IMG/VR virus record: IMGVR_UViG_3300024265_000017 | Coordinates: 1-44,452 of that record | Length of the DNA: 44,452 nucleotides | Reading direction: 5' to 3' (one strand) | DNA from: a virus | Shown: piece by piece, positions 1 to 44,452 of the stretch | Layout of the letters: each line of letters starts with the position of its first letter | Numbering within the stretch: the first letter of the stretch is position 1 | Notes under the pieces: generated by a model | Told to the model about the DNA's origin: nothing | Database searches by the model: none | The model's input: the letters and a program-made list of their open reading frames with translations, nothing else | Made by a program: the position numbers and the translations under genes

Positions 1-127
1 AGGACGAGGCTGACAGAGTACATCAACTTGTTTGGGCTACGCTTCACGAGTTCGATGACATGCCGTACCAATATACAGACTTCAAGTTCTCTGATAGAGT
101 GGACATTCACACCACCGTCTACTTCAA
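1..127. repeat. Left copy of 127-bp exact end overlap
   Basis: These bases are identical to 44326-44452. A single resolvase gene reads through the join with no frame break, so the window is a closed circle (or circularly permuted molecule) of 44,325 bp. The length of 127 equals a common assembler k-mer, so this is probably redundant assembly sequence and not a packaging repeat. Confidence 0.93.
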
Positions 128-296
128 GAATAGACCGCAAGACCCAGACAATATTTGTTCTAAGTTATACATTGACGGCCTGATAGGAACTGTAATAGAG
201 AACGATACCAGACAGTTTGTTAGAAAGGTTACAGTACAATCAGAGATAGACAGAGAAGAACCGAGAATTGAAATTAAAATCGAGGAAGTAGAATGA
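1..296 (+). CDS. rusA: RusA-like Holliday junction resolvase, C-terminal part (gene crosses circular junction)
   Basis: This is the 3' part of a 123-residue gene that starts at 44250 and continues here after circularisation. RusA-family enzymes are dimeric Mg-dependent endonucleases that resolve Holliday junctions, and phages use them to debranch DNA before packaging. In the joined protein the motif DPDN (residues 73-76), a Lys at 80, the segment YIDGLIG (82-88) and Asp94 are visible. D73, D75 and D94 have the same spacing as E. coli RusA D70, D72 and D91. The length matches the family (about 120 residues). The stop overlaps the next start (ATGA at 293-296), so translation is probably coupled. 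An ATG at 60 lies inside the gene and is not the true start. Confidence 0.9.
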   Translation, partial: DEADRVHQLVWATLHEFDDMPYQYTDFKFSDRVDIHTTVYFKNRPQDPDNICSKLYIDGLIGTVIENDTRQFVRKVTVQSEIDREEPRIEIKIEEVE

Positions 297-1021
297 AGAA
301 ACATTTAATACCAGAACAAGCAAGAGATAGGATGCGTGCGTGTGTAGCTAGAGAGGACACGGACAAGTTTGAAACCTGTTGGGAGGTTCACTCACAGTGG
401 GCTGAGTTAGGACGAGGAATTATAGACAGCAAGATGAAGTCAGAAGGCTGGTCTGAGAAAGAAGCACCAGGTAAAGCACACCGTTGGTTCTTAGCTTCCC
501 ACGCTGCGGATAGTGGACTTGGCTATCAGTCCATGTTGAACAGACAAAGAGTGGGTGATACTGTAATGGTTTGGGGTTATCACGGGGGAGAGAACGAGAA
601 CATATCCTACCAGAAGTGGGTGTGTTTACTAGTGAACGCAGAGAAGAAAGATGGACTTATACTTAGAGAAGTTTTAGAGGAACGCATTGCTTGGTATCAA
701 CAAGTGGCAGACGATAACTTTGGACAGCCTCCAAGTGTACTTGATATTCAAAAACAATATAGAAAGAATGGGGAGAAACCGGAATGGTTGTTGTTATGGA
801 AAAAGATTATCAGACTTGTCAAACAAATGTTGAAACTAAAGGACGTACCGAAGATACTGAAAGGGGTGTTAGAGTTAGCCTTGTCACATGCAGACGTGGG
901 CGGGAAACCTCAGACACAAAAGAGTGTATCTACTGCGGATACAAAGTTTGATGTACCGACTATTATTTATAAGGACAAGAAGGGTTATACTGGAGCAGGT
1001 AAAGAAAGGAGAGCGAGATGA
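293..1021 (+). CDS. Hypothetical protein, 242 aa
   Basis: I do not recognise a family. The protein is soluble-looking, Trp- and Lys-rich, with a basic middle (about residues 160-190, KKIIRLVKQMLKLKDVPKIL) that could form an amphipathic helix, and a low-complexity tail rich in Lys and Thr. Its start overlaps the resolvase stop by 4 bases, and its stop overlaps the start of the small membrane protein at 1018. It is thus tightly coupled between the resolvase and the lysis genes of the rightward operon. No catalytic motif is evident. Confidence 0.75.
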   Translation: MKKHLIPEQARDRMRACVAREDTDKFETCWEVHSQWAELGRGIIDSKMKSEGWSEKEAPGKAHRWFLASHAADSGLGYQSMLNRQRVGDTVMVWGYHGGENENISYQKWVCLLVNAEKKDGLILREVLEERIAWYQQVADDNFGQPPSVLDIQKQYRKNGEKPEWLLLWKKIIRLVKQMLKLKDVPKILKGVLELALSHADVGGKPQTQKSVSTADTKFDVPTIIYKDKKGYTGAGKERRAR

Positions 1022-1173
1022 AGAGAGCCTTTTATATTGTAGGAAACGGAATGGCATTAGTGGACTTGGTTATAGCGTTAGTATATTACATCAGTGGCAA
1101 TACTTCAAAATCAACTTGGTATATGGTAAACGCAATACTACTATTGATTTTATTTAGACAGGAGGACAAATGA
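1018..1173 (+). CDS. Small membrane protein, holin candidate
   Basis: This 51-residue protein has two hydrophobic stretches (about residues 5-25 and 34-47), separated by a short polar turn with Ser, Asn and Lys, and a charged C-terminus (RQEDK). It overlaps the upstream gene (ATGA at 1018) and the GH25 endolysin gene (ATGA at 1170). A two-helix mini-protein directly before an endolysin is the usual position of a class II-type holin, so holin or lysis accessory is the best inference. A second candidate lysis pair lies at 26936-27524, so the division of labour is uncertain. Confidence 0.6.
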   Translation: MKRAFYIVGNGMALVDLVIALVYYISGNTSKSTWYMVNAILLLILFRQEDK

Positions 1174-2216
1174 ACATGAATGAACGACCACTAATTATTG
1201 ACATCAGTGAGTATCAAGGGCAACTGAATTACAATGCCTTGAACGCACTCCCGTTGGACTTGTTGCCAAACATCATCATATCAAGAGCGGGGCTTGGTAA
1301 GTACGGACACATGAAGGACAAAGAGTTTGAACGCAACTGGAGCAAATCTAAGCAATTTGGCTACTACAGGCAGTCATATTACGCCATGTACCCAGGGCAT
1401 CCCCCCCAACACCAGCTAAATAGTTGGTATGACCTAGCGCCAGAGATTGACATTCTTCCACGGGTGATAGACATGGAAGTAAATTTCCAGAACCAACCAG
1501 CGGAGTTGATTGCAACAATCATGTGGGATTGGTCATGCAATATTTTAGAGCGCGATGGACACCGCCCTTGGATATATTCCCGAAAGAATATAATTGATCC
1601 ATGGCTTGCGTCTTGGACTGATGAGATGTTGAACGCTCACTATTATTATCTGGCTGAGTATAACAATCATCGTGACCAGGAAGAAGAAGGAATTAGAATA
1701 CCTGATAGAGTTCTTCCGAACCGAGTTGTAGCAAAACAAACAGCAGACCAGATGATACTTGGCCCTAACCTTCCAGTTGTAGATAGAGGAAGGTGGTTAC
1801 TTGGTGATGCGTACCAACTAGACAACTGGATTACAACCAATTACAGTGGTGTACCCAAGCCTGTTGGTGATTGTGAGAACAACACAAGACACATCGCAGA
1901 CAACGCATCGTTTATTCAAACCAACGCTGCCGAGATTGAGAAGTTGAAACTTTCGGGCGCTTCACTTGAAGATGGATGCAAGCGTAACTATGAACACTTC
2001 AAGGATTTGCAAGCACGGGTGAACGAGGCGTTTACAGACATCACAACGCAAGCACAAGAGATTGAGGACTTGATGGATGCTATCGCCACAGTTAGATATA
2101 CAATAGAAACGCAAGTAGCACCATCGTTGAAGGGGATGCAGAAACAACTCGACAACATTACCATCCCAGAAACCAACCACTCACACTGGTATCAGCGGTT
2201 ATTCAATAGGAGATAA
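1170..2216 (+). CDS. GH25 muramidase (endolysin) with C-terminal coiled coil
   Basis: GH25 enzymes cleave the MurNAc-GlcNAc beta-1,4 bond of peptidoglycan. The catalytic domain spans about residues 7-220. It starts with IIDISEYQG (D11), has the SRAG strand (38-41) and YYAMYPG (70-76), and carries the D-x-E signature at DME (D101, E103), followed by WIYSRKN and YYLAEYNN strands and a terminal VVDRGRW segment. Residues about 240-330 are polar with heptad-like Ile/Leu spacing and probably form a coiled coil instead of a standard cell-wall-binding repeat. The ribosome site AGGAGG lies at 1160-1165; ATG 1170 overlaps the previous stop and ATG 1176 is the alternative. A virion-associated lysin is possible, but the gene lies outside the virion operons. 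Confidence 0.88.
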   Translation: MNMNERPLIIDISEYQGQLNYNALNALPLDLLPNIIISRAGLGKYGHMKDKEFERNWSKSKQFGYYRQSYYAMYPGHPPQHQLNSWYDLAPEIDILPRVIDMEVNFQNQPAELIATIMWDWSCNILERDGHRPWIYSRKNIIDPWLASWTDEMLNAHYYYLAEYNNHRDQEEEGIRIPDRVLPNRVVAKQTADQMILGPNLPVVDRGRWLLGDAYQLDNWITTNYSGVPKPVGDCENNTRHIADNASFIQTNAAEIEKLKLSGASLEDGCKRNYEHFKDLQARVNEAFTDITTQAQEIEDLMDAIATVRYTIETQVAPSLKGMQKQLDNITIPETNHSHWYQRLFNRR

Positions 2217-2218
2217 AG

Positions 2219-2395
2219 ATGAACATGAACAAAATTAAAGAAACCGTTAGAATGAAAATTGCATGGGCGTTGCCGAAATGGATTGTATATTGGGCGTCAA
2301 TACGGATGATTGCCCATGCCACATCTGGCGACTACGATGATACAGCTGTTCCAGAACTCACGGCAATGGACGCGATTGACAGATGGTTTAGATGA
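2219..2395 (+). CDS. Small hypothetical phage protein, 58 aa
   Basis: The protein has a basic N-terminus, a Trp-rich hydrophobic middle (KIAWALPKWIVYWASIRMIA) and an acidic tail ending in MDAIDRWFR. The pattern resembles short conserved phage proteins that combine an ALPKW-type helix with an AHATSG turn, but I know of no function for them. It has ribosome site AGGAG just upstream and overlaps the next gene by 4 bases at 2392. It may associate with membranes through the amphipathic Trp-rich helix. Confidence 0.65.
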   Translation: MNMNKIKETVRMKIAWALPKWIVYWASIRMIAHATSGDYDDTAVPELTAMDAIDRWFR

Positions 2396-2736
2396 CAGTC
2401 CGATACGTCAAGCAAAACGCTTGGATTGAAATAAAGAAGAAGATATGGTACGAGAGCATCACTGGCAATCCAATTTGTGTGTACTGTAAGAACAGGAACG
2501 CCACTGACCTTGCTCACGCTATCATTCACAAGCGGTACGGAAGGAAACATCGCAAGCTAATCGAGGTTGAGGAAAACGCTTGCCCAAATTGTAAGGAGTG
2601 TCAGGAATTTAGCGAAACGAAAGACGGAAGGACAGTAGCTTGGATATGGTTATGTAAGAAGTTTGGAGGAGCGCACATGAAAAAGTTCTTGGAAGACCTA
2701 CCATTCCATATAAAGGAGAGCTTCGATGAAGATTGA
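2392..2736 (+). CDS. HNH-like zinc-binding protein, putative endonuclease
   Basis: This 114-residue protein carries one CxxC pair (CVYC at about 29-32), then DLAHAIIHKR (about 39-48), EENACPNCKEC (about 60-70) and later conserved-looking Trp/Lys residues. The order CxxC, a central His pair, Asn and a second Cys pair is that of HNH (ββα-metal) nucleases, and the central H-x4-H could provide the catalytic His. Phage HNH proteins nick DNA or assist terminase; which applies here cannot be told. The start overlaps the previous stop (ATGA), and the stop overlaps the phosphoesterase start by 11 bases. Confidence 0.6.
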   Translation: MTVRYVKQNAWIEIKKKIWYESITGNPICVYCKNRNATDLAHAIIHKRYGRKHRKLIEVEENACPNCKECQEFSETKDGRTVAWIWLCKKFGGAHMKKFLEDLPFHIKESFDED

Positions 2737-4024
2737 TGAGTTTGACTCGCATGTTCTAGACCAAAAGGGTAATGCTTCAGACATTATGAGGGATATTTAC
2801 GGCGTTGATTTCAAGCTAAGTGGAGCAGAGAAACAACTTGCTGGTATCCGTAGACACTTGAACTACAAGAAGGAACACGCCGAGAAAGATGTTCTTCCCC
2901 TGAGAAGGAAGTATGGAGTAGAAGCTAGTGGAGTACAAGTTAGAGAGAAGCTAATCCTTTTGTCTGAAGATGATATGCAAGACCCGTCAACAGTTCTTCA
3001 GAAGATGGGACTTGACCCCGTTCAATGGGAGCTTCTTACCGCAGAGTTTGATGCAAAGTCGTGGGATGTCACGATGAAACTGTATCAGTCCGACCATGCA
3101 GGAACACACCCTGAAACTGGAATAGATAAACGAGTCAGGCTTGATGATATTCCACATAAGGAAACCAATTGGGGATATAACTGCAAGATCAGAGCCAAGC
3201 CCACCAAGACCCCACTCACGGTTGATATATTGAAGGACGTATTTGAAAATCTATCAGCACCAAAGCACAAAGAGTACAAGTATATATCTAATGGGAGAAT
3301 GCTTGAGTTCCCTCTGGTTGATTTACATATCGGAAAGAGTGACCTTGACATAGTCCTGCGTTTAGCGGAATCAACAGTGGCTGATATTCTAAGTCGGGCA
3401 AAAGACTATGAGAAAATAATCTTTCCTATTGGAAATGACTTCTTCCAAGTTGATACGCCAAGTGGAACTACAACAAAAGGGACATACGTGGAAACGGTTG
3501 CACCGTGGCATGAGATATACGAGCGAGGAACACAGTTTATAATAGATACAATCAGCGAACTACGCAGACTTGCTCCCGTGGATGTAATATACATACCTGG
3601 CAACCATGATAAGATGACATCTTACTGGTTAGCACGCACTATAAAGGGTCACTTTAGAAAAACAGATAGTGTTACCGTAGACCTTGACCCAAGAAACCCA
3701 AGGAAGTATAGAGAGTTTGGGCTTGGCATGGTAGGGTTTAGTCACGGGAAAGAAGAAGGCAAGCGCATTGAGAAGATTATGCAGACGGACGAGCCGGAAA
3801 TGTGGGGGAGGACAAAGTTCAGAGAGTACCATTTAGCCCACATTCACAAAGAGAAAGTTTGGGAAGATGGAGGGATAATCTTTAGAGTCATTCCTGCACT
3901 TACTGAAAGTGACGGGTGGCATATAGATAAAGGGTTTGTAGGTGCAATACAGAAAGCCCAAGCATTTGAATGGGACAAGAAAACGGGAATAGAAAACATA
4001 ATGAACAGCGTAGTAAGGGAGTAG
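2726..4024 (+). CDS. Calcineurin-like metallophosphoesterase
   Basis: The 432-residue protein has about 190 N-terminal residues of unclear function and a C-terminal metallophosphoesterase domain. The metal-binding signatures appear in order: D-x-H (DLH, 199-201), GND (236-238), GNHD (292-295) and the late H-x-H in AHIHKE. Members hydrolyse phosphodiester or phosphomonoester bonds using two metals, and phage versions are often predicted exonucleases. The N-terminal half may be a DNA- or partner-binding domain. It sits in the rightward operon with ribosome site GGAGAG before ATG 2726. Confidence 0.85.
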   Translation: MKIDEFDSHVLDQKGNASDIMRDIYGVDFKLSGAEKQLAGIRRHLNYKKEHAEKDVLPLRRKYGVEASGVQVREKLILLSEDDMQDPSTVLQKMGLDPVQWELLTAEFDAKSWDVTMKLYQSDHAGTHPETGIDKRVRLDDIPHKETNWGYNCKIRAKPTKTPLTVDILKDVFENLSAPKHKEYKYISNGRMLEFPLVDLHIGKSDLDIVLRLAESTVADILSRAKDYEKIIFPIGNDFFQVDTPSGTTTKGTYVETVAPWHEIYERGTQFIIDTISELRRLAPVDVIYIPGNHDKMTSYWLARTIKGHFRKTDSVTVDLDPRNPRKYREFGLGMVGFSHGKEEGKRIEKIMQTDEPEMWGRTKFREYHLAHIHKEKVWEDGGIIFRVIPALTESDGWHIDKGFVGAIQKAQAFEWDKKTGIENIMNSVVRE

Positions 4025-4026
4025 AC

Positions 4027-4677
4027 ATGAAGAAAAGAACAATGTGGATACTGATTCTATTGTGCTTGATTACAATAGCCTTGATGTTAATACCAACTAA
4101 AGCAGGTGCAAGTGATGGTGCGCCTGAGAATGTACTATTTACATTTCTCGAAAACGAGATGGTTTGTGTAACTGATTACAGAGATGGACAGCCTTACACT
4201 GCCTGTTATTGCCCTTGCCGAACAACGTGTAGCCCAGATTATTGCACTGTTTACTATTATGCTTGTGGTCAAGACTGTGGAGAATATGAGAGACAACCAA
4301 CTTTGATACCAACAGAAGAACCTCAACCAACACCATACCCAACACCTGTACCGCCTCAACCCCAGGAATTAGTTGTGGTTGAAGCTGATTGCGAAAAAGG
4401 GTGGGGTAATAAATACACCTTCAATGCGCTTGGGGGCATCATGGAATACGATTACGAGGAATACTACTGGGTAGACCCTGACGTTTTAGAGGTAGTTACC
4501 TTTTTTGGCAAACATGCACTTGAGCCAACAAATTGTGATAGTCCTGAACCAACCCCAATACCTACTGAGGAACCGCAGAAGCCCAAGTGTAATTGTGGCG
4601 GGGGAAATGGTGGTGAGGATTGTAACCCGAACCCCAACTGTGACGAGAAGAAAAACGACAAACACGATGAGAAGTAA
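4027..4677 (+). CDS. Exported Cys-rich protein with Thr/Pro linkers
   Basis: I place the start at ATG 4027, giving 216 residues. It has a signal peptide: MKKRT, a long hydrophobic core (WILILLCLITIALMLI) and a small-residue cleavage region AGAS. The mature part has a compact Cys cluster (CYCPCRTTC, CTVYYYACGQDC), a Pro/Thr linker (TEEPQPTPYPTPVPPQPQ), a second acidic aromatic domain, a second linker PEPTPIPTEEPQ, and a Gly/Cys/Asn tail. No family is recognised. Thr/Pro linkers of this kind are common in exported Chloroflexota and actinobacterial proteins, which may hint at the host. An exported phage protein could act in lysis, superinfection exclusion or binding to the host surface. It is the last gene before a bidirectional terminator. 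Confidence 0.75.
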   Translation: MKKRTMWILILLCLITIALMLIPTKAGASDGAPENVLFTFLENEMVCVTDYRDGQPYTACYCPCRTTCSPDYCTVYYYACGQDCGEYERQPTLIPTEEPQPTPYPTPVPPQPQELVVVEADCEKGWGNKYTFNALGGIMEYDYEEYYWVDPDVLEVVTFFGKHALEPTNCDSPEPTPIPTEEPQKPKCNCGGGNGGEDCNPNPNCDEKKNDKHDEK

Positions 4678-4683
4678 AAAGAG

Positions 4684-4708
4684 AAGCCCCTCAAAACGAG
4701 GGGCTTTT
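4684..4708. terminator. Bidirectional intrinsic terminator
   Basis: A 9-bp perfect stem (AAGCCCCTC at 4684-4692 with GAGGGGCTT at 4698-4706) closes a 5-base AAAAC loop. A T run follows on the plus strand and an A run precedes it (4676-4680), so it can end transcription both ways. It lies exactly between the convergent plus gene ending at 4677 and minus gene ending at 4711. Confidence 0.92.
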
Positions 4709-4710
4709 AC

Positions 4711-6141
4711 TTATGCTATCTTAGTGTCTGTGCCATCCCCGTCAGTGAACCAGAGTTCATTAGGGTCGGTGTTCTTTACCCAGAGTTGACCATAAGTAGC
4801 TGTATCGCCAAGAGCCGCTGCCGCTTCCTTGATCTTTAGGGGATATTCTATTCTAGTTGCCTCATCTTGGTAAAAGGTCATGTGAGTATCAGTTGCGGCA
4901 TCGCTGTTGTCACGATGAGCAATTTTGAAGTTGCTGCCTGATCCTAAAATACGCCAAGCATCATTGGGGTCTGTCGCATCTGTTTCTGAAAAATAGATAG
5001 CTGGCAGCGCGTTTTGTACTGTAAGAGTACCAGCGGAAGCAATAGAAGCAACAGACAATGCCCCATCTTTGTCCCACTCGTAAGGAGTAGCAACAAGATA
5101 CTTTATTGTCGTTGGAGTTGGTGAACCTGGGTCGGACACTCTTGTTCTTTGGATTTTGATGTAGTATCCTGCCGAACCGCCACCGCCACCTGGGTCGTAG
5201 TCAGACTTCCAGTCGGTAAAATCACCCCCATTCCATCTGATAGTTCCGTCTTGCTGGAATCCGTCTGTATCGTCGCCAGGAAAGAACTCTATCCAAGCGT
5301 TTGAAGTATTGCGGAAATGAAACTCAGGGAATACATCTTTAGTAGCAGCCGTTGTCATTATGACTTGAAGCTCGTCGAACTTGGCTGTGTGTCCAATGTA
5401 AATAGCATCATCATCTGCTACGAAAATTTCATTCCCGTCTATTCCGTCAGTCCAAGAACCACCATTAGGAAACCTAGCAGCATATTCTGTTTGGGAGGGA
5501 GTTGTGTATGTTCCGATATGTTGGTGGATTGGCGCTACACCAGGATGTGTGCCAAGAGCTGCCACATCACCCGCTGGTGTTCCGTCAGCAATAGCAACAT
5601 CTAAAGCATGGAACTCGGATGACGATTGAAGGTCTGCATTTGTCTGATTGACATTGACAACCATATCAATACCAGTGTAATTAGCAGCAGCCTCGTCATC
5701 AGTCGTATAGTCTATGTGAAGCTGTCCCTCTGCAATATGGATCGCGTCCTGTTGGGGAGGAACTGCTATCTCTAGTCCGTCAACGTGGGGGGCGTATGTT
5801 TCGTCTACTCCACTCAGGTCAATGTGAAGTCCGTGTATCTCTGATTCTATAGCAGAAGGGTCAAGGTATCCACCATCTATCCTGATGCCGTCCCACTCAA
5901 CACCGCCAATAGCTCGTGTTGGCGTAATGTTAATAACGTCTTGAGTGCCTGTCGAGCTTGGATTCAGGTCAATCAATCCATTAGCGGCAGAATTGATAGT
6001 CAGCTTACCAGTCATAGTATCACCAGACTCGGCAACTTGCTTGAGAATGTCTGCCTTTATTATTGCAAGCTCATTCTCTAAGTCTTCCACTCTACCCAAT
6101 GAAGCTAGTAGTTTTAGTTCTTGTTGTTCATTTAGCGACAT
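4711..6141 (-). CDS. Tail fibre / appendage protein
   Basis: This 476-residue protein starts with an N-terminal coiled-coil-like helix (residues 5-40) followed by SGDTMTGKLTIN, a segment typical of phage fibre proteins. It has Gly/Asp/Thr-rich repeats, a DPGGGGG hinge near residue 320, and a C-terminal LWVKNTDPNELWFTDGDG motif of a kind I associate with collar and fibre subunits. It is the last gene of the leftward virion operon. The architecture suggests a trimeric fibre that touches the host surface; the receptor is unknown. Confidence 0.7.
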   Translation of the reverse strand: MSLNEQQELKLLASLGRVEDLENELAIIKADILKQVAESGDTMTGKLTINSAANGLIDLNPSSTGTQDVINITPTRAIGGVEWDGIRIDGGYLDPSAIESEIHGLHIDLSGVDETYAPHVDGLEIAVPPQQDAIHIAEGQLHIDYTTDDEAAANYTGIDMVVNVNQTNADLQSSSEFHALDVAIADGTPAGDVAALGTHPGVAPIHQHIGTYTTPSQTEYAARFPNGGSWTDGIDGNEIFVADDDAIYIGHTAKFDELQVIMTTAATKDVFPEFHFRNTSNAWIEFFPGDDTDGFQQDGTIRWNGGDFTDWKSDYDPGGGGGSAGYYIKIQRTRVSDPGSPTPTTIKYLVATPYEWDKDGALSVASIASAGTLTVQNALPAIYFSETDATDPNDAWRILGSGSNFKIAHRDNSDAATDTHMTFYQDEATRIEYPLKIKEAAAALGDTATYGQLWVKNTDPNELWFTDGDGTDTKIA

Positions 6142-6526
6142 TAGTCCTCACCCATGCGAATACGTCTTCTTTAGTTTGTCCGTCTTTCTTCACCCATAAA
6201 ATAGGGATGCTCTCAATGCCTACTTTGAAATAGTCTGCAATTGCAATCAAGGCGGTCTTATCCCCGCCTGTTAGTTCTCCCCTGTGCCAGTATTCACCGT
6301 TGACAAGGACGGGAGAAAACATTGGATTCCAAACCACAAAGTCTACAATCAGTCCACCGCGTCTTGACCGCCCACCAAATAATTCAAACTGAAACATAAA
6401 GGGAATGTCGTACCTATAAAGTGCTTGAGATACCCAATACTCTTGGATTGAGTCGGGCATCTGTCCCTGCACTAACCCAATAGTTTCTTCTTCAGGCGTT
6501 AAAAATTTGACATTGGCAAAAGCCAT
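6128..6526 (-). CDS. Small protein with possible PD-(D/E)XK-like fold
   Basis: This 132-residue protein contains RRGGLIVDFVVW (residues 55-66) and VNGEYWH (75-81). A buried Asp in a strand (D62), followed about 16 residues later by a strand with Glu (E78), resembles the core of Vsr- and restriction-like nuclease folds, although the usual ExK lysine is replaced (E-Y-W-H). Function is inference only: a tail-associated or terminase-linked nuclease, or an inactive fold. It overlaps both neighbours in the virion operon (by 14 and 1 bases). Confidence 0.5.
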   Translation of the reverse strand: MAFANVKFLTPEEETIGLVQGQMPDSIQEYWVSQALYRYDIPFMFQFELFGGRSRRGGLIVDFVVWNPMFSPVLVNGEYWHRGELTGGDKTALIAIADYFKVGIESIPILWVKKDGQTKEDVFAWVRTNVAK

Positions 6527-9500
6527 TACGACACCTCAATAAGAGTAATGTCAACAAGCCTCAACTCTTGTTCTTTGTTGTCTACCTTGTGATAGCGAAC
6601 TCTTTTTCTAAGTCCTTCGATGAATACTAATTTACCATCCTCGAATTGAGAACAAGTATTCAGCGTCAGTGGCTTCGCATCATCAACCCAAGTTTCTAGT
6701 TGGGTTAGTTTCTCTACTCCTGTCTGAGTATCCATCCCGTTGTCGCCCAGAAGTTTGTCTTTTCCTTCTTTTAATCCAACTGTATAGGAATATGTATCAT
6801 TTACATCAAGCCTTTCTAGGGCATCCAAAACCAACGCTACTAGAATTGGTGAGTAATTAGAAAATCCAGTTTCAAACCTAATTCTAAACTGTATCCATCT
6901 GCCAGTTACATCATAGTCAGACGAAATGTATTTAACGTTATGCACGTTTACACTGGAGTATACCCCAGAAATCGCTGTCCACACCGACTCTGATGCGCCA
7001 GGTACACGATAGTCAATAATCACATTCGCAACAAGCGCAGCAGCGTCACTTCTATCTATAGACTCTTGAATAGCAGTAAGGGAGTGGTAGTATTTTTGTG
7101 TTTCCCTCAACCCGCCATATATTCTCGCAGTGGTAATTGCGCCATCGAAGGCGTACTCATAATCGCTATCTAGTTCAGGATTCAAGGACACTGGAATCCA
7201 GAGAACATCAGCACCTTCAGATATATACATTCTATCCGTTGTGTCGTCCCTTCCAACAATATGTATTTTCTTGATTCTTTCTCCAGCTAAAGGCGCGCGA
7301 TAAGCCTCATGCCAACCGAAGTTCTTACGATAAATAACGCTTGAAGTCCCAGAAGTTCCAGCATCTATCCCAACATATAATCTGCCAGGATATGTTGCTC
7401 CAGTACACGGTATGCCCTGTCTGCCTGAAGGTAATCCGTACTCTGCATCTGGCCCCACATTCTTCAGTTGCCCGGAGTAATAGCTTTGTATCTTGTCTTT
7501 TTGATTGAAGTACAAGTAAACATCATTTACTTCCATCAACTCGCAGTTGCGGTAGTGTTCAAGCTCCTCAATTTCTTTTGAATAGATGGGCTTGAGTTGT
7601 CCCCCCTCAATATAATAAACATTTTTATTTGTTCCAACCCAAGTCTTTCTGCCAACTTGTCCGGCACCACCACCATATTCGATCATGTTGTTTACTCGTT
7701 CACCAAGCCCAAGTTCGTACCTCTCGTTGTTTGGGTTACGAGTAGCAAGCAACAACCCGTCTTGTCCGAACTTTATCTTCACAACTGCGTTCTGGTCTGT
7801 TGCTACCGATAGAAGAACTCTGTCTATTTTAGTCAAGTCGGGATAGCTAGATTCAGTTGGAGGGGTTGCGTCTGCGTGTAGTGCTATAGAGTACCAGTAA
7901 AAGTCGTCGTGCATGTCGTCGCCAGTTGTAATGGCTGGCATATCAGGAACCCATGTATCATCGCCATCGCCCAGAGTAAGCGTAAGATGACCAGCGGTTA
8001 TAGCGCTATCCGACTTCATAGCAAACAAAATGAACTCGGCTTCACTCATATCAACGGGTGGGTCTATCGTTTTTTCAGCAATTGTACCAGTTGTAAACGT
8101 AGCGTCCCACTCAATAGCAGCCCACCCCTTGTCTGCGTACTGGTCAGTGTTATCAAATTCGTTCTTTATCCAGGGGCGATTGTCCGTGAGCGTTCCTAAT
8201 AAATAGAAAGGTTCTCCCCAAAACGGGGGTGTTCTAAGTTTCTTTATTGAGTTAGGTTCGATAAGATCAGTATTAGAATGTGTTTGAAGTTGAGATGAAT
8301 ATAAATCAAACACTGGTCTCTCAGAGGCGTAGTGGTCGTGCCTAATAGCAAGTAACTTGTTTGAATTGATAGCGTCTTCTTTTTCGTTAGTTCCAATATC
8401 CCCCTCAAACGACCAAGTTCCATCATTGTTTCCAAATCTTGCTCTGTGATGAACACCACCACCCGCAAGTTGAATAACCCTGTCTGTTACAACAACATCA
8501 GTACAGTAATAATCAAGAGCGTCTAGCAATTCCCACTCATCAGTAATGACAACGTATTCTGTATTGACTGTGTGTTCGGTAATCCAAGCTGGAGAAACCG
8601 TGATATAACCATTACTTCCGTTTGTACTTGCTTGTCGCCAAGGCTGATCTTCTTCCGAACCAGGCCCAGCAATAACTTTTACTAAATCCCCGTCAGCTAT
8701 AGTATAACCAGCGGAGCTAAAGTTTTTAGAAGAATCGTTTAGCCTCGTCAATGCACCATTGTTTGAATCTGCCACCCCTCTTGTTCCTAGTTGGTAGAGG
8801 CTTGAATTACCCCTGTTCGCTGGTTGGGTTACGCAATAGAACCCGCCACGGTATTCAAAAGGAAGTATATTGAAATCGGCTGTATCGTCAAGTATTCTGA
8901 AGTGAGGCATACGGGTAGGGCCGCCACCATAGTCTCCAGCACTAACGCTAATGTAGTTATCCGCATCCCCGCCCGAATACCCAACCGTCAACTTGTAAGA
9001 AGTTGCATTAGTAAGAGTTTTGTTCGTGATATCAAACTCAACTCCGTATGGATAATCAACGCTTGACACTGCGTAAGTCTGGGCTTGAGGGTTACCATCG
9101 TCAGAGTCAGCAAGTGTGACAGTTACATTTCCTGTAGGCGACCCTGTTTTCTTTAGCCAAACAATAATTTTGTCTGCCGCGTAAATTGAACTGGAGCTGG
9201 AGGTGAAAGTGGCTGTATAGCTCTCCGTTCCACCGCCGTATAGGGCCGACCACTTGAGTTGTGTCGATACTCCTGGGACAAGCTCATCAAAGTCTCTTAT
9301 TCCTGTCGTGTAAGTCTCTTTACCCCCCAGTAAAACCCTGCCAGCCCTTGAGGTGTCTATCCTATAGCCATCAAGATACTTGCTTGCATCCTCGTCGTGG
9401 TGTAACATAGCAAGTCCACCAGAAAAATCATCCAAAGATATATCTTCAAAAGGAGGAACGCGGTCTGCGTGTTTCCCCCTTCCTTGTCTTAGCTGAGAAG

Positions 9501-9648
9501 CCATTGTTGGATATGGATTGACTGCTACTCTTGGTACTCTATTACCTCTACCATCTACGCAAATAAGCCCAAGCTCAGTTCCGCTTGAGTCTGTCAACAT
9601 TAAATGGTGGGTAGATTCTTTTCCAGTATCTGGACTGACGTTTGGCAT
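6526..9648 (-). CDS. Large tail protein, nozzle or receptor-binding type
   Basis: The protein has 1,040 residues and is almost wholly beta-rich. Residues about 70-90 read DDFSGGLAMLHHDEDASKY, similar in style to the start of podovirus tail nozzle and tubular proteins. Residues about 150-240 look like an immunoglobulin-like domain (FTSSSSSIYAADKIIVWL). Residues 430-800 contain repeated aromatic strands compatible with a beta-propeller, for example GRLYVGIDAG. The absence of any tape-measure or major tail-tube gene supports a short-tailed virion in which this would be the distal tail. The gene abuts the adaptor gene at 9649. Confidence 0.6.
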   Translation of the reverse strand: MPNVSPDTGKESTHHLMLTDSSGTELGLICVDGRGNRVPRVAVNPYPTMASQLRQGRGKHADRVPPFEDISLDDFSGGLAMLHHDEDASKYLDGYRIDTSRAGRVLLGGKETYTTGIRDFDELVPGVSTQLKWSALYGGGTESYTATFTSSSSSIYAADKIIVWLKKTGSPTGNVTVTLADSDDGNPQAQTYAVSSVDYPYGVEFDITNKTLTNATSYKLTVGYSGGDADNYISVSAGDYGGGPTRMPHFRILDDTADFNILPFEYRGGFYCVTQPANRGNSSLYQLGTRGVADSNNGALTRLNDSSKNFSSAGYTIADGDLVKVIAGPGSEEDQPWRQASTNGSNGYITVSPAWITEHTVNTEYVVITDEWELLDALDYYCTDVVVTDRVIQLAGGGVHHRARFGNNDGTWSFEGDIGTNEKEDAINSNKLLAIRHDHYASERPVFDLYSSQLQTHSNTDLIEPNSIKKLRTPPFWGEPFYLLGTLTDNRPWIKNEFDNTDQYADKGWAAIEWDATFTTGTIAEKTIDPPVDMSEAEFILFAMKSDSAITAGHLTLTLGDGDDTWVPDMPAITTGDDMHDDFYWYSIALHADATPPTESSYPDLTKIDRVLLSVATDQNAVVKIKFGQDGLLLATRNPNNERYELGLGERVNNMIEYGGGAGQVGRKTWVGTNKNVYYIEGGQLKPIYSKEIEELEHYRNCELMEVNDVYLYFNQKDKIQSYYSGQLKNVGPDAEYGLPSGRQGIPCTGATYPGRLYVGIDAGTSGTSSVIYRKNFGWHEAYRAPLAGERIKKIHIVGRDDTTDRMYISEGADVLWIPVSLNPELDSDYEYAFDGAITTARIYGGLRETQKYYHSLTAIQESIDRSDAAALVANVIIDYRVPGASESVWTAISGVYSSVNVHNVKYISSDYDVTGRWIQFRIRFETGFSNYSPILVALVLDALERLDVNDTYSYTVGLKEGKDKLLGDNGMDTQTGVEKLTQLETWVDDAKPLTLNTCSQFEDGKLVFIEGLRKRVRYHKVDNKEQELRLVDITLIEVS

Positions 9649-10491
9649 TTACCCTCCAGCCGCTTCGTTTACTTTTCCTCGTTTAGCAGGCAGACGAATT
9701 GGATTCTCCGCTCTAGCCAGCGCAGCATCTTCGCGGTGTATATTCATCATTGCAATTTCTAATTCGCTTCCACTTGTTAATGTACTCATTTGGATTGCTC
9801 GTGCGTGAGCAGCAGCGTCAGCAAGAATCCGCGCCATTGGCAGACTGTCATCAATAACATCCGTTGCAAGATACATCGGAGCCAGTTTGGTTCTATACTC
9901 CAACACGATATCGTTGCCAGTAGTAACATTACGTGAGAGAATTAGCAACTTATGTTGAGAACCAGCAGCAGCAGTTTGAACTTCAAAATTTAATGGTGTT
10001 GGTTGGCTATCGCTGGTATCTGTGTCAGTTTCTTCGTAAACATTTATAAGGTTGTCTTGTCTAATCCCAGCAGGTAACGTATATTCTGATGTGTTAGCTG
10101 TAATGTCTAATGAAGTTCTGTCATACCGGATAACATTATGTTTTATCGCGTATTTATTAATTGCAGATATCAAAACATCAAGCGGAAAGTTTCCAGTTGC
10201 AACGCCGTAGGTGTCACCTTCTTCTACATCAGCGGTTACTTCTGAGATTGTTATGACTCCATCAGTGTTAACAAAGTCCGAAACCCTTGCCCATTCCCCT
10301 TCTGGGGCGGCAGATTCGCCACCTGCGTCAGTTATAACCCACAACGTACCTCCGTTGAATGCGTCGTCGATTTCTGTTCTCTTGGAGTCTTTTACTGTTG
10401 TTGAGTCTCCACCGTCGTCCGACGCAGTAGATACTCGAAGAATTGCCAGCTCGTTAGCTAATTCTAATGTCGCTTGAAATAAAGTTGTCAC
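9649..10491 (-). CDS. Putative head-tail adaptor / tail tubular protein
   Basis: This 280-residue protein has a helical N-terminus (TLFQATLELANELAILR), a beta insertion, then the pattern VIRYDRTSLDITANTSEYTLPAG and a helical C-terminus rich in Ala (ARILADAAAHARAIQM). This N-helix, sandwich, C-helix arrangement resembles adaptor proteins below the portal in T7-like and SU10-like podoviruses. Position between tail and capsid genes agrees. Assignment is by pattern only. Confidence 0.5.
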   Translation of the reverse strand: MTTLFQATLELANELAILRVSTASDDGGDSTTVKDSKRTEIDDAFNGGTLWVITDAGGESAAPEGEWARVSDFVNTDGVITISEVTADVEEGDTYGVATGNFPLDVLISAINKYAIKHNVIRYDRTSLDITANTSEYTLPAGIRQDNLINVYEETDTDTSDSQPTPLNFEVQTAAAGSQHKLLILSRNVTTGNDIVLEYRTKLAPMYLATDVIDDSLPMARILADAAAHARAIQMSTLTSGSELEIAMMNIHREDAALARAENPIRLPAKRGKVNEAAGG

Positions 10492-10500
10492 TGATTCTCC

Positions 10501-11661
10501 TTACGGTAACCTCATTAGATATGCCATCACATCGGCTGAATGGGGTGTGTTGTAAAATTGTCCGTGAGCAAGGTTGCCCTTGTATGGATTGTTAGGAACG
10601 CTGGTTTCTGCTCCAAGAAAAGCTATTGATGAAACTCCAGCAAAAACGCCTAGTGCGGTATCTGTTCCAATTTGATCGCCGTCAAGATAATAAAAAACTT
10701 CATCCCCAGATAGAGACCAAGTTATTCCAAGCGGGAAAAAGCCAGCAGGTGAATAACTAGTTTTGGAATGTGATTCAGCTACATCGTTAGCTTCGTATGC
10801 AAAAGTAAGTGTATTGCCACCAGATGCCACCCATGCCCTAATTCTGTTTTGGGTATCACTGCTAATTGTAAACAAATAACCATTAGCGGCTCTTGTCCAA
10901 TCTGGATTTTTCGCCCACACAACAATACTTCCCTCATGCGGGTCAAACGCGGGAATGTCTGTGCGTCTTACTGACACGGTGTCGAAGTAACAAACGCCAG
11001 TGTCGGTGTCAGGACAATACAAGTGAAAAGCTATCGTTCCTGATCCTGCCGGAACTGTGAAGTTCATATCAACCATTGAATAAGCGGCGGCAGTTACTCC
11101 GGTAGCTACTAGATTTGCGATATACCCAACATCATTAGCATATATAGTCACTCTGCCTTCGTGCGTCCCGTCACCCCTCGCCCAAAATCTAAGCCTGTAT
11201 GTTGCACCATCAACAAGAGAAGCAGCTTGGTAAAATTTAGTATCTACACTTGCTCCTGCTGTTAACTTAGCCGCATCTGCTCCGGTATGAATAGTAACAG
11301 CTTCGTTTGCTAATGCGCCATCAGAAACCGTTTCAGTCCAACTACCCCAAACATCAGCCCCTCCACCACCAGCCGTTTCAAAGCCGCCATTACTAATCAA
11401 GTTACTCGCAATAGCACTTATATCAATGTAATCGTTTGTACCGTCAAAATATTGGGAAGTTAAACCATCACCGATGCCTTTTTGTCCAAGCGTAGTGGTA
11501 GTGATAGTACCGTTATTTTGTCCGATAGACTTATCATAAGCAACAGTACCGGACAATTCATTCAGAGGCCAGTGAGCAACTAGATTACCGGAGAACTCTT
11601 GTATGCGTTTAGAATACTGATTCCCACCAGGGAACAGCCCTCGTCTTATTCTATGACTCAT
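10501..11661 (-). CDS. LamG-like protein with nested carbohydrate-binding domain
   Basis: Residues 28-82 form the first strands of a LamG/concanavalin-like fold (VAHWPLNELSG, AYDKS, YFDGTNDYIDI). The fold is interrupted by residues about 87-232, which look like a CBM4/9-type jelly roll (LISNGGFE, SWTET, FYQAASLVDGATYRLRFWAR, CYFDTVSVRR). LamG then resumes at about 243 (EGSIVVWAKN, SYSPAGFFPLGITWS, VFYYLDG) to the end. Both folds bind glycans in other proteins, so a virion appendage or capsid decoration that sticks to host or environmental polysaccharide is likely. It lies in the virion operon just before the adaptor gene. Confidence 0.75.
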   Translation of the reverse strand: MSHRIRRGLFPGGNQYSKRIQEFSGNLVAHWPLNELSGTVAYDKSIGQNNGTITTTTLGQKGIGDGLTSQYFDGTNDYIDISAIASNLISNGGFETAGGGGADVWGSWTETVSDGALANEAVTIHTGADAAKLTAGASVDTKFYQAASLVDGATYRLRFWARGDGTHEGRVTIYANDVGYIANLVATGVTAAAYSMVDMNFTVPAGSGTIAFHLYCPDTDTGVCYFDTVSVRRTDIPAFDPHEGSIVVWAKNPDWTRAANGYLFTISSDTQNRIRAWVASGGNTLTFAYEANDVAESHSKTSYSPAGFFPLGITWSLSGDEVFYYLDGDQIGTDTALGVFAGVSSIAFLGAETSVPNNPYKGNLAHGQFYNTPHSADVMAYLMRLP

Positions 11662-11662
11662 G

Positions 11663-12157
11663 TTAGTCCCTCATAAAGCCAAGTAATAGTTCAATTCCCG
11701 CTGCTGCGTAGGTTCCTGTACCCCTAGAAACAGCCGCAATATACAGTGATTTCGTAGTGTTGTCAGAAGGAGCGAGTTTCACACCCATTCCCTTATCACC
11801 AAGGCTTTTCACCGCCATTTGTGAGTTAGCAAGGTCAACGTAATCCCCGGCTGAAAACGAAACGGCTGTCAGAATTTCACTAGCCTTGGCATCTGTTGGA
11901 GCGAAGGTGCTACCTTCTGTTCCCATGTCTTCGTCGGAACGCAAGATCAAAATATCCAGGGCTTCAGCTTGATCGCTAATGTCTAACAATCTAATCGACT
12001 GGAGAGTGCATGTGCTGTTTTCAAAACAAGCATTAGCAACCTCTTGTGTATCTGCTAACAAGTCGCCATCAGCGTAAGCACCTGTATCAAGGCTAAGAGC
12101 CACCTCAACAATAATGTCCCATGCGCCGATAAGGTCTTTTCCATATCTGTCTTGCAT
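11663..12157 (-). CDS. Small virion structural protein
   Basis: This 164-residue protein has an Ala/Asp-rich beta pattern (LQSIRLLDISDQAEALDILIL, FSAGDYVDLANSQMA) seen in small structural proteins of many environmental phages. Family name is unknown to me. Its place between capsid-region genes and the LamG protein suggests a decoration or head-fibre component. A ribosome site AAGGAG precedes the ATG at 12157. Confidence 0.6.
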   Translation of the reverse strand: MQDRYGKDLIGAWDIIVEVALSLDTGAYADGDLLADTQEVANACFENSTCTLQSIRLLDISDQAEALDILILRSDEDMGTEGSTFAPTDAKASEILTAVSFSAGDYVDLANSQMAVKSLGDKGMGVKLAPSDNTTKSLYIAAVSRGTGTYAAAGIELLLGFMRD

Positions 12158-12176
12158 TATATTTCTCCTTTTAATA

Positions 12177-12914
12177 TTACACCCATGTTACTCCAACGTG
12201 AGCGCAAGCTAAGTCCCAATCTACCCACATTTCATAGTCTAAGTCCATAATTTTCTTGCATAATACTAGGTCTTCCGTTGCCTTATCCATAGAATAGGGG
12301 CTTTTCCCAAGAGCTTCTGCTAATTCTCTTGACATTAGCCAGCATCCAGCTCCCATTCCGTCTACTTTCTCTAAGCCAGTCCCAGGTTCCTGCCTTGCTT
12401 CAAAAAAGATACCGTCTTCCGCTTCTCTTGAGAAGTCATACACAACAGGGTGTGCATTTTCTCGGCTCTTTTTTCTGTACCATCCCCCCACAATATGCTT
12501 TTCGTGGGCTATAAGTTTTGGTACCATACCTGGTGGAGCCAATACGTCGCTATCCAGCATCATAAGAAATGGGTCGCTTGCTTGTTCCAAGTATCTATCA
12601 TGTATCACGTTCCTTGCATCTGGGAGATAAGTGCTTTCAGTTGTAACAATACTATCCCAAGGCATCATTACTTGTCTTAAAAAGGAAGTGAAAAACTTTG
12701 CATAAAGTATCTCGTCCATCGGAAAACCCCAACAGACAGAGGTTGTGCGTATGTCGTACTCTTTTCTAAAAACCTCGCTCTGCTCTTTACTGAGCGAACT
12801 TATAATAGGCTTCCCTTCTATCCCTGCAATTTCTTTTTTTAGTTCATCCGAAAAAAGTTCTAGGTACTTACTCGGTTGTGGTGCATACTGTTTCCCCTTT
12901 TTCCGTTTAGCCAT
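12177..12914 (-). CDS. GT-A type glycosyltransferase in virion operon
   Basis: The 245-residue protein has the features of a GT2-like fold: a basic N-terminal tail, a nucleotide-binding first half, the metal-binding DxD motif in MMLDSDVLAPPGMV (D121, D123), an acceptor-side GGWYRKKSRENAHPVVYD segment, and GMGAGCWLMSREL, where the catalytic region of this fold is expected. It transfers a sugar from an activated nucleotide donor. Being embedded among capsid and fibre genes, it most likely glycosylates a virion protein or alters host surface glycans during infection. Substrates cannot be read from sequence. Confidence 0.75.
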   Translation of the reverse strand: MAKRKKGKQYAPQPSKYLELFSDELKKEIAGIEGKPIISSLSKEQSEVFRKEYDIRTTSVCWGFPMDEILYAKFFTSFLRQVMMPWDSIVTTESTYLPDARNVIHDRYLEQASDPFLMMLDSDVLAPPGMVPKLIAHEKHIVGGWYRKKSRENAHPVVYDFSREAEDGIFFEARQEPGTGLEKVDGMGAGCWLMSRELAEALGKSPYSMDKATEDLVLCKKIMDLDYEMWVDWDLACAHVGVTWV

Positions 12915-12956
12915 ATAATTCCTAAAGGAGAGGAGTTGCCCCCTCTCCTAGATAGT

Positions 12957-13925
12957 TTACGGAGTCATTTCGGTTACCCAAGTACCGTTTCCAGCAACAT
13001 TAACATAGTTGCCAACAGTCTTGTACGACCCTTCCGTAGTGATAGTGAATCCGGCGCTACCAGAGTAAACATAGTTTCCAGTGTAGATAGCCCCCTGTAC
13101 GCCTTGTCCAAGTAATGACTGATCGAGAACCCCTGCCGTGCCACCATAGATATAGTTATCTTTGAACCACGTATTGTTCATTGCCGCATTACCTATAGTT
13201 ACACCATAAGTAGTGCCATGGATGTAACAATTTTCAACCAGGACGTTGTTAAAGTTATCACCAGTATTGAGAAGTCCGGATATAGGATTAACAGTATCTC
13301 CGCCACCGATTTGACAATCACGGAAAACTATCCCACCGCCATTGGAAATGCGAACTCCACCAGTTGTTTTGTTCACGAACACGCAGTTCTCGAATGTGCT
13401 GCGGAAACAAACAGCTAAATCCATTGCGATTCCAGTACCTGAACCAGTGAGTTGCATGTTAGCCATATACAGCCCACGTACGGCATCGGCACTTACGGTG
13501 TCTGTGCCTGTACCTTGTGAGATACGTGCAATACCTCCGCCATTACCACGCGGTTCCGCGCCGATACCGATTATATCGCAGTAGTTCGGCAGAGCCGTTA
13601 GTGCGGTATAAGCTGTTTCAGTACCCTGAACGTAGATAATGTTTCGTTGATAGTCGTTGGTGGTAGTAGCACCACCTGGAAGCTGTCTGAACGCTTCCGA
13701 GGCTGTGATAGCTTCAGACACTTGTGCGAAGGGGGTGGCCCAACTAAGTCCGTCAAAGGCTGAATTTCCTGTGATGTTATTAACGAAGTAAATACGTCCG
13801 TAGTAATCACCAGGATAACCCATAACTGCCCCGCCATCAGCGAGGTCAGATAAAACAGAAATGCCTTTCCGTAAAACAAACGGTCTGTTAGCAGGGTTCC
13901 TTGGTGCAATTGCTTGTGATACCAT
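12957..13925 (-). CDS. Right-handed beta-helix virion protein
   Basis: The protein has 322 residues. From about residue 85 there are repeated short strands with Asn/Gly/Val turns (IIYVQGTE, IIGIGAEPRGNGGGIARI, FENCVFVNKTTGGVRI, IVFRDCQIGG, VLVENCYIHGTTYGVTI, WFKDNYIYGGTAGV, IYTGNYVYSGSAGFTI). This is the pectate-lyase-like beta-helix pattern of tailspikes and some head fibres. The N-terminal 45 residues may be the capsid-attachment part. Its position next to the major capsid gene favours a head decoration, and a depolymerising tailspike remains possible. Confidence 0.75.
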   Translation of the reverse strand: MVSQAIAPRNPANRPFVLRKGISVLSDLADGGAVMGYPGDYYGRIYFVNNITGNSAFDGLSWATPFAQVSEAITASEAFRQLPGGATTTNDYQRNIIYVQGTETAYTALTALPNYCDIIGIGAEPRGNGGGIARISQGTGTDTVSADAVRGLYMANMQLTGSGTGIAMDLAVCFRSTFENCVFVNKTTGGVRISNGGGIVFRDCQIGGGDTVNPISGLLNTGDNFNNVLVENCYIHGTTYGVTIGNAAMNNTWFKDNYIYGGTAGVLDQSLLGQGVQGAIYTGNYVYSGSAGFTITTEGSYKTVGNYVNVAGNGTWVTEMTP

Positions 13926-13985
13926 TTTATTCTCCTTTGCCTAGCAGGAGGGAATGGTTAGCCCTCCTGTGTCCAGCAATCTAAG

Positions 13986-15116
13986 TTAGCTTGATGTACT
14001 AATTCCGTCCAAAAAGCCGTGATGTTTGTCAGCAGCTACAACAAAGCCGTATTCGCCAACAATTTGTCCGAGTAAAGCATCGCCAGTCTTGCCCAATTCC
14101 TCATAGAAGAAGGGGTCGAATGGGTAGAAAGCAATCTTGTCAGACGACAAGACCCACATTTCGTCAGCAGGACAGTGTAAGTCAACTACAACGTCTATCG
14201 AACTTCCTGAGATTGGGTTCTGTAGTTTTGAAATCAGGTTTCCACCCAATGCTTCAGAACGCTCAGTAGAAATAAATCCTTCATAGAAGGAGTTAATCTT
14301 CCGCTGTGCAAATGATCCGCACAGAATCAAGTCAGGATCTCCGCCGTCGGTATGAATATCCGAGAGCAGGTCGTCGATGTGGTCTCTAGTAAGAGCTGCG
14401 CTTGCTACGTCTGTGGTATTATCGGTAATGAACTGCCTAAATCCACCAGCAGCACGGGCTACAGTTGAAGAACCCGTGGCACGATATCCGTAATAAGGCA
14501 GTTTACACAACTGCATCATCAGTTCTTCCATCTTCTTGTCAATCTCATACCCAGCAGCATCAGAGATTCCGTACTGAGCCATTTTCTGCTTAGAACGAGC
14601 AACATTGATACTTCGTTGAAGAATCTGGGTAAAGTTGGTTGAACTGGAGACTTCAGTCTGCGGTGAGCTGTCAGCGTCGTCGCCGTCAATCCTTGCCCGA
14701 CCAATCCTCGTTACAACTGATTCATGGGTATGGGTAGCTTGTGTGCCGCCCCTATTACGAGTAACAGTAAGGGTAGCACTAGACACAGCGCTTACCCACA
14801 TAACTTCGGCATCAATCAGGATTAAGTCTCCTGCTTGACAGAAAGTTGCACTTGTCATAGTGAGTTGAGTTTCGGCTGAAGATGATTCTGCGTTCCCGTC
14901 AGCAGCCAGAGTGGAAGTTTCGGGTACATAGGTATCTTCAAGCCAACGATATTCCTTGCCATCCATATTCAGGAAGGCAAATTTTGCTACGTCAGTACCG
15001 AGCCTAGCATATGGTACGATTTTCAACGGATTCGTCTGTAAAATACGATCCGTAACCATAATCTTGTTAGGTACGGTGTTCACATAGGATTGTACTAATC
15101 CCATATATGCTGTCAT
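13986..15116 (-). CDS. Major capsid protein, SU10-like (HK97 fold)
   Basis: This 376-residue protein has the layout of the SU10-type capsid family (DUF5309): an N-terminal segment, a beta insertion with VMWVSAVSSATLTVTRNRGG, then a long helix (FTQILQRSINVARSKQKMAQYG) with EIDKKMEELMMQL, a FRQFI segment, and a C-terminal domain with DHIDDLLSDIH and LILCGSFAQRKIN. It follows the scaffold gene, the usual capsid order. The length is typical. It forms the icosahedral shell. Confidence 0.85.
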   Translation of the reverse strand: MTAYMGLVQSYVNTVPNKIMVTDRILQTNPLKIVPYARLGTDVAKFAFLNMDGKEYRWLEDTYVPETSTLAADGNAESSSAETQLTMTSATFCQAGDLILIDAEVMWVSAVSSATLTVTRNRGGTQATHTHESVVTRIGRARIDGDDADSSPQTEVSSSTNFTQILQRSINVARSKQKMAQYGISDAAGYEIDKKMEELMMQLCKLPYYGYRATGSSTVARAAGGFRQFITDNTTDVASAALTRDHIDDLLSDIHTDGGDPDLILCGSFAQRKINSFYEGFISTERSEALGGNLISKLQNPISGSSIDVVVDLHCPADEMWVLSSDKIAFYPFDPFFYEELGKTGDALLGQIVGEYGFVVAADKHHGFLDGISTSS

Positions 15117-15141
15117 TGTTTCTCCTTATACCGCAAGGAGT

Positions 15142-15876
15142 TTATGTAAAGCCAATGTTATCAACGTCAACGCCGTCGGCTCTCGCTTTAGCTTTGACTG
15201 CTTGTAATTTACTTTTATCCCCGCTTGCGGCAAGCATGTCCTCTACGTACTTGTCATTAGTGTAAGTCCCGTCTCCCGCAGGTACAGCAGGAATAGTCTG
15301 TAACACAGTGGACGCAGAAGGTTTTGGTTTGTTTGCATCTGACTGTTTCCAGCCAAATGATTTTGCTTCTAGCTCGGCAAGAAACTCCTGCTTACTAGAG
15401 GCAGACCTTAGTAGCTCTACAACGCGAACATCACTTGCGTCAACACCCGCGCTGTCGAGAATAGCTTGCTGTTTTTCGCCCCACGATTTCTCACCAGCCC
15501 CCGCTGATGGAGACACCACGTTACCGCCTTGTAATTCTTCAATTACAGTTTTCATGTTCTGAAATTCAACATCCCTGTTCAGCGTAGCAACTGCCTTTGG
15601 ATCAGTAGTTGCTCCGACGAGCGAGTTATATTGAGCGATAGTTCCCTCCACCGTGTCAAGACGAGTTCCATATGTTCCAAGCCTAGAGTCAGTTTTACTC
15701 TGTACTTGTTTCTCGATGTACTCTTGGAGCTTTGGACTTGCCAAAACACTTTCAAGGGTTACAGCCGAAGAACTAGCTTGATCTAAAGGTTGTCCCACTG
15801 GTTGTCCCTCAACTGACGATTCAGGTAAGTCATCAATCGTTGGAGTCAGCTTAACTTCCTCAGTACCGTTAGCCAT
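15142..15876 (-). CDS. Putative capsid scaffolding protein
   Basis: The protein has 244 residues, is acidic and of low complexity, with Glu/Gln/Ala/Ser-rich helices (ESVLASPKLQEYIEKQVQSK, FQNMKTVIEELQGG) and a lysine-rich C-terminus (KSKLQAVKAKARADG). That composition and the position directly upstream of the major capsid gene are typical of scaffolding proteins. It is the first gene after the promoter at 15919-15948, with ribosome site AAAGGAG. Confidence 0.75.
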   Translation of the reverse strand: MANGTEEVKLTPTIDDLPESSVEGQPVGQPLDQASSSAVTLESVLASPKLQEYIEKQVQSKTDSRLGTYGTRLDTVEGTIAQYNSLVGATTDPKAVATLNRDVEFQNMKTVIEELQGGNVVSPSAGAGEKSWGEKQQAILDSAGVDASDVRVVELLRSASSKQEFLAELEAKSFGWKQSDANKPKPSASTVLQTIPAVPAGDGTYTNDKYVEDMLAASGDKSKLQAVKAKARADGVDVDNIGFT

Positions 15877-15893
15877 TGTTTCTCCTTTATTTT

Positions 15894-15909
15894 TCGAACA
15901 TTTGTTCGA
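15894..15909. promoter_or_regulatory. 16-bp palindromic operator, LexA/DinR-box-like
   Basis: The sequence TCGAACATTTGTTCGA has 7-bp perfect arms around a TT centre and fits GAAC-N4-GTTC, the LexA box of Gram-positive-type bacteria. It lies just downstream of the -10 box of the leftward capsid promoter, overlapping the expected start region, which is a repressing position. Sites with the same AACA-NN-TGTT core are at 28073-28088, 30130-30145 and 33573-33588. Confidence 0.65.
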
Positions 15910-15918
15910 TTTGTATGA

Positions 15919-15948
15919 ATTATATCATAGTTATCATATATTTGTCAA
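15919..15948 (-). promoter_or_regulatory. Strong sigma70-type promoter for capsid operon
   Basis: On the minus strand there is a perfect -35 TTGACA (15943-15948), an 18-base spacer and a perfect -10 TATAAT (15919-15924) preceded by TGA (extended -10). It drives leftward transcription through scaffold, capsid and tail genes. The same arrangement, including the flanking AGCCC before the -35 and TTCATA after the -10, recurs at 27584-27613. Confidence 0.88.
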
Positions 15949-15959
15949 GGGCTATGTGG

Positions 15960-15971
15960 TATAATTAGAGT
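15960..15971 (+). promoter_or_regulatory. -10 box directly before a start codon, possible leaderless transcript
   Basis: TATAAT at 15960-15965 lies only 6 bases before the ATG at 15972, so transcription would begin at or next to the start codon. No Shine-Dalgarno sequence is present and no good -35 is visible at normal spacing. Confidence 0.45.
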
Positions 15972-16481
15972 ATGAAAATACTAGAGATTGGTGGTGGCCC
16001 AGAACCGAAAGCGCATAAATACTGGAAGGATGCTGAGATAACTACCCTAGACGCAGACAAGCAGTACAATCCAGATATATTAGCTGATGCTGGCAAGTTG
16101 AATCTTCCCACTCAGTATGATGCGATTTTTGCTTCTCACGTATTAGAGCATTTTTTCTGGGCGGGCATAGAAACGGTATTCAGTAATTGGGTAAAACATG
16201 TAAAACCTGGTGGCGAGATGTATATTATTGTTCCATCGCTGGAGTGGGTTACAACTACCGCAAAGTTGCAGCCGTTCATTGTTCAACCGCATCTAATAGG
16301 TGGACATACGACAAAGTGGGATGTCCATAAATGTATGTTTACGAAACCGATGTTGGAATCCTTGTTTGAAAAATCAGGACTAACCATAGAGTCAAGTTGT
16401 TTTGAGAAATATATTTTCGTATGTATCGACACCTTGATACCAGCAGACGAAATTCACGTAAGAGGAAGAAAGATTATTTAG
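15972..16481 (+). CDS. Class I SAM-dependent methyltransferase (moron-like)
   Basis: This 169-residue protein shows a Rossmann methyltransferase core: motif I ILEIGGG (3-9), TTLDAD with the acidic ribose-binding residue, DILADAGKLNLP, and motif IV-like YDAIFASHVLEHF followed by the MYIIVPS strand. It resembles methyltransferase type 11 proteins. The acceptor is unknown; in phages such genes may modify glycans, lipids or small molecules. It is the only plus-strand gene within 11 kb on either side of leftward virion operons, stands alone between two of them and lacks a Shine-Dalgarno sequence. That placement suggests a moron acquired independently. Confidence 0.8.
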   Translation: MKILEIGGGPEPKAHKYWKDAEITTLDADKQYNPDILADAGKLNLPTQYDAIFASHVLEHFFWAGIETVFSNWVKHVKPGGEMYIIVPSLEWVTTTAKLQPFIVQPHLIGGHTTKWDVHKCMFTKPMLESLFEKSGLTIESSCFEKYIFVCIDTLIPADEIHVRGRKII

Positions 16482-16500
16482 AACCTCCAACCGTCAAGGG

Positions 16501-19500
16501 CTACTGAGAGGCCTCCACCTTCTGTATCAGTTCCTCGTAAGTTATTCCAAGTTCTTCTGCTTTTATTGTGAGCCAATCAACTATATCTGGGGGAATTTCA
16601 CCACCCTTTATTACTCTAACAGCATCTGCTCCAATATATTGAGCAAACTCAGCAGCAACAAAGGATGGTTCTTGCTCAAATGCTTGTTCCATTTCTTGCA
16701 CAGACCTGTACTTCGGCTCAAAGTTATCGTCAATATAGGGAGCAACTGTAGGATTTTTCTTGAGGAAGTTCCTTCTCCAACCCCAATACTGTTGGAGTTG
16801 TGGGTTCTGTCTCATGTAATCAGTTCTTGCATTGCCCTCGGCTAACAAGAAGTATTTAGATTGAAGCTCATAAAAATCAGGGAAGTGTTCATTTCTAGTA
16901 GAGTAGAATATCTCTGCTTGTGTTGCTATTTCAGGAGGAGCTAAATCAATATTCAACGCTTCTGTAAGAGTTCCAGGTGGATCACCACCCATTATCTTAC
17001 TCCACATTTGCAACTGTTCAATAGGTATAGCATCATAGTTTCTTGTTTCTGTATCAAGGAACCTTAGTTGGAAATCTTCACCAAGACTTTCTCTTACAAT
17101 CTTCTTGTCAATAGTGCTTAAGTCTCCATATAAACTCCAAACATCTGAAACCAAAAAGTTCTGCATCCGTTCTGCTGGCTCATCCCACAAGGCAAGTCTG
17201 TTAGCAAATTCAGGGTTCATGTCCCAGAATTTATTATAGGCTTCCGTATCACCAGATTCATAAGCCTCCATAGCTTTTCCAAATTCTTCCCCAAGCTGGC
17301 GTTGTTGGCGTTCACCCTCTGGGTAAATGTAAGCGGGTACACCAGCAGTCTTTAATAAAGAAACCCACCAAGGGCCACCAGCGTATTCTTTAGCAGCTTG
17401 TTTTCTTGCAAGTTCCCACGCAATGCCACTATGTTCAACCATTGCTCTAGCTGCCTGGTCTGGTGTAATTTGTCCAGTAGCAGACATATTGGATAACATT
17501 CTTTCTACCCTGTAATCTTCCCACTGGTCAAACCCAGGAAGTCCAATAAATCTCCGTAACCTAGCCGGAGCATTGGCATCTTCGTGAGGCCAATCAAGAC
17601 CAAACGCTCCAAGTAATCTTGTTGTCGTGTAAGTAGCAGGAAGGAATGGGCCTATTTCTTCTGGTCTACCGCTCAATCCTTTTATCAGCCAATCGTACGG
17701 AGCATGGGGGGAACTCAATGCGCTTAGAAGTTCGTAGTTATCTGTCCGTTCTCCTGCATTTTCTTCCATTACTGCAAGGGCATCACCCCACACTTGCCCA
17801 GATTGTGTTCTTTCTGCTTCGTCAGCTTCCGCTCTTGTTATCTCTCCATCTCGAACCATCCTGTCAAGCTCTCGCTCAACAGTACCCATATTAGACAAAC
17901 CTCTCTGTACTACAGTTGTGTAAGGCATTGTCATCTGTGCAAAAGGAGCAAAAGCGGCCCACACATCAACGAACAAAGAGTCTCCCATCCACTCTTGCAT
18001 ACCCAACCAAGGAGGAATAGGTATCTTTGTCTTTCCCTTTAGTCTAGTTGGGAAGTTCGGGTCTTCGAGCGATATTCTGTCCTGCATCTGTTGATAGCGC
18101 ATATAAAGAGATAATGCTGCTGGGCGGTTGATTGATTGTATTGCCCACTGTCCCATTGAGTGTGTAGTCCAGAACTCAAAAGGCATAAAGGTTCCAAGCC
18201 AAGTATCGTAGTTCATCTTGCGATTATAGTTTAGAAGTGCGGCATCCCTGTAGTATTCAGCCATTCTAACAGAACCATATTGAGCGTCTGCCATTTCTCG
18301 TTTTGCGCTATTGAGAAACTTACCAAGCTCATCCCTTGCAAAGTCACTCATATCAAGTCGCGAAGCTGGCTGACCTACCATCGAAGCAGCCTTCTCCTCC
18401 ATTTCTCTCAACGTCCAGAAGTTACGAGAGAACCACTGTTCTTCTTTAGCTTCATTTGGGAACATTGGAGATATTGACGGTTCTGAAACCTGTGCCGCTC
18501 TAAGAGTGGTAGCCTTTCCTTCTAAGTCAAGTGCAATTTGTCTGGCTTGTCTGCTTGGTGGAATATCAACTTCGCTGACCCTAGATATTGGAGTAATCTT
18601 ATCTGCAACCGTTTCGTAGTGGCTTTTTGCTTTAGATAAGGCTCTCTTGGCATCGTCAGCCTGCGTTGAGCTACCAATGTGGGAACCGCTATTATCGAGT
18701 ATTATTCCATAGAACTCTTTGTTATCGGTATCCTCTACAATAGCGATAAACCCGTTTTTATATTCTTCTACCGACACTACTTTTTCATAAGACATCAAAT
18801 CTTTTTTGGCGAAATCAGTCATCTGGTCTATGGTTGGCTTGACTACATCATCAACTTTAGCAACTCTAATCACTTGAGTAGACTCGTCCACTAGTCCAGA
18901 GAAGTAAGCTAGTTCTTCAGTGTTACCTTCCATCATAGCGTAACCACGATTTCTAAGTTCACCAAGTTCTGCTTGTAGATTGTTGCGTTCAGCCCAAAAC
19001 TGCCTGTAGGTTGGAGAGTCTATAGGAAGCTCACCCTTCTTTTGCATGTAAGCATAGGTTCTTGTTTGCGCCCTATCCTTTATTTTCCAAGCACGTATTT
19101 CTGCCCGCCATCCAGCAAAGCCATCAGCTAGTTCTGGGTTGTTAATTCTTATTGCTGCTTCCATCAAGTCGTCTGTCTGTTTGATAGAAGCTATATCGGT
19201 ATCAGCAGCAATTTTATATAGTACGTCAATCTCGTCAACAAGTTCATCCCAAGTCTTTGTGTATCCTTCTACTGGAACTTTTTGCGCTTTGAAAAAATCA
19301 TCGTACATTTTGTTGCGTTTCTCAAAAAAGTTATTCCATATTTTCTTTTTGTTCTCAAGGTTCTTCAATGCTTGGTCTAAGTTCAAATCAATATTCTTTC
19401 CGCCATTCCTTACACCATTAATTGCAGCATCAATCCTGTCATATTTTACTTTCCAGAAACGGGTTTGTTCATCTAACCACATAGGCCAATAAGCGTCACG

Positions 19501-22182
19501 TACCACTTTTGATACATCATCTGGTCTAAACCTTGCCATTCCTGAACTATAAAGATATTCAAATACATCTAATTGATTGGTAATTTCTTCCGTAACGCCT
19601 AGTAGAGCCATTCCCCTTTCAGCATCTACGGCGTTCTCGAACTTCTCTAACGTCGTGGCTAACCTAACCTCTGCTTCATCTTCTATTTTTTTGATTACAG
19701 TTCTGTGTAGGTCGTCAAATATATCTCTAACTTCTTTTGTTGTCTTAGCATTGAGAGCTTCTTCCATTCCAGCACGAAGTTTCTCTAACTCAAATTCCTC
19801 AAACTGGTGAGAGAGCTTTATGCCAAGTGTATCTTCTATTTCTCTAAAAATGCCTGTGGCACTCTTGTTCAAATCAATCTTGTCTATGTTGGCTAAAATG
19901 TTGTCTATGTCTTTCAGCGAACTAGCATCTGCCAGGATATTATCTAGCTGCCTGACAGCATCTTCGCCAAGTTCCCTGATAACATTCTGTGGTAGGAATT
20001 TAGAAGCGCTTGTAAAAGCATCGGGTGTCCAGAACTCTCGCCAAGCCCTTGTGTATCCCTTGGTTAATGCTTTTCTACTTGCTGCTGCTTCTGATCGTTG
20101 CGCAAGGGAACCGAAGTCAAATATACCAAGTTTAGCATCACTGATTTTCTTTGCCCATTTATCAAGAAATATTACATCTCCTTGAAGTGCGCTTGAAATT
20201 CTCCTTGAAGCTGCTTCACCTATTTTTCCAATTGTGTCTGCCTCCATTCCAGCCATTGTAAACGCTTGGTTAGCTCGTAATGGGGTAAAGTTTAATTTAT
20301 CCACTAAGGCTGCAAGGTCATCAAGTCCACTCCCGAAAAAGTCTCCACCTACGCCACGGGCAATCATGGTAAATTCATTATTAATCCAGTTCCTTGCAGC
20401 AAATGTTGGGTTGATTCTAAGAAAGGCTAATGTTTCTCCAGCTTTCAAAAAAGCTGTCCACTTCTGAATGAGTCCTCTTGATTCAAGGCCGAACTGAACA
20501 ATACCTATACGAGCAAGATCGTCGAGAATTTGATTGTGAAGCATACGTTTGAATAGTTCTTGCGTGTACGGTGTTCCCTTTAGTTTACCAAGTCTAGTAA
20601 GCACATCAGGAGTAAGTTGTTGGGCGATTAGTGAACCTTCATCCCCCATACCAGCCAAACGCTTAGCAATAGTGCTGCCTTTGCCAGCAAGTATATCATC
20701 AAGTAAGTTGGGCGCTTTGACACCTAGCCTCCTAGCAATACTCATTACAACTTGTCCGTCGCCAGCAGTTCTCATATAGTCACCGAGTAACTGAGTTGCA
20801 GACAGTTCTGAACTTCTTAGATAAGATTGGATTAACCTTCCATCGGGTGTAGCTGCCATTGACGAAAGTTTACCAGAAGTGGCTTGTGCTGCCAGCTTCT
20901 CAAAATGTTTAACTATCTTTGCGGGGTCATCACCTTGAGCAAGAACGTGTGAGGATATGTAACCATCAATTCTATTTGTCCACTCATGCACCCTAGCTTC
21001 TGGCGTAAGAGAGAAGGGATTGAATCTCTGCCAACCCTTGAGGAATTTACTGTCGCTCTCGGCAAGAGTATTACCTACAAAGTAAAGCATCTCCTCTAAC
21101 TTGCCAGCACCCTCTAGTGGTTCAGGGAAGTTGCCAGTCATAAACATATAAAATTTGTCGCCAGCCGTGATAGGTTTCATCGTCTTATTTACAAGAGCGA
21201 TTTCGTCAGTAAGTCTTACTATTTCATCTACATCGTCTAGCTTTGTTGCTACAGCTAAAGCTGCCTCCATGTGCGCAAGTTGGCCTGGAATGTATTTGTT
21301 TCCCGCTTGAATAGACGCTACTTTCACTATGTCGATTGGGTTATACCCCAAAGCGGCACCTATAATTAGCGGGTCAAGAAATATATGCCCCATAATATCT
21401 TGTTTGATTGCTCGAATAGATAACGCTCCGAGACTGTCCGTATACGCTGATCTTACTTGTTCAAGAGCTATCTTTCTGTCAATTCCCTGATCGGTAAGCT
21501 CCGTAATTTGCTTCCTTATGTCATCAAGATACGCCGTTCCTGGCATATCTACGCCAAAAGTAAGTCCAAAAACGGCAGGTTCATCCTTCGTTTGTTGAAC
21601 CTGTGGCATATTTGCAACATCATAGTACATCGAACCCGCATACCACGCATCGCCAGAGTTTTTATAAAACTCGTCTAGCTTATCATTTTCTCTAGCGATA
21701 TTCCACTGGCGGACATACCCCGACCCTCTTTCTACGCCTTCTGCTCCAGCATCTAATAGTAATAGCCCTTTCCCTAAAAAACTACCTATGCCGAACACAG
21801 CCTTTTCTATGGGAGAAGGTAAAAAATCTCTTAGGTTTTCCAGTCCCTTTGCTATCCCTGGAGCAACAGATTGAAAGGTTTTAGCAAGTCCCTTTTCAAA
21901 CAGTGTAGTCTTATCGTAATTCTCCATATCCTTGTATGTGTCGTTCGGCATACGAGGAGGTTCTGGGTAGTGAGAAGGTGCGTTAATAGCAAGATTTCTA
22001 CCACGTTGTTCAGAACCGAGATAGTCGGTATACCATTTACTCAGTCTATACTGCTTTTGAGGAACACCTTCTGGTTGCCCAAACTGTCCCACCGCGGGAG
22101 TTGACTCGGTAGGTGGTTGTTCAACAGGAGGTTCCGGTACTGGAATTTCCGGTACTGGTTGAGGTTCTTTTTCAACTGGCAT
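16501..22182 (-). CDS. Giant putative internal virion / ejection protein, 1,893 aa
   Basis: The protein begins with a Pro/Glu-rich leader (residues 1-45). A hydrophobic helix at about 115-145 (FGIGSFLGKGLLLLDAG) and long mainly helical, charged stretches follow, including coiled-coil-rich regions about 770-1000. Later segments contain FRINPTFAARNWINNEF (about 585-605), MPFEFWTTHSMGQWAIQSIN (about 1325-1345) and a tail with FYELQSKYF. No catalytic motif was identified. Its size, helical nature and place after the portal fit ejection proteins that podoviruses inject to span the cell envelope, or large polyvalent proteins. Tape measure is less likely because no tail-tube or tail-assembly genes are present. 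It is the last gene of its operon and directly follows the LysM protein. Confidence 0.6.
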   Translation of the reverse strand: MPVEKEPQPVPEIPVPEPPVEQPPTESTPAVGQFGQPEGVPQKQYRLSKWYTDYLGSEQRGRNLAINAPSHYPEPPRMPNDTYKDMENYDKTTLFEKGLAKTFQSVAPGIAKGLENLRDFLPSPIEKAVFGIGSFLGKGLLLLDAGAEGVERGSGYVRQWNIARENDKLDEFYKNSGDAWYAGSMYYDVANMPQVQQTKDEPAVFGLTFGVDMPGTAYLDDIRKQITELTDQGIDRKIALEQVRSAYTDSLGALSIRAIKQDIMGHIFLDPLIIGAALGYNPIDIVKVASIQAGNKYIPGQLAHMEAALAVATKLDDVDEIVRLTDEIALVNKTMKPITAGDKFYMFMTGNFPEPLEGAGKLEEMLYFVGNTLAESDSKFLKGWQRFNPFSLTPEARVHEWTNRIDGYISSHVLAQGDDPAKIVKHFEKLAAQATSGKLSSMAATPDGRLIQSYLRSSELSATQLLGDYMRTAGDGQVVMSIARRLGVKAPNLLDDILAGKGSTIAKRLAGMGDEGSLIAQQLTPDVLTRLGKLKGTPYTQELFKRMLHNQILDDLARIGIVQFGLESRGLIQKWTAFLKAGETLAFLRINPTFAARNWINNEFTMIARGVGGDFFGSGLDDLAALVDKLNFTPLRANQAFTMAGMEADTIGKIGEAASRRISSALQGDVIFLDKWAKKISDAKLGIFDFGSLAQRSEAAASRKALTKGYTRAWREFWTPDAFTSASKFLPQNVIRELGEDAVRQLDNILADASSLKDIDNILANIDKIDLNKSATGIFREIEDTLGIKLSHQFEEFELEKLRAGMEEALNAKTTKEVRDIFDDLHRTVIKKIEDEAEVRLATTLEKFENAVDAERGMALLGVTEEITNQLDVFEYLYSSGMARFRPDDVSKVVRDAYWPMWLDEQTRFWKVKYDRIDAAINGVRNGGKNIDLNLDQALKNLENKKKIWNNFFEKRNKMYDDFFKAQKVPVEGYTKTWDELVDEIDVLYKIAADTDIASIKQTDDLMEAAIRINNPELADGFAGWRAEIRAWKIKDRAQTRTYAYMQKKGELPIDSPTYRQFWAERNNLQAELGELRNRGYAMMEGNTEELAYFSGLVDESTQVIRVAKVDDVVKPTIDQMTDFAKKDLMSYEKVVSVEEYKNGFIAIVEDTDNKEFYGIILDNSGSHIGSSTQADDAKRALSKAKSHYETVADKITPISRVSEVDIPPSRQARQIALDLEGKATTLRAAQVSEPSISPMFPNEAKEEQWFSRNFWTLREMEEKAASMVGQPASRLDMSDFARDELGKFLNSAKREMADAQYGSVRMAEYYRDAALLNYNRKMNYDTWLGTFMPFEFWTTHSMGQWAIQSINRPAALSLYMRYQQMQDRISLEDPNFPTRLKGKTKIPIPPWLGMQEWMGDSLFVDVWAAFAPFAQMTMPYTTVVQRGLSNMGTVERELDRMVRDGEITRAEADEAERTQSGQVWGDALAVMEENAGERTDNYELLSALSSPHAPYDWLIKGLSGRPEEIGPFLPATYTTTRLLGAFGLDWPHEDANAPARLRRFIGLPGFDQWEDYRVERMLSNMSATGQITPDQAARAMVEHSGIAWELARKQAAKEYAGGPWWVSLLKTAGVPAYIYPEGERQQRQLGEEFGKAMEAYESGDTEAYNKFWDMNPEFANRLALWDEPAERMQNFLVSDVWSLYGDLSTIDKKIVRESLGEDFQLRFLDTETRNYDAIPIEQLQMWSKIMGGDPPGTLTEALNIDLAPPEIATQAEIFYSTRNEHFPDFYELQSKYFLLAEGNARTDYMRQNPQLQQYWGWRRNFLKKNPTVAPYIDDNFEPKYRSVQEMEQAFEQEPSFVAAEFAQYIGADAVRVIKGGEIPPDIVDWLTIKAEELGITYEELIQKVEASQ

Positions 22183-23241
22183 TTAGATGCTCCAAGATAC
22201 TAAGCCGAGGTTTGATTGTCTCGGATATGGTTGAGATGGGCCAGAACCACCGCCGCCGCCAGCTCGGTAAGATACTGCTGGATAGTTATAATTGTATCCA
22301 GCACCGTAAGACGGAAGATCGTAACCTTCCACGGGTACAAGAATCCCTTGGCTCTCAAGGTAGTTCAACTCATCTGGTCTAAATTCTTCTAACATAGCAG
22401 CTAACACTTCAACGGAAGCACCCTCAGTAAAGAATGTCTCTGGGTCTATTGTCAGTCCAATTCTTTCTTCAATCCATCCAACTATGCCCCCACCTCTGCC
22501 TTTGTTTGCAGGGTCAAGGTACACATCCTCCCACATCTGGCGCAAGGCTACCTCGGCAGATTGAGGGGAAACTTCTCCGTCTTCCCACATCCTCTCAAAT
22601 TGATCCCTATATCTCTCCCGTGGCTCCTCGGTTGGATATAGCACCGTTCCAAGTAATTGTGTATCACTTGAAGCTATATGTGCTGGCCCACGTTCTAAGT
22701 CTCCCTCCGTTCCATAAAATCCGTAGTATCCTGGCGGCGTAGTATCATACGGTACTCTATCTGCGGGTCTGTTCCCTCTAGGGTCAACGTATTCGGTAAT
22801 CGGAGGCAGTGGTGGAAGCCCTCCCCTGTCTATACCGCCACCCTCAAAAGCTATCCCAGCTCCAACTCCCACGCCTGGAGGCAAGTAGCCAGTCTCTTTA
22901 TTCTTCTCCCAATTTATCCAGTCCCACGCTCCCTGCCCGCCAGGTTGACTCATTCCCCAATCGTATATTGACTGTCGTTGTTTGTCTAACCAGGGAACAG
23001 CTTCACCTTTCCACCAATCTACTATGTCTTCGCCAATGCCTGCTCCAGTTCCAACGCCTAACGAAGTATCAACTTGTGGAACATTATAAACAGCACCAGC
23101 TTTTATAGTAGTGTCGTCTATATTAGCCTTTATCAAGTCTTGAGTTTCTATCCCAAGTTTCTTAGAAAGACTCTCGAAGTCATCGTCTACTTCGGCTACG
23201 ATTTGTTTTGGAATTTTACTGTAGTCCTGGTAGCGAGGCAT
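22183..23241 (-). CDS. Virion-associated protein with N-terminal LysM-like domain
   Basis: Residues about 18-56 (DDDFESLSKKLGIETQDL, KANIDD, IKAGAVYNVPQ) match the LysM pattern: a leading LSKKLGI helix, an Asn-rich turn and a final strand after Lys-Ala-Gly. LysM binds N-acetylglucosamine polymers such as peptidoglycan. The remainder is Gly/Pro/Tyr-rich (PPGVGVGAG, LPPLPPITEY, YGAGYNYNYP) and probably disordered. It lies between portal and the giant internal protein, so it may contact the cell wall during DNA ejection. The start overlaps the upstream small gene. Confidence 0.6.
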   Translation of the reverse strand: MPRYQDYSKIPKQIVAEVDDDFESLSKKLGIETQDLIKANIDDTTIKAGAVYNVPQVDTSLGVGTGAGIGEDIVDWWKGEAVPWLDKQRQSIYDWGMSQPGGQGAWDWINWEKNKETGYLPPGVGVGAGIAFEGGGIDRGGLPPLPPITEYVDPRGNRPADRVPYDTTPPGYYGFYGTEGDLERGPAHIASSDTQLLGTVLYPTEEPRERYRDQFERMWEDGEVSPQSAEVALRQMWEDVYLDPANKGRGGGIVGWIEERIGLTIDPETFFTEGASVEVLAAMLEEFRPDELNYLESQGILVPVEGYDLPSYGAGYNYNYPAVSYRAGGGGGSGPSQPYPRQSNLGLVSWSI

Positions 23242-23377
23242 CGCTTTCCTCCTTCTCTACTTCTTCAATTATTTCAGGTTCTTCGCCATACCACGCTTGC
23301 TGATGTTGTTTCATTGTTTCTTCAGTTTTTATTTTAGCTCTCAATTTCATTACTGCAAGTTCTTGAGACTTGTTCAT
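23216..23377 (-). CDS. Small acidic protein between portal and LysM protein
   Basis: This 53-residue protein is highly charged and helical (SQELAVMKLRAKIKTEETMK, then EEPEIIEEVEKEESD). It overlaps the portal stop by 4 bases (ATGA at 23374-23377) and the next start by 26 bases, a tightly packed arrangement that supports a real gene. No family is recognised. It could be a head-completion or portal-associated peptide. Confidence 0.6.
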   Translation of the reverse strand: MNKSQELAVMKLRAKIKTEETMKQHQQAWYGEEPEIIEEVEKEESDASLPGLQ

Positions 23378-25233
23378 ATCGCCTCACCTTCTCTATCAAT
23401 ACCAAGCGCACCTTCTCTTGTAAGTCCTTCTGGGTTAGCCTCATTGGGACTCAAACCTCCTTGGTTTGGATTGAATCCACGACCCGTAGCAATGCCTGGT
23501 TGGGCTGAAGACTGTGGAGTTCCTTGTCCTCCTTGTGCTAATCTAGCCTGTCTAGCCGACTCCTCATTTGGCCCACCGCCCTGCTGGGCTTGCTGTTGAG
23601 CTTGTATTTGCTGTTGCATACCCATTTGTAACTGCATTTGCTGTGCTTGAATCTTCAAGTCTGACTCGGCGTTCATTTCTTTTATTGCTATTGCGTGCAT
23701 AGCATTATCTAAATCTTCTTGTCGTTTCCTTGCTAATAATTCTTCTGGATTAGGAATGTCAAGTTTCCTTGCCGCGTCAATAAATGAAATTCCAACTTCT
23801 TTCATCAAGATAGTAACGGCGTTGATTTGCTGTAGTTCGTCTGTTGGGATGTGGTGAGATAGTTCTACATCAACATAGATTTCTTTTGTTTCAATATGTT
23901 TGGATTCGGTACGATACTCAACTCCGATACTTCCATCTTGAGTTCCATAACCAAGTAAGTCATCACCAGTATAAGCTGTCCACCGTAAATATATTTCTGC
24001 AATACTGCCCAATGCTCGTTCTGTTAGAGCTTTTGCTGGCGCTAATGCGGTAGTAGCTTGTTTGACTTGTGCGTTTACTGTAGCAAATGCTGTACCTGAA
24101 GGACTTTCAAGGTTAGCTAATGCCTTGAGTCCTGCAAGCCTGTTTAACCCACCGTCAATTCTATCGTAGACAAGCAACATATTGCCGTCTATTTGATGCG
24201 GAGGTAAAATTTCATAATCTTCGCCAGGTTTCAATATAACTTTAGCCTGAATGTCTCCATATTCAACTATAACAGTTTCGCCATCGTGAGAGGTTATCTT
24301 TGCTCTAGGAGCTGCGGCGTAAGCAGTTACTTCAGACATCGCCATGCTTTGAAGAATAAGCTGTAATTCAAGTTGTTTTGTATGAACAATCGGACCAAGC
24401 AGGGGCCTAACTTGGTGGTCCGGTGTAGAGGCAAGAGATGTCCCACCTTCCTCAACTGACCACGGCATAAAGGGTAATTCCATTTCTTCTTTAATCATTA
24501 TCCAACCGTCAGTAGGTATTACTAACTCCTGGTGCTTACTCGGTTTTGAAATTCTTACAACGCGATCATCATAACTCCAGAAGTTAAAGACCGAGACAAA
24601 CATTTCTTCTTCTTCTGCATCTATTAATTCTTTCAACGCTTTGGTATCTTCACCAAAAAATAAAACAGCATCTCTGGCTCTCATTACTTTCGCATCAAGA
24701 ACCATGTCTAATCCAAGCGGGGAGAACCTAGCATGTATGTTTTTAGGATTTTCTACCGTTGTAATAAATCCACCATGATTCAAAGCTGCTTTGTATCTTG
24801 ACGGCAATGCTCCTTGCTGTCCTTTTATCTGCCAGTTGACCGGAACGGTAAAACTTGCGATTGAATCATATCTCAAAGCTGATTCAAGTAAGTCGCCCAA
24901 CATTCCATGCCTTGCTCTTTTGTTCGCTTGCCGGAATTGCCAGCGGATATTCTGTTCTTTCTCGTTTGCTAATTTAATAGTACCTTCGTTAGAATTTAGT
25001 GGCTGGATATATACTTTAGGCTCAATGGTAGCAAGCGTTTTCCTCCCCACTACCATAACCTCTGCGGGAAGCGTTGATTGGATATTCCTCATCCACTTCA
25101 ACTTCTTAAGTTCTGGAGGGAGTTCAAGCCCGAACTCTATAACTGTGTCAATCTCCTTAAAATGATCCACCTTACTCTTATCATTTTGAATCATCTCGGT
25201 CCAAAGTCCGACATAATAACCTATATTTTCCAT
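23374..25233 (-). CDS. Portal protein
   Basis: The 619-residue protein has the portal layout: helical N-terminus, a mixed region (FTVPVNWQIKG, ARFSPLGLDMVLDA), a central stretch with VHTKQLELQLILQSMAMSEV, and a long Gln-rich helical tail (QQMQLQMGMQQQIQAQQQA) ending in a Gly/Pro/Asn-rich segment. It directly follows and abuts the terminase gene, the usual terminase-portal order. The portal forms the dodecameric DNA entry pore at one capsid vertex. Confidence 0.85.
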   Translation of the reverse strand: MENIGYYVGLWTEMIQNDKSKVDHFKEIDTVIEFGLELPPELKKLKWMRNIQSTLPAEVMVVGRKTLATIEPKVYIQPLNSNEGTIKLANEKEQNIRWQFRQANKRARHGMLGDLLESALRYDSIASFTVPVNWQIKGQQGALPSRYKAALNHGGFITTVENPKNIHARFSPLGLDMVLDAKVMRARDAVLFFGEDTKALKELIDAEEEEMFVSVFNFWSYDDRVVRISKPSKHQELVIPTDGWIMIKEEMELPFMPWSVEEGGTSLASTPDHQVRPLLGPIVHTKQLELQLILQSMAMSEVTAYAAAPRAKITSHDGETVIVEYGDIQAKVILKPGEDYEILPPHQIDGNMLLVYDRIDGGLNRLAGLKALANLESPSGTAFATVNAQVKQATTALAPAKALTERALGSIAEIYLRWTAYTGDDLLGYGTQDGSIGVEYRTESKHIETKEIYVDVELSHHIPTDELQQINAVTILMKEVGISFIDAARKLDIPNPEELLARKRQEDLDNAMHAIAIKEMNAESDLKIQAQQMQLQMGMQQQIQAQQQAQQGGGPNEESARQARLAQGGQGTPQSSAQPGIATGRGFNPNQGGLSPNEANPEGLTREGALGIDREGEAI

Positions 25234-26816
25234 TAGTAACTCCCCACTCCAAAGTATGGATTTTCTTGTTTTCTCTTTTTAAAGAATGACCTTCGTGCTG
25301 ACGATGGCATAAACCCTTCTCCAGCTTTTGCACACATATATACTGCATCTATAGTATCGTCGTGTCCAGTATCATAGCTCAACCACTCATTGTAAAAGGC
25401 TCTAAGAAATTCATTCTCTACACTAGAGAACCAAATCCTTGCAGCTTGACATCTTGGCGCTAACCAATCCTCAAACCTTTTTCCTTTACTCTTTGCGTGA
25501 TAGGGTATTTCAAATAGCTTGAGTATGTTCCCGCCAATGTCTCTTGACAATAATAAGTCGTTGTAAAATTCCTTGCCAGTACCGATAGCCTCTACGCCAA
25601 TAAGCTGGTAAGTCGGATACATGTTCGCATAAGCGTGGGTAATTTGCATAGCCTCACCCTTAGATACTTGTTTGCGGACTCCATCAATAATAACAATCCC
25701 ACCACCAGGAATAGCCCTTGCAACTGCAAGAGCGAAATAATCCCTATCTCTATGTTTTAGTTTATCCCAAGTGCTTGCATAGTCTATTCCCATGAATACA
25801 GGCCAAGATGGGTCAATGTCTGCCGACGGGTATTTGTGAAGCCAGTCTCTTTTTAATTTGATTCCTTTGGTAGCTTCGAGGTCAAGCATATACATTCTAG
25901 CGAAACCTATTGCACCAGTGTCGCCGTACTTCTCTGCTATCCTATCCCAGTTCCACGCTTCAGGCCAGTACCGATAATAATATGCACCAGATATAGGTAT
26001 GAACGGGTCTTTAGGCCAAAGCTCTGCACCTGGATCACCTTCTTCTACTTGTACTAATAGGGGTGTTTCAAATATCTCGTAGTTACCCGTAGCTTCAAGG
26101 TAGGCATATAAGTCGTTGTCAAGCCAAGGGGTGAAGTTCCATATCTTCCAACATCCTTCCATAAAAATAGGAGCCATGGTTTCTCTGTACCACTTCTTGA
26201 CTTCTTCTAGTTTCCTTGGGGATGAAGTATTGAACTCATCGTGAACGTCATCGCCAATAAATACTCCATTTACTCGTGAACCGATAAGCGAACCAGACTT
26301 ATAACTATATCCAACAAATGTCGGGTCTGGAAGAAGCGCGGTTTTTATTTTTGTCCATTCCGCGTAATCCATATCGGTATTCATAACTTCGTAGCCATGT
26401 GCGCCCCAACCCTTCTGTTTATCTGGAACTACATTAGGGAAAACCTTCTTCCATCTGGGGTCAAATTCAATAATGTTCGCAACGGCTAGGGCAGTTTTAG
26501 TAGCCTTCTCATCATTGATTCTCACAATCGTATTAGAAAGTTCGGGGTGATGCCCGATAAAGAACGCAAGAAAAAATTTAGAGAAGATTGTAGTCTTAGC
26601 ACTTTCTCTGTGGGCTTTGTCTAGAAAGCCTTTATTTCTTGAATGTGCTTCAAATGCTTTATCAACCCACACCTTCCCTTTCTTGTGCATGGGGATTACG
26701 TGCATGTACTCGAAGAAAGCCTTATACCCGTCCGCATCGAACCATCCAGCTCTCTCTGAGAGGAGCTGCATCTTCGCTTCTTCTACTTCTTCTAGTGTAA
26801 GGTTCTGTAAATCCAA
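25233..26816 (-). CDS. terL: Terminase large subunit
   Basis: This ATP-driven motor packages DNA into the prohead and cuts it with a C-terminal nuclease. Counting from a GTG at 26825, the protein has a Walker A-like AHRESAKTT (71-79), Walker B VFIGDDVHDE (188-197), and nuclease residues in FMGIDYAST (D348), GVEAIG (E412) and DTGHDDTIDAV (D490/D493). I prefer TTG at 26816 as the start (527 residues) because AGGAG lies 8 bases upstream, whereas GTG 26825 has no spaced ribosome site. No small terminase subunit was recognised nearby. Confidence 0.9.
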   Translation of the reverse strand: MDLQNLTLEEVEEAKMQLLSERAGWFDADGYKAFFEYMHVIPMHKKGKVWVDKAFEAHSRNKGFLDKAHRESAKTTIFSKFFLAFFIGHHPELSNTIVRINDEKATKTALAVANIIEFDPRWKKVFPNVVPDKQKGWGAHGYEVMNTDMDYAEWTKIKTALLPDPTFVGYSYKSGSLIGSRVNGVFIGDDVHDEFNTSSPRKLEEVKKWYRETMAPIFMEGCWKIWNFTPWLDNDLYAYLEATGNYEIFETPLLVQVEEGDPGAELWPKDPFIPISGAYYYRYWPEAWNWDRIAEKYGDTGAIGFARMYMLDLEATKGIKLKRDWLHKYPSADIDPSWPVFMGIDYASTWDKLKHRDRDYFALAVARAIPGGGIVIIDGVRKQVSKGEAMQITHAYANMYPTYQLIGVEAIGTGKEFYNDLLLSRDIGGNILKLFEIPYHAKSKGKRFEDWLAPRCQAARIWFSSVENEFLRAFYNEWLSYDTGHDDTIDAVYMCAKAGEGFMPSSARRSFFKKRKQENPYFGVGSY

Positions 26817-26931
26817 GACAAGCACTCCTGACGCACGACATCACCTCACCGCATTTACATCTTACAGCAAGGTGGGAGTCGGTAGTTTTCGATTTCCCAC
26901 AGTAATAACAATAGTGGGTGTGGATGAACAT
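26722..26931 (-). CDS. Possible small zinc-ribbon protein overlapping terminase
   Basis: An open frame of 69 codons starting at ATG 26931 encodes HYCYYCGKSK followed by VRCKCGEVMSCVRSAC, a plausible four-to-six Cys zinc ribbon. It fills the gap between holin and terminase genes but overlaps the terminase 5' end by about 100 bases in another frame, and no ribosome site is visible. The Cys clustering is before the overlap, which favours a real but perhaps shorter or decayed gene. Confidence 0.3.
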   Translation of the reverse strand: MFIHTHYCYYCGKSKTTDSHLAVRCKCGEVMSCVRSACLGFTEPYTRRSRRSEDAAPLRESWMVRCGRV

Positions 26932-26935
26932 TTGA

Positions 26936-27322
26936 TTAAAATGCGTTCCAATGCTCGTCTGACATGGGAGCCTTGTCGCTGTTGAATACAGAAAGAACTT
27001 CAGCTTCAATCGCATTTAAAAGTATAGCAACGTCAACTTCGTCCCAACCTTCCTGGTTGAGCCAGTTCTGAGCAACTTCAAGGGCGTGGGCTTTCTTGTC
27101 TTCAATAAATCCACCAATTTTCAATCCTTCGGCAGCCTTTACGCCAAGGTTCACGGCAACTTTGATAGCGCTTGCAAGTTGTGGTTTCTTCTGCTCCATC
27201 TCAACAATCCACTTGTCAGCCAATGCTTTGAGCGCCTTGACAACGAACACCGATACAACGGGCAATACTAAAACTAACAATCCCATCAAAAACTCTTGTA
27301 GCAAATCTACAACTTCATTCAT
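26936..27322 (-). CDS. LL-H family holin-like protein
   Basis: This 128-residue protein has one strong N-terminal membrane segment (about 8-32, EFLMGLLVLVLPVVSVFVVKAL) followed by a helical cytoplasmic part (KKPQLASAIKVAVNLGVKAAEGL, KKAHALEVAQNWLNQEGWDE). This single-helix plus EVAQNWL-type tail is the pattern of holins of the phage LL-H superfamily. It would release or time the endolysin. Ribosome site AAGGAG lies 5 bases upstream of the ATG, and it is paired with the XhlA-like gene just upstream. Confidence 0.75.
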   Translation of the reverse strand: MNEVVDLLQEFLMGLLVLVLPVVSVFVVKALKALADKWIVEMEQKKPQLASAIKVAVNLGVKAAEGLKIGGFIEDKKAHALEVAQNWLNQEGWDEVDVAILLNAIEAEVLSVFNSDKAPMSDEHWNAF

Positions 27323-27332
27323 ATCTTTCTCC

Positions 27333-27524
27333 TTACGGTGATAGAGCTAGTTTCAATAACCAACCAAGCCCGCCCATTATTAGCGTGACTTGGCAGATTA
27401 GTACAGCAATACTTACATTTATATGGGGCAAGTGATTCTCTAAGATTTTCTTTACGTCTGTTTTAATATCCTTAACGTCGGACTCTAATTCACCGACTCT
27501 GTATTCCACGTTGTCATCCGCCAT
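27333..27524 (-). CDS. XhlA-like lysis protein
   Basis: The protein has 63 residues. An N-terminal coiled coil (YRVGELESDVKDIKTDVKKI) is followed by one membrane helix near the C-terminus (INVSIAVLICQVTLIMGGLG). This is the architecture of haemolysin XhlA-type proteins, membrane partners of holins in Gram-positive phages. I start it at ATG 27524, because upstream in-frame sequence overlaps the promoter. It is the first gene after the promoter at 27584-27613. Confidence 0.75.
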   Translation of the reverse strand: MADDNVEYRVGELESDVKDIKTDVKKILENHLPHINVSIAVLICQVTLIMGGLGWLLKLALSP

Positions 27525-27560
27525 TGTAGCATCCTTGAATATGTCATGTTCCTCCGGGGG

Positions 27561-27576
27561 TAGGACATTTGTTATA
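27561..27576. promoter_or_regulatory. Degenerate operator-like site downstream of late promoter
   Basis: TAGGACATTTGTTATA keeps the ACATTTGTT centre of the perfect operator at 15894-15909 and sits at nearly the same distance from the -10 box, but its outer arms no longer match. It may be a weak binding site or a decayed one. Confidence 0.35.
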
Positions 27577-27583
27577 TATATGA

Positions 27584-27613
27584 ATAATATCATATATATC
27601 ATGGTTTTGTCAA
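27584..27613 (-). promoter_or_regulatory. Late-type promoter for lysis/terminase/portal operon
   Basis: The minus strand carries -35 TTGACA (27608-27613), an 18-base spacer and -10 TATTAT (27584-27589) with upstream TGA. It shares AGCCC before the -35 and TTCATA after the -10 with the capsid promoter at 15919-15948. A degenerate palindrome with the same ACATTTGTT core lies just downstream (27561-27576). Confidence 0.85.
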
Positions 27614-27739
27614 GGGCTATTTCAACTTGCAGATAAAATATATTTGAAGTGGAATGGCTGTTAGAAGAAACAACCAAGTAAAGATTTGTAATTCCAAAAC
27701 ATACTAGATACAGTTCCCCCTTATCTAGATTAGTGGAGA

Positions 27740-27811
27740 GTGTACAGAAGGAGTCGAACCTTCACATAACCTATGCCACAGATAGGCGCACTACCGTTAT
27801 GCTATGTACAC
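27740..27811 (-). tRNA. tRNA-His (GTG)
   Basis: The 72-nt cloverleaf has a 7-bp acceptor stem (GTGTACA / TGTACAC), a D stem GCAT/GTGC, an anticodon stem CCTAT/ATAGG with loop CTGTGGC (anticodon GTG) and a T stem GAAGG/CCTTC with loop TTCGACT. No CCA is encoded. The base before position 1 is A and the discriminator is T, whereas bacterial tRNA-His normally has G-1 opposite C73, so aminoacylation may be unusual. Confidence 0.9.
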
Positions 27812-27896
27812 TAAGGTCTGGTTTCGGGCAACCTTGTTAGCGTTACGAACGACTAACGATGTAGGCCCCGGAGAGCCAGCGTCCGTCTGTACAGAG
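27812..27896 (-). ncRNA. Structured 85-nt spacer between tRNA-His and tmRNA-like RNA
   Basis: Read on the minus strand, three hairpins follow one another: GGCTC-TCCG-GGGCC; GTTAG ... CTAAC with an inner CGTT-CGT-AACG; and GGTT-GCCCGA-AACC. TGTACAG occurs near the 5' side. No tRNA cloverleaf closes. It could be a processed spacer, a pseudo-tRNA or part of the neighbouring RNA. Confidence 0.35.
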
Positions 27897-27996
27897 TGGA
27901 GATGTCGGGAATTGAACCCGAGTGTTGGTCAGCCTTGTCGTGGCCTTCAGCCATTCACAAGGACCTTGCATCGACCAATCGAATCCTTACATCCCC
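27897..27996 (-). ncRNA. tmRNA-like RNA reduced to the tRNA-like domain
   Basis: This 100-nt RNA begins GGGGATGT and ends ACATCTCC-A. The acceptor stem pairs with a G3-U70 wobble and A73, the alanine identity set of tmRNA. After the acceptor comes GGATTCGA at position 11, the hallmark tmRNA motif. The T arm is TCGGG-TTCAATT-CCCGA. A P2-like helix (TTGGTC / GACCAA) leads to one long hairpin (CCTTGT/ACAAGG, then TGGC/GCCA). The pseudoknots and the tag-encoding message of a normal tmRNA of about 350 nt are absent, and CCA is not encoded. It may be a trans-translation decoy or SmpB/AlaRS-binding RNA; function is inference. Confidence 0.65.
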
Positions 27997-27999
27997 AAG

Positions 28000-28038
28000 A
28001 CTCCCGACATTGTAGCATTATTAAGAGGCTTCGGGAGT
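28000..28038 (-). other. Hairpin immediately 5' of the tmRNA-like RNA
   Basis: ACTCCCGA and TCGGGAGT form a perfect 8-bp stem around a 23-base AT-rich loop, ending 4 bases before the first base of the tmRNA-like RNA. It may be a leader-processing structure; no T run follows, so it is not a classical terminator. Confidence 0.5.
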
Positions 28039-28060
28039 GTATTACTTTAAGGTAATTATC

Positions 28061-28100
28061 CCTTGACTACAGTAGAACAGGTGTTCTACTGTAGTCAAGG
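28061..28100. repeat. 40-bp near-perfect palindrome
   Basis: Nineteen-base arms (28061-28079 and 28082-28100, starting CCTTGACTACAG) are perfectly inverted around GG. The centre contains TAGAACAGGTGTTCTA (28073-28088), identical in its arms to the operator at 30130-30145. No T run follows in either direction. It could be an operator, a cruciform-forming origin element or a transcript-end structure. Confidence 0.85.
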
Positions 28101-28121
28101 TCGGACGACGTTGGAACACTA

Positions 28122-28210
28122 GTCGTGGCTTTGGAAAGAGCTTTGGTGTGACGTACCAAGAGATGTGGGTTCAAATTGCAAACGCCTTGCAATGACTAAC
28201 TCGCCACGAC
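28122..28210 (+). ncRNA. tRNA-like element, possibly degenerate tRNA-Val (GAC)
   Basis: An 8-bp perfect terminal stem (GTCGTGGC / GCCACGAC) encloses an anticodon-like arm TTGGT-GTGACGT-ACCAA (U33 present, anticodon would be GAC) and a T-loop-like TTCAAAT preceded by GTGGG. The expected complementary T-stem half is missing; instead a TGCAA/TTGCA hairpin follows. The D arm is short. It could be a broken tRNA, a T-loop insertion, or a chance structure. Confidence 0.35.
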
Positions 28211-28354
28211 GTTTATTTCGTATTTGCCTGATTTAATATAGCCAAATATTGTTTCAGCACATGCCAGCAAAGTTCGCTGGCGATCATACGTATTTGGGCT
28301 TAGTGTTTGAACTGCTAATTTTAATGCCTCAAGCCTAAGTAATTCATCGTTCAT
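28196..28354 (-). CDS. Small hypothetical protein, 52 aa
   Basis: The 52-residue helical protein (MNDELLRLEALKLAVQTLSP, then ACAETIFGYIKSGKYEI) has a good ribosome site (GGAG, 6 bases before ATG 28354) and its own promoter-like sequences upstream. The 3' end overlaps the plus-strand tRNA-like element. I know no function; the N-terminal part resembles short phage proteins with a DELLRLEALKLA helix. Confidence 0.6.
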   Translation of the reverse strand: MNDELLRLEALKLAVQTLSPNTYDRQRTLLACAETIFGYIKSGKYEINVVAS

Positions 28355-28410
28355 TTTTCACTCCTTAAATTATACTCCCTCCCTACGTGACGGGATAGTT
28401 GCCTACTTCC

Positions 28411-28438
28411 ATTATACACATAACTGCTTATTTGTCAA
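28411..28438 (-). promoter_or_regulatory. Sigma70-type promoter for small gene and RNA cluster
   Basis: The minus strand has TTGACA (28433-28438), a 16-base spacer with TG just before the -10, and TATAAT (28411-28416). It overlaps the end of the upstream gene and reads into the 52-residue gene and the tmRNA-like/tRNA region. A second TATAAT is at 28369-28374. Confidence 0.75.
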
Positions 28439-28685
28439 GTTTCCTAATCCAAATATCCCTGTCAGTATCAAGCATCCATCTATCCGGTTGACAGTGGCGA
28501 CAACTACAATCTGTAGCTGTTATATCAGAACTGAAGCAGGGATAAGATGGCGTATTCACTTCTGAGTACAGCTTCTCTATTTCTTTGGCAGCAATCTTAA
28601 GTCTAACTGCATCCACAAAACAAGTAGCTTGGTCTGGATCATAGGGTAGACACTCAAATAGTATTTCAAGAATCTTGTCTATCAT
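28428..28685 (-). CDS. Small protein of the MIDKI cassette family
   Basis: The protein has 85 residues. The N-terminus MIDKILEILFECL matches a recurring N-terminal module found at 29065, 36486, 43469 and 43948. A Cys-rich middle (CFSSDITATDCSCRHC) may bind zinc, and the C-terminus (WMLDTDRDIWIRKL) is Trp-rich. The start overlaps the upstream stop (ATGA at 28682-28685). Function unknown; an early host-takeover role is only a guess from position. Confidence 0.65.
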   Translation of the reverse strand: MIDKILEILFECLPYDPDQATCFVDAVRLKIAAKEIEKLYSEVNTPSYPCFSSDITATDCSCRHCQPDRWMLDTDRDIWIRKLDK

Positions 28686-29065
28686 GTCTTCTCCCAGTCA
28701 ATCGCCATCCCTAATCGAAGCCACCTAGAAAACTGAGTACCCATGCGTTCCCAACCCTCTTTATTTTTTACAGCTTCTTCGACTGTATCAAACGCCTTTG
28801 ATAACTGTCCCTTGTCATTCCAGTAATAACGCCCTGTATCTGGACTCCAGTGCAAGGTTACACTAACAAACCCTGCTTCTGTAAATGGAACTCCGCAATC
28901 AAACGATCTCCAATTTTCAGGTAGCGCGTTCTTCTCAAACAACTCCAGTATCTCATCTGCTACTTCTCCGTAGTAATAATCAACTACACACATGAAGTCA
29001 TTTCCGCGACCGTCATCCACCAGTTGTTGATATTTTTCTAGTATCTCAATTATCTTGTCTTTCAT
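28682..29065 (-). CDS. Hypothetical protein with MKDKI N-terminal module
   Basis: The start at ATG 29065 is chosen for the GGAGG 7 bases upstream, giving 127 residues. It opens with KDKIIEILEKYQQLVD, a variant of the recurring MIxKI module, then DEILELFEKN and a C-terminal domain (LHWSPDTGRYYWNDKGQ, KAFDTVEEAVKNKEGWERMG) that resembles small phage proteins with a DTVEEAV helix. Not recognised further. It is coupled to both neighbours by 4-base overlaps. Confidence 0.65.
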   Translation of the reverse strand: MKDKIIEILEKYQQLVDDGRGNDFMCVVDYYYGEVADEILELFEKNALPENWRSFDCGVPFTEAGFVSVTLHWSPDTGRYYWNDKGQLSKAFDTVEEAVKNKEGWERMGTQFSRWLRLGMAIDWEKT

Positions 29066-29370
29066 TTCACTTCCTCCAGCCATCTAATCAAATCTTTGTT
29101 ACCCCTTACAATGGATAGAAAGCCATAAGCTAGAACATCTAATGTTGCTTCGTTGTGATCTAAAATCCCGGCTTGATACAATATGCTATGAACAATCTCG
29201 TGCATCATAACGCCTTTCTTTTCTTCTTCGTGAATAGAGGGGTCGATGGCAATTTCTCTTTGACCGTAGGTGCAATTACCAGAAATTCTTTTAGACTCAC
29301 GTCTTGTTATATCCACTACATCAAAGAACGTAGGGAATAAATATATAGTGTCCGGCATTTTAGTTTTCAT
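29062..29370 (-). CDS. Small HExxH zinc metallopeptidase
   Basis: In this 102-residue protein the motif MMHEIVHSILYQAG carries the zinc-binding HEIVH, and a downstream Glu in NEATLDVLAYGF is a plausible third ligand, as in gluzincin-type phage and ImmA/IrrE-like or SprT-like peptidases. ImmA-type enzymes cleave phage or element repressors, so with LexA-like operators nearby a regulatory role is conceivable, but the small size also fits general phage metallopeptidases. ATG 29358 is an alternative start. It overlaps the upstream gene by 11 bases. Confidence 0.7.
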   Translation of the reverse strand: MKTKMPDTIYLFPTFFDVVDITRRESKRISGNCTYGQREIAIDPSIHEEEKKGVMMHEIVHSILYQAGILDHNEATLDVLAYGFLSIVRGNKDLIRWLEEVK

Positions 29371-29539
29371 CTTGTTTTTTGTATTCCTCTTTTATCACAT
29401 GCACTTTCCCAGTTTCTTTATCCCTAAACCCCGTTATGATACATTCAATGCCATCGGCCCAGTCTACCCCAACGTGTATAGTTCCCTCTCTACCATTCAG
29501 GTCTTTCATACTGAATTGCGGAATTTTATCTATTTTCAT
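29360..29539 (-). CDS. Small hypothetical protein, 59 aa
   Basis: The protein starts at ATG 29539 behind AAGGAG (5-base spacing). It has beta-prone segments TIHVGVDWADGIECIITGF and a charged KETGKVHVIKEEYKK end. The GVDWADG turn is similar to RNase H-like first strands, but the protein is far too short for that fold. It is the first gene after the promoter-like region at 29560-29590. Confidence 0.65.
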   Translation of the reverse strand: MKIDKIPQFSMKDLNGREGTIHVGVDWADGIECIITGFRDKETGKVHVIKEEYKKQDEN

Positions 29540-29559
29540 CTCAACTCCTTGTTATAGAT

Positions 29560-29590
29560 AGTATACCATATAGGTATGGAAGGATGTCAA
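29560..29590 (-). promoter_or_regulatory. Early-type promoter with shared leader
   Basis: TTGACA (29585-29590) and TATACT (29560-29565) are 19 bases apart on the minus strand. The following leader GGTATACTATCTA plus AACAAGGAG recurs upstream of the minus gene at 38024, indicating a common promoter-leader unit. Confidence 0.55.
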
Positions 29591-29661
29591 GAGGTAATAT
29601 CTGTCCTATAACAACCACTTAACGTTTATAATAAGCAATCTTTTGCTTTATAATCTGTGTA

Positions 29662-29688
29662 GTTATGGGGGACAAAACCCCCCGTAAC
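29662..29688. other. GC-rich hairpin in AT-rich intergenic region
   Basis: GTTATGGGGG (29662-29671) pairs with CCCCCGTAAC (29679-29688) with one T-G wobble around ACAAAAC. No T run adjoins. It lies in the 29540-29748 gap, which otherwise holds the promoter above, a TATAAT at 29649-29654 and a weak AAGCAA/TTGCTT hairpin. Confidence 0.5.
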
Positions 29689-29748
29689 AGCGCAAGGCAT
29701 ACAAAGTAGTCCATATGGCATATTTAAAATTAAAATTTTATAAGGGGG

Positions 29749-29982
29749 CTATGGATCACAAGAAACGTGCAAACGCAGCTTGTTATCTTCTATCCATACC
29801 ATTAGACGAGGAGCAACATGCTTTGTCCAAAAGCATAGATATACATGCTTGAAGTGTCCCCACGTTATTTCAACTATCGGTCCACGAAGGGTTGTGTTGA
29901 AATGTATACCGAAATCTTTCTTGAATACGATGAACGGTAACTGCTCCTTATAAACTTTTCCCCAATATGAGATGGTTTTCAT
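29749..29982 (-). CDS. Hypothetical protein, 77 aa
   Basis: The protein is beta-prone and aromatic (FIVFKKDFGIHFNTTL, VEITWGHFKHVYLCFWTKH), with a basic C-terminus. There is no clear Shine-Dalgarno sequence before ATG 29982. It is the rightmost gene of the leftward early unit and borders the operator region at 30.1 kb. No family recognised. Confidence 0.5.
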   Translation of the reverse strand: MKTISYWGKVYKEQLPFIVFKKDFGIHFNTTLRGPIVEITWGHFKHVYLCFWTKHVAPRLMVWIEDNKLRLHVSCDP

Positions 29983-30129
29983 TGTTTATTTTGTCTTATT
30001 ATACCACACATAAGCGCAAGGGAACCCATACCAAGCATCAAACACACACAACCGAACGTGCCACCCCTTGTTCTTTCTTAATTCTTAATACTATATGATA
30101 TCTCTATTACAAGCCCACCAGCGGACAAT

Positions 30130-30145
30130 TAGAACATCTGTTCTA
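30130..30145. promoter_or_regulatory. 16-bp palindromic operator, LexA-box-like
   Basis: TAGAACATCTGTTCTA has 7-bp perfect arms identical to those at 28073-28088. It lies in the 335-bp divergent gap (29983-30317) between leftward and rightward early genes, where a repressor could control both directions. Confidence 0.65.
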
Positions 30146-30206
30146 TACTATGCGGTTCGTGTTCATGTTCTAAACTATCCGCTGTTCCTAATCAAGAACT
30201 ATGCCG
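30139..30206. repeat. Iterated motif (three copies) in divergent region
   Basis: TGTTCTATACTATGCGG (30139-30155) and TGTTCTAAACTATCCGC (30166-30182) match at 14 of 17 positions. A third, looser copy (TGTTCCTAA ... ACTATGCCG) follows at 30183-30206. The first copy shares its TGTTCTA with the palindromic operator. Such iterons suit an origin or a multi-site operator. Short hairpins CTTAC/GTAAG and GTGAA/TTCAC follow before the gene at 30318. Confidence 0.6.
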
Positions 30207-30317
30207 TTCGAGCCACCTAACAGAACTGTAAGCTTACAACCATGTAAGGTTTTAGCATATCTATTCACCTGGAAATTGTGTACAGTGAAGGTAATTCACT
30301 CAACCAGGAGGTTACAC

Positions 30318-30512
30318 ATGAAAGAGATCGAGAGACACGACCGCATCAGATTGAACACAGTAGTCACTGAGGACTTGCAGCACGCTGTAGCTAGGGATTA
30401 CGGCCTAGCAATAGTAGAACTTACCAGGGAGCACTACTGTAATTTCATGCTCGAGGCCGTGCATACCCGAGTGCAGGATATGAAGCACGACAAGATCGGA
30501 TTCCTAAAGTGA
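30318..30512 (+). CDS. First gene of rightward early unit, 64 aa
   Basis: ATG 30318 is chosen because AGGAGG lies 6 bases upstream; an in-frame ATG at 30201 lies in the operator region. The protein is charged and helical (MKEIERHDRIRLNTVVTEDL, VELTREHYCNFMLEAVHTRV) and not recognised. As the first gene after the operator region it could be regulatory; there is no clear helix-turn-helix. Confidence 0.65.
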   Translation: MKEIERHDRIRLNTVVTEDLQHAVARDYGLAIVELTREHYCNFMLEAVHTRVQDMKHDKIGFLK

Positions 30513-30682
30513 AGCACATACAAGATAAAACAATCAGGATTGAAATTAGCTGGAGGCAGAGCAGAAGCAAACGTTTTGGTTGGACTAAATCAGAGCGTTT
30601 TGGACTACACCGAATCTATATACGCGCCAGAAGAATAACTGTTTTTATAGAATGGGAAAAAGAGGACTACTTCGATGACTAG
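30509..30682 (+). CDS. Small basic protein with GTG start, 57 aa
   Basis: The GTG at 30509 overlaps the previous stop (GTGA). The product is Arg/Lys/Trp-rich (EISWRQSRSKRFGWTKSERF, HRIYIRARRITVFIEWE), compatible with nucleic-acid binding. The ribosome site is weak (GGA), so expression probably depends on coupling. No family recognised. Confidence 0.5.
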   Translation: MKHIQDKTIRIEISWRQSRSKRFGWTKSERFGLHRIYIRARRITVFIEWEKEDYFDD

Positions 30683-30722
30683 CACTTGAGGATATATAAA
30701 TTCAACTAACAAGGAGCAGCAA

Positions 30723-30959
30723 ATGAAAACTTTATGCTACATCGAAGGCCCGTATAAGATCGAAAGCGTCCCCGTTGTCGGCAAGACAGTTTATGTCCTG
30801 TACCGCAATGATATGGCGGCCAAAGCCTATGATACAGTCGGAGCAGCACTTGACGCAATCACCCGGATCAAGACCCCCCAAAACATCGAGGTGAGCTGGT
30901 CTGACTGCGATGGAGTAAATTGCAGATCGGGCTGTAACACCTGCTACCCATTCAACTAA
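30723..30959 (+). CDS. Small Cys-tailed protein, 78 aa
   Basis: Beta-prone N-terminal half (YKIESVPVVGKTVYVLYRN), a helix (AAKAYDTVGAALDAI), then a Cys-rich tail CDGVNCRSGCNTC that could bind a metal. The leader TTCAACTAACAAGGAG (30701-30716) recurs exactly at 30951-30966 before the next gene. Function unknown. Confidence 0.65.
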   Translation: MKTLCYIEGPYKIESVPVVGKTVYVLYRNDMAAKAYDTVGAALDAITRIKTPQNIEVSWSDCDGVNCRSGCNTCYPFN

Positions 30960-30974
30960 CAAGGAGTGAAGAGA

Positions 30975-31142
30975 ATGAAGAAACCCACCTGGGAAGAGAT
31001 AGCAAAAGTTCACAGAGACGCAAGCGAAAGACGGATGGAAGTAATCCTAAAACAACGAAAAACCATCAAAGAGTTAGAGGAGGTTATACAATCTATCAGA
31101 AAGTCAATCTATACCCTTTCAAAGAAAATATCATCCAAATAG
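30975..31142 (+). CDS. Small coiled-coil protein, 55 aa
   Basis: ATG 30975 lies behind AAGGAG. The protein is highly charged and helical (EEIAKVHRDASERRMEVIL, IKELEEVIQSIRKSI), likely one coiled coil. Its leader duplicates that of the preceding gene, partly inside that gene's last codons. No family recognised. Confidence 0.6.
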   Translation: MKKPTWEEIAKVHRDASERRMEVILKQRKTIKELEEVIQSIRKSIYTLSKKISSK

Positions 31143-31216
31143 ATGAAATATAATTCCATAATTCAATGACTGAATTATAACGGTAAACAATTTGATATAC
31201 TACCTGGAGGTAGAAC

Positions 31217-31441
31217 ATGTATAAACAAGGTGATTTGTACACTAATAAAGAGAGTACACTAAGGATTGACGAGGTAGGGGATGTGTTTATCAAGTGCAGC
31301 ACGGTAAACTATAGAACCAACAGCGTTTTCACTGGTAAAGTGTTCTATAGTTCAGTTGATAATATTATAAGGGACTGCGGCTTTATATATGAAGGTAATT
31401 ATACTAATCCCAATCTTGTTGGATTGAATAGATTATCATAA
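31217..31441 (+). CDS. Hypothetical protein, 74 aa
   Basis: Strong ribosome site GGAGG 6 bases before ATG 31217. The sequence is beta-prone (STLRIDEVGDVFIKCSTVNY, VFTGKVFYSSVDN), reminiscent of a small barrel, ending in Asn-rich EGNYTNPNLVG. The upstream 74-base gap has TATACT near 31193 and may hold a promoter. Unknown function. Confidence 0.6.
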   Translation: MYKQGDLYTNKESTLRIDEVGDVFIKCSTVNYRTNSVFTGKVFYSSVDNIIRDCGFIYEGNYTNPNLVGLNRLS

Positions 31442-31500
31442 GTAAAAACAGTGGTATATAGTCATAATGTAGTGTAGAATTATAGCAAGTGGAGGTTACA

Positions 31501-31704
31501 ATGGAAGCAGGAACCGTATTATATACGAATCACGTAATGACTGCACCGGAAGCTGAGGCATATAACGATCACCAGGACAAATGCGATAAATATCTTGCTG
31601 CGCATCCCGAAACCGCCCTAACGTTTGGTACACTGGCGAACAGGACCTATAATCACCTGTTAGACTGCAAACATAAGTTCATGGTATGTATTGCAGAAAG
31701 CTAG
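31501..31704 (+). CDS. Hypothetical protein, 67 aa
   Basis: I start at ATG 31501 (GGAGG at 31491-31495) instead of the in-frame GTG at 31489, which overlaps the ribosome site. Helical, with MTAPEAEAYNDHQDKCDKYL and NRTYNHLLDCKHKF. No motif recognised. Confidence 0.6.
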   Translation: MEAGTVLYTNHVMTAPEAEAYNDHQDKCDKYLAAHPETALTFGTLANRTYNHLLDCKHKFMVCIAES

Positions 31705-31757
31705 CACCCTATTGAGGTATTTGTTAGGTATATCTTAGACAAGCTGGAGGTAATACA

Positions 31758-32072
31758 ATGAACTGGATTAGTGTTAAAGAGCCACCAAAAACAGATGGGA
31801 TTTATCAGGTTGCAAAATCAAGCGGATTCGCAGTTTCGTGTGCGGAATATAAAAGCGGGGTTTGGTATAGTGTAATGTACGGAAAGAGAAAAACAATATT
31901 TATCACCCACTGGCAGCCCTTATCTGCGCCACCGTTTGTCACCCACTGGCGACCTGAGTTAATAAAATGCCCTGACTGCAAAGGGGAGGGGGACCACCTA
32001 TCCGAAAACAAAACCTACTATTACGATTGTCATTCCTGTCGTGGTACAGGTAGACTTATTATCAACGCTTAG
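31758..32072 (+). CDS. DUF551-like protein with DnaJ-type zinc motif
   Basis: The 104-residue protein opens with NWISVKEPPKTDGIYQVAK and later ITHWQPLSAPP, the two signatures of phage DUF551 proteins (WIS...G.Y...HW.PLP). It continues with CPDCKGEG and CHSCRGTGR, two CxxCxGxG zinc-finger repeats as in DnaJ. The combination suggests protein binding, but no function is established for DUF551. GGAGG precedes ATG 31758. Confidence 0.75.
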   Translation: MNWISVKEPPKTDGIYQVAKSSGFAVSCAEYKSGVWYSVMYGKRKTIFITHWQPLSAPPFVTHWRPELIKCPDCKGEGDHLSENKTYYYDCHSCRGTGRLIINA

Positions 32073-32105
32073 GATAATTGTAATCACTTATAATAGGAGG
32101 TAATC

Positions 32106-32327
32106 ATGGCAAGCTATCAAGGACATAGAAGTTGGAACGCATGGAACATATCACTATGGATAAACAATGACGAGCCGCTATACCGTTGGGCTTTGGATTT
32201 AGTACAGGAACACGGCAGACGCAAGGCAGCCAGGATCATGACAAGAGACCTTGAAGGAACAACAACCCCAGACGGCGGGAAGTATAACTTTACCTGTATA
32301 TTTGAAGCACTTGAAGGATACATCTAA
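32106..32327 (+). CDS. Conserved-looking small phage protein, 73 aa
   Basis: The start YQGHRSWNAWNISLWINNDE followed by LYRWALDLVQE is a pattern I associate with a widespread family of small phage proteins without known function. AGGAGG lies before ATG 32106. The leader (32077-32097) is nearly repeated at 32554-32573. Confidence 0.7.
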   Translation: MASYQGHRSWNAWNISLWINNDEPLYRWALDLVQEHGRRKAARIMTRDLEGTTTPDGGKYNFTCIFEALEGYI

Positions 32328-32347
32328 CTAACAAGGAGGTATTACAC

Positions 32348-32536
32348 GTGGATAACAAGCCACATAGCATGACGGCTACTGAAAGAGAGGTTATGCTGGT
32401 ACTCGATAGACTGGGGTTAGGGTACGCATGGTATACAAGCGGAAAATTACCGAGTGATACATGCTGTGTAATATGTGGGCTTGAACATGTTGATTTTATT
32501 ATCAACAGAAAACCCTTCCATCTTGAGTGTATATAA
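32348..32536 (+). CDS. Small zinc-binding protein with GTG start, 62 aa
   Basis: GTG 32348 has an ideal AGGAGG 8 bases upstream. The protein has a helical first half (TATEREVMLVLDRLGL) and a C-terminal CCVICG...HVDFIINRKPFHLEC zinc-finger-like end. No family recognised. Confidence 0.65.
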   Translation: MDNKPHSMTATEREVMLVLDRLGLGYAWYTSGKLPSDTCCVICGLEHVDFIINRKPFHLECI

Positions 32537-32585
32537 TGACTAACCGAGAGACTATTGTAATCGTTTGTAATAGAGGTGATATAAT

Positions 32586-32741
32586 ATGAGTATGAATAAC
32601 TGGGTATTTTATAGTGATGATACAATCACCTGTACTGGATGCTTGAAAGATTACCAAGCTGATGATCTACTAACCCCGTGTTCTCACTGTGGACTTGATA
32701 AAGTAAAGGAGCCGAAAGATGAACCAACAGACAGCAGATAA
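32586..32741 (+). CDS. Small zinc ribbon protein, 51 aa
   Basis: The protein has two CxxC pairs (CTGC and CSHC) about 16 residues apart, a treble-clef or ribbon-like zinc site, followed by a charged tail. The ribosome site is GAGGTGA and the 3' end overlaps the next gene by 23 bases in another frame. Unknown function. Confidence 0.65.
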   Translation: MSMNNWVFYSDDTITCTGCLKDYQADDLLTPCSHCGLDKVKEPKDEPTDSR

Positions 32742-33090
32742 GGAAGAAGAGCTGCTCAAGTGGGCAGACGACCACGCCAATGTGATAGAGAATGAATGGA
32801 TGATAAACCTCACGGCTATCAAGGCTCGTATCAAGATGGCGTTCGACTCCCTTGTTAGTGAGGATGAGGGATTTACCAAGCCTTGTGTTTGCGGAAGCAC
32901 TATGCATATACAGCACCATTGGGAGTGCTTGAATTGCAAAAAGGGAATAAAACAAACCGACTCTGAGATAGCCAAGCGGGTGTTTTTAGAATACTGCAAG
33001 ACTATTATTCCAGACTATGAACCAGACACATTAACGCAGGCTTATTTTGACTGGCTAGACAGTCTAGATAGGAGAGAAGATGAACACTAA
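32719..33090 (+). CDS. Small cassette-family protein (SLVSEDE module), 123 aa
   Basis: This protein contains the recurring pieces FDSLVSEDE (about 43-51), EIAKRVFLEYCK and FDWLDS near the C-terminus, with a zinc-like CVCG...CLNC insertion. The same pieces recur in genes at 36679, 39700, 40238 and 42038. AAAGGAG lies before ATG 32719. Function unknown. Confidence 0.7.
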   Translation: MNQQTADKEEELLKWADDHANVIENEWMINLTAIKARIKMAFDSLVSEDEGFTKPCVCGSTMHIQHHWECLNCKKGIKQTDSEIAKRVFLEYCKTIIPDYEPDTLTQAYFDWLDSLDRREDEH

Positions 33091-33280
33091 ACTTTGGGAC
33101 GTTAGCCTAAGATGGTGCAACTACGAATCACCCCGACTTGAGGTAACCCTGTTCCACTACGTCAAAGGCGATGCTATATATTTTGTGTATATACAATTAT
33201 ACAAGCTGGTGTTTAGCTTTCATTTTGATTTGCATGAGCGACACCTTCGCAACACTGGATACTACGATATGAGAGGATGA
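33080..33280 (+). CDS. Hypothetical protein, 66 aa
   Basis: Overlaps the previous stop by 11 bases with GGAG upstream. Beta-prone and aromatic (RLEVTLFHYVKGDAIYFVYI, KLVFSFHFDLHERHL). The pattern resembles the 43-residue product at 40110. Unknown function. Confidence 0.6.
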   Translation: MNTKLWDVSLRWCNYESPRLEVTLFHYVKGDAIYFVYIQLYKLVFSFHFDLHERHLRNTGYYDMRG

Positions 33281-33281
33281 C

Positions 33282-33458
33282 ATGAATGAATGGAAATGTA
33301 TTGACCTGGAATGTACTCATTGGGACGGAGACAGGTGTGCTCTTGGATTTTGTGAACCGGATATACCGAAGCAAGATAGGTGTCCCGAATGTGGCTTAAC
33401 AAAAAAGTATCATTGGTACGGGTGCAGTAGGGATAAAGGAAATATAAACGAGGACTAA
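33282..33458 (+). CDS. Cys-rich small protein, 58 aa
   Basis: Seven cysteines (C6, C11, C19, C24, C34, C37, C48) with a CPEC pair in the middle suggest one or two zinc sites. It starts at ATG 33282, 2 bases after the preceding stop. Unknown function. Confidence 0.6.
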   Translation: MNEWKCIDLECTHWDGDRCALGFCEPDIPKQDRCPECGLTKKYHWYGCSRDKGNINED

Positions 33459-33464
33459 ACCTGA

Positions 33465-33499
33465 CGTGCAAATCAGCTTTAGTAACATTACTTTGCACG
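33465..33499. other. Inverted repeat downstream of Cys-rich gene
   Basis: CGTGCAAA (33465-33472) and TTTGCACG (33492-33499) form a perfect 8-bp stem with a 19-base loop. No T run adjoins. It lies in the 142-bp gap before the gene at 33601, which also holds a GGGG-AATAAA-CCCC hairpin near 33537. Confidence 0.45.
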
Positions 33500-33571
33500 A
33501 TAACAAATTAAATGTTACGGTTTGTGTAGATGTAGGGGAATAAACCCCCCTTATTTCAACCAAACGTACAG

Positions 33572-33589
33572 TTTCAACAAATGTTGAAA
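33572..33589. promoter_or_regulatory. 18-bp palindrome overlapping ribosome site
   Basis: TTTCAACAAATGTTGAAA has 8-bp perfect arms around AA. Its half-site AACA/TGTT matches the operators at 15894, 28073 and 30130, though the outer bases differ. It abuts the GGAG ribosome site of the gene at 33601, so it may act as an operator or as an RNA hairpin that controls translation. Confidence 0.5.
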
Positions 33590-33600
33590 GGAGTAACACA

Positions 33601-33819
33601 ATGAGAAAATATTTTTGTGACAGGTGCGAAAACCACATCATCGCTTATAGTGAAGACATGCACGTTGCAGTAATCCCAAGGGTTGTCCTCGACGGAAGGA
33701 GGAAAGGGGAACCGGACACGTCTTCCACTAAGGACTTATGCGTAGGGTGTATATACTGGCTGGAAAAATGGATAGATGGCGAGGTGTACTTCTCGGTAAA
33801 GGACCCAACCGATAACTAA
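33601..33819 (+). CDS. Small zinc-binding protein, 72 aa
   Basis: Starts with KYFCDRCENH and has a second CVGC pair at about residues 48-51, a split zinc ribbon. The rest is beta-prone with WIDGEVYFSV at the end. Preceded by the palindrome at 33572-33589 and ribosome site GGAG. No function known. Confidence 0.65.
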   Translation: MRKYFCDRCENHIIAYSEDMHVAVIPRVVLDGRRKGEPDTSSTKDLCVGCIYWLEKWIDGEVYFSVKDPTDN

Positions 33820-33856
33820 CTTGCCCTACTAACTATCTATTACAAGGAGTATGGAT

Positions 33857-34036
33857 ATGAAAGAACTTGTGGAAGTGTTGGGCTACACTATACTAGAATT
33901 GGAACACTTTATTATTTACTTCAAAGAAAACGAGGGGAGCGACACTTTGGTACGAACGGTTGCATTCCTTGAAGCCGAGAATAAGCAGCTCAAAGAAGCA
34001 ATCAAACGACTGGCAGACATTGTAAGGTATCTATAA
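33857..34036 (+). CDS. Small helical protein, paralogue of 34765
   Basis: ATG 33857 is preferred over ATG 33851 because of AAGGAG spacing. The 59-residue product shares LGYTI.ELEHFIIYFKENE and RTVAFLEAENKQ with the gene at 34765, separated by three genes, so the pair arose by recent duplication. Likely a coiled-coil protein. Function unknown. Confidence 0.65.
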   Translation: MKELVEVLGYTILELEHFIIYFKENEGSDTLVRTVAFLEAENKQLKEAIKRLADIVRYL

Positions 34037-34050
34037 GGAGGAATAACAAG

Positions 34051-34296
34051 ATGACTATCGGATTTCAAACAGGCAATAGTAGCTGGAAAGGGGTGCGCGT
34101 GAGGCGAGGAATAGAACACGGCAAGATCGTAAGCGACTATAATGACAGGTTTAGAACGCTCAGTGTGAGGATGGAAAACGGAAACGAGCGAGAGATTGTT
34201 CTGAATAATATGGGGGCAGATTTGAACCAAGAAGAATTGTCTAAGTGGGAGTGGTACTGGGATAAGACAGAAGATAAAAAATGGTATCGCTTTTAA
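34051..34296 (+). CDS. Hypothetical protein, 81 aa
   Basis: The segment GVRVRRGIEHGKIVSDYND followed by LSVRMENGNEREIVLNNMG suggests a small SH3-like or KOW-like beta barrel; the end WEWYWDKTEDKKWYRF is strongly aromatic. AAGGAGG is upstream. Not recognised. Confidence 0.65.
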   Translation: MTIGFQTGNSSWKGVRVRRGIEHGKIVSDYNDRFRTLSVRMENGNEREIVLNNMGADLNQEELSKWEWYWDKTEDKKWYRF

Positions 34297-34306
34297 GGAG
34301 AATAGA

Positions 34307-34462
34307 ATGACAACACTAACACTTGATGTAATCGTTTATACTGACTGGCCTCTCACTTGTGTTCATTGTGGGAGTGACAAGCTAATCCACTCAGAATATA
34401 AACAAGATGTAAGATGTCAATGCTGCGGAGAGTGGCAACTAGAGGAGGAATCTAATGACTGA
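34307..34462 (+). CDS. Small zinc ribbon protein, 51 aa
   Basis: CVHC and CQCC about 20 residues apart form a likely zinc ribbon. AAGGAG precedes ATG 34307 and the stop overlaps the next start by 8 bases. Function unknown. Confidence 0.65.
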   Translation: MTTLTLDVIVYTDWPLTCVHCGSDKLIHSEYKQDVRCQCCGEWQLEEESND

Positions 34463-34718
34463 TGTAAACCACTTACAAGAAGCGAAGAATTGGACAGAAA
34501 GAGCTACTATGTCAGAAAGTGGCGATCAAGGTTCAATGGCTGATATTGGAAAGAACCACGCCCTGATCTATATTGCTGAACAGCTTGCAATACAGAATCA
34601 ACCAGAAAACTTATGCCAATCATGCTCACATCTTGAAATGTATTGTCCTATGTTCAAGGAAACAAAAACCCACAACAGAATCACAACTGATTGCACTAGT
34701 CACGAGGAGGACAAATGA
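34455..34718 (+). CDS. Hypothetical protein with CxxC tail, 87 aa
   Basis: A helical first part (NHLQEAKNWTERATMSESGD, KNHALIYIAEQLAIQ) resembles small phage and actinobacterial proteins with an H-x-x-EA-x-x helix followed by an AEQLAI helix. A Cys-rich end (CQSCSHLEMYC) follows. GGAGG precedes ATG 34455. Unknown function. Confidence 0.65.
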   Translation: MTDVNHLQEAKNWTERATMSESGDQGSMADIGKNHALIYIAEQLAIQNQPENLCQSCSHLEMYCPMFKETKTHNRITTDCTSHEEDK

Positions 34719-34768
34719 TATACCGATGTGCTTGTGATAAGCCAGAGTTTCAAGGAGACACCAAATGA
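34715..34768 (+). CDS. Possible 17-residue translated peptide
   Basis: ATG 34715 overlaps the previous stop (ATGA), has GAGGAGG upstream and its own stop overlaps the ATG at 34765. The product includes CAC and may simply couple translation of its neighbours. Confidence 0.35.
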   Translation: MIYRCACDKPEFQGDTK

Positions 34769-34962
34769 ATGACATGCGAGTGCTTGGATACACTATCCCA
34801 GAGCTAGAACACTTTATTATTTACTTCAAAGAAAACGAGGGAAGCGATAACCTAATACGAACAGTTGCATTTCTTGAAGCTGAGAACAAGCAATTCAGAA
34901 GTACTATTAAAAATCTCCGCGAAGGCTTCCGCGCGATAGCTGATTTCTGGGTTGGCAGATGA
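34765..34962 (+). CDS. Small helical protein, paralogue of 33857
   Basis: The 65-residue product repeats LGYTIPELEHFIIYFKENE and RTVAFLEAENKQ of the gene at 33857, with a different basic C-terminus (KNLREGFRAIADFW). It is the last gene of the rightward unit; only 22 bases separate it from the convergent minus gene and no hairpin is visible there. Confidence 0.65.
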   Translation: MNDMRVLGYTIPELEHFIIYFKENEGSDNLIRTVAFLEAENKQFRSTIKNLREGFRAIADFWVGR

Positions 34963-34984
34963 ATCCACATAACACTACTTGCGC

Positions 34985-35668
34985 TCAATCCACATCATAG
35001 AACTCACCTTCTTCGGCCTCAATGACAGACTTCTTGTTATCAATTTCCTTATCAAGCTTATCAAGAAGTTTGTCTATTGTTTCTAATGACCTGACCGCTA
35101 CCTCTTTGACGTCCGGTAGTCCATCAAGTATCCCCTGTTCTTTGTCTTGCTTGTCCCAATAATATTTGAACAAGTTCAACGCTTCTTTCGGGTTTTTCTT
35201 TTCGTCAATAAAGCCGGCTACCCATACTGCCAGCGCAGCTACAACTTGTGCATCTTTACCTTTTGTATCGTCAAGGATTTCGATGCCCTTATCTTTAAAC
35301 CAAGTAGCAAGCGCATCAGTAGCAGCACTCTTTCTCTGCTCGTGCCTTATCCGCGTACCTTCAAGCGGGGTAATACCAAACTCTTTGTTGAGTGTGTACT
35401 TGTCTTCTCTGAATGTACCAGCAGGATATATCAAGCCAGCCCAACCAGCTTGTAATCCAACCCCATTCACACCCACTGTTACAATACCATCAGGAGGTAC
35501 ACAATAACCCTCTAGGTCAGTAAGAATAAGCGGGTTATCGTTCTTCTTGTCCTCTTTGTAGTTACATCTCAACTCATCGAATGATGTTGGTGTTGGTTCA
35601 TCTACACCGTATCTTGGCAAGTCATCTATGGCTGTGAAGTCTGCTTTCGTTAGTCGTTTGTCTGTCAT
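34985..35668 (-). CDS. Hypothetical protein, 227 aa
   Basis: Start placed at ATG 35668. The N-terminal half has PLILTDLEGYCVPPDGIV and GVGLQAGWAGLIYP, and the C-terminal third is helical and charged (FKYYWDKQDKEQGILD, IDKLLDKLDKEID). This acidic, coiled C-terminus fits a protein-protein interaction role. No family recognised. It is the last gene of the leftward 38-35 kb unit and overlaps the upstream gene by 4 bases. Confidence 0.6.
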   Translation of the reverse strand: MTDKRLTKADFTAIDDLPRYGVDEPTPTSFDELRCNYKEDKKNDNPLILTDLEGYCVPPDGIVTVGVNGVGLQAGWAGLIYPAGTFREDKYTLNKEFGITPLEGTRIRHEQRKSAATDALATWFKDKGIEILDDTKGKDAQVVAALAVWVAGFIDEKKNPKEALNLFKYYWDKQDKEQGILDGLPDVKEVAVRSLETIDKLLDKLDKEIDNKKSVIEAEEGEFYDVD

Positions 35669-35967
35669 ATCGCCCAATCTATCCCTATATAATATCTTTT
35701 TATATTGCTGTTGTTCTTAAAGCAAAGGTATACATCAGTGTCCTCTCTTGGACCATAACACATTGAACAATAATCCCCATACTCACCCTTGATGTACTCA
35801 CCTCTACAATAAGCACAGTATGATGGCTTGTGAATATCATCGCAAATCCATAGACCACGGGGTGTGCCGACATTAACGCCTCTGTAATTGACAACGCTGA
35901 CATACTCGTCATTTTTCCATTCGTAAACCGGAGGCTTATAGTCTCCGTAACAATTCTGTCTACTCAC
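35665..35967 (-). CDS. Zinc-binding small protein with GTG start, 100 aa
   Basis: GTG 35967 overlaps the upstream stop and has GGAG nearby. CAYC and CSMC pairs about 16 residues apart (SYCAYCRGEYIKGEYGDYC) make a treble-clef-like zinc site. The rest is aromatic and beta-prone. Unknown function. Confidence 0.65.
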   Translation of the reverse strand: MSRQNCYGDYKPPVYEWKNDEYVSVVNYRGVNVGTPRGLWICDDIHKPSYCAYCRGEYIKGEYGDYCSMCYGPREDTDVYLCFKNNSNIKRYYIGIDWAI

Positions 35968-36095
35968 CTACACTCCTCCATATAATAGCTTGTTGATACT
36001 AGTTCACGCGCGACTACCGAAATATAGTAGGCAGACACACCAACAAGCACAACAATACAAGCAGTTATAATCAAAGATGTTATGATGTTCTTCAT
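35964..36095 (-). CDS. Single-span small membrane protein, 43 aa
   Basis: MKNIITSLIITACIVVLVGV and SAYYISVV form one membrane helix followed by a short polar tail. It overlaps both neighbours by 4 bases, and GGAG precedes ATG 36095. Possible membrane-targeting early protein; function unknown. Confidence 0.6.
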   Translation of the reverse strand: MKNIITSLIITACIVVLVGVSAYYISVVARELVSTSYYMEECR

Positions 36096-36259
36096 TGCTC
36101 CTCCTCGTAGTCTTCTTCGTCCAGTTCGTAGAACTCTAATGTAGCGTTTGGATTAAAAAGCCAGATTGTTTTCCCCGTTCCATCACACAGACCATACGCT
36201 TCTTGTAAGGTGCTGCAAGGATTTTCAAGCGTTCCTCTTTCTGCTGTTTTTTCATCCAT
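36092..36259 (-). CDS. Acidic small protein, 55 aa
   Basis: ATG 36259 overlaps the upstream stop (ATGA) and has GGAGGAG upstream. The product has LQEAYGLCDGTGKTIWLFNP and a strongly acidic end (ELDEEDYEEEQ). A second start in another frame (ATG 36255) is less likely because this frame is coupled at both ends. Confidence 0.55.
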   Translation of the reverse strand: MDEKTAERGTLENPCSTLQEAYGLCDGTGKTIWLFNPNATLEFYELDEEDYEEEQ

Positions 36260-36486
36260 CACTCCTCCTTCTTGCTGTTGAGCCAGTCTTCAAAGTTCGC
36301 CCCATCGTAGGTCGAGTAAAACTTATCATCAATGTCATTCTCGCTGAACTCGTACCACACTTCCTCTGCAATCTCATACCGCAGGGCTGGATCATCAAGG
36401 TAATCACACAAAGCATAGAAAGCTATCCAACCGTCCATTTCTGTATCCACTAGATGATTGCTATAATCCTTTATCTTCTCTATCAT
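36259..36486 (-). CDS. Cassette-family protein (MIEKI ... WLNSKKEE), 75 aa
   Basis: The start at ATG 36486 follows AAGGAGGAAGC. That ribosome site plus the first codons are repeated at 43456-43480. The protein has MIEKIKDYSNHL, RYEIAEEVWYEF and the terminal DWLNSKKEE, modules shared with 43469 and 43948. Function unknown. Confidence 0.7.
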   Translation of the reverse strand: MIEKIKDYSNHLVDTEMDGWIAFYALCDYLDDPALRYEIAEEVWYEFSENDIDDKFYSTYDGANFEDWLNSKKEE

Positions 36487-36692
36487 GCTTCCTCCTTCCA
36501 TGCTTGATACTCACGCTCGCCTCTATCGCCTGACTTGTTACAGTTAGGACAAGGTATTTCTTCTCCGTCTACTTCAATCATGCGGAACGGATCACAACAA
36601 ACTTGACAACCTAAACTATGCCCCCACTTGGGAGTTCTGTGTTCCATGATTGCCTCGTCCCACTCTCTAAGCGTGATGTCAAGTTGTGTCAT
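36483..36692 (-). CDS. Small zinc ribbon protein, 69 aa
   Basis: CQVCC and CPNCN about 23 residues apart form a zinc ribbon between helical ends (LDITLREWDEAIMEHR and EREYQAWKEEA). It overlaps both neighbours by 4-14 bases. Function unknown. Confidence 0.65.
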   Translation of the reverse strand: MTQLDITLREWDEAIMEHRTPKWGHSLGCQVCCDPFRMIEVDGEEIPCPNCNKSGDRGEREYQAWKEEA

Positions 36693-37032
36693 TACCTTCC
36701 TTGTCTAGCCAGCCTCCAAATGTTGGAAACGCCGTATAAGTTTCATGTTGATTATTCCTTTCTATAATTGGCTTATAATAAGCATCGCTTTCTTTTTTAT
36801 ATCTCCCCCATACCCGCTTGGCTATCTCCTTCTCATCCACGGCTTCCATCACAGCATTTACTCCATCTGCGTAGGCTTGGTCGTACATCTCCTTATCAGA
36901 GGGGAGGGAATTGAGTTGTTGTTCAAGGTCTTTGATTGACCACTTATCATCTTCCTCGATGTTCTCAAAAAAAGCAATTACATCGTCAATGTCTACTAGC
37001 CTTATCTTATCTGCTTCGTCTCTGGATAACAT
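36679..37032 (-). CDS. Cassette-family protein (EIAKRV ... WLDKEGN), 117 aa
   Basis: The product contains LEQQLNSLPSDKEMYDQAYA (a variant of the NSLVSEDE module), EIAKRVWGRYKK and the terminal FGGWLDKEGN. Similar pieces are in 32719, 39700, 42038 and 42310. The ribosome site GGAGG lies before ATG 37032. Function unknown. Confidence 0.65.
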   Translation of the reverse strand: MLSRDEADKIRLVDIDDVIAFFENIEEDDKWSIKDLEQQLNSLPSDKEMYDQAYADGVNAVMEAVDEKEIAKRVWGRYKKESDAYYKPIIERNNQHETYTAFPTFGGWLDKEGNDTT

Positions 37033-37033
37033 A

Positions 37034-37192
37034 TCAAGCCTCCCTGCTCATTTCTTGATGCTCTACTTCTCGGCACTTATCACAAAATACAGACAAGCCC
37101 TGACACTCACAGTACCACGGCTCTTTGTCATTATCTAATTCTTCCGCACACTTGTCCTCATAATCCTGCATACTATCAAGCTCGTGTGTCAT
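37034..37192 (-). CDS. Cys-rich small protein, 52 aa
   Basis: WYCECQG and FCDKC make a likely zinc site, flanked by acidic helices. ATG 37192 overlaps the upstream stop, and GGAGG is upstream. Function unknown. Confidence 0.6.
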   Translation of the reverse strand: MTHELDSMQDYEDKCAEELDNDKEPWYCECQGLSVFCDKCREVEHQEMSREA

Positions 37193-37371
37193 CTATACCT
37201 CCAATCACTATACCACTCACAAAACCAAACAGGTACACGTGTCCAAAACCACATACTCAACGTTGCTTTGCCAGTTCCCTTGCAGTAAGGACATCGTTCC
37301 CACTCGTCCACATAGTCCATGTCATAATTTTCACGCCATCCACCTTCACCTGCACACGCTTCGCATTTCAT
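37189..37371 (-). CDS. DnaJ-type zinc finger protein, 60 aa
   Basis: CEACAGEGG and CPYCKGTGK are two CxxCxGxG repeats as in the DnaJ zinc domain, separated by an acidic YDMDYVDEWE segment. The C-terminal half is Trp-rich and may touch membranes (WFWTRVPVWFCEWY). It overlaps the 218-residue gene by 4 bases. Confidence 0.7.
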   Translation of the reverse strand: MKCEACAGEGGWRENYDMDYVDEWERCPYCKGTGKATLSMWFWTRVPVWFCEWYSDWRYR

Positions 37372-38024
37372 GCTGGCTCCACCTGTTTGATGTTCTGGTA
37401 GATTACATCTGAGTTCTTGCCCTTCACACCAAGTATGTAGAGTAATACGTTACCACCTGGTATCGGTGCTTTATCTACTTGTGCTGGAGACCAATGAAAC
37501 ATTTTATTGAACTCATCTTTCGCCCAGTCTTGTCCGTAGTAATATCCTGCTACTGCCTTATCACTACTTCCACTAAAGAAGTTTATGAACTGCTTGCCAT
37601 CCCATGAATAAGTCTCAGCACGTACTTGATAGCTGTCGTTCTCTCTTATCTCTTCAAGTTTACCTGGCTTCATACCAAGATAGTTGTGTCCTTCTGGAAT
37701 TTCTAACAAGCCACTTGCTATTGATGCTACTTCTTCTGGTGTAACATAAGTTACTTCACCACCAAGCTGTTTAGCCTGTGCGAGTACGGACACTGGTTCT
37801 TGTGGGTCAGTGGGATATTTTGATGCTGGCTTGTCAAGCTCTGCCTTGTTGTAGTCCCTTACAAAAGGTATAGCTCCTTCTTGAATCGCTAACGCAATAG
37901 TCGCTTGTAAATCTACGTATGATTCAAGTGAAGTTTCTTTCCTTGATGTAAGGCTGTGCTGAAATCCATCCTTGTCTATGAACGATGTAAAATCTATTCC
38001 ACCTGCGTATTCTGTTTTAGCCAT
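37368..38024 (-). CDS. Hypothetical protein, 218 aa, first gene of leftward unit
   Basis: I do not recognise it. It has a polar N-terminus (TEYAGGIDFTSFIDKDGFQH), a helical middle (LQATIALAIQEGAIPFVRDY), and a C-terminal part rich in aromatic strands (SYQVRAETYSWDGKQFINFF, NVLLYILGVKGKN). As the promoter-proximal gene of an early unit it should be strongly expressed; a DNA-binding role such as an SSB substitute can only be guessed. AAGGAG precedes ATG 38024. Confidence 0.6.
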   Translation of the reverse strand: MAKTEYAGGIDFTSFIDKDGFQHSLTSRKETSLESYVDLQATIALAIQEGAIPFVRDYNKAELDKPASKYPTDPQEPVSVLAQAKQLGGEVTYVTPEEVASIASGLLEIPEGHNYLGMKPGKLEEIRENDSYQVRAETYSWDGKQFINFFSGSSDKAVAGYYYGQDWAKDEFNKMFHWSPAQVDKAPIPGGNVLLYILGVKGKNSDVIYQNIKQVEPA

Positions 38025-38047
38025 TTGATTTCTCCTTGTTATGTTAG

Positions 38048-38076
38048 ATAGTATACCACAACTAATAACTTGTCAA
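38048..38076 (-). promoter_or_regulatory. Early leftward promoter
   Basis: TTGACA (38071-38076) with TACTAT 17 bases later (38048-38053; TATACT at 15 bases overlaps it). The leader GGTATACTATCTA ... AACAAGGAG is shared with the promoter at 29560-29590. Confidence 0.7.
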
Positions 38077-38117
38077 GCAACTCTTATAAAACGTTAACAA
38101 TTAGAACTTGACAGGCA

Positions 38118-38126
38118 TGATATAAT
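38118..38126 (+). promoter_or_regulatory. Extended -10 promoter for methyltransferase/replication operon
   Basis: TGATATAAT at 38118-38126 is a TG-extended -10 box. A TTGACA lies too close (7-base spacing) to serve as its -35. AAGGAG and ATG 38149 follow. It forms a divergent pair with the promoter at 38048-38076. Confidence 0.6.
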
Positions 38127-38148
38127 GTTACCATATCAAGGAGTAGGC

Positions 38149-38760
38149 ATGAGATTATTAGATTTATTTTGCTGTGCTGGTGGGGCAGCAATGGGTTATC
38201 ATCGAGCAGGATTTGAGGTGGTAGGCGTTGACATAAACCCGCAACCTAACTATCCATTTGAGTTCATCCAGGCTGATGCCCTTGATTATCTTTGGGGTCA
38301 CTGGGATGAGTTTGACGCGATTCATGCCAGTCCACCGTGCCAAAAGTTCAGCGCAATGCAACATATCCACAAAAACAAAGACAAGCATCCCGACTTGATA
38401 ACACCTACCGCCAAGTTGCTGAACAAAATAAACATACCTTATGTCATAGAAAACGTAGTGGGTGCGCCGTTACGGATTGATCTTCTTCTATGTGGTACTA
38501 TGTTTGGGCTTCCGATAGCGAACCATAGAATATTTGTTAGCAATGTGCCAATGCCATTATTGACTATGGTTTGTAAGCATGAGAATTTATACGACCCTTA
38601 TCACGGCGGGGAAATGGGGAGGGGCGAGAGAGAAAAGAGAAGCGCAGCAATAGGGGTTGACTGGTTCATGACTAGGCCGGAAGTTAGAGAGGCTATACCT
38701 CCAGTATACACAGAATTTATTGGCAAGATACTTTATAAGCACTTACAGGAGAACAAATGA
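38149..38760 (+). CDS. C5-cytosine DNA methyltransferase (short phage type)
   Basis: Motif I LDLFCCAGGAAMGYHRAGF, a GVDI acidic SAM-binding turn, motif IV SPPCQKFSAM with catalytic C64, motif VI VIENVVGAP, motif VIII-like CGTMFGL...NHRIF and a terminal EAIPPVYTEFIG are all visible. It transfers methyl from SAM to cytosine C5 in DNA, probably to protect the phage from host restriction. At 203 residues it is shorter than typical enzymes and has little room for a target-recognition domain. ATG 38149 follows AAGGAG; it overlaps the replication gene by 4 bases. Confidence 0.88.
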   Translation: MRLLDLFCCAGGAAMGYHRAGFEVVGVDINPQPNYPFEFIQADALDYLWGHWDEFDAIHASPPCQKFSAMQHIHKNKDKHPDLITPTAKLLNKINIPYVIENVVGAPLRIDLLLCGTMFGLPIANHRIFVSNVPMPLLTMVCKHENLYDPYHGGEMGRGEREKRSAAIGVDWFMTRPEVREAIPPVYTEFIGKILYKHLQENK

Positions 38761-39494
38761 GCAAGCTACTAATAAACGAACACCCACTAATGGTACTGCC
38801 TAGACTTGCTAGTAAAATAGGACTGAATGAGGCGTTGATACTTCAACAACTACACTACTGGCTACTCACAAGCTCGGTTGAGAAGGATAATAAGAGGTGG
38901 GTATACAACACGTATAAGGACTGGCAAGAACAGTTCCCATTCTGGAGCATTAGCACCATTGGCAGGATATTCCGCAGCCTAGAAGAAAAGAAACTGGTAG
39001 TAACAAAGCAGTTCAACGTGAGCGGTTGGGACCAGACCAAATGGTACACTATTGATTATCAAAATGACACACTCGATAGTGAGGAAACGACACCTTCGAC
39101 AGAGCCAAATGAGAACACTCTCATTAAAGAGACTAATAAAAAGACTAATACCAAAAAGGGTGATTTGCTTGACGGTATGCTTGCTTATTCAGGGAAGCCT
39201 GACAAGCTACATGGAGTGCCAGACATTCATGCTGAGTTGATGCGTCCGTTCTGTGAGTTCTATCGCTATCCATTCAAGGATGAGGTCAAGGCCTGGACAG
39301 CACAGGTTGATGTATGGTTGAGCCGTGGGTATAAGCCGCAGAATGTTGTAAGTGCTTGTAAGTACGTGAGTGAACGTAGGGACTGGGAGTATTTCCAGCC
39401 AGCCAGCATATTGAAGGCGTTTGGCAAGCAAGACAACAAGACTGACGACTTGGAAGCAAAGAACGAAGAACTAAAGAAGCTGCATTACACATAG
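38757..39494 (+). CDS. Replication initiation / helicase loader-like protein
   Basis: The 245-residue protein has an N-terminal winged helix pattern (LPRLASKIGLNEALILQQLH, SISTIGRIFRSLEEKKLVV), an acidic linker and a C-terminal helical domain (FYRYPFKDEVKAWTAQVDVW, SACKYVSERRDWEYFQPASI). This is the layout of DnaD-like replication proteins that open the origin and load DnaB. The helicase gene lies 1.2 kb downstream in the same operon. Candidate origins are nearby in the small-gene region, but none is certain. Confidence 0.7.
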   Translation: MSKLLINEHPLMVLPRLASKIGLNEALILQQLHYWLLTSSVEKDNKRWVYNTYKDWQEQFPFWSISTIGRIFRSLEEKKLVVTKQFNVSGWDQTKWYTIDYQNDTLDSEETTPSTEPNENTLIKETNKKTNTKKGDLLDGMLAYSGKPDKLHGVPDIHAELMRPFCEFYRYPFKDEVKAWTAQVDVWLSRGYKPQNVVSACKYVSERRDWEYFQPASILKAFGKQDNKTDDLEAKNEELKKLHYT

Positions 39495-39502
39495 GAGGAA
39501 TG

Positions 39503-39703
39503 ATGGCTATACATTTTATGTATGATGCGGGCAATGATTTTGCTTGGTATGACCCTGAACCAAACATGATGGTTGCTTGTGGCATGTCATTCGATGTGCC
39601 GAAAGATTGGGGCAAGGTAGACATAGTTGAGGATGTAAAGAAAGTAACCTGTAAGAATTGCAAGCGTACTGAAGTGTATAAATTTTATGAGGAGACACAA
39701 TGA
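39503..39703 (+). CDS. Small zinc-like protein, 66 aa
   Basis: GGAGG precedes two in-frame ATGs (39500, 39503); the second has better spacing. The product is acidic-aromatic (FMYDAGNDFAWYDPEPN) with CKNCKR near the end. The next gene overlaps its stop by 4 bases. Unknown function. Confidence 0.6.
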   Translation: MAIHFMYDAGNDFAWYDPEPNMMVACGMSFDVPKDWGKVDIVEDVKKVTCKNCKRTEVYKFYEETQ

Positions 39704-40110
39704 ACGACTCAAAGCACTACATCAGTAGACAAGCTAAGGATGAGATAATTAAATGGACTAATAATAGAATAGACATAGCAGGGGCTTGCTTTTTTGCTCC
39801 CCAATCATTTAGGGACTTCCTCAACTCCCTTGTTAGTGAGGATGAAGAACACGGATTGTCAAGAATAGAGGTTGCGTATTGTGATTGCCGAAATTGTGTA
39901 GCTATGAGAAAAGAGATAGCCAAGCGGATGATTGAAAAGTTTTACAAAAGATATGACAATATAGCTAGTGTTAGCAGGAATGATGTTCGTCTATTTTGGT
40001 TTGATGACTGTCTAGACAAGGAAGGCAACAAGGACGTGAAGTTTATCCCAGCAGAAGCAAACAAGTTGGGTGCTGACATCTATTTTAGTTGTCCAGATAA
40101 GGAGGACTGA
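39700..40110 (+). CDS. Cassette-family protein (SKHYISRQA ... SLVSEDE), 136 aa
   Basis: The first 36 bases are identical to the start of the gene at 40238 (MNDSKHYISRQA). It also carries FLNSLVSEDE, EIAKRMIEKFYKRY and DDCLDKEGNK, pieces shared with 32719, 36679 and 42038, plus a CDCRNC pair. Mosaic construction from reused segments. Function unknown. Confidence 0.7.
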   Translation: MNDSKHYISRQAKDEIIKWTNNRIDIAGACFFAPQSFRDFLNSLVSEDEEHGLSRIEVAYCDCRNCVAMRKEIAKRMIEKFYKRYDNIASVSRNDVRLFWFDDCLDKEGNKDVKFIPAEANKLGADIYFSCPDKED

Positions 40111-40241
40111 TGAAGATAACTACAAATGATTATGACGCAGTAACACTTGGTATTAGATATAATTATCTGTTCAAAATCCTGGCTATTTTTATCTGGAAAG
40201 TAGAGATCACGTTTCGGTTTGGAAACAAGGAGAACGAATGA
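40110..40241 (+). CDS. Small hypothetical protein, 43 aa
   Basis: The product KITTNDYDAVTLGIRYNYLF followed by IWKVEITFRFGNKEN has one hydrophobic segment, and overlaps both neighbours by 1-4 bases. GGAGG lies before ATG 40110. It resembles the 66-residue product at 33080. Unknown function. Confidence 0.6.
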   Translation: MKITTNDYDAVTLGIRYNYLFKILAIFIWKVEITFRFGNKENE

Positions 40242-40513
40242 ACGACTCAAAGCACTACATCAGTAGACAAGCTGCGGATGATATACTTGAAGTTTGGGGC
40301 GAAGATTATATATTCTACGTTGAGAAATATGGGTTCGTTTTGACATGGGATGACGCTAAAGAATACATCAACTCACTTGTTGAAGTACCTCATACGGAGT
40401 ACTTAAGTGGTACAGATTACACAGACAAGCTTGAACAAAAGCTGATTGACACTGAGTGTGGTGAGTGTACTAAGAACATGTTAGAATGTAAGTGTGATGA
40501 CAAGGAGGAGTGA
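40238..40513 (+). CDS. Cassette-family protein (SKHYISRQA), 91 aa
   Basis: Shares 36 identical bases at its start with 39700 and a shortened YINSLVEV module; the C-terminus has CGECTKNMLECKC, a likely zinc site. It overlaps the previous and next genes by 4 and 1 bases. Function unknown. Confidence 0.7.
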   Translation: MNDSKHYISRQAADDILEVWGEDYIFYVEKYGFVLTWDDAKEYINSLVEVPHTEYLSGTDYTDKLEQKLIDTECGECTKNMLECKCDDKEE

Positions 40514-40716
40514 TGAAGAAACTAACGACTGAACAGAAGGATAGTGCAATTTGGTTCTTTACAAAAGGCGGGCTTTATTTACCAGAACACACACTTGCCA
40601 GAATAAAGCAATGGCTCAACGAGAACACAGAGGAAGAACAAGAGTGTCGTCACGATGTTTGGGTTCATTCCGCAGATGGCGTATATGAATGTCCAAGATG
40701 CGGGAAAACTGAATGA
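40513..40716 (+). CDS. Small zinc-binding protein (LNENTEEE module), 67 aa
   Basis: ATG 40513 overlaps the previous stop and follows AAGGAGG. The piece LNENTEEE, with identical underlying bases, recurs at about 43797. The C-terminus has CPRCGKTE with an earlier Cys-His. Stop overlaps the helicase start by 4 bases. Confidence 0.65.
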   Translation: MKKLTTEQKDSAIWFFTKGGLYLPEHTLARIKQWLNENTEEEQECRHDVWVHSADGVYECPRCGKTE

Positions 40717-42023
40717 CTGATATCTCACCGCCTCACTCAATAGAATCAGAAGAAGCTCTAATAGGTGCGGTACTTATCAATCCAAGCAGTTACGATGATG
40801 TAGAGCCTATCATCAAAGAGCCTACCTATTTTTATATCATTCGTAATCAGTGGGTATGGCAAGCGTTTGCAAGACTATTAGAATCAGGACTACCTATTGA
40901 CTTCCTTACTGTTACGGAAGAACTTGACAAGATGGGACACTTGGAAGATATAGGTGGTGCTTCATACATTACCAAACTTGTCAACAATGTACCCTCATCC
41001 CTTCACAGCAAAGCCTACGCCCTTAGAGTGGCGGAGACATGGGAGAGAAGGGAAGGACTGAGGCTTGCTAATAGAATTGCTAGAGATGCTTACAACGAGG
41101 ACAAGGATTTCAGTGAGGCTAAACTAACTCACGCTACAGAACTTGCATCGACTAGTGTTATGGGTGAAGGTGCAGTACATATTGATACTTGGCTGTCAGA
41201 TGGGTATGACTACTTGGAAGAACGCTCAAAGAACCCTACCTCTCACGCTGGTATATCAACAGGGCTTGGTGATTTGGATAGGGTGTTCGGGGATGGCTTG
41301 TTACCAGGTGCTAACTTATTAATAGGTGAACCAGGACTAGGTAAAACTATTCTAGCCCAACAGATAGCAGTCAACATAGCCAAAGATAAAGTACCAACAG
41401 CTTTCTATTCAGCGGAAATGTACTGGCGTGACATGTATCTTAGGTTCATGTCTGGACAGGCTAGACAGAAGGTAAGCGACATGCGGAAGGGAACGGTAGA
41501 CTTTACAGGTATCACTCAAGCAATGGAAGAAATGGGCAAGTATCCATTATGGGTTGATGATCCGAAAGGAATGACAACCTCAGAGCTGAGAGCCGACTTA
41601 ATAAAGTTGAAGGCAGAACACGATATAAAGGTTATGGTGTTTGATTATCTTGGCAAGCTGGTAGACCTTGAAGGCAAGATGGAAAAATGGAAACGAGCAG
41701 AATTGCTAATGGCTAGGGTTCAAGATATAGTGGTTGAACTTGACATAGTGGGGCTTGTTGTTCATCAAGTAACAAAGGCTGGCTACGATAATCCCAGCAT
41801 GGCAAACATTTCGGGGGGCGGGGATACTCAATACGAGATAGTCTGTGCTGTTCAAATTCTAAAGCACGATGAGGACAACTTGAGAAAGATAGTAAACATC
41901 AAGCCCCCGCGTGGAGTAGAGGGATATTGGAAGCTGTGTGAGCTTTGGAAAGACCCCTTGTACCCTCGCTTCGAGCTTGCTAAGAAAGAAGAACCAGTGA
42001 TGTATAAAGACTATACAGTATAA
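40713..42023 (+). CDS. dnaB: DnaB-family replicative helicase
   Basis: The 436-residue protein has the DnaB N-terminal domain (SIESEEALIGAVLINPSSYD, FLTVTEELDKMGHLEDIGG), a linker, and a RecA-like ATPase: LDRVFGDGLLPG, Walker A GEPGLGKT (205-212), a TAFYSAEM segment with the catalytic Glu region, Walker B VMVFDYLGKL and a late GGGDTQYEI sensor. It unwinds DNA ahead of the host replisome and would be loaded by the product at 38757. Length is normal. The start overlaps the preceding stop by 4 bases. Confidence 0.9.
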   Translation: MTDISPPHSIESEEALIGAVLINPSSYDDVEPIIKEPTYFYIIRNQWVWQAFARLLESGLPIDFLTVTEELDKMGHLEDIGGASYITKLVNNVPSSLHSKAYALRVAETWERREGLRLANRIARDAYNEDKDFSEAKLTHATELASTSVMGEGAVHIDTWLSDGYDYLEERSKNPTSHAGISTGLGDLDRVFGDGLLPGANLLIGEPGLGKTILAQQIAVNIAKDKVPTAFYSAEMYWRDMYLRFMSGQARQKVSDMRKGTVDFTGITQAMEEMGKYPLWVDDPKGMTTSELRADLIKLKAEHDIKVMVFDYLGKLVDLEGKMEKWKRAELLMARVQDIVVELDIVGLVVHQVTKAGYDNPSMANISGGGDTQYEIVCAVQILKHDEDNLRKIVNIKPPRGVEGYWKLCELWKDPLYPRFELAKKEEPVMYKDYTV

Positions 42024-42037
42024 GGAGATGTGATATA

Positions 42038-42310
42038 ATGAACAGAGCAACAGCAGACAAGATACTTGAATATGTAACAGAAAATCCTGTATGGGATGCT
42101 ATACCAGACTATCTTGGGTTTGAAATATTCATCAACTCCCTTGTTAGTGAGGATGAGCCATTAGAACTTGCAATCAATCGCCAAGAAATAGAAAAACAGA
42201 AACGCCAAATCACCAAGCGGATGATTGGGGAGTTTTATTTGGACTATCCAGGTAGTCAATGTGGTACTTTGCAAGAGCTTATAAAGTGGCTAAACAAGGA
42301 AGGCAAGTGA
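42038..42310 (+). CDS. Cassette-family protein (SLVSEDE ... WLNKEGK), 90 aa
   Basis: Modules IFINSLVSEDE, QITKRMIGEFYLDY and the end LIKWLNKEGK match pieces in 32719, 36679 and 39700. The ribosome site is AAGGAG and the stop overlaps the next start by 1 base. Function unknown. Confidence 0.7.
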   Translation: MNRATADKILEYVTENPVWDAIPDYLGFEIFINSLVSEDEPLELAINRQEIEKQKRQITKRMIGEFYLDYPGSQCGTLQELIKWLNKEGK

Positions 42311-42462
42311 TGAAAAAGGTATTGACTGATGATATTATAGACGAGTTGATGTTACAAGAGGATGGATGGTATATACTTAAAGTGTATATACGGAAAGACG
42401 GTGACGATTTTGTCACAGACCTGCCGTCTTTGACTCGATGCTTAGACAAGGAAGGTGACTAA
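42310..42462 (+). CDS. Small protein ending in LDKEGD, 50 aa
   Basis: Start ATG 42310 overlaps the previous stop. The product KKVLTDDIIDELMLQEDGWY ends in RCLDKEGD, the reused C-terminal piece, while its N-terminus is distinct. Function unknown. Confidence 0.6.
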   Translation: MKKVLTDDIIDELMLQEDGWYILKVYIRKDGDDFVTDLPSLTRCLDKEGD

Positions 42463-42650
42463 TGGAACGATACTTGGAATTACAAAAATGCTGCGGTGAA
42501 TACCCAAAGCTAATATCAAGGGCTGATGGTGCAAGACGAGTTGAATGTAAAGTTTGTGATAACAGTACACCTTACTACTTGTCTTCTGGCTTGAGTGCAA
42601 ATGAATCTTGGAATGAATTGAGAAGTAAACAACTAGATAGGGAGGAGTGA
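42462..42650 (+). CDS. Zinc ribbon protein, Lar-like
   Basis: The 62-residue product has CCGEYPKL, RRVECKVCD and the end ANESWNELRSK. The spacing of a Cys-Gly knuckle, a VxCxxC knuckle and a final A.E.WNELR helix resembles Lar-type restriction-alleviation proteins, which modulate type I restriction, but the first CxxC is altered (KCCG). Next to a DNA methyltransferase this would fit anti-restriction; still tentative. Confidence 0.45.
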   Translation: MERYLELQKCCGEYPKLISRADGARRVECKVCDNSTPYYLSSGLSANESWNELRSKQLDREE

Positions 42651-43192
42651 TGTATAGCGTGATAGTAGCTGACCCACCATGGGAAATTGACAAGATAAAA
42701 AGAAGCGTCCGTCCAAACCAAATTGACATGGACTACCCAATGATGTCTGTTAAAGAGATAATGGAACTCCCTGTTGAGAGCATAGCAGACGACAATGCAA
42801 CCTTATTCGTTTGGACTATTGACAAATACCTTTATCAAACACCAGCGATAGTTGAGGCGTGGGGATTCAAGTACCACGTTACTATGGCGTGGAATAAAAC
42901 AAATGGGATATCTTTATATGGGTTTAACAGACGTACAGAGTTCTTAGTCGTTGGGTTGCGGGGAAAACACGAAGCGTATCCTTCTAGAAAAACAATACCT
43001 ACTTCATTTACGGCGAAATCAAAAAGGCACAGTGAAAAACCTGCTGGGTTTTATGCTATGCTAGATGTATTAGACGGGAACAGGATAGACTTGTTTGCTA
43101 GGAAAAGGCACGGCGACATGTTTGCAAAAGACTGGGACGTTTGGGGCAATGAAGTCGAGAGTGACATAAATTGGGGAATCCCGTGCGGATAA
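42650..43192 (+). CDS. MT-A70 family adenine N6 methyltransferase
   Basis: The 180-residue protein starts with MYSVIVADPPWEI, carrying the catalytic DPPW motif, followed by YPMMSVKEIMELP, ATLFVWTIDKYL, a GFNRRTEFLVVGLRGK segment and HSEKPAGFY with RIDLFARKRHGD, all typical of phage MT-A70 enzymes. It methylates adenine in DNA, probably against host restriction. ATG 42650 follows GGAGG. Confidence 0.9.
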   Translation: MYSVIVADPPWEIDKIKRSVRPNQIDMDYPMMSVKEIMELPVESIADDNATLFVWTIDKYLYQTPAIVEAWGFKYHVTMAWNKTNGISLYGFNRRTEFLVVGLRGKHEAYPSRKTIPTSFTAKSKRHSEKPAGFYAMLDVLDGNRIDLFARKRHGDMFAKDWDVWGNEVESDINWGIPCG

Positions 43193-43377
43193 TTACCATC
43201 AACACAGAGCAATACAATCACTTACAAAAGGACACGCTTTACCGCCAGATAGAACAAGTCGCGGAAGATGTTGAACAAGTTGAGGCTTGGCTTAAATACA
43301 GAGGAACACCAAACGCAACAGTTTATAGATATAAGAGCAGACCAGGTAGAATAGTATGGAGGGTGGAAGATGGATAA
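43183..43377 (+). CDS. Hypothetical protein with GTG start, 64 aa
   Basis: GTG 43183 overlaps the methyltransferase stop by 10 bases; TTG 43171 is an alternative. Helical (INTEQYNHLQKDTLYRQIEQ, VAEDVEQVEAWLKYRG) with a basic beta-like end. The ribosome site is poor. Function unknown. Confidence 0.5.
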   Translation: MRIITINTEQYNHLQKDTLYRQIEQVAEDVEQVEAWLKYRGTPNATVYRYKSRPGRIVWRVEDG

Positions 43378-43705
43378 GATAGACGCAAAGCTAAAAGAGA
43401 TACACGACAACATGCCGGAGGTTGAGTGGATGATACATAAAGGTATTCTTAGAACTCAAGGAGGAAGCATGATAGAGAAATATATTGAGATAATGTCAAA
43501 GTATCTTTGCGGGCTAACCAATATTACATACAAGACACATCAAATAATAGAAGAAATAAATCTACCTCTAATCGCCCAAGAACTCCACGCCCTAAGGTAT
43601 GAGATTGTAGAGGAAGTGATTGAGGAGTGGGAAAAAGAAATGGAGCCTCCTCTGTATGCTTTTATCCCGTTTCCTGACTGGCTCAACAGCAAGAAGGAGG
43701 AATAA
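43370..43705 (+). CDS. Cassette-family protein with internal start (MIEKY ... WLNSKKEE)
   Basis: The full frame has 111 residues. A strong internal ribosome site AAGGAGGAAGC precedes ATG 43469, the same as before ATG 36486 on the other strand. The internal product would be 78 residues with MIEKYIEIMSKYL, RYEIVEEVIEEWE and the end DWLNSKKEE. The upstream 33 residues (DKIDAKLKEIHDNMPEVEWM) look like a separate small gene fused in frame, or a distinct long form. Confidence 0.65.
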   Translation: MDKIDAKLKEIHDNMPEVEWMIHKGILRTQGGSMIEKYIEIMSKYLCGLTNITYKTHQIIEEINLPLIAQELHALRYEIVEEVIEEWEKEMEPPLYAFIPFPDWLNSKKEE

Positions 43706-43948
43706 GTGTTTGAGTTATGGTGGGAAAATATTAGCATGAACCTTACTGAATGGACTGGACACAAAGAAGTAGTAGAGACTTACGCTAGAGAAGCCCTCAA
43801 CGAGAACACAGAGGAAGAAGTTACAAGTCCAATCAGTGACAAGACTTGCGAACACACAAAGATTACCGAAGGGTGTGATTGCTGTTATGAGTGGGCTTTT
43901 GGTACGCCAGAACCCCAACACCCATGCCCTGAGTGTGAGGAGGAGTGA
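43706..43948 (+). CDS. Cys-rich protein with LNENTEEE module, 80 aa
   Basis: GTG 43706 follows AAGGAGG by 5 bases, abutting the previous stop. LNENTEEE shares bases with 40513. The C-terminus has CEHTKITEGCDCCYEW and CPECEEE, a probable zinc site. An internal ATG at 43736 is possible. Confidence 0.65.
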   Translation: MFELWWENISMNLTEWTGHKEVVETYAREALNENTEEEVTSPISDKTCEHTKITEGCDCCYEWAFGTPEPQHPCPECEEE

Positions 43949-44253
43949 TGATAGATAAGATAGTTGAGATATTTGAGAAACGCATGTTTGAACCGTATCC
44001 ACGCTGGAGAGAATTAATGCCATCAGATATTCCTGATATAGCCCAAGAAATCCAGCTTATCGTAGACAAGGAAGGACAACAGTGTTGGGATAATGGTGTC
44101 GAGTGGTGTAAAATGCACCATCCTGAAACTTGGAAATCTAAATATGAGATTGCAGAGGAAGTGTTGAGAGAATTTCTGGACGGCAATCCACCACTTGACT
44201 GTAGTGATATAGGGGCATTATACGAATGGTTCAACAGCAAGAAGGAACAATGA
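43948..44253 (+). CDS. Cassette-family protein (MIDKI ... WFNSKKEQ), 101 aa
   Basis: ATG 43948 overlaps the previous stop. It contains MIDKIVEIFEKRM, KYEIAEEVLREF and the end EWFNSKKEQ, matching 36486 and 43469, with a divergent middle (CWDNGVEWCKMHHPETWKSK). The stop overlaps the resolvase start (ATGA at 44250). Function unknown. Confidence 0.7.
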   Translation: MIDKIVEIFEKRMFEPYPRWRELMPSDIPDIAQEIQLIVDKEGQQCWDNGVEWCKMHHPETWKSKYEIAEEVLREFLDGNPPLDCSDIGALYEWFNSKKEQ

Positions 44254-44452
44254 AGATAGTATTGCTTGATGAACGCCCGATAAGCTGGAATAAGTTTTAC
44301 GCTGGTATGCACTGGAGCGTACGCAAGGACGAGGCTGACAGAGTACATCAACTTGTTTGGGCTACGCTTCACGAGTTCGATGACATGCCGTACCAATATA
44401 CAGACTTCAAGTTCTCTGATAGAGTGGACATTCACACCACCGTCTACTTCAA
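44250..44452 (+). CDS. rusA: RusA-like Holliday junction resolvase, N-terminal part
   Basis: The gene starts at ATG 44250 and runs off the window; positions 44326-44452 repeat positions 1-127, so it ends at 296 after circularisation. The N-terminus (MKIVLLDERPISWNKFYAGM) has the short strand and SxN-K-like turn of RusA-family proteins. Active-site residues lie in the part listed at 1-296. Confidence 0.88.
   Translation, partial: MKIVLLDERPISWNKFYAGMHWSVRKDEADRVHQLVWATLHEFDDMPYQYTDFKFSDRVDIHTTVYF
44326..44452. repeat. Right copy of 127-bp exact end overlap
   Basis: Identical to 1-127. Removing one copy gives a circular map with an uninterrupted resolvase gene. Confidence 0.93.

Follow-up and report, generated by a model that had tools for sequence, protein, structure and literature searches.

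The window, by which we mean the whole 44,452-nt stretch of DNA that was analysed, encodes tailed-phage proteins and carries on its minus strand a short RNA cassette, comprising the 100-nt RNA that is the subject of this report and a tRNA-His gene. The initial annotation had described the 100-nt RNA as a phage-encoded tmRNA consisting only of the tRNA-like domain (TLD). tmRNA is the bacterial RNA that rescues stalled ribosomes; the process, trans-translation, is found in nearly all bacteria and serves as a target for antibiotics. The features of the locus, from 5' to 3' on the minus strand, are as follows.

28411..28438, minus: sigma70-type promoter TTGACA-16-TATAAT, a perfect 12/12 match, upstream of the RNA cassette
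27897..27996, minus: TLD-only tmRNA-like RNA, 100 nt, matched by RF00023 and by the class model R2; its 3' end is the discriminator A73 (27897)
27990..27996, minus: acceptor stem, 5' strand, GGGGATG, from the sequence; G3 is the wobble partner
27979..27989, minus: stemless D-like loop TAAGGATTCGA, a tmRNA hallmark, from alignment to the R2 consensus
27973..27978, minus: P2, 5' strand, TTGGTC, a perfect 6 bp with GACCAA; P2 covaries in the class
27933..27962, minus: inner hairpin CCTTGT-gaa-TGGC...GCCA-cg-ACAAGG, from sequence and fold, in the place of the pseudoknots and tag frame
27925..27930, minus: P2, 3' strand, GACCAA, 6/6 pairs with TTGGTC
27905..27921, minus: T arm TCGGG-TTCAATT-CCCGA, 5/5 pairs
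27898..27904, minus: acceptor stem, 3' strand, CATCTCC (with U70), 7/7 pairs including G3-U70
27738..27811, minus: tRNA-His(gtg), called by ARAGORN (Rfam tRNA, 59.3 bits), 86 nt downstream on the same strand

Read from 27996 to 27897 on the minus strand, the RNA has the layout GGGGATG-TAAGGATTCGA-TTGGTC-(inner hairpin)-GACCAA-CAC-TCGGGTTCAATTCCCGA-CATCTCC-A. The acceptor stem with G3-U70, A73, the GGATTCGA motif, the T arm and the perfect P2, as initially annotated, were all found in this segment. The loop motif GGATTCGA lies between the acceptor 5' strand and P2, and P2 follows the D-like loop immediately, as it does in tmRNA (RF00023); the combination of a stemless D-like loop GGNTTCGA with a TTCRA T arm is likewise that of tmRNA. 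Pseudoknots are missing, and both sequence and fold bear out the description of one hairpin in lieu of the pseudoknots and the tag message. The gene does not encode CCA, the trinucleotide CTC coming next after A73, so that host tRNA nucleotidyltransferase would be needed to complete the molecule. Folding of this strand was more stable than that of shuffled sequences (z = -2.75). One observation counts against a functional TLD-only RNA: the unaided lowest-energy fold opened the T arm, at -38.1 kcal/mol as against -32.6 kcal/mol for the tRNA-like fold.

We searched the whole record with the Rfam tmRNA model RF00023, and observed a single match, at 27996-27894 (46.7 bits, E 3.7e-19), in which model positions 1-374 are spanned by 103 nt and about 270 model positions are missing. 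The curated (gathering) cut-off of this model is 47 bits; the window RNA falls 0.3 bit below it, and a default Rfam scan missed it. A second covariance model, R2, was built from 28 ungapped 79-mers of TLD-only RNAs of other phages, with the window excluded (an earlier class model, R1, was discarded, its automatic alignment having put the acceptor stem wrongly). R2 scored the window RNA at 52.5 bits (E 5.5e-12), the second-best match in the window being 12.6 bits, and gave about 28 bits or below on controls that included full-length tmRNAs, permuted tmRNAs, ssrA attP sites and tRNAs. ARAGORN, which the initial annotation had proposed running alongside the Rfam models, called only the neighbouring tRNA-His in the locus region. 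By these criteria the window RNA is a complete TLD of tmRNA, far above chance. A larger, full-length tmRNA overlapping the same segment, the outcome that the initial annotation had named as counting against it, was also sought. The wider RF00023 fit, with a message region placed upstream (28150-27894), reached just 22.2 bits with many broken pairs, so that this alternative is unsupported and was rejected; by the same fit, an mRNA-like domain with a tag frame is absent at the locus.

Pattern scans of IMG/VR yielded at least 168 loci that pass a structural test (an acceptor of 7 nt in which 6 or more pairs form, the sequence TTCGA 5-12 nt beyond it, and a T arm). After removal of two doubtful loci these represent at least 116 distinct TLD-only sequences, 98 of them 76-81 nt in length and nearly all in phage records. 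Among isolates, the class is found in Streptomyces phages LuckySocke, pSt2308 and BRock, in Pontimonas phage phiPsal1 and in Stenotrophomonas virus Jojan60; by BLAST, Streptomyces phage GiJojo has the same match as LuckySocke. We found no RNA annotation at the TLD-only loci in the isolate phage records examined, and ARAGORN calls of any kind overlap 3 of the 116 members; 18 of 20 sampled loci score above the RF00023 cut-off. A tRNA lies within 2 kb of 26 of the 116, and CCA is encoded in 29 of 113. The bacterial and archaeal genomes searched (257 Gb) gave 91 pattern matches, of which six pass the structural test, one of these (L340; 28.9 bits with R2) being set aside as doubtful. The genome-collection pattern recurs in at least 92 viral loci examined, 84 of which pass. 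When genomes were sampled with a strict filter, one of 396 from the phylum of L323 and three of 292 from the phylum of L270 were positive, each count including the starting genome. The class is thus mostly viral.

Several loci in these searches are mentioned separately. Pattern matches L002, L003 and L005-L007 were rejected as tRNA or permuted-tmRNA neighbours, or as chance. Two borderline candidates with altered D-like loops, in Microbacterium phage Armstrong (L252:1438-1527) and Stenotrophomonas phage QDWS359 (L253:1452-1533), scored 37.2 and 35.6 bits, respectively, with R2. TLD-only tmRNA-like genes with encoded CCA occur in apparently chromosomal cyanobacterial surroundings at L270:2383-2463 (Pseudanabaenaceae cyanobacterium LEGE 13415) and L306:6776-6856, and both assemblies also contain a full-length tmRNA; the L270 copy has in its vicinity tRNA genes as well as a VWA-domain gene and KptA, a setting suggestive of an RNA-repair locus. 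A further class member, L301:3956-4033, comes from a Prochlorococcus single-cell genome, where it sits on a contig of 130 kb; this contig is also present as a viral contig, which indicates a cyanophage carrier.

Compensatory base changes in related phages, which the initial annotation had suggested looking for, proved strong across the class. In the 28 ungapped 79-mers, 95.7% of cells pair, compared with 71.3% when shuffled and at most 51% when slid; both sides change in 16 of 23 pairs, and the covariation score, 0.627, was reached in 0 of 500 shuffles, for which it is 0.158. P2 is included in this pattern, its mean perfect length (capped at 8) across 113 members being 6.3, compared with 1.7 when partners are shuffled. 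To these may be added results from a pattern that leaves the acceptor free: 75 of its 76 distinct matches have a 7-bp acceptor with G1-C72, G2-C71, G3-U70 and A73, and the remaining one has lost part of the 3' strand to a deletion. Pair 4-69, on the other hand, varies in the class among G-C, C-G, U-A, A-U and G-U, and in LuckySocke (GGGTCTG/CAGATCC) and BRock (GGGTTTG/CAAATCC) the surrounding pairs are changed while G3-U70 is retained. G3-U70 and A73 are identity elements for alanyl-tRNA synthetase (AlaRS), and contacts between the D-loop and T-loop are required for SmpB binding (PMC3968760). Conservation of G3-U70 and A73 while neighbouring pairs drift suggests that charging is under selection.

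The RNA can be set beside several known systems. The tmRNA of Mycobacterium phage DS6A (tmID 11587) is listed as 'TLD only' (PMC4131195); the window RNA, compared with DS6A by description only, is of the same kind, a phage gene with little beyond the TLD, and differs in that DS6A is a single mycobacteriophage example whereas the window belongs to a different, divergent tailed phage. Standard bacterial and phage tmRNAs (RF00023), such as the full-length ones of Gordonia phages Sixama and GMA2 and Mycobacterium phage Bongo, have in common with it the acceptor with G3-U70 and A73, the D-like loop, P2 and the T arm, whereas the window RNA lacks pseudoknots and a tag frame and measures 100 nt as against about 350-420. 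Jakobid and oomycete mitochondrial tmRNAs (RF02544) likewise have no tag frame, nor do the Mallomonadaceae plastid tmRNAs, two plastid genes being ~65 bp long (PMC11915505); these organellar RNAs serve the cell's own rescue, whereas the window RNA is that of a phage, and no RF02544 match in the window is listed by Rfam. In permuted two-piece tmRNAs (RF04321, RF01850) the acceptor part is also a separate TLD-bearing RNA, but there a separate coding piece exists, and none was found here. The initial statement that known tmRNAs always keep a message-like region does not hold, given DS6A and the tag-less mitochondrial and ~65-bp plastid tmRNAs. The TLD-only tmRNA is as a kind already known but barely explored, and the window RNA adds a member. 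The breadth of the phage class and its invariant charging signal appear to be new; we found no paper on that breadth in the open-access literature, absence from which is no proof.

What such an RNA might do depends on its partners. No SmpB gene was found in 20 phage records with a TLD-only RNA (3 isolates among them), a control search being positive in bacterial genomes; with no SmpB encoded, the RNA must rely on the host for SmpB, AlaRS and EF-Tu. The same 20 of 20 records contain no second tmRNA match above cut-off. Nor does the inner hairpin appear to hide a short tag frame, a candidate that we rejected: in none of the frames were stop codons clearly enriched across the class, stops occurring in the inner part of 49, 43 and 43 of the 116 members per frame as compared with 41 expected from shuffles. 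The identity first proposed, a phage-encoded TLD-only tmRNA, is in this way upheld: a covariance model built independently recovers the RNA, many phages carry covarying members of its family, and a second tmRNA piece is lacking.

The reading that we consider somewhat more probable than all others together is that the window RNA is a phage tmRNA that has kept its function while shrinking to the TLD, and that it competes with host tmRNA. Transcription of the cassette is likely, as a perfect-consensus promoter lies upstream on the same strand, and the RNA would be transcribed together with tRNA-His and trimmed like a tRNA. CCA would be added by the host, and host AlaRS would charge the RNA with alanine by way of G3-U70 and A73. 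By means of its D-like loop, its T arm and P2 the RNA would bind host SmpB and EF-Tu, and it would then become a rival of host tmRNA, both for SmpB and for the ribosomes that stall on broken messages. As it carries no message, it would append no degradation tag, and the infected cell would have its trans-translation blocked or diverted. That the RNA is expressed, charged and bound by SmpB, and what it does to the infection on balance, are predictions from sequence. Competition for SmpB, AlaRS or stalled ribosomes, which had been offered at the outset as the mode of action, is the explanation that we put first, and it is not without precedent in print: a TLD-only-like molecule strongly inhibits tmRNA, chargeable or not, perhaps by titrating SmpB (PMC4131195). 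Since an unchargeable TLD also inhibited tmRNA in that test, inhibition alone would leave the invariance of G3-U70 unexplained.

The main alternative concerns rescue without a tag. An alanylated TLD-SmpB complex might enter stalled ribosomes as a tag-free rescue adaptor and take the nascent chain, the peptidyl-RNA then dropping off or being hydrolysed; ribosomes would be freed for the phage, and phage proteins would go undegraded. Invariance of the charging signal is expected if peptide transfer matters, and tag-less mitochondrial tmRNAs are kept together with SmpB (PMC11915505). Normal rescue, however, terminates when the stop codon of the tmRNA frame is reached, and the window RNA lacks it; we regard tag-free rescue by the window RNA as rather unlikely. 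We know of no experiment on release by a TLD alone. For the class as a whole we tentatively entertain a broader proposal, to which we give appreciably more credence than to the adaptor, though less than an even chance: that it is a dedicated, widespread phage class of tRNA-sized, alanine-chargeable, message-less tmRNAs, which would join host SmpB in entering stalled ribosomes and there receive the nascent chain, with tag-free rescue or a dead end as the outcome, rather than merely soaking up SmpB. A purely passive SmpB sponge, in which binding alone matters and charging is incidental, would agree with inhibition by the similar molecule whether or not it could be charged (PMC4131195); yet a sponge should not need the G3-U70 and A73 that are kept in 75 of 76 distinct members while adjacent pairs vary, and this conserved charging signal disfavours such a sponge, which we consider improbable.

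That the RNA is a relic, whether of a tmRNA in decay or of an integrase that used ssrA as its attachment site, is very improbable. ssrA 3' ends do adjoin integrases in LilSpotty, Shandong1 and Milly, but the relics there lack the 5' half and reach at most ~16 bits with R2, whereas the window RNA has both halves, P2 and all pairs intact, and no integrase was found among the neighbouring genes tested. An integration-site origin was rejected on the grounds that real ssrA attP sites look different, and covariation of the class refutes the relic reading in the main. Two-piece tmRNAs occur in marine phages (PMC9004378), and a piece of a two-piece or full-length tmRNA with its message elsewhere in the genome was considered for that reason; with no other tmRNA match in the window or above cut-off in the 20 class records, the poor larger fit at the locus, and both RNA ends and a closed P2 within one 100-nt molecule, which leave no room for a second piece, we give it next to no weight. 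An odd tRNA with its anticodon in the inner hairpin, to which the tRNA-like size and the neighbouring tRNA-His might point, is just as hard to credit: neither ARAGORN nor the Rfam table has a tRNA call at 27897-27996, the D stem is missing, the loop of tmRNA is present, and we could find no conserved 7-nt anticodon loop in the inner hairpins of the class.

The earlier record consisted of one TLD-only phage RNA, a curiosity; there are now more than 100 distinct and covarying ones. Copies of the TLD alone are common among phages, which probably use them to interfere with host ribosome rescue or to take it over. Class members occur in isolated phages with laboratory hosts, which makes RNA control of host ribosome rescue by phages directly testable, and from the invariant alanine signal follows a sharp prediction by which a ribosome-active RNA can be told from an SmpB sponge.

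The surroundings of the window RNA gave some further observations. No close relatives of the window phage were found in IMG/VR by its terminase and capsid protein, the nearest isolate terminases being ~26% identical, and a close relative with the same RNA was not found. The inner hairpin of the window RNA exceeds in length those of most class members and, being atypical in this respect, suggests that the RNA may descend from a separate tmRNA reduction. Two perfect TTGACA-16..18-TATAAT promoters were found in the window, with 0.01 expected; the second, at 15919-15948 (minus), is just upstream of the gene that precedes the major capsid gene. Upstream of the RNA there is a perfect inverted repeat of 19 bp, its arms separated by a 2-nt loop (28061-28100). 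A weak match to abiF (RF03085) at 28002-28035 (minus; 21.3 bits against a cut-off of 37, E 0.006 for one family) lies in a hairpin of 8 bp immediately upstream of the mini-tmRNA, and 20 other class phages showed no such match. Possibly, this hairpin is a mimic of an abortive-infection RNA, or the match is due to chance. Finally, Gordonia phage Sixama contains an unannotated full-length tmRNA gene (L008:313-730), which is located between two tRNAs.

Follow-up and report, generated by a model that had tools for sequence, protein, structure and literature searches.

Short in-frame DNA blocks shared by the small genes of a previously unsampled phage: a duplicated gene family probably kept mosaic by recombination at short homologies

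Small genes that lack relatives abound in phages, and how they arise is a long-standing question. The window analysed here, the whole 44,452 bases of IMGVR_UViG_3300024265_000017, raises this question in its small-gene half, where the first-pass annotation noted at least nine small proteins sharing short pieces in different combinations and proposed repeated recombination at coding micro-modules as their source. Have these genes been assembled by exchange, or have they simply diverged from a common ancestor? The terminal 127 bases are the same at both ends of the window, which therefore represents a genome of about 44,325 bp that is either circular or circularly permuted.

The gene order terminase, portal, giant protein, scaffold and capsid matches that of a podovirus record from Manatee Spring, with terminases only ~26% identical. 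With the terminase, helicase, capsid and portal as queries, the sole close relative in the collections searched was a contig of 6.3 kb (L008), whose terminase is 67% and portal 71-73% identical to those of the window phage. The capsid also matched a protein from a Saccharibacteria MAG (L005, 34%), but this relative was too distant to help, and the host is not fixed by the match. The small-gene half gave no DNA-level match among phage records (16-kb DNA search of a phage collection), and the DNA patterns for NSLVSEDE and WLNSKKEE matched nothing in the viral contigs scanned. Employing tblastn with three small proteins, we found nothing credible; the small proteins varied too much for their alignment to serve as a search query. 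For families A and B (see below), Pfam, PHROGs and our searches of phage and viral sequences yielded no relative. The phage was previously unsampled, and its families are orphan.

We compared the 42 small genes all against all without gaps, in the coding sense on both strands, with physically overlapping neighbours set aside. More than 20 non-adjacent pairs reached a score of at least 17 (top score 46), with the reading frame kept in essentially all of them, whereas three codon-shuffle runs of the same genes gave at most 2 HSPs per run that reached a score of 15, and a best score of 17. At least 14 non-adjacent gene pairs carry in-frame blocks above all codon-shuffled scores. The two examples of DNA-level identity first described were confirmed to the base. 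The 36 coding bases common to 39700 and 40238 (genes are designated by the position of their start; Table 1) are exact and belong to a block of 64 nt at 88%; the block holding the ribosome site and first codons (MIEK) of 36486 and 43469 is exact over 22/22 nt. The YEIA(E/V)EV, EIAKR, WLNSKKEE, LDKEGN and LNENTEEE blocks likewise agree with the first description, with 22/22 nt shared for YEIAEEV, 26/26 nt for WLNSKKEE and 24/24 nt for LNENTEEE (40510 and 43706); the NSLVSEDE blocks share 28/29 and 24/25 nt. The figure of nine proteins was too low, with at least 13 genes taking part, and several of the ORF starts listed earlier are not likely: 36486 is preferred to 36501, 42310 to 42259 and 29065 to 29083, and ORF 43370 likely starts internally, at 43469.

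NSLVSEDE DNA occurs at three sites only in the genome (32845, 39823 and 42134), with 0-1 mismatch, in the same frame and always within coding sequence; no copy was found on the other strand or in intergenic DNA of the genome. Since the blocks keep the same frame and sense though the genes lie on both strands, they were inherited as coding sequence rather than as scattered DNA elements.

Table 1. Small genes of the window that share blocks, with the gene at the conserved junction and the yardstick gene
Coordinates	Strand	Family	Features
39700..40110	+	B	SKHYISRQA head, NSLVSEDE, EIAKRM, CLDKEGN, 26-residue extension
40238..40513	+	B	36-nt head as in 39700, truncated INSLV motif, Cys-rich end
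42038..42310	+	B	NRATADK head, NSLVSEDE, QITKRMIGEFY, WLNKEGK tail
32719..33090	+	B	NQQTADK head, DSLVSEDE, Cys4 insert, EIAKRV, WLDS
36679..37032	-	B	LSRDEADK head, NSLPSDKE, EIAKRV, WLDKEGN tail
36259..36486	-	A	MIEKI head with ribosome site, YEIAEEV, WLNSKKEE tail
43469..43705	+	A	MIEKY, YEIVEEV, WLNSKKEE; likely start inside ORF 43370
43948..44253	+	A	MIDKI head (start taken from the sequence; the listed ORF begins at GTG 43945), YEIAEEV, WFNSKKEQ tail; C half matches 42038
28428..28685	-	A, divergent	MIDKILEI head, KIAAKEI, CSCRHC
28682..29065	-	A, divergent	MKDKIIEI head; comes after conserved junction of metalloprotease-like gene
29062..29370	-		Metalloprotease-like gene (SprT/IrrE-like, below cut-off); RGNKDLIRWLEEV end
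40510..40716	+		LNENTEEE gene, then CxxC segment
43706..43948	+		LNENTEEE gene, then CxxC segment
42310..42462	+		CLDKEGD end; likely start 42310
33851..34036	+		Yardstick: ordinary paralogue of 34765-34962 (119 nt, 82%)

Alignment of the proteins revealed a single motif order: a head (MIDKI or SRxxADK), an NSLVSEDE-like middle, a third motif EIA(K/E)(R/E)V (in full EIA(K/E)(R/E)V-xx-(E/K)(F/Y)) and a W(L/F)N tail near the end. The blocks are thus collinear and not freely permuted cassettes, and heads and tails mostly travel together. Judged from these alignments, the genes follow a single motif order, varied by losses, extensions and insertions, and to speak of free reshuffling into different combinations overstates the pattern. 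Families A and B comprise five genes each (Table 1). In a ranking of 788 ORFs, the profile of either family places members of the other directly after its own, the C-terminal halves of the two are linked by hhalign (P 3e-4), and 43948 matches 42038 without gaps over 43 residues with a score of 53 (maximum of the shuffled null, 46). Given the fixed order and the common C-terminal half, the A and B genes belong for the most part to one paralogous superfamily. Genes 40510, 43706 and 42310 share only the tail, plus a loosely similar MKKxLT-like head.

Kinship of this kind, together with a collinear order that extends to weak copies (37032 has NSLPSDKE, and the heads of family B have AD or similar), favours the view that every gene is a full-length homologue, derived from a single ancestor by divergence and not by exchange, with the blocks as its conserved residues. 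Residue conservation, however, does not keep synonymous codons. In ungapped matches picked on protein score alone (>=42), with the ordinary pair 33851/34765 excluded and the counts summed from individual matches, the same codon was used at 72/85 identical residues, against ~39 expected from codon usage. The ordinary pair, a true paralogue pair 76% identical over 50 residues, keeps the same codon at just 23/38 identical residues. In individual blocks, 13/13, 9/10, 9/10, 8/8 and 7/7 synonymous codons are identical; the head of 39700/40238 keeps 14/14 (6.3 expected), LNENTEEE 8/8 and the SLVSEDE block of 32719/42038 7/7. Block by block, P ranges from 4e-6 to 1e-2, values that are biased because these blocks were picked on DNA, and modest because they are only 6-14 codons long. 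The tails WLNKEGK and CLDKEGD retained codons no better than chance.

The spacers between the blocks also speak against divergence alone. For 36486/43469, 36486/43948 and 39700/40238, protein and DNA alignments of the spacers were no better than shuffles: z was -0.4 and 0.7 for 36486/43469, and 0.1 (after the head) and 1.3 for 39700/40238, compared with 22.6 for the ordinary pair 33851/34765, which alone shows the even whole-length similarity of an ordinary paralogous family without exchange. A faint signal in other spacers (z 2.8 for the head of 32719/42038; 2.6 for 43469/43948) indicates that some members are old relatives. Different parts of 39700 point to different descent: its head is identical to that of 40238 in codons and over 36/36 nt, and its middle and EIA blocks are shared with, and closest to, those of 42038, while 40238 lacks the C half. 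Plain divergence is therefore unlikely. The outcome that the first-pass annotation named as refuting its reading, full-length homology without module exchange, holds in part, since most of these genes belong to one paralogous superfamily, but the codon and spacer tests favour exchange. Recombination at coding micro-modules is supported in that short coding blocks keep their codons between unrelated spacers, and not as free combination of modules.

Many of the blocks are gene junctions, consisting of the tail of a protein, a ribosome site and the next start, and many tails hold the Shine-Dalgarno of the next gene; short shared DNA is in this form present at gene edges. The WLNSKKEE tail DNA reads CTCAACAGCAAGAAGGAGGA(A/G)T(A/G)A, and that of LDKEGN includes AAGGAAGG directly before the next ATG. 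The metalloprotease-like gene of L008 is 65% identical overall to its window counterpart; the junction (the RGNKDLIRWLEEV end with the last 13 shared residues, and the ribosome site) is identical at 37/39 nt, and at this single junction in a single sister contig a different gene starts after the conserved DNA. The portal genes of the window and L008 share one 40-nt identical run, so the junction block is not unique and runs of this sort also occur outside the small genes. The portal run fits short-tract exchange in general.

Tails and heads sit over ribosome sites, where codons could be held by nucleotide selection. Blocks might accordingly have been fixed after ancient duplication, without recombination, by translation coupling, ribosome-site context or mRNA structure. 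The overlap of tail and head blocks with the Shine-Dalgarno and start of the next gene is in keeping with this, as is the occurrence of repeated elements at non-structural gene starts in Cluster K mycobacteriophages (PMC3203893). However, the NSLVSEDE and EIAKRV blocks lie inside genes, where no role at a ribosome site is evident, and NSLVSEDE DNA is restricted to the coding frame as described above; the 39700/40238 head block reaches 36 nt into the gene, yet the ribosome-site spacer differs. We consider selection at the nucleotide level an improbable maker of the pattern, and infer that recombination produced it.

The reading that we favour, and hold to be probable on the basis of one genome and one sister contig, is that of a duplicated paralogous small-gene family kept mosaic by recombination at short homologies. 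Small, probably early, genes would have been multiplied by repeated duplication, and recombination between homologies of about 20-40 nt would keep the family mosaic. Two kinds of homology could serve. At gene junctions (last codons with the next Shine-Dalgarno and start), exchange would swap whole genes and leave translation intact on both sides. At in-frame internal motifs (NSLVSEDE, EIA(K/E)(R/E)V), exchange would yield chimaeric proteins. The phage probably encodes a RusA resolvase as a candidate recombination enzyme; the RusA-like ORF, which runs across the contig ends, scored 21.3 bits, below the cut-off of 22.8. The genes scanned included no recognisable annealing recombinase. It is doubtful that the conserved in-frame micro-blocks are standing recombination sites, at which the spacers between fixed motifs are exchanged so that the phage keeps producing new small proteins; if true, such exchange would be a homology-driven generator of new early proteins.

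The small genes are likely to be early, as suggested by their position beside replication and methylase genes and by strong sigma-70-like promoters seen by eye before the operons. Family genes had no significant Pfam or PHROG match to any annotated function. Weak matches (E 0.001-0.2) were discarded. The Ea22-like/DUF551 profile did not match the family genes, and 31758 alone resembles DUF551 (E 0.005, 18.0 bits, below the cut-off of 22). AlphaFold models were helical and of low confidence, with pLDDT of 52 and 62 (the latter for 42038, all-helix). CxxC pairs are present in 20/48 proteins of the region (shuffle mean 5) and in no structural protein; this excess makes small zinc-binding adaptors plausible, and the family proteins may be small helical, often zinc-binding, adaptors. 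The host-takeover or anti-defence roles at first suggested received no support from the homology searches and other tests made. A dedicated diversity-generating cassette system, recombining micro-modules into new proteins with such roles, would account for many short blocks within one genome and for CxxC pairs, as often found in small regulators, but it is highly unlikely in view of the fixed motif order, the lack of a function match in Pfam/PHROG searches, and large ORFs among which no reverse transcriptase or site-specific recombinase was seen; a diversity-generating retroelement (reverse transcriptase, template/variable repeat pair) was not apparent among the subset of ORFs scanned.

The genome shows an intermediate state, in which orphan proteins have near-identical DNA at their ends and motifs and are otherwise unrelated. 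This makes recombination, both at translation junctions and at short motifs in frame, a testable route to new orphan genes.

This kind of event is already known, from a published case and from junction repeats in other phages. In the Cluster I mycobacteriophage Island3, the last 18 residues (~50 bp of DNA) of the orphan small gene 68 match the upstream gene 67, from which the authors of that study infer that short homologies at the ends of genes had recombined (PMC3029335). That case concerns one junction and two adjacent genes, whereas the window has three tail types in at least nine genes, internal blocks and genes on both strands. In Sporosarcina phage Lietuvens, 24 nt at 96% are shared by two gene ends together with ribosome site and following start; Vibrio phage K29b has 28 nt at 100% in one gene end and one intergenic copy. 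These are isolated junction-repeat pairs; no multi-block gene family like that of the window was seen there. In the nine phage records compared with the window, repeats were mainly intergenic or inside long tail genes (top matches compared with annotation by eye). The count in control phages, based on greedy ORFs, was crude, since it missed several of the window's real genes, and served only to spot junction repeats; pairs of 18-20 points were background in several phages.

In the boundary-sequence model, as cited in PMC3029335, homologous recombination at short gene-edge sequences swaps phage modules; in the window, by comparison, many blocks have coding sequence to either side of the junction or lie entirely within a gene. 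The Start Associated Sequences of Cluster K mycobacteriophages, a 13-bp element upstream of non-structural gene starts (PMC3203893), resemble the window blocks as repeated short DNA that lies at gene starts and overlaps the ribosome site, but they are one element outside coding sequence, whereas the window blocks are in-frame coding sequence of several types. Intragenic domain mosaicism, in which otherwise unrelated phage proteins share homologous fragments (PMC10684548), operates at the level of domains and between phages, and the window has blocks of 6-18 residues inside one genome. The Ea22 family of lambdoid phages, an early-region gene with a conserved end and a divergent remainder (PMC7093339), is a looser likeness; no sequence relation was found, and its architecture was compared through the paper's description of the alignment. 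What is unusual in the window is the number of blocks and the internal position of some of them: it is known phage mosaicism in an unusually dense form.

The two ends of the record share an identical 127-bp stretch (1-127 and 44326-44452), which indicates a circular or circularly permuted record of about 44,325 bp. The ORF lying across these ends matched a RusA-like profile slightly below the cut-off (E 4e-4, 21.3 bits); its ribosome site is supplied by the tail of 43948, a family A small gene.

CxxC pairs occur in 20 of the 48 proteins encoded in 28428-44253 (shuffle mean, 5) and, by the same count, are absent from the structural proteins of the window. The small protein joining a DUF551-like part (match below the cut-off) to a zinc segment appears to be itself a mosaic. 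Putative promoter-leaders are also repeated in the window, forming two sets.

Coordinates of additional features in the window
Feature	Position	Strand	Remarks
Putative promoter-leader set 1, TTGACA...TGGTATACTATC	29539-29575, 38024-38060	-	Precedes two leftward small-gene operons
Putative promoter-leader set 2, TTGACA...TATNATTCAT	15876-15955, 27574-27620		Precedes scaffold/capsid and 27.3-27.6 kb genes
tRNA-His gene	27738-27811	-	Anticodon GTG
Small protein	31758-32072		DUF551-like N-terminus, CxxCxGxG zinc segment
DNA methylase gene	38125-38760		C5-cytosine type
DNA methylase gene	42647-43192		MT-A70 adenine type
Putative RusA-like Holliday-junction resolvase ORF	44253-44452, continuing at 1-293		Across contig ends; profile similarity

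Compared with that of the sister-phage contig L008, the portal gene of the window (23374-25233) showed 69% identity overall, with one identical run of 40 nt.
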